32,463 nt of DNA from Spirogloea muscicola (taxonomy: Eukaryota > Streptophyta > Zygnematophyceae > Spirogloeales > Spirogloeaceae): NCBI GenBank assembly GCA_009602725.1, contig WELB01000335.1, forward strand, positions 14,921 to 47,383, written 5' to 3'. Below are positions 1-32,463 of the stretch, in pieces. A program made the translations under genes and the position numbers. Below the pieces are notes generated by a model. That model had not been told where the DNA came from. It did no database searches and saw nothing but the letters and a program-made list of their open reading frames with translations. The stretch's first letter is position 1, and every line of letters begins with the position of its first letter.

Positions 1-79
<79 letters not shown>

Positions 80-182
80 CTCCTCTCTCTCCCTCTCTCT
101 CTCTCTCTCCCTCTCTCTCTCTCCACCTCCTCTCTCCCTCTGTCCTATGTCTCCGTCTCTCGCTCTGTCTCTCTCCCTCCCC
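1..182. repeat. CT dinucleotide microsatellite
   Basis: An almost pure CT tract fills about the first 76 bases and decays into CT/CCT-rich pyrimidine sequence up to about 182. Pyrimidine richness continues to about 590. I see no gene between 183 and 768; open frames there are compositional artefacts of the CT bias. Confidence 0.95.
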
Positions 183-768
183 CTCTCCCTCCACTGCTCT
201 CTCCCGCCCCCCTCCCCCCCCCAAAGCAGCTCTTCAAAAGCTTGAAAGAGCTGCTTCCCGGCCTCGTCGGACCCTCGCTCATACCACAGAAAAGGAACTG
301 ACGAGCTACGAAGGAACGTACACGCAAAGCATGCAGCTCCGCTCTCTCCCGCTCCCTCCCCCTCTCTCCCCTCTCCCACCCGCCCCCATCTCTTTCCCGC
401 CCCTTCATCGCCACTGCGCTCACCTAGAAGTGCCTTTTAAACCCCGGCTGCTCCCCGCACCCTCCCTCCTCTCCCGAAGTCTCCCCTCCCTCCTCCCGCC
501 CCTCTCGGCACTACAGAGAGCGACAAGGCGCTCACGTAGGAGCTCACTCGCAGCACCTTCCTCCCTCCCAGCCCCAGCAGCAGCTCTCATCTCCAGGTGA
601 CTGTAGCCGCGATGCCCTTAGAAGCTGGCTTTGAACCTGCATTGGTCTTCCTGCTCCTTTCCTCTCCAGCTGCTCAGCTCCAATGCACATTCTTGGCCCC
701 CACACTGACGCTGCTTTCTCTGTGAGTGGGGCTGCTGTGCTGCAGGGCAGTTGACCAGCCACGACACC

Positions 769-1699
769 ATGGCGACCACAGCCATCTTCCTGGTTGCTCT
801 TCTGGCAGTGGTCCTGTCTGCGGCTGCTCAGTCCCCGGCGCCGCCCGGCCCCCCGCCTACTAGCGGTGAGTGTTCTGCTGCCTACTCCCTGGTGATTGTA
901 GATTGTCCCAGCACGCCTGCTAGCCCTCCACTTCCTGTTCCTCTTTACCACTCCCTGCACCTTCTCATGTCTCTTGCCTGCCCCTAATCGCCTCCCGCTT
1001 CTGCCCACGCCCAGACTTTCATCCTCATTCTTTCGCCTTACCTTGTGTCTTCCAAGAACTCCACTTCCTCTGAGAGACCTTCTCATGTCTCTTGCCTGCC
1101 CCTCATCGCCTCCTGCTTCTGCCCACGCCCAGACTTTCATCCTCATTCTTTCGCCTTACCTTGTGTCCTCCAAGAACTCCACTTCCTCTGACTCTCATAG
1201 CCCAAAGCTGGCAGCCTCCTCGCCTTGAGCTGGTTCTCTTAGACTGCTCATCCCCGATGCCAGCTCCAAAGCTCAGCTCCCCAGAAAATTGTCCTGTGCA
1301 GCACCCGGCAGCCCGGCCCCGCCTAAGTCTCCCTTGCCGCCGCCATCACCTTTCAAGGCCTCCCCGCCACCGCCGCCACCACCTTCGCCGCCCAAGGTCT
1401 CCCCGCCATCGCCACCGCCACCACCGCCTGTCAAACCGCCACCCCCGTCACCCCCGCCACCCCCGCCAAGGCCGCCGCCTCCCTGCAGGCCCAACAACTG
1501 CAGCGCTGCTGCTGTGCCGCCATCATGTGCCAAGGGGGGCATGGCTGGCACCTGTGGATTCCAGTACACGCAGAACTGCGGAAACCAGGGCCTTGCCTGT
1601 GCTGGCTGCACTGGCTACTGCGTCGCATCTGCCTGCATCACCTCAGACCGCAACGGTGTCATTGTCAACGTTGGCCCGCTCTCCTGTGGCTGCCCATAA
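769..1699 (+). CDS. Secreted proline-rich, Cys-rich cell-wall type protein
   Basis: Two exons, 769-865 and 1302-1699, joined by a GTGAGT...TGCAG intron in phase 1, giving 164 residues. The ATG sits in a CACCATGG context. Residues 1-21 form a signal peptide with a hydrophobic core ending in SAAAQ. Residues 22 to about 92 are Pro-rich with SP, SPPPPP and PPSP blocks, the pattern of hydroxyproline-rich glycoproteins and pherophorin-like proteins of green algae. The last ~72 residues hold eleven cysteines in a compact module (CGNQGLACAGC, CGCP at the end). I do not recognise this module as a named domain. Inference: an extracellular or wall protein with a glycosylated rod and a disulfide-bonded head. 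The stop is TAA. The intron carries a tandem duplication. Confidence is high for gene structure and low for exact role. Confidence 0.8.
961..1196 (+). repeat. 118-bp tandem duplication inside an intron
   Basis: Two adjacent copies, 961-1078 and 1079-1196, differ at only a few bases. Both lie inside the single intron (866-1301) of the proline-rich protein gene. The second copy ends before the real acceptor, so splicing should be unaffected. Confidence 0.85.
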
Positions 1700-4052
1700 A
1701 AGTGCTCCATAATAGGACCAGTCAGCTTGCAAGAGCGTGATGTTCAGAGCGTGCTTGCCGCCGCATGCTGATACTCAGCGACTGCTTGTAGAAGTAGATC
1801 ACTACAGAGCCAGGCAAATGCAAAAGTCAGCTTCCAATCTGTTCATGCTGCTTGGCATACTAGAGAAGAGATAGGAGATAGGGCTACATGAAGAGTTGAG
1901 AAGCGTGATCTTCGTCCCCGGCTGGTAACATGGTTTTGGCACTTAATGCAGCTACATTCTCTGTGATTGCTGGCCCATGCGCTCAGATATTCCTAGAATG
2001 CTGTACTCACATTACTTGGTAGTGTTTGAGTACTACATAGTAGTACTCATGTTAGTACTTCTACCAAACCCTGATACTCAAACTCAAAAGTGTCCTTCCT
2101 AGGTTTTCTTGCACTGCCAAGTGCCTGCATTGCAGGTTCATGAAGGACAGAGCTATGCGCAGCTTCATGCGCAGCTTCAAAAGTCCTCGCTCGTGCTCCA
2201 CACCCTGCTCCCACCCCCACACACACTTCACACAAAAGCAAGCACTCAAGCACGCACTCACACGTGTACATACACGCGCATCTATCTCGTCCTCCCTCTC
2301 TGCCTTCCTCCAGCACCTGCACACTAGCACGTCAGTGACAAGCGCCCCTGCGAAGTGGTGCTCACCCAGGCACGTCCGGCTTGGATTGGGAGCAAGGCAT
2401 GTCTATGCTGCCATCATGCGGACCGGCAGGCATGATCATTGGTGCATGGGAGAGCAGACTAGGAGATAGTCTGCTGCAGCAACCTGCCGATCGCTGCAGA
2501 TGTTGACAGCGCCCTTGACCGCAAGAGATAGGGCAAAATACTGGAGGTGCTTCATCGGACGAACTTCTTGATTCGTAAGAAGGCATTTTTTAAATCAACT
2601 TCCCGGGCTTCCTTCTTTCTTGAAGTCTTAAACTCGCCCTGCCAAATCCGCCTGCCAATGGAGTCATGCATGCATTCTGCATCACCTCATTTTGCATTCA
2701 AGGTCAACCATGCATTCTGCATGAAGGCGGCCGTTCAAGAGTTCACCCTTCCTAGCTGAAAGCAGAGAACGACTAGCTTCCACGTACCCTCCCACCAATT
2801 ACACCTACATTGCTTGCAACTGGAGGTTCTTTCCATGCCGAAGTGTCTTGATGGTTTGAAACAGAAGCCTGGCGTTTGCCATCTACCTATCTTGAGCTCT
2901 TTGCAAGTAGTCTAAGCTTCAGTCAAAGCTACTGCTTTGCCTATCGTCTGCGTGTGCTGCCACACTTGTTTAGCCCGTCTTGCACCGAGAGGCGGGGCCG
3001 CAGGGGGCGTCAGTAGGGCTGGCGGCAGCCGGATGCGGGCAGCTCTGTAGAGAGGTAGCAAGGCTGACCGGCAGCCGCCAGAGCTTCACTACGGCCCACT
3101 TTTGAACCTGCAGCGCCATCTGCAACCGTTCCATTCCGTTCTGCGTCGGTTGCGGCAAGCCTGGCAGTTCTGCTAAAATTGGGCTCGCTTGCTGATGTTC
3201 TTGCTGACCCTGCTCCTACAGCAGGCATTGTCGTCAATGCAGAGACTGGTCATGTGTGGTGTCACAGGTTAACTAGCCTCGACACCTCTGCCAAATGCGC
3301 GCATTGGACAAGGGGGGTCATCGCAGGCGTTACCACTTCTGACGGGCACCGCAGCCTGTCAAGAACATTGATAAGGCCCCTGCCGTGCTAGCACTTGAAC
3401 TTCTGCCCTTGCTCTCGACGCCTCTACCTCAGTCCAGAACTGGAACTCCTGACTTTTCAGAAGCACTTGAGCAATGCCTTCCACGCTATCTGTACTAGTT
3501 CGCTTATCCAAGCTGTATCCCCCCAGATTGTGCAGGCATGTGTATCTCCCGACATAAACCACAACAGCCTTGCCTGTTCAAAACAAAGCTGGTGAAGTGT
3601 CCAGATTTATGTGGGCCCAGCTTACTCCCTGCAGAGTGCTTCAGCCAAAGAGCGATGCAGAGCGAAGGAGATCAATGGGGGTGACTAGCAAGTAGTTGGG
3701 GGAGTGTAAGGAAGCGACTCGGTGATGCGTGCATGATCTGATTATACTCGCATCACGTGTTTGCTCGGGTCACTTTACGACCAAGTCAACATACATAAGT
3801 CAACCTTCTGTAAGTCACACCTACAAATGGATGATTGGACGCGTAAAATGAAAGTAGTACCAGCTCAGAAGTGGATAGGCCTAGCACACGAGGGGCTTGG
3901 ATTCTGTGAGAAGTTTATGCTGTTCCCTGAGCAGGCATTGCAACCACCCCCCTTGGCACATGCTCTGCTGCGTTTGTGCAATATGTTCGTGCTGTCAACA
4001 TCTATGCGTCAGGGCGATGCACAAGGTAGCGCTGGGATGCTGGGGGCAGCAA
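1700..4052. other. Intergenic stretch without a recognisable gene
   Basis: No frame here gives a family I recognise or a consistent exon chain. Visible items are a CA/CAC-rich patch at about 2210-2285 and the 57-bp segment at 2989-3045 that matches the COX7a intron. An open frame on + from 3761 covers the antisense of the COX7a gene and is not credible as a protein. Confidence 0.6.
2989..3045 (+). repeat. 57-bp dispersed duplicate of COX7a intron 1 sequence
   Basis: This segment (GAGGCGGGGC... to ...GCGGGCAGCTC) matches 4455-4511 with about three mismatches over 57 bases, in the same orientation. The flanks do not match. Confidence 0.85.
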
Positions 4053-4646
4053 TCACTCCATCTTGCCGTAGCCATGAGCCAGATTCCAGACGCCCCTCGC
4101 CTGCAGGTGAAAAGGTGGCAGCTGCCTTGAGGAAGCCCATGGGGCTTTGCAGGAGGCAGGGCGTGCACAAGGAGGGGAGGAGGGGCGCACATCATAGCAA
4201 GGACGAGTTCACGGGAGAGGGAACGGTAAGGGGCAACAGGCCAGAGACCTTGCAGCAAACAAGCATAGCAGAGCACAGCAGGATAGTGTTGCAGCCTGGT
4301 AGCAGAGAAGGAAGGACCCCGCCAGACTGGTGGGGGGGCGGCGGCAGCGAAAGCGGCAGGCGTGGGGGTGAGGAGCAAGCGGGTGGACTTTACCACGAGA
4401 GCGCCGGCCACGGCTGCGAAGGCGGCAGGGATGAGCTGCGAAGGCGGCAGAGCAGAGGCGGGGCGGCAGGGGGCGTCAGTAGGGCTGGCGACGGCCGGAT
4501 GCGGGCAGCTCGGAAGGGCGGGGGGGACTCACGACGGAGGTGAGGCGGTCGCGGGGGGCCTTGAGGTGGGTGAGGGCCTTGGCGGACTGGAAGAAGCGCT
4601 GCTGCTCCAGGACGTGCTGGTTGGGGCTGCCGACGGGGGCCGCCAT
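4053..4646 (-). CDS. Cytochrome c oxidase subunit VIIa-like small protein
   Basis: Three exons on the minus strand: 4646-4533, 4435-4394 and 4100-4053, all in phase 0, with GTGAGT and GTAAAG donors and two CAG acceptors, encoding 67 residues. The assembled protein has EQQRFFQSAKALTHLKAPRD, then LTSV|LIPAAFAAVAGALV|ARGVWNLAHGYGKME. This matches residue for residue the layout of plant COX7a-like proteins (LEQQRxFQS...TYLKGPxDxITSVAIPxALAxSS...GIYNxSxGxGKKE, about 68 aa), including the spacing across both introns. It should be a single-pass inner mitochondrial membrane subunit of complex IV; the hydrophobic segment is about residues 38-52. The exons are only 114, 42 and 48 bases, so automated annotation would easily miss it. 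Retroelement tails begin about 90 bases upstream of the ATG. Confidence 0.88.
4455..4511 (+). repeat. Partner of the 57-bp duplicate, inside COX7a intron 1
   Basis: Second copy of the segment at 2989-3045. It lies within the intron between COX7a exons 1 and 2. The origin is probably here, with the distal copy derived, but direction cannot be proven from two copies. Confidence 0.8.
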
Positions 4647-4732
4647 GGCGGGCGACGGGGCGAAGGGCCGGGGGGGCGGGGCGAGAGAAGGCGGGCAGAC
4701 TTAGCGTCGCCGCTTCCTCCTCTCCTGCATTG

Positions 4733-4925
4733 GCGTAAGATGGCCACCCTTCCATTTCATGCGCACCGCGCGCCTTCCATTCTTTTCCGGCTGGCTTTTG
4801 CCAGCCCTCTTCTCTATGGGCGAGCACTTCTTCTCCCTTTAGTCTGCACTCGACTCTGCCTGAACAATGTATTGGCTTGAATTGGCCTCCCTTTCAATTC
4901 ATGCGCCCCGCGCGCCTTCTCTCTC
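4733..4925 (+). mobile_element. Three stacked retroelement 3' tails
   Basis: Three tail-type ends lie head to tail upstream of COX7a. At 4740-4777 is a tail of the type ending in CATGCGCACCGCGCGCCTTC. At 4778-4833 is a hairpin tail (GGCTGGCTTTTGCCAGCC, then CTATGGGCGAGCACTTCTTC). At about 4845-4925 is a second copy of the first type, with the leader TGCCTGAACAATGTATTGGC. The middle one appears to interrupt an element of the first type. No open frame of the parent element remains. Confidence 0.75.
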
Positions 4926-4929
4926 CCTC

Positions 4930-7380
4930 AGATGCAGAAGAAAGAAAGAAATACCCTAAACCGGCAGAGGGTAGAATATTTTGTGTATTTGAAACAAACG
5001 AAGGCCACATGGCCAAGTACAAAGGCAAGCACATCTGAAGACCTACATAACCTACAGCAGATTGACCCGCTCAGTAACCACGGGTCAAAACAAAAAGCTA
5101 CTCAGATGCTCCCAGAGACGAAACAGATGGGAGCCGAGCCTGGCCTCGAGCATCCCCTTGGAGGAGACTCCGGAAATGCTCCAGTGGTTGCTCGTCTGCA
5201 GCACGGGAAAACCGCGATTGAGCCATAACATCAGAAACGTCAGCCCAGGCAGCAAAACTAAACAGGCTCATTTACCAGAGGCGGGTATGCCGCGAAGAGG
5301 TCCTGTTGGCATGCTTTGAGAGTCACTTGGAAAGGCAGACTCCCCTGAACCACGCTACTGATGTGAGGCGCCAATACACGTTGTTGCTCAAGGAGGAATC
5401 GTCCAGATATGAACGAAGCCACTTGAGCCCAGCAGCCAAGGTACGCTGGTCTGCATAAGCGGACCAAGGGGCGACAACCAAGCCCACCGTGGCGTATGGG
5501 CAGCGTACATTGCACCAGTGCTGCTGGAGACTGCTCTAGGAGTGGGTGAGCAATCAGATCAGCAAGGCATTGCTGAAGCTTGACATCAATGGATGCATAG
5601 ATAGCATCCAAGCTGACTATCGGTAGGACCGTACGCAGGAGGTAGCACGGCCGCTGTGCCACACTCCTGGTCAAAATGGCCATTGCCGACTGAGAGTCCC
5701 CAAGGCTGGGGAGCTCTGGCAGGACCTGCATGTATCCTTGGAGACGAGCAAGGACAGCACCCTCCGAGAAAGACGGGTCCCCTAGTGGCACTCCCAAGAT
5801 CCTCAAGCCGCCCGCTGGAGTCTGACAAGATGTCGGCAACGAGGGGAAGAGGGAAAGAGGGATGCCAATGGGGGACCAGGCAGAGCACTTAGCCGGATTG
5901 ACCCCAAGCCCGATAAGCTGGAGCTGGTGCTGAAGGGTGCCGAAAGCTCGCAGCACCTCCTCTGGGGGGCCGAGGAGCGTGGTATCATCCGCATAGCTCG
6001 GGAGGAGAACGCCAGGGTGAGCGCTCGCCGTGTTGCGCAAAGCACGGTGACGCACCAGAGCGAAGAGGAAGCTACCTATTGGATCACCTTGGCGTGTCCC
6101 CGTCTTTGACTGCAGAACAGCCAAAGAAGTCCCTGCCCCCCACAACAATGCAGATGGCGAGCCATACATGCAGCGGAAGTGAGGGAGGAGGGTGGGAAAG
6201 TACTGCCTTAGCTCCTCGGCAATAACCTGCCGTTCCACGGAGTTGAAGGCGTTCTGTACGTCCACACTCAAGGCCAGCCAATGGGGGTTGACATCCAGTG
6301 CCGCTCGTACCCCGTGCACCAGGGTCTCCGCGCCATCACGCATCCCAGCCCCAAACTGGTGGGGATGGAAGTGCGCCTGGGCATCGTCCTGGATCTGCAT
6401 GATTAGTGTGCGCCCCACGAGGCGCGACAGAACCTCCCCCATCGAGATAGGACGCACTCCTCCGCTGTCCTTCTGCAAAGTGAGCTTGCTTGTGCAGAGG
6501 ATTGCGCCTACACGATGGGTAAGGTGTCCACGCGCAACATGTTGCGCGACCCTAAGCAGCAGATTGGAATCCTCTGAGTCGTCCTCCCCATACAGCTCCC
6601 GCAAGTGCTCAAAGAGCATGCCCGATGGACCCCCGGCGACTGCCTTGCGGCTACTCACAAGCGCCCAACGGAAGACAGCCGGGTCCAGGTCCCCCGGTTG
6701 AGCAGGCGTGAAGCTCTCCATCCATGTATCTAGTCTTCGCGGGGCCGGAGGATGGAGCTGCTCGAGTGCGGCCAAGGTTGCCGCATCATGCGGTGCTGGT
6801 GTGGAGGGCTCCAAGGCTTGGGCAGCCCCGGCAAGGTCGCCGGCTCGGCCAAATCGGATGGCACGTCGCTTGCCCGCCTCCTTAATATCTATTTCCGACA
6901 TGGTGGGCCGATGGTTGGCTTGCACGAGTTGCGCAGCCGCTTGGTGCTTTGCAAGCAGCAGCTGCCACTCCCCACGTTCAAAGAGGTGGAGGCGCAGCAG
7001 CAGCTCCTTGCGACCTGCCTTTCCCTGCGGCAGGCGACCAAGCAAGAGATCGCGGAAACAACACAAACACAGCCCATGCAGCCTCATCCTCGCTGTCACG
7101 AGCCAGATGTGTCAGGAGGGGCCGAAGGGCTCGCCGTATGTGGGGCCGGGCCCAATACGGGATGTGTCGTAGGAACTGCGCGTTGGTCGTCCACAGGATC
7201 TCGGAGACGTCCACGCTCTCCGCCCACCGCCAGTTCTGCTGTAAGCCCTGGTGGTGGTGTCGGCATCGCCCCTCTTGAAGGGGCTCTGCGAGCCCGAGAG
7301 GTGGCGGGTGCCTCTGCCTGCTGCATCTCTCTGTTAGCCAAACGCAAGCAGGCCCGCTCGTGCGAGCTCAGACCCACCTA
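4930..7380 (-). mobile_element. Reverse-transcriptase retroelement, copy 1 (degenerate)
   Basis: Longest element copy in the window. Reading down the minus strand: an N-terminal segment in one frame (HIPYWARPHIRRALRPLL... DEAAWAVFVLFPRSL, about 7214-7015), a frameshift near 7015-7030, the main RT frame to 5258, a second frameshift near 5255, then about 55 thumb residues that run straight into the family C-terminus LFVLTRGY-stop at 5071. The zinc-finger and nuclease regions of other copies are missing, so there is an internal deletion. The 3' UTR from 5070 to about 4930 matches the one at 15644-15745 and contains a GGCCATGTGGCC inverted repeat. The element is inactive as it stands. Confidence 0.85.
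5258..7099 (-). pseudogene. Reverse transcriptase of a non-LTR-type retroelement
   Basis: Open frame of 613 codons containing a full RT palm: GGVRPISMGEVLSRLVG, motif A LSVDVQNAFNSVERQ, motif B KTGTRQGDPIGSFLFAL, catalytic motif C LPSYADDTTLL, motif D GLGVNPAKCSAW and LRILGVPLG. The three catalytic aspartates are present. Downstream are thumb motifs RHGGLGCRPLVR and GCWAQVASF, shared with copy 2. Motif A with NAFNS and a YADD box suggest a non-LTR-like retroelement; I do not place it in a named clade. Labelled pseudogene because the N-terminal portion is in another frame and the C-terminal nuclease is deleted. The RT core itself has no internal stop. Confidence 0.85.
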
Positions 7381-7787
7381 GTTAGCACAGCGCCGCCGGC
7401 AGAGCCGGCAGCGGAGCTCCACAGGCGGGCAAGAGGTTGCTCCCGCAGGGGGCAGGAGGTCCTCTTGCCCTGCTCCCCTTCCCCAGGTGCAGCTGGTACA
7501 GCGGCATCGCCAGCCACGGGCCCGTCAGCATCACCAGCACCACTGCCACCACTCGCCGAACCCATGGCGACAACCACTTCCAAGCGCCGCCTGGCTCCTC
7601 CGCTGCGGCGACCTCCCCTCCAAGATGCAGGGGGGTTTGCAGAAGCCGCCTGCCCTGCAGACGCGGGAGAGGTGCACGGCGTTGGTTGTGGGTGGGGCTC
7701 GAAGCCCGTAAGTAGAGCAGCATGAGAAGCAGTGGGAGAGGATACGGGGGGAGGGGTGGGGGGACACAGACCACGGCCCGCTTTCTC
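7381..7787. other. GC-rich stretch, possible 5' region of RT copy 1
   Basis: A minus-strand open frame with Gly/Ala-rich content abuts the RT element and could be its 5' part, but it carries no motif I recognise. No independent gene is supported. Confidence 0.35.
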
Positions 7788-7852
7788 TCTCGAGGAGAGA
7801 AGGCGCGCGGGGCGCATGAATTGAAAGGGAGGCCAATTCAATTCGAGGGAAA
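7788..7852 (-). mobile_element. Lone 3' tail, GCGCGCCTTC type
   Basis: On the minus strand this reads GGCCTCCCTTTCAATTCATG then GCGCCCCGCGCGCCTTCTCT, matching the tails at about 4890-4925 and 16450-16490. Only the terminal ~60 bases are present. Confidence 0.8.
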
Positions 7853-7929
7853 TGACACAGCTAAGACACACAAGACTACGCAACGGGCAACTCAGAGCGC
7901 CCAGCCTGTGGCTCCGCTAACACAATCAC

Positions 7930-8375
7930 GAACACTCACTCTCTCTCGCTCTCTTGCATCGCCGGGCTGGTCGCGCCCTTGCAGCAGCCTCTGGTTTGCG
8001 GCTGCTTAGCAGGGGTTACTGAGTGTCTCGTAGCTGCTTTGTTTCTGTTTCTTAGCGCTTCCCCTGGCCCCCGTCTCGTACTCTGTTCATTCTTTTTCGG
8101 GCTGGTTGTTCCAGCCCCTATTCTCAATGGGCGAGCACTTTCTTTCTGGTTTGCGCAGCGGGGTTGCTCTTCCGCCCCTCAGCTCGTCTGACTTGCTACT
8201 GCTGACACGGGGGTGTGTGAGGGCGCCCTGTCTGCCTAGCCTGTGGCTCCGTCATGAACACCTGTATGCATCTGGCTGGCACTTTACAGCCGATTCTTAA
8301 GTATCAGCAGCCTCGCTCTCTGTATGCACCCGGCTGGCTTTGACAGCCGCCCTTGGAATATGAGCAGCCGCCTTC
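7930..8375 (+). mobile_element. Nuclease-domain C-terminus and 3' UTR of a retroelement copy
   Basis: Ignoring the insertion at 8001-8144, the frame reads HRRAGRALAAASGLRSG then ALPPLSSSDLLLLTRGC, the family C-terminus (consensus ...AGRALAAASGxRxG...SDLxLLTRGY). The final TAC TGA is damaged to TGT GTG A. The 3' UTR contains two imperfect ~60-bp tandem units (8262-8320 and 8321-8377), each with a GGCTGGC...CAGCC hairpin. The copy ends about 75 bases upstream of the GPI8 start codon. Confidence 0.8.
8001..8144 (+). mobile_element. 144-bp retroposed 3' end with 11-bp target duplication
   Basis: This inserts into the nuclease-domain fragment around it. Flanks are TCTGGTTTGCG at 7990-8000 and 8145-8155. 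The insert starts inside the C-terminal codons (GCTGCTTAGCAGGGGTTACT-GA) and runs through the 3' UTR, the hairpin GGGCTGGTTGTTCCAGCCC and the end CAATGGGCGAGCACTTTCTT. Removing insert and one flank restores the host reading frame, which supports the boundaries. Confidence 0.88.
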
Positions 8376-8452
8376 GTCTGTCCTAAGAGGCCCCAACAAC
8401 GGCCCAACCCCTAGGAAGCTCTCAGGCCTGGCACCAAGGCCAGCAGCCCGGC

Positions 8453-10932
8453 ATGGCCGCGCCGCGGCGCCCCACCTGCGCCTGCGCCTGCGCCTGCGCG
8501 CTGCTGGCCGCCGCCGCGGTGGCCTCCTCGGCCGCGGCCGCGGGCACCGCCGGCCACACCGCCAATTGGGCGCTTCTCGTCTGCACCTCCCGCTTCTGGT
8601 GCTGCCCCCGACCCTCCCGTCCTCGCGCGCAGCCTGTCAGTGTGCCCCCCCGCACCTCACGCCCCAAGCGCGCCCCTGCGCCCCCCCGCAGGTTCAACTA
8701 CCGCCACATGGCCAACACGCTCTCCATCTACAGGCACGCCCGCCGCCTTAGGGCGGCTCCGCATCATACTATGGACGCACTCCTGGGTCTCCTGCGAGAG
8801 CTCACTGGGCTGGTGCCAAGAGTCGCCGCTGAAGCTCAGCAGCCCGTCGTGTCCGCGCCCAGGGCTGTCCGAAGGCTGGGCATCCCCGACGACCACATCA
8901 TCCTCATGCTCGCCGACGACGTGGCCTGCAACGCGCGCAACCCCCTCAAGCCCCGCGTCTTCGACGACCCCTCGCACACCCTCGACCTCTACGGCCAGCA
9001 CGTGGAGGTGAGCCCCGCCCTCCTCCTCACCTGCACGTGCCGCCTGTGAGCCAGCACAGGATCATCCCAGTACTGGACTCACTGAAGCCTCGCCCCAGCA
9101 GGTGGATTACCGGGGGTACGAGGTGTCAGTGGAGAGCTTCCTGCGCGTCCTGACCGGCCGCCACGACCCTGCCGTCCCCCGCTCCAAGCGGCTCCTCTCG
9201 GATGCCGGCAGTAACATCCTCATCTACCTCACCGGCCACGGGGGCGAGCAGTTCCTCAAGTTCCAGGTCTGGGGCCCCACCCGTCGCTCCCAACACGCCC
9301 TTTCTCAGCTGTCTGGCACAACGTGCCACCAGGGGTACCTGTCCTGCACTCGCAGCCGGCACACTTCACAACGGGCCTGCCAGACTGCGTCTTGCAGGAC
9401 ACCGAGGAAATCCAGAGCCGCGACCTCGCTGATGCGCTCCACCAGATGCACCAGCAGAAGAGGTGCGTTCGGCATGTTGTGTTGTGCCGGCGCTCCTGAC
9501 GAGGGCGATCAGGCCCCTGTGATCCGAGGAGACTGTGGTGGTCTGGGGGACTCTTTCTGAGCACACCCTACTGCCTAAATCTAAACAGGTGGTGAGCATG
9601 CAGGTATCGCGAAGTTCTGTTGATGGTCGACACCTGTCAAGCAAGCACTTTGCATGATCAGGTTCTGACGCATGCCTATATGTGCCGTCACTCCTCATGC
9701 TGCCGTCTTCTGCTACCCGCTTGCGAGCTTTAGCAGATGTGCAACAAGTGCTTGTGTACAGCTTGTATTTACCAGCTTGACCCATGGATCCTATCTGGGG
9801 CTTGCTGCAGCTGTATTCGCCAGAGGCTCTGTCTATTGGCAGCAGCCGCAAGAAGGAGAATTCCTACTCGCACCACTTGGACCCGCTCGTGAGTAATACA
9901 CTCTCCAAAGTCCAGCATCTGACATACTCCAGTCCTGCACTTGCTCCAGATCCTCATGCAGCGATGAGTGCTGATGCCGGTGTATTTATACTGCTTCAGG
10001 TTGGAGTGTATGTCGTGGATAGGTTCACGTCCTACACCTTGGCCTTCCTTGAGAATATGACCATGAATTCTAATGCAACATTGAAAAGGTCTTGTCGCTC
10101 TTCTCTCCTCACCCTTTGCATGCACATTGCACTACCTTCACTCTCCCTCTCGCACCTCTGCCCAGCATTTATAAGCTCTGCAGAGCTTGGCTTGCTTTTT
10201 GAGCCCCTGATTCACAAGTCATCTTACTCATAGCTTCAGCTTTCAGCAGCTTCTGGTGCCACAGAAGCCTGACAGAGGCTGCATCTGAGTTGTCGTTGCA
10301 CCAGCCTCTTTGACTACTACAAGCCTGAGCTCCTCATGTCCACCCCAGAGTACAAAAGTGACCTCTTCTCACGTAAGCTGGGAGATGTAAGTCCGTCCTT
10401 TCCAAGTGTTGAGCTTCGCTTCTGCTCTACTGTGCTAAGCAGGCAGGAAGGTCGTCCCCCCACATTACTTGTTTAAGCTTATGGGCAGCTGCTTACTGCT
10501 TGGGTGCGGGCATGCCACTTGCGCCCTCCAGGCAAGCCTGTGACTGGCCATCTGATCTCGCAGGTTGCTGTTACGGACTTCTTTGGATACATATCCAGCA
10601 TACAGCACAGCTCTGGCTTCGATGTGACATTTGGAGGCCATCCTGTTAGAGTAGCTGAGGGAATCCACTACAGCAGGCAGGCAGACACCTGCAGCACTTT
10701 GGCTGTCGATGAGGACAGGGTATGCCCCTCAAGGAAGCAGTTGATTGATGAGATCGAGAGTCTTCACTTAGGTCGAAGGAACAGTGACATGCCTTTGCAT
10801 CTGCACTGCAGTGCAAAGGGTGCCACTCACATATGTGAAATCAGCACCGACGTCCCATTTCTCACAGTTGTTGCTGCCTTAGCTGGTGCGCTTCTCGTTG
10901 TCTCCACATTGAGGAGGACGAGAGAACATTGA
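8453..10932 (+). CDS. GPI8: GPI-anchor transamidase catalytic subunit GPI8/PIG-K
   Basis: Ten exons: 8453-8598, 8692-8733, 8863-9007, 9102-9266, 9398-9462, 9604-9661, 9811-9888, 10000-10088, 10305-10386, 10564-10932; 412 residues. It is the C13 cysteine protease that cleaves precursor C-termini and attaches GPI anchors in the ER. Family motifs appear in order: NWALLVCTSRFW|FNYRHMANTLSIYR, GIPDDHIILMLADDVACNAR, VDYRGYEVSVESFLRVLTGR, the catalytic His in LTGHGGEQF (about 157) and the catalytic Cys in MVDTCQAS (about 199), then ALSIGSSRKKENSYSHH, VDRFTSYTLAF and VTDFFGYI. An N-terminal hydrophobic signal (to about 30) and a C-terminal membrane segment (VPFLTVVAALAGALLVV) fit a type I membrane protein. 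Intron 2 starts with GC (AG|GCACGC), the only donor that keeps frame and homology. The last exon contains a possible in-frame 99-nt intron (10720-10818); splicing it would give 379 residues. Confidence 0.95.
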
Positions 10933-11123
10933 ATGGCTCGGACGTGTTTATCACATGTGTGCAGTATTACTGCCAGTATAGTAATTTTAGCCTTCAATTG
11001 ACCCTTGGTAGTCACGTTGAAGGGCACAGATGAGAGACAAGCTGTCTCATTGTGTGCTTGCCATACTTCATATTACCATACAGCTGTGACACTGTGCATG
11101 AGGCAGGAGTTGGATGCACATGT
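10933..11123. other. Short convergent intergenic region
   Basis: The 3' ends of GPI8 (+) and the tRNA methyltransferase (-) face each other here over 191 bases. Both 3' UTRs must lie in or overlap this space. No other element seen. Confidence 0.6.
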
Positions 11124-12891
11124 TTACTGTATGTCTTGCTTTGATGGGTAATAACTAATAGCCTCTAGCTGACGAATTGCTTCATAGAGGCCCACCCCCA
11201 TGGCAACCGCAAGGTTAAGTGAGCGAACATGTGTCTCAACAATGGGAATGCGAGCTGAACCACCTGCATACTGACCTGTTGTGCACTCTTGAATAACAGC
11301 CTCAGGTAGCCCATCTGTCTCTGAGCCAAAGAGCAGCCAATCCCCTGGGCGGTACTGCACGTCCTGTTGCATCAAGCACAGCAATCATCTCCATGTGGTT
11401 GCTGGGAGCAACTATCTCCAAATGCTGCATCTGCTCTGAGCTGCGCTTGGCTTACTCAACATTACCTGCAGGAGGTTCTCCCAGCCGCAGTCACAGTGGA
11501 TAGACACTAGATGATGGACAACAGGACAGCTGAGTCACGGCCTCCACCAAGACAGACAGCAAGGAGAGACTGACCTATCTGAGAAGGCATGGAGGAAGCT
11601 TTGAAGGGCATGGACAGACCGTATGTGCAGTTGTGCCACGCTTTGTGAAGGCTATCAATCTCTTCTGACCCACCTGCACAGGTACAGGGAGACAGCTACA
11701 CCACTCGGTCAATTTGCGTGCACAATGATGGGTCGATGGCAAGAAGTCACAGATGGCCCTTCACCACGACGGATGACGGCTCTGTGACATACTAGAGATT
11801 GACGCGCCTGTACATACCTCATGCTCAAAATAGGTATAGAAGTCAGTCCAAGAAGAGTGCACTTTCACGACTACGTGTCTTTTTGCTCTGCTCGTCAAAA
11901 GCAAACGTCTGCAAGACTTTGCAGGACCTTGTGCCAGCATGCAAATCCCAGCAACACGTATACAATGGGTTGCACTGTCTTAGAGGTCAACATCTGTGCA
12001 ATGCCATTACATAATTGCTGCGTGCATCTCATCATGCTTTGCTAGGCAACTTAGCGCACCCCATAGAGGTCGGTGGCAAGGAAACAGCATTGCATGCACT
12101 TCACGTCGCAACAGAACCACTTTGGCAGCTTGTGAAGGATACGGCCAGTAGTCAAGGCCTGCCCTCTTTAGCTTGGTATCGTCGATGTCAAAGCCCAGCG
12201 GCTGGACACACCTGCATGACTCAGGTGTAAGACATGCAGGGCACTGCAGAAGAGTGCTTGTGACAATCATGCCTTCGGGATTCTTGGAGGAGCAACAAGC
12301 GTGGCACAGCTTCGGAGCACAGTACGGGGGCAAACTCTCAACCTTCACTAAGTGGAGGCCAACGGCCGTGGCGGCGGCCGTCCTCGCAATAGAGCCCACA
12401 TTTCCAGGGATCTGCACAATGCACCCCTTGAGCTGCCTTCATATGGACTTCTCTGGACGCAGCATTCCCCTCATTGCTGGTGCCGAGTAATACCAGGTCG
12501 CAGGAGAAGCAGAGCACTGAGCCTTGCAACGCCATGCCTGGAGAGTCGGGCGGTTTTGTGAAGCTGTGCTTTCTGAGCACTGCTATCCGCTATCCGGCAG
12601 GCACCTGACCTCAGATAGGCTGGAGGCCACATTATGCCTCAGAGTGCATGCAGAGGAGGAGCAGGAGCAGCTGGTGGTGCCAGTGATGGCGAGGGGGGGT
12701 CGGGCACGCTCACGCAAGGTGAGACGAGGACGACGTGGACATCGGTGCGCTGCGCGGGGCCTGTGGAGGGCGGGCTCCACTGCAAGCTCCAGGCGGGGGC
12801 AGGCGGCTCGGAGCTGGCGCCGGCGCGGGAGCACCCGCAGGCGGGTGCAGCGCCGGCAGCAGGGCGTGGGCGGGGGGCGCAGCCGGCGGGC
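11124..12891 (-). CDS. tRNA (cytidine/uridine-34 2'-O)-methyltransferase, TrmL/SpoU family
   Basis: Minus strand, 5' end lost in the assembly gap. Exons: from within the gap to 12714, then 12411-12343, 12201-12143, 11878-11818, 11673-11620, 11363-11124 (TAA stop). The joined protein reads VHVVLVSPC|IPGNVGSIARTAAATAVGLH..PLGFDIDDTKLKRAGLDYWP..VVVKVHSSWTDFYTYF..KRLIAFTKRG..YRPGDWLLFGSETDGLP..RIPIVETHVRSLNLAVAMGV. These are the SPOUT trefoil-knot motifs of TrmL: the SAM-binding FGSETDGLP and RIPIV...RSLNLAVA loops are intact. The bacterial enzyme methylates the wobble 2'-OH of tRNA-Leu; the algal protein may act in an organelle because a GC-rich, Ala/Pro/Ser-rich N-terminal extension of at least 40 residues precedes the core. 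The extension continues into the gap, so the start is unknown. It is convergent with GPI8. Confidence 0.9.
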
Positions 12892-13804
12892 NNNNNNNNN
12901 NNNNNNNNNNNNNNNNNNNNNNNNNNNNNNNNNNNNNNNNNNNNNNNNNNNNNNNNNNNNNNNNNNNNNNNNNNNNNNNNNNNNNNNNNNNNNNNNNNNN
13001 NNNNNNNNNNNNNNNNNNNNNNNNNNNNNNNNNNNNNNNNNNNNNNNNNNNNNNNNNNNNNNNNNNNNNNNNNNNNNNNNNNNNNNNNNNNNNNNNNNNN
13101 NNNNNNNNNNNNNNNNNNNNNNNNNNNNNNNNNNNNNNNNNNNNNNNNNNNNNNNNNNNNNNNNNNNNNNNNNNNNNNNNNNNNNNNNNNNNNNNNNNNN
13201 NNNNNNNNNNNNNNNNNNNNNNNNNNNNNNNNNNNNNNNNNNNNNNNNNNNNNNNNNNNNNNNNNNNNNNNNNNNNNNNNNNNNNNNNNNNNNNNNNNNN
13301 NNNNNNNNNNNNNNNNNNNNNNNNNNNNNNNNNNNNNNNNNNNNNNNNNNNNNNNNNNNNNNNNNNNNNNNNNNNNNNNNNNNNNNNNNNNNNNNNNNNN
13401 NNNNNNNNNNNNNNNNNNNNNNNNNNNNNNNNNNNNNNNNNNNNNNNNNNNNNNNNNNNNNNNNNNNNNNNNNNNNNNNNNNNNNNNNNNNNNNNNNNNN
13501 NNNNNNNNNNNNNNNNNNNNNNNNNNNNNNNNNNNNNNNNNNNNNNNNNNNNNNNNNNNNNNNNNNNNNNNNNNNNNNNNNNNNNNNNNNNNNNNNNNNN
13601 NNNNNNNNNNNNNNNNNNNNNNNNNNNNNNNNNNNNNNNNNNNNNNNNNNNNNNNNNNNNNNNNNNNNNNNNNNNNNNNNNNNNNNNNNNNNNNNNNNNN
13701 NNNNNNNNNNNNNNNNNNNNNNNNNNNNNNNNNNNNNNNNNNNNNNNNNNNNNNNNNNNNNNNNNNNNNNNNNNNNNNNNNNNNNNNNNNNNNNNNNNNN
13801 NNNN
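12892..13804. other. Assembly gap of 913 Ns
   Basis: A run of N. Its left edge cuts the first exon of the TrmL-type gene and its right edge cuts a retroelement nuclease frame. Frames translated across it are meaningless. Confidence 1.
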
Positions 13805-14305
13805 CTCCACACCCGCCGCGCAGACCTAGTCGCCATCCCGCCCGGCGGCGGTCCGCGTATCATCGCGGATGTGGTGACCGCCGACTGTGTCGACTCCGCC
13901 AACCCCTCCAAGTCGGCGACGACCGCTGGGCATTCGGTCGCTTTGGCGGCCCGGGGCAAGGAGCGGAAGTATGCCGATCACCCCCCAGGTGATGAGTTCG
14001 CGGCCCTTGCCATAGACGTCCACGGGGCTTACTGCAGCGGCTGGCTGGATCTCCTCCAGCGGCTTGCCCGGCAGGCCATGGAGCGGCGGCCGGGTCCGCC
14101 AGGGGGGCTGCCCGGCTTCAACGCGCCCGGCTCCCTGGCCCAGGTTTTCCGGATGCGGCTCTCCGTGTCCCTTCAACGCTCACTCGCTCATGCCGTCCAC
14201 TCGCGCGCGGGCTGTGCTCTTGTTGCTGCTTCCGGGTCTCGCCCGGCTGCATCTTTTCCAGCCTCGAGCTACTCAGACCTGATGTTGCTCACCCGCGGGT
14301 ATTGA
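13805..14305 (+). CDS. C-terminal nuclease region of the retroelement protein (partial, intact frame)
   Basis: Partial frame from the gap, 166 codons plus TGA. It begins LHTRRADLVAIPPGGGPR, continues IADVVTADCVDSANPSKSA, GKERKYADHPPGDEFAAL, VHGAYCSGWLDLLQRLAR, LAQVFRMRLSVSLQRSLAHA and ends YSDLMLLTRGY. The order R-x-x-DL ... (I/A)DV(V/T)T ... K-x-x-K-Y is what restriction-like (PD-(D/E)XK) endonucleases of some non-LTR elements look like. The glutamate expected upstream is visible in the related copy (VAVENTT near 26185). The assignment to the REL fold is inference from pattern, not from a search. This is the best-preserved copy of the domain in the window. Confidence 0.75.
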   Translation, partial: LHTRRADLVAIPPGGGPRIIADVVTADCVDSANPSKSATTAGHSVALAARGKERKYADHPPGDEFAALAIDVHGAYCSGWLDLLQRLARQAMERRPGPPGGLPGFNAPGSLAQVFRMRLSVSLQRSLAHAVHSRAGCALVAASGSRPAASFPASSYSDLMLLTRGY

Positions 14306-14434
14306 ACTTCGTGTGGTTCCGTCATGTCTAGTTGTCTAGATGCCTAGCTAGTGTTGGAGCTCTTTGGATATTGTCCATTCATTTTTGGCTGGCTTCTGCC
14401 AGCCCCTCTCTTCTATGGGCGAGCTCATCTTCTT
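13805..14434 (+). mobile_element. Retroelement fragment: nuclease domain, stop and 3' UTR
   Basis: Right of the gap, an open frame runs into a conventional stop, followed by a 3' UTR with hairpin GGCTGGCTTCTGCCAGCC and end CTATGGGCGAGCTCATCTTC. The stop, UTR and tail are nearly identical to the copy at 29057-29403 on the other strand, so both are probably young. How far the copy extends into the gap is unknown. Confidence 0.88.
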
Positions 14435-14835
14435 TCCCAGCCACCAGTCAATCAGGCCGCGCTTCCCTTCCTTACGCTGAAGGAGAAGGTGCCCGCCCAT
14501 TGAGGATTGGGGCTGGATAAGCCAGCCCAAAAAAGAATGAACAGGACTCGGACTAAGACCAAGACATCAGCCACGGGACGCTCAGTAACCTCTGGTCAGG
14601 AGATGCATCTCTGAGTAGCTAGCCGGCGGAAAGACGTCGCCCAGGTGAGGGGCTCGCCCATTGAGGATAACGGAAGCGCGGCCAGATTGACTGGTGGCTG
14701 GGAAAGGCCAGCCCAAAGGAGTGGACAAGATCTGAAGGAGCCGGAGTGCGAAGGACTAGACTAAGACATCAGCCAGGGAACGCTCAGTAACCTCTAGTCA
14801 GGATAGGGGCTGGGAAACGCCAGCCCGAGAATGGA
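14435..14835 (-). mobile_element. Nest of retroelement 3' ends, mostly minus strand
   Basis: At 14435-14470 are the last ~35 bases of a plus-strand tail (CCAGCCACCAGTCAATCAGG, GCCGCGCTTCC). From about 14635 down to 14478, on minus, is a C-terminus PPASYSEMHLLTRGY-stop with 3' UTR, hairpin GGGCTGGCTTATCCAGCCC and end CAATGGGCGGGCACCTTCTC. At 14651-14669 plus 14806-14835 is one further minus-strand hairpin tail split by the insertion at 14670-14799. Confidence 0.8.
14670..14799 (-). mobile_element. 130-bp retroposed 3' end with 6-bp target duplication
   Basis: AGGATA flanks both sides (14664-14669 and 14800-14805). On the minus strand the insert runs from the last codons of the family (CTAGAGGTTACTGAGCG) through a UTR to hairpin GGGCTGGCCTTTCCCAGCC and the end CTGGCCGCGCTTCC. 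It sits inside the end segment of another hairpin tail (CCCCTATCCT|CAATGGGCGAGCC), so the repaired target is itself a retroelement tail. Confidence 0.88.
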
Positions 14836-15745
14836 CCCAAGGACGAGAAGTGGCCCAGGCGCCCCCTCGTGCTGCTGCTGGGCGCACCAGGTGCCTGAGC
14901 CAGACCACCGAGCGGCTCACGGGGTGGTGCTCCGGCGCTCCAGCCAAGCCTGACCATGCTGCCTGGCGCCTTTGGGCACTCTTCGGGCGAGCACTTTCTT
15001 CTCTCGGCACCTCGTGGCGTGGCAACAAGAACAGCGCTTCCCCATTGAACAGCACTTCCAAAGCGTTGAAGCACGCAGCGACTGCGGTGGCCGCTGGGTG
15101 CTCAATGTCCTCTGCATCTTCAGGCCCCTCCGCTATTGTAGCTCTAGGCCCCTCCGTCATTTGGCCCCTTCGAACCTTTGTCAATGCTGTTCGGGCTGGC
15201 TTCTCACAACCCTTGCCCCAATTGGGATTGTTACGGAGGCGTATCAAGATCCAGCATCGACACACATCGCTGGCCACGCAGTGGGCGTTGCAGAACAAAG
15301 GAAGCTGCTGCACTACTCCGATTACCCCCAATGCGATCAGCTCCTGCCAGCGGCAGTCGACATCTTTGGCTGTCTGGGTCCTCGCTTTAACACTCTCCTT
15401 CAGAATATTGCCAATCTAGGCTACACACGGCGTGCAGGTGTGTTTCCGGCTGAGATGGGCTTGACAGCTGCATATCCGTCGCTCGTGCGACGACGACTTT
15501 CGGCCTGTTCGCAGCGTGCTCAGGCTAATGCTTTGCACCAGAAAGCTGGGCGAGCTCTAGTTGGTGGCAGAAGGGCTCCGTATCTGACATCTAGTATTCA
15601 GGCATCGATAAGCGACCTTTATGTTTTGACCCGTGGTTATTGAGCGGGTCAATCTGCTGTAGGTCATGTAGGTCTTCAGATGTGCTTGCCTTTGTACTTG
15701 GCCATTTGGCCTTCGTTTGTTTCAAATACACGAAATTTTCATTGA
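14836..15745 (+). mobile_element. Retroelement fragment with nuclease domain and 3' UTR
   Basis: From about 15225 the frame reads IVTEAYQDPASTHIAGHAVG, EQRKLLHYSDYPQCDQLLPA, VRRRLSACSQRAQANALHQK, AGRALVGGRR and SDLYVLTRGY-stop at 15643. This is a divergent subfamily of the nuclease domain that keeps the HAV...K...Y..YP pattern. The 3' UTR to about 15745 (GAGCGGGTCAATCTGCTGTA..., TTGGCCATTTGGCC) equals the UTR of RT copy 1, so both belong to one subfamily. Between 14836 and 15225 lie only degenerate pieces, including a tail end at about 14975-15002; no gene is seen there. Confidence 0.8.
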
Positions 15746-15748
15746 GAA

Positions 15749-15802
15749 GAAAGTGCTAGCCCATAGAGAAGAGGGGCTGGCAAAGCCAGCCCTTTGGGAG
15801 AG
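15749..15802 (-). mobile_element. Lone hairpin 3' tail
   Basis: Minus strand reads hairpin GGCTGGCTTTGCCAGCC then CCTCTTCTCTATGGGCTAGC, ACTTTCTTCT. Only about 50 bases are present, directly after the 3' UTR of the previous copy. Confidence 0.75.
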
Positions 15803-16270
15803 CCACTTCTCTGCCGTGGTACTGATCGACACATACAAGGCTGGTGCATCCACGTCAACCGTGTCTAGATGGGCCACGTCCAGCGCGGAGCGCAAGGAGC
15901 GGCACTACCAGGATCATCCCCGAGGGGACCATCTGTATCCGTGTGCCATGGATATCTACGGAGGCTACGGCGTAAAATGGTCCTCCCTGATCCAGCATCT
16001 GGCCCGGCTGATTGATGCGCGTCGTCGAAGTCGGGGGGGCAGCTTGGACTACTCCAGCGTTCCGCGGGCCTTGGTTGCATATTATAGAATGCGGCTCTCG
16101 CTTAGTTTGCAGCGCTCGCAAGCATTGGCTCTTCATCAACGTGCAGGGCGCGCTCATAAGTCAGGCCTCCGGCTTTCGTGGCGGCGGTCCAGCTCCCCAA
16201 GTCAGCTTGTCGGATTTGTTTGTGCTGACCCGTGGGTCCCGATGTCACCTTTGGCACCTTAGTTTAGGTC

Positions 16271-16301
16271 CAGCCCCTCTTCTCAATGGGCGAGCACCTT
16301 C
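16271..16301 (+). mobile_element. 31-bp retroposed tail with 12-bp target duplication
   Basis: TTAGTTTAGGTC occurs at 16259-16270 and again at 16302-16313. Between them is only CAGCCCCTCTTCTCAATGGG plus CGAGCACCTTC, the last 31 bases of a hairpin tail, starting within the 3' arm of the hairpin. The paralogous UTR at about 25435-25480 has one copy of the target and no insert. Confidence 0.9.
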
Positions 16302-16324
16302 TTAGTTTAGGTCGCCGTGACATG

Positions 16325-16387
16325 AAGAAAGTGCTCGCCCATTGAGAATAGGGGCTGGAACAACCAGCCCGAAAAAGAATGAACAGA
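16325..16387 (-). mobile_element. 63-bp retroposed hairpin tail with 6-bp target duplication
   Basis: GACATG flanks at 16319-16324 and 16388-16393. On minus the insert runs TCTGTTCATTCTTTTTCGGG, hairpin GGGCTGGTTGTTCCAGCCC, then CTATTCTCAATGGGCGAGCA, CTTTCTT. The paralogous UTR (about 25425) reads straight through this point. Confidence 0.9.
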
Positions 16388-16496
16388 GACATGTAGCCTT
16401 GTTTGGTTTGCCCTAGACTCTGCCTGAACAATGTATTGGCTTGGATTGGCCTCCCTTTCATTTCATGCGCCCCGCGCGCCTTCCTCCTCTCTGCAG

Positions 16497-16715
16497 AAGA
16501 AAGTGCTCGCCCATTGAGGATAGGGGCTGGACAAGCCAGCCCAAAAAAGAATGAACAAAGAACGAGAAGGGGGCCAGAGGAAGCCAGAGGAAGCGCTAAG
16601 AAACCAAAGCACACAAAGAAAGAAAGCAGCTAGAACGAGAAGGGAAGCGCGGCCAGATTGACTGGTGGCTGGCAAAGGCCAGCCCAAAGGAATGGACAAG
16701 GTCTGAAGGCAGAAG
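16497..16715 (-). mobile_element. Two adjacent 3' tails upstream of the phytol-kinase gene
   Basis: At 16497-16640 is a minus-strand UTR with hairpin GGGCTGGCTTGTCCAGCCCC and end CAATGGGCGAGCACTTTCTT. At 16642-16715 is a second type with hairpin GGGCTGGCCTTTGCCAGCC and end CTGGCCGCGCTTCCC. The last one stops about 105 bases before the start codon at 16822. Confidence 0.8.
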
Positions 16716-16821
16716 ACAGTTCCGGGGAGACGCCCAGGCGCGAGCTTCAGTGCGGAGGCGCGCAGGTGGCCCCTCGGACGCCGGAAGCCGGAAGCCGGGC
16801 AGGCTCTGAGCCGGCGCCGCC

Positions 16822-18568
16822 ATGCTGCCGCCCGGCCTGCCCGCCCTCCTGCGCTCCGCGCCCGCGCGCGACGCCGCCGCCACCTCCTTCTCGCTCGCCC
16901 TCTGCCTCCTCTGGCTCGCCGCCGTCGACGCCCTCGTCGCCCTGCGCCTCCTCGCCCCCAAGGGGAGCCGGAAGGTCATCCACATCGGCACCAGCCCCAT
17001 CTTTGTGCTCACCTGGAACCTCTTCAGGTGCCGCCTCCACCTGCTTCCCGCCCCTCCCCGCGGCTGTGGCGCCTGCTCCGCCTCTTCTCCCCACAATGCA
17101 GCACACCTGGCAGTCGCCCCTCCATGCTTTGTGTATGCTAACACAGCGACAACCTCGCTCTCCTTGCTCCAGTGGCCTTCCGACTGCCAAGTGGTGTGCT
17201 GCACTAGTGCCGCTCCTTATCACTCTGCAATTTGCCCTCATTGGTCTCGGTAAGCGTCGGTAAGGTGACCCAAGATAGCATACATGCAGCTTGATTGTTA
17301 GCGCCACTGGCGGAGTCCTCCTATACCTTGTCCTCCTGCCGACTTGGGCTGTCCCTATCCTGGATACCACCTCATGAATTTTTTGGGCAGATGCCACTTT
17401 GATACCCTGCTTACTGACGTGTACTTAGGCATCTTGAGAGACCCGGCTGCAGTCGCCCTCCTAACTCGTAAAGGAGACCCTGGCGAGATCCTGAAGGGCC
17501 CTCTATACTATGGTCTCGCCTTTGTTGTCCTTACTGTACGTTGCCGGATGGCCCCCTCCTCCACCACAGATAGTAGCTCCAACTGATGTCAGCTTTCAAA
17601 GCAGCCCCATCTCGCTGCGTTTGACCACATTGTGCTCAAGCTGGGCCCCAAGTACACGGCCTCTTGGCTTCCTCCCCTTCCTCCCCTCGCCTCTTCCCAC
17701 GGGCTTCTTCACCCCTTTTGGGAGGAGACGCCCTCAGACGGTGTCAAGCGTGCTATATGCGGCCAAGATCTGGCTGGCAGGTGTGGTACTGGAGGCATTC
17801 TCCTGTAGGGGTGGTGGCACTAATGATGCTGTGTGGTGGTGATGGATTGGCGGAAATCGTGGGACGACGATTTGGCAAGTGAGGACCATTGCTCCACCAT
17901 TTTGCTTGCCTGGGAAAGCGCTTCCCCAAGGACACTGGTTGCCAAAGTCACTACTTTGTTGAGCTGCCTCTTGCATTTTTTCCCATCAACATGGGGAAAT
18001 TGCCATTCTCACAAAATGTGCACATTTAGCCATGAATGCCACAGATTTTGGAGGCGCTTTGGACATATCTGCAGGGAGCTGGGCACCAACAACATCTGAT
18101 GTTGATGTATGGTGTTTGCTGCCGGGCACTGTACCAGGACAAAACTGCCATTCTCAGATTCCAAGACCTGGGCGGGATCAACGGCAATGCTGTTGGGTGG
18201 AGCAAGTCTTGCGTTTTGCGTCCTGGTGAAAGGGATCACATCTTAATTGGGCTAGCAGCGAGAATTGTGAGGCTGACCTGCTGGTGGTTGGTGGAAGAAG
18301 TTGTCTTGCAAGACTTGCTGGGGACAGGGCAGAGACTGATGGAGAGTTTGTTGGCCTACAGGCAGGTCTCAATTGGGCTGGCAACTTCAAGCCGGAGCTG
18401 GAGCTGGAGCGAGCAGCAGTTGGCACGGTGGTGGTGGCCACGGCTTGTGCGGTGGCCGAAGCAGCGTGCAAGCGGGATGTGGACAATGTGGCAGTGCCAG
18501 CCGTGGCATGCGTGCTGCTGACAGTCTGGCCGGAGTTGCTGCTGCAGAGGCAGCAGGTTGGGAAGTGA
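16822..18568 (+). CDS. Phytol kinase / polyprenol kinase family membrane protein (VTE5-like)
   Basis: Six exons: 16822-17027, 17173-17249, 17429-17535, 17781-17878, 18138-18225, 18362-18568; 260 residues. The family phosphorylates isoprenoid alcohols with CTP; VTE5 acts on phytol in chloroplast envelopes for tocopherol synthesis, with farnesol and dolichol kinases as relatives. Visible signatures: RKVIHIGTSPIFVLTWNLF at 50-68, ALVPLLITLQFALIGLG, RKGDPGEILKGPLYYGL, WRHSPVGVVALMMLCGGDGL, AEIVGRRFG, KLPFSDSKTWAGS, and near the end VVVATACAVAEA..DVDNVAVPAVA. The CGGDGLAEIVGRRFG and DSKTWAGS motifs and spacing match VTE5/FOLK. Several hydrophobic segments fit a polytopic membrane protein. The N-terminus is short and hydrophobic, so plastid targeting is uncertain. 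Splice phases are consistent at every junction. Substrate cannot be told from sequence. Confidence 0.9.
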
Positions 18569-20060
18569 GGCCCCAGCAGAAGGGGGGTTGGGGGTGGGGA
18601 GAGGGTGCAGGAAGGAGGGTGCAGGGAGGAGGGGGGAGGTTTAGGTGAGGGGGGGCGGTTTTGGGGGCTTGGCTTTAGAAAGGCAGCACAGACAGGAGGG
18701 CTCTGGGAGGGATTCTCACTGCCAGCAACAAATAAGGGGGTAAGGTTCACCTCGTGTTCGTGCTTTTCTACCACTGCTGTTCTTCTGCATGATCAAAGGG
18801 AATATTGCACCCTTGCTTGGTCTACTAGCTGCTCGCCTTTGGCACTCACCACACATCCCGCGCCCTGCATCTTTCCCCCCCACCCTCCCAGCCCGCTAAG
18901 CGAAGCCCCCTTCCATGCAGGTTCAGGATGTGAGCTGAGTGAGAAGGTATGCTTGTGTCCGTTTGTGGCAGAGCAGTTTCAGGAACAGGTGCATCTCATG
19001 TCTGGGTGCCGTCTAAGCTGGTGCGCCTTCGGCCCTCATAAGTCAGGGCCCTGCTGAAGAGCACGTGCAGAGCTAATGCTGTTGGTGGCATTCATCTGCC
19101 ACAGCGGCAGCAAGGTGCCCCTGGCTAGTGGAAGGCGTGCCTGATGTGTCCTGTGGCCCTCAATGGGTCATGACACCCCATGTAGCGGGAGTGTTGATGC
19201 AAAGCCACACGCCTGTGGCCAGGTAGTCTGGCTGGGTAATGGCAATTGACACATGCTGCTATGGGGTTGTTGCCATGGGCAGTGGAAAAACCAGAGGCTG
19301 CAATGGACAGGATGTTCGATGTTGGCCAGCAAGAGTTGCACAAGAAGCAGATCTCCGAGCACAGAGCTCGTGGAATTTGCGAACTACTTCTGGCTTGGGC
19401 TTGCCTTCTGTCTTCCTCAGACTGTTGCCATCATCCAGCGCCAGTCCTTCATTCATGCGTGCAGGCGTGTGGTGGCCCTTGCCTTACCTCTGCGCCCTAC
19501 CAACAAGTGCATTATCTACACCCGCCCCTTCCTCACTTCGCCCGCCGGCTTCCTCTTCCCTTTGTTGAGTACACCTTTGATGCTCTGATAGGCTCAATGT
19601 GGATGTGGCGCCTCGAGTAGGCTGGCATCTGCATCTGTCACGTAAAATCATGCCCCCTGGCCAGCGTACGCAATGGCACGAGTCTTTGAAGAGACACCAT
19701 TTGCGAAACTGCGTGGCAGGAGGGGTCTCAGTTGGAATTCAGAGCACGAGCTTAATGCCCGCCTTAACAAGCACTAGCTTAATGCCCATGTGTCTGCAAA
19801 ACAAGGTTCTCCAAGTATCAACGACCTTATCTGATGGTCAAGACCAAAAAAGGGCCCTGGTTGTCATGATATTATGCTGTTTGATCGCACTGCGTATGGA
19901 AAGGCGGCTTGACACTGGAGAGGCTAGCCACCCCTCAAAGGAGGCGAACAAGCAAGATGATCCGCTCATTCTTAAGGGAACTTAGGCGCGTTCTGACTGT
20001 CAAGTCCAATCGCACTGACATGCAGCTCTTGTGGTATGACCGACCAGGGGTGTTGAAGGA
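18569..20060. other. Intergenic stretch with unassigned open frames
   Basis: G-rich sequence follows the kinase gene (18575-18670). Overlapping open frames at 19239-19620 include a hydrophobic segment (FANYFWLGLAFCLPQTVAII), which could be an exon or part of a 3' UTR. I recognise no family and find no convincing exon chain. Confidence 0.5.
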
Positions 20061-20069
20061 GCTGATGAC

Positions 20070-20235
20070 TTTCTGGTACACTGGGTCTTCTTGGAGACTG
20101 AGTCCAAGATGGCTTGCATTGGGTCCAAGCCTTCTGCCACCAACGAAAGTTTGTCCAGCTTTGTGGTGGAAAGCATGAGCCTGAGCCGCAAACTGGCTGG
20201 CACACGACGGCGCAAGAACCACAATCATGCTGCCG
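20070..20235 (-). mobile_element. Degenerate nuclease-domain relic
   Basis: Minus-strand frame reads FAAQAHAFHHKAGQTFVGGR, clearly related to RAQANALHQKAGRALVGGRR at about 15515-15575. The C-terminus SDLxLLTRGY is lost. Extent is approximate. Confidence 0.6.
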
Positions 20236-20464
20236 GCGAAAACATCTTGGAAGTTTTACACAGACGTTTGGCGCATCTCACCCTCGGGCACATCTTCACG
20301 TTGTGCATGTTGTAGGATGGTGATCTTGTCGAGTAGGAAAACAGAACGTGGGGTTGCTGCGTGGACGCGGAGCTGCCCAGCCTGCGGCACGGGGGAGTGC
20401 AGGGTACCTCCCGAACTTCCTCGGCATACGCTCAGCTGGCTTCCGTGGCCGCCCCGGAACGCCC

Positions 20465-20512
20465 CCCAACGGGAGAAGGCGCACGGAGCGCACGACAGGA
20501 GAGGGAGCCGGT
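20465..20512 (-). mobile_element. Decayed GCGCGCCTTC-type tail
   Basis: GGGAGAAGGCGCACGGAGCG CACGACAGG resembles the minus-strand tail GAGAGAAGGCGCGCGGAGCG CATGAAATAGG at about 25355. Short and diverged, so only tentative. It lies about 180 bases upstream of the next gene's start. Confidence 0.45.
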
Positions 20513-20690
20513 GCACGCTGCCGGTGAGCGGAGCACAGAAGCACAGAAGCACAGAATGGGGGGAACTCCAGGACCCACCAGCGAGCGCGCGCGCGCACAG
20601 TGGCGAGGCAGAACGCTGGTGTGCGGGACGAGCAGGGCCCCGGCCACGGCCACGGCCACGAGCAGCAGCTGGGCCAGGCCGCTGCGGTCC

Positions 20691-23600
20691 ATGGCGCCGC
20701 CAGCCGCCGCCGCCGCGCTGCCGCCGCCCGCGNGGCCCTGCCGGTCCGTGGCCCGCTTCCGCCACCTCCGCCGCCTGCTCGCCCGCATGCACTCCCCGCG
20801 GCACCCCCGCTCACCTCCCGCGCCGCCCTGCTCGTCCGTGGTGCCCAGGCCTCGGGCGCCAGCTGATGGAGGCGTGGGAGCACTTGCTGCGCCGCACCGG
20901 CTTCCGCCACCCCTCCCCGGGCGACGCAGCCAGCCCCGCCGACGGCCCAGACGACCCGGCAGCCCGGCGGCGCGTGCTGGTGCTGGGCGCCACAGGCAAG
21001 CTCGGCCGCCACGTCGTGCGCAGCCTGCTCCACCGCGGCTGCAGGGTGGTGGCCCTGGTGGCCAGCCAGGAGGGAGCGCGACAGGCAGGCGCCTTCCCGA
21101 CTCCACCCGCCCTGCACCTGCGGGCATGCCCACCCGCCGGGCATTGTGCTCCCGGCAAGACGGCCCTTTGACATGCAGAACCCAAAGGCAGGTGCTGGAG
21201 CAAGAGGAGGGGCTGGAGGTGAGCACCGCCATGCTCACCACGGTTGTTGGGGACATTCACGACTACGGCGCGATCCTGGACTCCGTCAGGCAGTGCGATG
21301 CCATCGTATACTGCGTCGGAGCTCGCTTTTCGGATGGCGGCTACCTGCCAGGCAGCTCCCAGAGGTCGGTCACCTGTTGTTCCTTGGTTAAGCTCCAATG
21401 CTTGCATAGCTCCACCAGGCCAAGTTTGCCCTATGTAAGATGAACTGCTGACTCTGCTTAGCTACTTATGAGGTGGAAGTGCAGCGATTGTGCGCAGTAT
21501 TGCGAGCAGTTATTGGGTCAGCGCAAGAACCACTTATCCATAGGAAGCTATGTCGAATACAGGATGTCTACAAGACAGGCGTGGCAACAGTTGTGCGTGC
21601 AGCAGTGGAGGTGTACAGAGCACCTGACGCTCAAGCTGGCAGAGACGAACATAGCATATATGACTTCAAGGACTTGCAAGGCACAGAAGCGGGTCTTGAT
21701 GGCTGGGCTCGCCTGGACGATGTCATCATGGGTGGCGCCTCCTCGAGCACATTCCGTCCTGGCGATGGTGAGTTGAGGAGATCTGAAGAACGACGGCAAT
21801 CCAGCCAGTATGATTGACCGGTCCCAGTGTCGCAAGCAGAGGTGTAGCTCATCATCTACTAGAGCTCTGAAGCATAAGCAGACATTGCTCGACATACCTC
21901 CACATGGCATCTGAAGAATTTCGAGGCATCCAGCCTTGGAGCTCTCATCCTCAATACTCACAAGTCTGTCAGGCCTACTTGGCACCAGCACTGCTTAGCT
22001 CCTAATGCGACCCTTGCTTACTGAAGAGGGTACCGGATTTGGTTGCTGGCAGTAAGATTTGGTTCCTGGCAGTACAGATTAGATATCCACTTTTCAAGTC
22101 ATAAAAACTGGAAATCTAATCAGTGTCCCCCCTGATTGCCTCACTGACTCCATTTTATGAGCAACTTGTCTAGGTTGTGCAGTTTTTGAGGGCACAGTGC
22201 GAGTGGAGGGGGGTGGCTTTTGCGGCACTAGGTGACCAGCTTTGACCTGGGGCTTGTGAGGCCAGCTGGCTTTGCTGCAACCGGCTGAATGCTGCTGTGT
22301 GTTCACTATGCAAACAGGGCCGAGTGTCCTGGAGCTCCCATGGATTTTTCATCCTTTGACGGCATTGCACTGAGAGTCCGTGGAGATGGACAGCGTTACA
22401 AGCTCAATCTTCGGTCCACCGTAAGTCCAGCTCGTCCCTGTGAATAGCATCTACGGGGGTTGGCTGGACTGATCAAGTACTCATCGAAAGTTGGTCCTGT
22501 TGATCTGCTGTGAGCAGATGGAACGAACAGAATTTCAGTACCAGGCGACCTTTGATACCGTGGCCAATCGCTGGATGGCAGTATCCATTCCATTTGACAG
22601 GTACTGATGTCTGCTAAGTGTTTGATGTACATAGAGTTCCTCTATCGCATTGTGCAGGAGTGAGCTTGGCCAGCATGCTTGTGTGAAATCCATCTCCCAT
22701 TACTGCACCCAGCCCCATCTCCTGAGCTTGCTTGGAAAACATAGCTCTGACTCAATGTGCTACTACTTCAAGAATAGGTTTCTGCCAGTCGTCAGAGCAC
22801 AGGTGCAACCTGAGGCTGGGCCTCTTCGTACCACCTCTATCTGCACTGTGAGTCATGCCGCACCTGAATTGCTCCTCTCAGACATCTCATATTCACAGAA
22901 GCAGCAGCTGTTGACTCCTGTCTTCCGCCTCCACAGGTGGGCCTTGTGATCAGCAGGTTTCAGTACGAGGGACTTGCCAATCCGCTTTTTGTTCCCGGCG
23001 GCTTCAAGCTTGAGGTCAGAGACAATCCTTCCCACTGTAATTGACATTGTTTCGCTTGCATGCACACCTGCAAGATTTTCTCCTGCTGACAGCCCGCACG
23101 TGCAACTAGGTAGAGAGCTTGAGCGCGTATCGTGCGGAGAGGCCTCGGTTGGTGCTTGTGAGCAGCGCCGCTGTGGAGCGCAATGCTCGAGCCACCACAG
23201 CTGAGAAGCGCGAATGCAGCATCCCTATCGTGAAACTTAATCCTGGTAAAGCATGCTCTGACGGAGTGCTACTTCATTGCTTCAGCGCGCCTCTCCGGCC
23301 TCCGCCCCCCTGCAATGGTGGCGCTTGCGGCGTGCCTGACGATTTTCAACAACTCCATTGGCTCAGGGGGCATTCTCACGTGGAAGCTGGTAGGAGAAGA
23401 CATGGTGCGGGCCAGCGGCCTCCAATACACCATCGTGCGCCCTTGCGGCCTGACTGATAAAGATCAGGACGTACCGTTTCTCATGGAGGTACAAGCCTGG
23501 GCCCTTTGCAGCTCGCAGCTTGCTTCCTCAAGGCCGTTAACAGGAGCCAGATGCTGAGTTAGACGATTGTGCCCGGAACCCTTGCCAGGCCGCCCAGGGC

Positions 23601-23972
23601 GACTGCATCACTGGCCTCCTCTCACGCCAGGAGGCGGCGGACGTGTGTGTTCGTGCCCTGGATTCTCCCGAAGCCGTCAATACCACATTTGAGGTGGGAA
23701 AGCTTGGCAGATGTACATGATACAGGGTGGCCGATCAAGGCAAGCAGGCGAGTGTGGGGGTGAAACGTAGGCATATGGAAGAGCACACTAGTAATGCATG
23801 ACATTAGGATGCTGATACATTCGTGCAGGTGAGGCGGGACGAGGCGACTAGGGGGCTGGCCATGGAGGAGAGTGACTGGAGGGACCTCTTCAGGAGGCTG
23901 CGTGAGGACCGGCAGCTTGGGGTGGTGCAGCACGCTGTGCCACCACCAGGGGTGGTTGGCAAGGGAGTGTGA
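20691..23972 (+). CDS. HCF173-like atypical SDR protein with inserted CIA30 domain
   Basis: Proposed exons: 20691-21084, 21192-21364, 21544-21767, 22183-22231, 22318-22420, 22518-22600, 22778-22847, 22937-23014, 23110-23245, 23367-23488, 23544-23693, 23829-23972. All phases agree; about 574 residues if the N at 20733 is discarded, 516 from the ATG at 20866. Domains: a probable plastid transit peptide (1-58), Rossmann start RRVLVLGATGKLGRHVVRSL, VVGDIHDYGAILDSV and DAIVYCVGA, then CIA30 (WARLDDVIMGGASSSTF, VFEGTVRVEGGGFCGTR, GIALRVRGDGQRYKLNLR, WMAVSIPFDRFLP, ISRFQYEG), then SDR again (RPRLVLVSSAAVERN, WKLVGEDMVRASGLQYTIVR, EAADVCVRALDSPEAVNTTF). An SDR split by CIA30 is the plan of Arabidopsis HCF173, a chloroplast psbA translation and stability factor (598 aa). 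Function by homology is inference. Intron 1 appears to use a GC donor (CAG|GCAGGC). Confidence 0.85.
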
Positions 23973-24774
23973 CGGAGCAGCATGCCAGAGGGTGAGGAGG
24001 CGTTAGAGGCCAGGGGGTGGAGGGGATGACTGAAGGGGGAAGAGCCCAGCGTGTCATTGGCAGAAAAGAGCAGTGCAAAAACAGTGCACTGCCCAACTGC
24101 GGATATTGAGCACATCTGAAGTGGATGTTTGCATGCCAACCTGCTTGCCACATTGCTGAAGCCAGAGTGGCAGGACACAGCTTTGGGCAGACTACCCCTG
24201 TATGAGTGGCAGCACTGTGCGGAAGCCATGCGCCTGCTGCATACAGTTAAGGTGGGATGAGTGAGGGGTGGCGACCAGTAGCAGGTGCAGACAGTGATCG
24301 ACCTGCTGTAGAAAATTTAGAGGTCGACAGGGGCTTTCAAGTTCATGTGGCCGCGCTTGCTTTCACAGAGGTCGGTGGTGGAAGGCCAGTCAAGGAGGAG
24401 TGGCCTGGCGGGAAGACTTCTGGCTGTCCAGGGGAGACGTTTGGGGGATGCCACGAAGGGTGTGGAACATTGAGAGAAGCATGCACAGTGCTGGTGCGAG
24501 AAGGTGCCAGCAAGTAAGTGGGAGAGACTCAGTCCACCGAGCAGCGCAGTGAGCATGCAAGCAGTGAACAGTGGCTGTGGTTCAGAGAGGGAGGGGTGCA
24601 GGTGGGCAGCTTCGTGCAGGGAAAGTTGGGTTGCAGGTCATGGGCTGCAAAGAACAGCTATGCAAGTGGCTACCTTAAATGGGAGCTCCTTAACCCCTGG
24701 ATTTACCAGAAGAAAGCGGCTCCCAAGGAGGGCGAGACTGTGGTAAGCCATTTGTTCGTTCTTTCTGTTTGAGC
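23973..24774. other. Unassigned region with exon-like open stretches
   Basis: Two stretches look like coding: on + about 24131-24253, LLATLLKPEWQDTALGRLPL then YEWQHCAEAMRLLHTVK before a GTGGGA donor-like site, and about 24618-24745, SYASGYLKWELLNPWIYQKK. They are in compatible orientation but I found no clear exon chain between them and recognise no family. It may be a small gene or a decayed one. Confidence 0.4.
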
Positions 24775-25285
24775 TAGCTTTTCCAGCACCGATCCTCAAT
24801 GGGCGCGCCCTTCTTTGAAAAGCCAGCAAAAGAGAATAGAGAGGGTCCAATGAGTTGAAAGGCTCAAACCTGCGTGAGGAGGCGGGGCATGCGTTTGGCA
24901 AGGCTGCGGGTGGTAGAATGCGCAAAGTCGCGGCCAACCCTGCCGGCAATGGATGGCAATCTTCTTCCAATGGACAGATTATGGCGCAGGCAGTGGACGA
25001 GCACGAGGTCTTAGGCAGTCGGTGGTTGGACCTCCTGCAGCAGATTGCACGGCGAGCAATCATTCGTCGGGACAGCAAGGTGAGCTGCCCTGCTTCAGTG
25101 ACTCCGGGTCGCTTGCCCAGGTGTTCCGCATGCGGCTCTCTGTCGCATTTCAGCGCTCCCAGGCTCATGCAGGTTCACAATGGACAGCGGCGGCGCTTTG
25201 GCTGCTTCTGAGTCCCGTCGGGAAAACTCGTTTCCAGCCGCAAGTCACTCCCACTTGCGGCTGCTGCCTAGAGGGTGTTGAGCTC
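24775..25285 (+). mobile_element. Degenerate tail and nuclease-domain fragment
   Basis: A decayed hairpin tail lies at 24775-24822 (TTCCAGCACCGATCCTCAAT GGGCGCGCC). From about 24870 a nuclease fragment follows: EEAGHAFGKAAGGRMRKVAA, LGSRWLDLLQQIARRAIIRR, a frameshift near 25085, then GSLAQVFRMRLSVAFQRSQA and SHLRLLPRGC-stop at 25281. Residues and order match the intact domain at 13805-14305. Confidence 0.75.
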
Positions 25286-25352
25286 CGATGCAAGCAGTGT
25301 TACTGGCTTGCTCTGGCCTCCCTCGCGCCTCTCTCTCTGTGCGATGTACCAG

Positions 25353-25510
25353 ACGAGAGAAGGCGCGCGGAGCGCATGAAATAGGGAGGCCAAGTCAAGC
25401 TACTACATTGTTCAGGCAAAGTCTAGTGCAAACTAAACAAGGCTACATAATACGGAGACCTAAAGTAAGGTGCCTAAGGTGACAATAGTACCCACGGGTG
25501 TGCACAAACA
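25353..25510 (-). mobile_element. Retroelement C-terminus and 3' UTR without insertions
   Basis: On minus the sequence resembles the end of the copy at 15805-16490: a LFVLTRG-like remnant (about 25505-25490), then CACCTTACTTTAGGTCTCCG, TATTATGTAGCCTTGTTTAG, GCCTGAACAATGTAG and the end TTTCATGCGCTCCGCGCGCC TTC. It lacks the two insertions found at 16271 and 16325, so it serves as an internal empty-site control. Confidence 0.85.
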
Positions 25511-25537
25511 AATTCGACCAGAAGCTGAGAGCAAGGT

Positions 25538-27300
25538 TCAAGAAAGTGCTCGCCCATAGTTAAATAGGGCTGGCAAAGCCAGCCCAAAAAGAATGGACAC
25601 TTTGCAAAGCCAAAGAAAGAGAAGCCAGAAAAGGACTACATTACAGAACACAAGACGATGCAGAGGGAAGCTCAGTACCCGCGAGTGAGCAACAGCAGGT
25701 CAGTGTAGCTCGCTGCAAGGAAAGTGGCACTCTGCCAAGACCCGGAGGCAGCAGCCATAGCTCGGCCAGCGCGCGCCTGGACCGCATGAGCCAAAGAGCG
25801 CTGGAGTGAGACCGCCAGCCCAATCCGAAACACCTGAGCGAGGGAACCGGCAGCATTAAAGCCTGGCGAACCCGGCCGTTTCTCGATGGCCTGCCGGGCA
25901 AGCCGCTGGAGGAGATCCAACCAGCCACTGCCAAAGGCCCCGTGAACGTCAATGGAGAGGCCGCGAAGACATCGCCGGGAGGGTGGTCCGCGTACTTACG
26001 CTCCTTACTCCGAGCCGCCAAAGCGACTGCGTGCCCGGCGAGCGTCGCCAACCTTGCAGGGTTGGCGGAGTCGACGCAATCTGCAGTCACCACATCTGCG
26101 ATGATATGCGATGGCAACGAGGTCAGTGCGGCGGGTGTGAAGCTATCGATAGACGCCCCACTGGATGGGCAAGATGGTCGTGTTCTCCACTGCCACCTTG
26201 TAACCGGCCTCCAGGAACACACCCTGCACGGCGTCTCGCAGGAGGTCGTGTGAACCTGTCCGCTCGCCTCCGTGCGCGCCGCGAAGCATGTGGGTAGCCA
26301 GCTCCGCAGGGTCGACGTGACGGGCACCGCACTCGCACTAAGTGACGCCCACGAGGCAGGGAGGGAGGAGGCCCAAGAGCCGATGGACCGCCGTCCTAAA
26401 GACCTCATCGGGCATGGTTAGCGCGGCGTAGAGTGGGAGCGCTGACACCCATGCCGCCGCCCCTGGGGAAGAGGCTGACAGGACCTGGCACGCCCGCGGA
26501 GGTCAGACGGAGGGAGAAGCTCCACCACCTGGTCAGAGGCCGCTTTTTCAACCAACGCCGTGAAGCGTGCCTGGGCACGCAGTTCGGGGGTGTGGGCGAG
26601 GTGAATGAAGGGGACGGCCTGTTCCGACATGTGGCGGTTGACCGCCAGGAGCCCGTCGCGGGCAGAGCGGAGGGCGACCTGGAAGGGTAGCTGGCCCGTC
26701 TCCAATTCAGCTGCCGCGCGCTCCAGGGCTGGCCGTGGACGATGAAGCGTTGGCACATGGGGGCTGCAACCTGAGCCCAGCTCCCCACGTAGGCCGCCTC
26801 AAAGACGCGGGCAACTGAGCGGCATCCCAAGCCGCCGCGACTGGTCGGCAGGCTGGCCTGCAGCAGCGCAGCTGGTGTGGTGAGGAATGCGGGGTGCTGC
26901 ACGGGGGTGGCTGCGGACGCCAAGATGCCGGAGTCAAAGGCCGCATACGCTGCCTTCACCGCCGATGAGGGAGGGACGGTGCGGGCCAGATATTGTTGCC
27001 GCTGCGGGATGCAGCGGGTCAGCATAGCGGTCGCCAGCTGCATGTCTTGCAGCGTGTGGAGCCGGTACGCCGGCCTGAGGTGTGCCTGCAGCCGCGCCTG
27101 CAGCTGCTCCGTCACAAAGGCAGGTGCGCCTAGGGGGACGCCGAGGAGGGTGAGGCCCCCCGGTTGGTGTCTGGCAGCCCAAGGGCAGGCACAGGTGGGC
27201 TGCCAGGCCCGCAGGCTCAGGAGAAGCGGACAAGGGCGGGACAGCGGTCAGCCAGGCAGGGGGCGTACGAGGGCAGCGGGCGGGCGGGGTCCCGGGGAAA
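25538..27300 (-). mobile_element. Reverse-transcriptase retroelement, copy 2 (degenerate)
   Basis: Minus strand, 5' truncated or deleted. At about 27275-27260 is LPSYA, the start of the catalytic YADD box, then a deletion. From about 27160 are GGLTLLGVPLG, TSRGGLGCRSVARVFEAAYV and GSWAQVAAP (matching copy 1), a frameshift near 26730, LPFQVALRSARDGLLAVNRH, then after more damage a zinc-finger-like CECGARHVDPAELATHMLR with a following H (about 26337-26225), VAVENTT, an in-frame TAG, LHTRRTDLVAI, a short deletion causing a frameshift near 26105, IADVVTADCVDSANPARLAT, SKERKYADHPPGDVFAA and SYTDLLLLTRGY-stop at 25672. The 3' UTR ends in hairpin GGGCTGGCTTTGCCAGCCC and CTATGGGCGAGCACTTTCTT. This copy gives the domain order: RT, finger, nuclease, tail. 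Confidence 0.85.
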
Positions 27301-27369
27301 AAAAGGAATTGGAAGGTGGGGGCGGGCGCCGTCGGCTCGGCCGGGCCGGCTGCGCTCCACCCCTCCCTG

Positions 27370-27475
27370 ACTGATGGGCGAGCACTTTCTTCTTCTTCCC
27401 TGACTGGTGGCTGGTGGTGGCTGGCTGCCACCAGTCACCAGTCCATCTGGCCGCGCTTCTCTTTCTTCCCTGTCG
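27370..27475 (+). mobile_element. Two lone 3' tails
   Basis: At 27373-27402 only the terminal CTGATGGGCGAGCACTTTCT TC remains. At 27403-27475 is the other type, with hairpin GGTGGCTGGCTGCCACC and the end CCATCTGGCCGCGCTTC. Confidence 0.7.
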
Positions 27476-27559
27476 GAGCCCAGCCTGTGGCTCCGTGGAC
27501 GTGGTTGCTCGTGTCTGGACGGGAACAACCTCGCCTGACTTCTTCCCGCCTGACTTGTC

Positions 27560-27960
27560 CGTCCAACATCGGCAGAGCCGTCTCAGATGGGCATGCCAGC
27601 AGCCTGCTTGTCATTCTTGCGTCGTCGAGTGTCAGCTTGTCTGCAGCGAGCTCAGGCTTCTTTCTTCTTTTCCAGCCCCTATCCTCATTGGGCGAGCACT
27701 TTCTTCTTCAGGCTCATGCGTTGCATCAGAAAGCTGGTCGAGCCTTAGCTGGTAGCTCAAGAGCCTGTCGATTGCCGTCCAGTATTCGGGCATCAGTTAG
27801 CGACCTCTATGTGCTGACTTGTGGTTACGGAGTGGGTCAGCTTAGCAGCAGGCGATGTACATTTGTCGGCGTGCTTGCGTTTGTACTTGGCCACACAGGC
27901 CCTTCATCTCTTGATACACGTAGCGTTTTCCTGCCGGCCTGCGCTCGGCGGGCTTTTCCT
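27560..27960 (+). mobile_element. Nuclease-domain fragment interrupted by a 50-bp tail
   Basis: Reading across the insertion at 27659-27708, the frame gives RRRVSACLQRAQAHALHQKA GRALA and then ASVSDLYVLTCGY; the TGA after GGTTAC is replaced by GGA. The UTR (GAGTGGGTCAGCTTAGCAGC, TTGGCCACACAGGCC) matches the subfamily at 15228-15745 and RT copy 1. Confidence 0.8.
27659..27708 (+). mobile_element. 50-bp retroposed tail with 6-bp target duplication
   Basis: CAGGCT at 27653-27658 and 27709-27714 flanks a fragment starting in a TTCT run, then TTCCAGCCCCTATCCTCATT GGGCGAGCACTTTCTTCTT. Removal restores the coding sequence LQRAQAHALHQKAG of the host copy, matching the uninterrupted homologue near 15520. 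Confidence 0.9.
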
Positions 27961-28480
27961 TACTGAGTGTCTCGTAGCTGCTTTGTTTCTGTCTCTTAGC
28001 GCTTCCCCTGGCCCCCTTCTCGTACTCTGTTCATTCCTTTTCGGGCTTGTTGTTCCAGCCCCTATTCTCAATGGGCGAGCACTTTCTTCTTTTCTTCTTT
28101 TCTTTAAGGAGCCTAGCCTCTCCGACCTGCGGCTGCTTAGCAGAGGTTACTGAGTGATTCTCCTGTAGCTCTTTGTTGTGTGCTTGTCATTTCTGCTGCT
28201 TCGCCTTAGGGCTTCGCCTGGCTTCCCCCCCCCTCTTCTTGTACTCTGTTCATTCTTTTTTGGGCTGGCTGTTCCAGCCCATATTCTCAATGGGCGAGCC
28301 CTTCTTCTTTGGATTTTGTCCATTCTTTTTTGGCTGGCTTCTGCCAGCCCCTCTTCTATGGGCGAGCTCATTCTTCTTCTTCTTTTCGCTTCCCCTGGCC
28401 CCCTTCTCGTACTCTGTTCATTCTTTTTCGGGCTGGTTATTCCAGCCCCTATTCTCAATGGGCGAGCACTTTCTTCTTTT
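27961..28480 (+). mobile_element. Tandem run of four retroelement 3' ends
   Basis: All are plus strand. First, 27961-28104 from TTACTGAGTGTCTCGTAGCT through hairpin and tail. Second, 28105-28310, a C-terminus EPSLSDLRLLSRGY-stop (28153) with its UTR, hairpin GGGCTGGCTGTTCCAGCCC and tail. Third, 28311-28384, UTR with GGCTGGCTTCTGCCAGCC and CTATGGGCGAGCTCATTCTT. Fourth, 28385-28480, UTR and hairpin tail of the first type. No RT sequence is present. Confidence 0.82.
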
Positions 28481-28501
28481 TTTCTGGCTGCTGCCTCTGG
28501 C

Positions 28502-28542
28502 TGCTGCTCCCCCCTTCTCTTCTCTACGAGCGAGAACTTTCT
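28502..28542 (+). mobile_element. 41-bp retroposed tail with 6-bp target duplication
   Basis: TCTGGC at 28496-28501 and 28543-28548. The insert ends CTACGAGCGAGAACTTTCTT, a diverged version of the usual CAATGGGCGAGCACTTTCTT end. Confidence 0.75.
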
Positions 28543-28567
28543 TCTGGCCAGGGGACCCGCTTCCAGC

Positions 28568-28615
28568 TTTTCGGGCTGGTTGTTCCAGCCCCTATTCTCA
28601 ATGGGCGAGCACTTT
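28568..28615 (+). mobile_element. 48-bp retroposed hairpin tail with 8-bp target duplication
   Basis: CTTCCAGC at 28560-28567 and 28616-28623. The insert is TTTTC, hairpin GGGCTGGTTGTTCCAGCCC, CTATTCTCAATGGGCGAGCA and CTTT. Confidence 0.85.
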
Positions 28616-28794
28616 CTTCCAGCGGCCCGCCGCCTCGGGCAGCAGAGCAGCCCGGCTTCAACGTCGCCGGGTCCTCAAGTCTTCCGTATGCGTTTGGCCG
28701 TCTCGATGCAGCGGTCCCTTGCCTTCGCGGTTCACTTGCGCGCAGGCCGAGCTTTGGCGGCGGCCTCCGGCTTCCGTCAGGGCGACGTCTTTCC

Positions 28795-28852
28795 ATTGTC
28801 CATTCTTTTTGGGTTGGCTTTGCCAGCCCCTCTTCTCAATGGGCGGGCACTT
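28795..28852 (+). mobile_element. 58-bp retroposed hairpin tail with 7-bp target duplication
   Basis: TCTTTCC at 28788-28794 and 28853-28859. The insert starts ATTGTCCATTCTTTTTGGGT, has the loop region TGGCTTTGCCAGCCCC and ends CAATGGGCGGGCACTT. Excision joins GDVF to PPASYSDLHLLTRGY in frame. Confidence 0.88.
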
Positions 28853-28930
28853 TCTTTCCGCCAGCTAGCTACTCGGACTTGCATCTCCTGACTAGAGGTT
28901 ACTGAGCGTTCCCTGGCTGATGTCTTATCA

Positions 28931-29055
28931 GGCTCCCTCAGACCTTGTCCATTCCTTTGGGCTGGCCTTTCCCAGCCACCAGTCAATCTGGCCGCGCTTC
29001 TTCTTCCAGGAACCCAGTTTTCCCTGACCTGAGGCTGCGTAGCAGAAGAAAAGAA
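28931..29055 (+). repeat. Unit 0 of the 125-bp tandem array, separated from the rest
   Basis: This is the same 125-bp unit as at 29881-30254. It starts GGCTCCCTCAGACCTTGTCC and ends TAGCAGAAGAAAAGAA. It is followed directly by the two minus-strand elements at 29056-29880, which lie exactly at the unit boundary. Confidence 0.88.
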
Positions 29056-29403
29056 GATGGGCTCGCCCATAGAAGAGAGGGGCTGGCAGAAGCCAGCCAA
29101 AAAAGAATGGACAATATCCAAAGAGCTCCAACACTAGCTAGGCATCTAGACAACTAGACATGACGGAAACCACACGAAGTTCAATACCCGCGGGTGAGCA
29201 ACATCAGGTCAGAGTAGCTCGAGGCTGGAAAAGATGCAGCCGGGCGAGACCCGGAAGCAGCAACAAGAGCACGGCCCGCGCGCGAGTGGACGGCATGAGC
29301 GAGTGAGCGTTGAAGGGACAAGGAGAGCCGCATCCGGAAAACCTGGGCCAGGGAGCCGGCCGCGTTGAAGCCGGGCAGCCCCCCTGGCGGACCCCCGGCC
29401 GCC
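29056..29403 (-). mobile_element. Nuclease-domain fragment, near twin of 13805-14434
   Basis: Minus strand from 29403: a short frame-disturbed start (GERRP..GGLPGFNAAGSLAQ), FRMRLSLSLQRSLAHAVHSR, AASGSRPAASFPASSYSDLM, LLTRGY-stop at 29181, then the UTR with CTAGTTGTCTAGATGCCTAG, hairpin GGCTGGCTTCTGCCAGCC and CTATGGGCGAGCCCATC. Nearly identical to the copy right of the assembly gap, in opposite orientation. Confidence 0.85.
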
Positions 29404-29412
29404 GCTCCAAAG

Positions 29413-29869
29413 AAGAAAGTGCTCGCCCATTGAGAATAGGGGCTGGAACAACCAGCCCGAAAAAGAATGAACAGAGTACGAGAAGGGGGCCAGGGGAAGC
29501 GCTAAGTAACAGAAACAAAGCTGCTACGAGACACTCAGTAACCCCTGCTAAGCAGCCGCAGATCAGAGATGCTGGGCTCCTGGAAGTGGGTCCCCTGGCC
29601 AGAGCCAGAGGCAGCAGCGAGGGCTCTGCCGGCACGAAGGTGCAGCGCCCGGGCCATGGACCTCTGCAGCGAGACGGCCAGGCGCATTCGATACACTTGC
29701 GCCAGCGACCCGGCTGCAGGGAAGTCAACCGGCTCCCCATGGAAGCGCCGGGCGATGGTGTGGCGGGCGAGCTGGGTGAGCAGCTCGAGCCACCGAGCGC
29801 CCAGCGCCCCATGTGTGTCGATGGCCAACGGGAAGAACTCGTCTTCCCGCGGATGATCCGCGTACTTCA
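29413..29869 (-). mobile_element. 457-bp retroposed 3' end with 9-bp target duplication
   Basis: GCTCCAAAG at 29404-29412 and 29870-29878. On minus the insert starts inside the nuclease domain (KYADHPREDEFFPLAIDTHG), continues WLELLTQLARHTIARR, LAQVYRMRLAVSLQRSMARA, LRAGRALAAASGSGQG and EPSISDLRLLSRGY-stop (29535), then the UTR, hairpin GGGCTGGTTGTTCCAGCCCC and CAATGGGCGAGCACTTTCTT. The frame is open throughout. It is the longest delimited insertion and shows that 5' truncation length is variable. Confidence 0.88.
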
Positions 29870-29880
29870 GCTCCAAAGCA

Positions 29881-30254
29881 GGCTCCCTCAGACCTTGTCC
29901 ATTCCTTTGGGCTGGCCTTTCCCAGCCACCAGTCAATCTGGCCGCGCTTCTTCTTCCAGGAACCCAGTTTTTCCTGACCTGAGGCTGCGTAGCAGAAGAA
30001 AAGAAGGCTCCCTCAGACCTTGTCCATTCCTTTGGGCTGGCCTCTCCCAGCCACCAGTCAATCTGGCCGCGCTTCTTCTTCCAGGAATCCAGTTTTCCCT
30101 GGCCTGAGGCTGCGTAGCAGAAGAAAAGAAGGCTCCCTCAGACCTTGTCCATTCCTTGGGCTGGCCTCTCCCAGCCACCAGTCAATCTGGCCGCGCTTCT
30201 TCTTCCAGGAACCCAGTTTTTCCTGACCTGAGGCTGCGTAGCACAAGACAAGAA
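29881..30254 (+). repeat. 125-bp tandem array built from retroelement tails
   Basis: Three units, 29881-30005, 30006-30130 and 30131-30254, with few differences; a fourth unit lies at 28931-29055. Each unit holds a UTR end (CAGACCTTGTCCATTCCTTT, hairpin GGGCTGGCC...CCAGCC, CAGTCAATCTGGCCGCGCTT), then a piece of the family C-terminal codons (NPVFPDLRLRSR, compare EPSISDLRLLSR), then a short AGAAGAAAAGAA stretch. The array is followed by CGTAGCAGAGGTGCTGAG, a mutated LRSRGY-stop of the host fragment. Confidence 0.9.
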
Positions 30255-30259
30255 GCGTA

Positions 30260-30830
30260 GCAGAGGTGCTGAGGGCCTGTTTACACTGGTCGCGCGGTCA
30301 CGCACGTGCTGACCGCGGGGTCAAGGGTTTGGTCACCGCCACGGAGGCCGAGGCCACCTGCACGGGCGGTATCACCTTCCCCAAGCCCCGCCAGGTCGGA
30401 CGGCTGCCCGGCGCGCTGGGGCAGCAGCTTCAAACCCCGGCAGCAGCGCCGCCTCCCGCCGCCTGGTCGAGCGCCCCCGCAGGCGCACGCTCCCCCCTCC
30501 TGCTCCCGACCAGGCCCTGCAGGCATGGGTCCCGAGCGGAGGCGGATCTGCTGCATCACGATAGCCGTTCTGGCCCGCTGGCAGCTGTGCCCGGCGGAGG
30601 TGGAGGCGGAGACGGAGGCGGAGGCGGAGGTGGAGGCGGAGGTGGAGGCGGAGGTGGAGGCGGAGGCGGAGGCGGAGGCGGATCTGCTGCCGCAGTTCGA
30701 CTTCAAGGCTGCTGTGGCCCTGATGATGCTGCAGGGGAAGAAGGAGAGAGCACCGCGCCTCCTGTGGAGCTCCACCCAGACGACCGGCTGGCTCCGGCAG
30801 CTGTTGCTGTACTACAATCTGAGTAAGTGG
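30260..30830 (+). other. GC-rich region with a possible DNA-transposon end
   Basis: Begins with GGGCCTGTTTACACTGG (30273-30289), which resembles terminal motifs of PIF/Harbinger-type elements. Long open frames on + (30266 and 30306 starts) are low-complexity, although a C-terminal piece (FDFKAAVALMMLQGKKERAP, LWSSTQTTGWLRQLLLYYN) is less biased and precedes a GTAAGT site at 30822. No family recognised. Confidence 0.35.
30594..30682 (+). repeat. GGAGGC/GGAGGT hexanucleotide repeat
   Basis: About fourteen imperfect GGAGG(C/T) units, some GACGGA. The sequence GGCGGATCTGCTGC stands on both sides (about 30541-30554 and 30677-30690), so the expansion occurred between duplicated flanks. It translates as EAEVEA or poly-Gly on + and SASTSA on -. 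Confidence 0.9.
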
Positions 30831-30945
30831 CGTCTCCAGGCGGTTTGCCTTTGCGTCAGCCTTCCCCTTCCGCTGACGTGTCGAGGCCTCCTCCCTGTGC
30901 GCCATGCCCGGAAGATCGGTCGAGCAGACGGTGATGTCAGGATGT
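30826..30945 (-). pseudogene. Diverged duplicate of the Myb-like gene's linker exon
   Basis: On minus: AHREEASTRQRKGKADAKAN RLETPLTQIVVQQQ, against APREEASTSQRKRKADEQTS RLETLLTHMVEQQQ in the intact gene (31478-31600). DNA identity is obvious over about 120 bases (GGCCTCCTCCCTGNGCGCCA, GCCCGGAAGATCGGTCGAGC). Only this segment is duplicated, so it is a gene fragment. Confidence 0.8.
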
Positions 30946-31140
30946 GCGTGTGCATTGACCTGTGCGTTGAGGACAGCAATGCATCGATGCCGATTGAATG
31001 CTAGACTGCGTGCCCATGGACGAGGACAACATCAACCACTCCAATGTCCAAGAAGCGGCTCAAGGCGCTCAGAGGAGGGATGCGCTCGCAAGCACCCTCT
31101 ATGAACTGCGACGATATCTGAAGAAGACGTACTCATTTTC
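30946..31140 (+). pseudogene. Possible C-terminus of a PIF/Harbinger-like transposase
   Basis: Two plus-strand frames joined by a frameshift near 31000 read CVCIDLCVEDSNASM, then VPMDEDNINHSNVQEAAQGA QRRDALASTLYEL. Acidic, R-R-D-A-L-A ends after a C-x-CI-D-L-C segment recall the LHNLCID...RRDAL C-termini of Harbinger-type nucleases. This rests on weak resemblance. It would fit the neighbouring Myb-like gene, since Harbinger elements carry a nuclease gene and a Myb-like gene. Confidence 0.3.
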
Positions 31141-31261
31141 AATCAAAACAATAATTCGTAGATCAACGTCTTTCATTATTGTTGCTGCCGGCCCTCACTA
31201 CATCTTCTCAATCAGCCTGCTGAGCAGGGACATGAAGTTCTGCGACTCTGCTTCCCGTTGC

Positions 31262-31426
31262 TGTAGTTGCTGTTGCTGATGCTTTAGTTGCTGTTGCTGA
31301 TGCTGTTGTTGCCGTTGCTAATGCTGTTGTTGCTGTTGCATATGCTGTTGTTGCTGTTGCATAAGCTGTTGTTGCTGTTGCTGATGCTGTTGTTGCTGTT
31401 GCATACGTTGTTGCTGCTGTTGCTGA

Positions 31427-31461
<35 letters not shown>

Positions 31462-31470
31462 TTCTACCAT
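31262..31470 (+). repeat. GTT/GCT trinucleotide repeat encoding poly-Gln on minus
   Basis: Imperfect TGCTGT/TGTTGC array. On minus it reads CAG/CAA codons with periodic CAT and ATG (MQQQQQHMQQQQQ pattern). It forms the C-terminal tail of the Myb-like gene. Confidence 0.92.
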
Positions 31471-32247
31471 GTGAGTCAGTAACGTCTCCAGCCGACTTGT
31501 CTGTTCGTCGGCCTTCCTCTTCCGCTGACTTGTCGAGGCCTCCTCCCTGGGCGCCATGCCCGGAAGATCGGTCGAGCAGCCGGTGCTGTCAAAATGTGCT
31601 GCTGTGCAAACATTAGGCTTCGATCCCTGGTATGAGTCGATGATGTCGAAGACCTCGGCCGCAGTGCCACGAAGAGTTGGTGCCGCCTCGCCGCTCGTGC
31701 CCCTCTTCCTTCTTTCCCCCTTGTAGAATTTGTCGAGGCGCTTGTACTTCTGCCGGCAGGCTTGAATATCCTTGTCAAAGCTCGGATGCTTCCCGACAAT
31801 GGCTGTGAGTATTCGCTTCCACTCGGCCAGCGCTTGGCCTGAAGCAGACAAGAAGAGGCCGGTCAGTGGCTCAGTGACACCGGTTGTCGCGGAATACCGT
31901 TCGCAATGATGGCGCAATAGTGCAGACCGGTGCTCACCTTGCTTGACCACGCCGCTCTTCTTGGCCAAATCGGCGGCTCCCTTGGCGTGTACGAGTGTGA
32001 CTACCCACTCATGTCTCCACGAGCCCCGGCCGTCATCGCTGGGGCTGCTGCCTGCGCCAGCACCACTGTTTCGCCCTTGCTGCTCCCGGATGGCAACGTT
32101 GGGGTCGAGGATGCGAACTGGCTCCATGCCCCCGCGCAGCGGAGTGCCCCCACCACCTGGCGCTGTTGGCGCTGGTATAGGTGTCACTGGCGACGAGGCA
32201 ATGTTGCCGTTGTCGCAGACTACAGGCGGTATGTCAGCTGCTGCCAT
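31318..32247 (-). CDS. Myb/SANT- or trihelix-like DNA-binding protein with poly-Gln tail
   Basis: Exons 32247-31938 and 31838-31318 (276 residues), joined by a 99-nt GTGAGC...TTCAG intron that is in frame and stop-free, so unspliced reading also stays open. ATG at 32247 is preferred over the GTG upstream. Residues about 25-62 are low-complexity Pro/Gly. About 63-185 form the likely domain: SWRHEWVVTLVHAKGAADLA, KQG|QALAEWKRILTAIVGK, DIQACRQKYKRLDKFYKGE, EVFDIIDSYQGSKPNV. Regularly spaced Trp and the W..I....C..K...L...Y pattern suggest a Myb/SANT-like or trihelix fold, as in plant transposon-associated Myb-like proteins. A basic stretch (QRKRKADEQ) and a Gln/His/Met-rich tail follow. The TAG at 31318 lies inside the Gln tract; the same frame stays open for 39 more codons to 31198. 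Function unknown. Confidence 0.7.
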
Positions 32248-32463
32248 GGCGACCACCAGCTGAAGCTGCCCTGGGACTGCGCGGCCTTGGCGATCGGGAT
32301 GGCGCTATGACAGCGCTGCAGGCCAGAGCTGCCGGGAGGGGGGGAGGAGGGGAGCAGGGTTGGGGGACTTTCGTATTTGGAAACTGTGTATTTTGGAGGG
32401 AAGGGGGTGCCAGCTGTCTCAATTCGGGCAGGCCGGGCAGCGTCCTTGGGGTTCGAAGGGGGG
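32248..32463. other. Right edge: upstream region of the Myb-like gene
   Basis: G-rich on + (poly-G runs at about 32337-32350 and 32456-32463). It would contain the 5' UTR and promoter of the minus-strand gene. No terminal inverted repeat matching 30273-30289 is visible before the window ends. Confidence 0.5.

Follow-up and report, generated by a model that had tools for sequence, protein, structure and literature searches.

Retroelement ORFs and tail insertions in the analyzed window

The window, i.e. the whole 32,463-nt stretch of the Spirogloea muscicola genome analyzed here, contains several parts of retroelements, whose copies are heavily nested and broken. An ORF on the minus strand (5258..7099) encodes a 613-aa reverse transcriptase of the element family described below (RVT_1, Pfam E=2e-18). 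The ORF at 13805..14305 (plus strand, bounded by a run of N at position 13805) corresponds to the C-terminal, endonuclease-like portion of a related element; it ends with ...LLTRGY and a stop codon, is 60% identical to the C-terminus of the ORF of L083, and is represented in alignment A2 (see below). A reverse transcriptase thumb fragment of a related element (26405..27115, minus strand) was recognized by a likeness to P0124 and L083 that was judged by eye only; no Pfam match was obtained for this ORF.

According to a preliminary description of this DNA, the window carries nine insertions of one 3′ tail, each delimited by flanking direct repeats. The repeats were recovered for all nine, letter for letter and at both ends of the inserts. 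The insert at 8001..8144 (plus strand, 144 nt) is a 5′-truncated tail flanked by TCTGGTTTGCG at 7990-8000 and 8145-8155, and the shortest of the nine is the 31-nt tail at 16271..16301 (plus strand), flanked by TTAGTTTAGGTC, a repeat of 13 bp if the preceding C is counted. The other tails are located at (i) 16325..16387 (minus strand, 63 nt, flanks GACATG), (ii) 27659..27708 (plus strand, 50 nt, flanks CAGGCT), (iii) 28568..28615 (plus strand, 48 nt, flanked by the 8-bp repeat CTTCCAGC), and (iv) 28795..28852 (plus strand, 58 nt, flanks TCTTTCC). The insert at 29413..29869 (minus strand, flanks GCTCCAAAG) comprises the end of the element ORF (stop codon after ...LLSRGY), the 3′ UTR and the tail; at 457 nt it lies outside the length range of 31-144 bp given for the insertions.

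Two of the nine have to be reinterpreted. The 130-nt insert at 14670..14799 (minus strand, flanks AGGATA) sits within an older first-type tail and is itself of a second tail type, ending with ...CACCAGTCAATCTGGCCGCGCTTC, so that a common 3′ terminus applies to eight of the nine inserts at best. The diverged, tail-like insert at 28502..28542 (plus strand) had been assigned a TCTGGC duplication. This hexamer occurs there three times (at 28483, 28496 and 28543), beside a badly diverged tail, and the uninterrupted relative reads CTCTGGCTCTGGCC; the tandem repeat therefore existed before the insertion and does not represent a target site duplication.

Two additional tails were identified: one of the young subfamily (27960..28088, plus strand, about 130 nt), with a weak 6-bp repeat only, and one of an older subfamily (16497..16635, minus strand, about 140 nt), with approximate limits and no clear duplication. 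The repeat is only 6 bp long in four of the nine described inserts, and since permuted flanks reach this length in 5.3% (tight search window), 13.6% (wide) or 19.9% (widest) of cases, each 6-bp repeat is weak evidence when taken alone.

The tail adjoins an ORF of a probable R2-type element

The C-terminus of the 5258..7099 ORF overlaps the tail-bearing ORF of L083 (46% over 158 aa), so the reverse transcriptase ORF upstream of the constant 3′ end is reached via the overlap between two separate copies. The tail adjoins the 3′ side of an ORF collinear with proteins that combine a reverse transcriptase, a CCHC knuckle and a PD-(D/E)XK-like endonuclease with invariant D and K residues (alignment A2). 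A profile of these proteins matched R2 structures in a PDB profile search (E=4e-31), R2 being its best match among solved structures. A second stretch of the profile, covering the CCHC motif and the endonuclease, also matched R2, at a modest i-E of 0.00096; the endonuclease part had no Pfam match at E≤1. Variable 5′ truncation, a constant 3′ end and target site duplication, the combination that characterizes non-LTR retrotransposons, were all found. On these comparisons, the tail family is best read as the 3′ end of a dispersed R2-type non-LTR retrotransposon.

Insertion at one 28S rDNA site, as in R2 proper, was not observed: the 33 duplicated targets comprise 32 different strings and, among the matches listed, tail copies occur throughout the contigs.

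Copy number and terminal hairpin

A genome-wide search for a tail word returned 8,940 occurrences in the 153-Mb genome, compared to 0 for the control. A word of the second tail type occurs 939+940 times (at most one mismatch). Young tail copies are nearly identical across hundreds of bases.

Long same-strand blocks of tails along the contigs, suggested by the first site list, were dropped as an artefact of listing, as a second search pattern listed opposite-strand sites absent from that list. Runs tests on the thinned first list revealed no significant same-strand clustering, either with all contigs (39 of 69 adjacent pairs, p=0.14) or with C1 omitted (24 of 47, p=0.57).

Near its 3′ end, the element RNA carries a hairpin with the stem GGGCTGG-loop-CCAGCCC, after which it closes with ...GGGCGAGCACTTTCTT(CTT). 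The hairpin is conserved in 25 aligned rows, from copies that were found by this very sequence, and its fold, computed for one copy, has a z-score of −3.9. Two-sided changes were seen in none of the seven pairs examined for covariation, and a role of the hairpin is thus suggested by its conservation, in copies retrieved with the hairpin sequence.

Lengths of the young insertions

Lengths were determined for the 52 exact young words on four contigs (C1-C4), for which the site list and the contig sequence agree; subfamily markers, which are common to other subfamilies, were used solely as exact sites beside young words. The median length was 137.5 nt (n=52; for three copies with N as the 5′ flank the lengths are lower bounds), with 43 of the 52 copies falling between 50 and 250 nt and a single one reaching 500 nt. 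The 3′ end of the tail is fixed, while the 5′ ends are widely spread. Thousands of genomic copies therefore comprise hardly anything beyond the hairpin and a portion of the 3′ UTR.

High copy number, shortness and a common LINE tail are also what would be expected of SINEs, i.e. a separate non-autonomous family with a borrowed LINE tail. However, the copies have no discrete start, their lengths extending from 47 to 641 nt, and the young ones match the LINE 3′ UTR and ORF collinearly over their whole extent. A search of the window for a tRNA or Rfam RNA that could constitute a SINE head gave no hit, and we regard this origin as highly improbable.

Target site duplications and empty sites

The frequency of direct repeats was compared with that in permuted flanks. 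From 141 copies, 132 were used, leaving out copy 17 (which overlaps copy 16) and eight copies lacking enough flank; 81 of them were classified as clean (alignment score per base of at least 0.85 and length of at least 25). Among the clean copies, in the tight search window, repeats of at least 6 bp were present in 33 (5.3% in permuted flanks), of at least 7 bp in 23 (1.9%) and of at least 9 bp in 15 (0.5%); in the other 48, no exact repeat reached 6 bp. For all usable copies, repeats of at least 7 bp flanked 43 of 132 in the wide window, compared to 5.2% of permuted flanks. In the case of the young copies on C1-C4 (n=49, the three with N as the 5′ flank being omitted), the counts in the widest window were 28 for at least 6 bp (19.9% permuted), 19 for at least 7 bp (9.0%) and 16 for at least 9 bp (2.0%). 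The flanking repeats thus exceeded the permuted expectation in all three copy sets, and were found even with the shortest copies of 25-50 nt (at least 6 bp in 8 of 14, against the 5.3% expected over all lengths). The automatic test misses the insert at 8001-8144, whose alignment runs into the duplicated target. Nine of the 15 duplications of at least 9 bp start with CTT.

Empty sites in relatives were found for 18 of the 132 copies with usable flanks. In 11 of the 18 (overlap of at least 5 bp), including those of copies of only 40, 46 and 64 nt, a single target copy of 6-14 bp is present; the overlap of 14, at the empty site of copy 24, is perhaps too high on account of element-like flanks. 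Overlaps were 0-4 in six cases, and in one case six bases were lost. Within the window, the empty site of 8001-8144 is represented by relative L052, which reads ...CAGCCTCTGGCTTGCGCAGCGGGG... with the target once, that of 27659-27708 by L008 (overlap 6) and L015 (overlap 7), and that of 28795-28852 by L059 and L090. The inserts at 16271-16301 and 16325-16387 are absent from L069 and L018, and from L069 and L079, respectively, in alignments that leave 7-9 bases open. No empty site for 28568-28615 was detected in the sequences compared. A second gene copy was compared for 8001-8144, but the 501-base stretch of C150 aligned solely via another element copy and not in the flank.

These observations bear on the possibility that longer insertions were later trimmed to tails by deletion, which would fit the nested, broken element copies in the window and the many copies without duplications. 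Against it, the duplications directly abut the truncated 5′ end or lie only a few bases from it, whereas a later deletion would tend to lose one of the repeats, and the empty sites join both flanks with a single target copy. Secondary trimming is accordingly very unlikely as the source of the tails. Together, the duplications, the empty sites, the fixed 3′ and spread 5′ ends and the adjacent ORF of a target-primed element type support the precise insertion of 5′-truncated 3′ ends, as originally proposed.

5′ junctions of the insertions

In the 23 copies with a duplication of at least 7 bp, microhomology at the 5′ junction was 1.74 nt versus 0.43 nt, an excess that selection for such duplications may inflate somewhat. 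At least 1 nt of microhomology was present at 16 of the 23 junctions. At five of the 23, with a clear duplication, 1-3 unmatched bases precede the element.

Alternatively, short 3′ fragments of the element RNA, produced by degradation or cleavage, might have been copied completely, in which case the short copies would not be aborted cDNAs. Such templates would produce a similar picture: a constant 3′ terminus with variable 5′ ends is predicted here too, and the unmatched bases resemble those added at a template end. The sole argument against them is the excess of 5′ microhomology, which involves element sequence lying upstream of the breakpoint and would follow from annealing of cDNA ends to the target. 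With this argument taken into account, we consider RNA fragments an unlikely source.

Discussion

Very probably, a dispersed R2-type element produces the insertions by target-primed reverse transcription that ends very early, with priming at targets resembling the RNA 3′ end and microhomology at the 5′ junction. The element protein would recognize the tail and nick the DNA where the target starts with CT(T), which could pair with the RNA 3′ end, and the nick would prime cDNA synthesis, as judged from the family to which the element belongs. Synthesis would usually halt within 50-250 nt, which would account for the lengths seen in the young copies. Cleavage of the second strand some 6-12 bp away would generate the observed duplication, and the cDNA 5′ end would be joined to the target, often via the 1-3 nt of microhomology seen at the junctions. 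Some insertions have no duplication or show a small loss. In the preliminary description, early-aborting target-primed reverse transcription had been put forward as a whole; its insertion pattern is borne out by the data, and early abortion itself is what we infer from them.

It is possible, though rather doubtful, that the enzyme itself is processive and that host end-joining (Ku/Artemis-like) curtails reverse transcription. Loss of Ku70 or Artemis lengthens the inserts of zebrafish LINEs in chicken cells, as reported in PMC2666801. This would be a sub-case of early-stopping target-primed reverse transcription, and the present data fit it and fall-off of the enzyme alike.

The algal element shares with R2 and other restriction-like endonuclease elements the presence of a reverse transcriptase, a CCHC motif and a restriction-like endonuclease in a single ORF. 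PMC4640811 describes most such non-LTR elements as target-specific, and 5′-truncated copies of R2 itself are reported in PMC7650587. Unlike R2, the algal insertions are dispersed rather than confined to one 28S rDNA site, and extreme truncation dominates.

CR1 and L2 are APE-type clades. The vertebrate CR1/L2 LINEs also exist mostly as 5′-truncated copies, and chicken CR1 has 3′ UTRs without poly(A), according to PMC2734521. The average lengths given for the lizard in PMC7561263 are 1448 bp (CR1) and 1194 bp (L2), compared to the median of 137.5 nt for the algal tails, in another host lineage. Products that are mostly a terminal hairpin had been called unusual, which holds in degree but not in kind, since PMC5389967 records many lizard CR1 insertions of <50 bp, with truncation varying with distance from the 3′ end.

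The stringent-type LINEs UnaL2, ZfL2-1 and ZfL2-2 have a conserved 3′ stem-loop, of which the algal hairpin is a candidate counterpart, and ZfL2-2 also resembles the algal element in its junction microhomology and mainly short duplications (described in PMC4176376 and PMC2666801). They belong to another clade, and in the alga recognition of the hairpin by the protein is putative.

Another green-algal LINE, Zepp, occurs in trebouxiophyte algae; it is an L1-clade, poly(A)-tailed element, and is set apart from the algal element by this description.

Very short LINE insertions are already known; what is new is their extreme degree, the type of element and its host. Mechanistically, the process resembles that usual for elements of this kind, taken to an extreme. 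We tentatively suggest that an R2-type enzyme without a fixed target might stop so early that tail-only retroposition is its normal outcome and the hairpin the mobile unit, with the CTT microhomology as the main guide and opportunistic nicks perhaps also serving.

Tail-only copies are easily overlooked in annotation. Some host gene models contain pieces of the element. As an R2-type element that lacks a fixed target, the algal element is also relevant to the engineering of DNA-insertion enzymes, in respect of processivity and site choice. The cause of 5′ truncation in LINEs is an old question, and in this algal family truncation is extreme and young, with enough cases to draw a drop-off curve to the base.

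Abundance and length of tail copies

The assembly around the window (which lies on contig C335) comprises 153.1 Mb in 471 contigs. The genome-wide tail search proposed in the preliminary description returned thousands of occurrences: a 21-base tail word was found 4440+4500 times with up to 2 mismatches, against 0 occurrences of the same word read backwards (control). A word of the youngest subfamily, whose copies are nearly identical, occurred 683+682 times (≤1 mismatch), and one of a second tail type, with a different 3′ end, 939+940 times; all genome counts of such repeated words are lower bounds. Tail retroposition is a real, genome-wide phenomenon. For closer analysis, 141 tail copies were combined from 20 unselected 10-kb stretches of contigs C1–C3 (two of them all N), two loci from the genome tail-word search, 60 hit-centred stretches and the window.

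Copy lengths were determined for the 52 exact young-subfamily words listed on C1–C4, a site list that agrees with the contig sequence. The median was 137.5 nt, with lower and upper quartiles of 79 and 203 nt and a range of 47–641 nt (three lengths being lower bounds). Twenty-one copies were shorter than 100 nt, 38 shorter than 200 nt and 43 between 50 and 250 nt, with one reaching at least 500 nt; as the start of the word lies ∼40 nt from the 3′ end, shorter copies escape this count. In an independent test on C1–C10, exact markers at −52, −163 and −407 nt accompanied 57, 27 and 9 of 84 exact words, respectively, and these are underestimates because markers mutate. Genome-wide, with ≤1 mismatch, the −407 marker was found 203 times and the tail word 1365 times. 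The exact marker at −919 was listed at 55 sites, with 133 more carrying one mismatch; the 45 of the latter that were listed all differ at a single shared position, in one of two ways, and so look like other families. Two pairs of −919 markers (C20:1131584/1135186 and C338:10097/13699) have an equal spacing of 3602 bases in opposite orientation and probably represent a duplicated segment.

Target-site duplications and empty sites

The preliminary description had delimited nine tail inserts in the window by flanking direct repeats, and all nine repeats were found in place. The common 3′ terminus ascribed to all of them does not extend to 14670–14799, which ends in the second tail type, and no duplication is demonstrable at 28502–28542, since TCTGGCTCTGGC is already present in the uninterrupted relative. 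Insert-free relatives exist for 8001–8144, 27659–27708 and 28795–28852, and the pair 16271–16301/16325–16387 is absent from related sequences. At 28929–30255, the window also contains ∼128-bp units of the second tail type (82–99% alike; first copy at 28929, further ones in tandem at 29879, 30004 and 30128), which represent a local amplification of a tail.

Repeats no commoner than chance had been named as evidence against precise insertion. For each copy, one flank was read from the aligned 5′ break and the other from behind the tail; the control paired flanks of different copies. An exact repeat of 7 bp or more was present at 43 of 132 copies, compared to 5.2% with permuted flanks. Among 81 clean copies examined in a tight window, repeats of at least 6, 7 and 9 bp flanked 33, 23 and 15 copies (permuted flanks: 5.3, 1.9 and 0.5%). 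Repeats of at least 6 bp occurred in every length class (8/14 copies of 25–50 nt, 4/15 of 50–80, 10/21 of 80–150, 8/24 of 150–300, and 3/7 of 300 nt or more), giving no sign of restriction to long copies. No exact 6-bp repeat was present in the tight window at 48 of the 81 clean copies; copies without a repeat reflect decay of older copies, plus some insertions without duplication.

Empty sites, i.e. related sequences without the insert, were identified in 18 cases for the 132 copies. The target bases present once overlapped by at least 5 in 11 of them (range 6–14, the value of 14 being possibly inflated), by 1–4 in four and by 0 in two, while one showed a 6-base loss. One of the zero-overlap sites is the window insert 8001–8144, scored in this way because the break was misplaced; the true repeat there is 11 bp.

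Nested retroelement pieces in the window are interspersed with the exons of a gene for a GPI8-like Peptidase_C13 protein (Pfam E=1.3e-5). One 57-aa exon gave 98 protein matches at E≤0.001, the majority with a Peptidase_C13 domain; some of the matches are named GPI8 or phosphatidylinositol glycan class K. The gene has a second copy on another contig, at C150:347627–348254 (−), with 88% identity over 608 bases; it would be a homeologue or duplicate and could aid dating of insertions. An ORF at window positions 31318–32256 (−) contains a long glutamine-rich repeat, with a sub-threshold match only to TFIIA.

Insertion junctions and the terminal hairpin

Most commonly (13/23), the duplication has its 3′ copy starting 16 nt past the start of GGGC, and the element end is accordingly ...GGGCGAGCACTTTCTT. 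Nine of the 15 duplications of at least 9 bp begin with CTT and one more with CT; the target thus resembles the element end, as would fit pairing of the nicked strand with the RNA 3′ end. The 5′ joints of 23 copies shared a mean of 1.74 nt with the element sequence preceding the break, compared to 0.43 with exchanged flanks; at least one base was shared in 16, and 1–3 unmatched bases preceded the element in five.

Conservation of the terminal hairpin is strong, but no covariation was found in it; folding a single 66-nt tail gave z=−3.9. Older tail subfamilies (window 14381–14433, 24765–24817 and 28306–28375; element-bearing loci L018, L046, L071 and L083) have a common 3′ hairpin and GGGCGAGC end with divergent upstream sequences, and the C-termini of element ORFs differ (LLSRGY, LLTRGY, VLTRGY, LLTRNY). 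Tail exchange between element families is a possible reading of these sequences.

The element and its protein

No whole element in one copy was found among the copies examined. At L083, a long tail copy is preceded by an ORF that encodes 484 aa up to the stop and overlaps the C-terminus of the window reverse-transcriptase ORF (46% over 158 aa). The tail-bearing ORF has five relatives in a eukaryote protein set, which match parts of it at 94, 88, 65, 64 and 59% identity; these are gene models with the prefix SM000..., likely that of the Spirogloea muscicola genome (Zygnematophyceae). Of the 22 reverse-transcriptase relatives, four have an organism assigned, which in every case is Closterium, another zygnematophyte (PMC9915684). 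The L083 ORF can be aligned with reverse-transcriptase proteins, including those of Closterium. Most rows of the alignment contain a C-x-C...H...C knuckle followed by R-x-x-D...D-V-[VT]...K; in this endonuclease motif, two residues, the second D and the K, are invariant across 8 rows. Compared with solved structures, the alignment profile ranked R2 proteins top (E=4e-31; best LINE-1 1.9e-13), and a second profile stretch spans the knuckle and endonuclease (i-E 0.00096). Unlike R2, the element inserts at many unrelated places, with 32 different strings among 33 duplications.

Three gene models, P0122, P0123 and P0125, join pieces of the element ORF to Pfam domains: MIP (PF00230), hydrolase (PF12697/PF00561) and armadillo (PF00514). 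They would be either annotation artefacts or exonised element pieces.

Relation to known systems

Truncation at the 5′ end is standard among LINEs. In Anolis lizard CR1, a gap in counts was put down to many insertions <50 bp, and clade differences were ascribed to processivity (PMC5389967); CR1 averages 1448 bp in the green anole (PMC7561263) and is mostly truncated in chicken (PMC2734521). Truncated R2 copies are described in cockroach (PMC7650587), and stem-loop recognition in stringent-type LINEs (PMC4176376). Zebrafish ZfL2-2 has junctions similar to those found here, and its insert length is influenced by host end-joining (PMC2666801). Most elements with a restriction-like endonuclease are target-specific (PMC4640811). 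Among the literature matches listed (all hits for some searches, the best 10–15 for the others), with subscription papers mostly outside the scope, no title concerned this element or tail-dominated retroposition in zygnematophytes.

The short copies may derive from RNA fragments, or host interference may be their source; the likeliest cause of the shortness is an early stop of cDNA synthesis. The mechanism is a known one at an extreme setting, for which both the element type and the host are unexpected.
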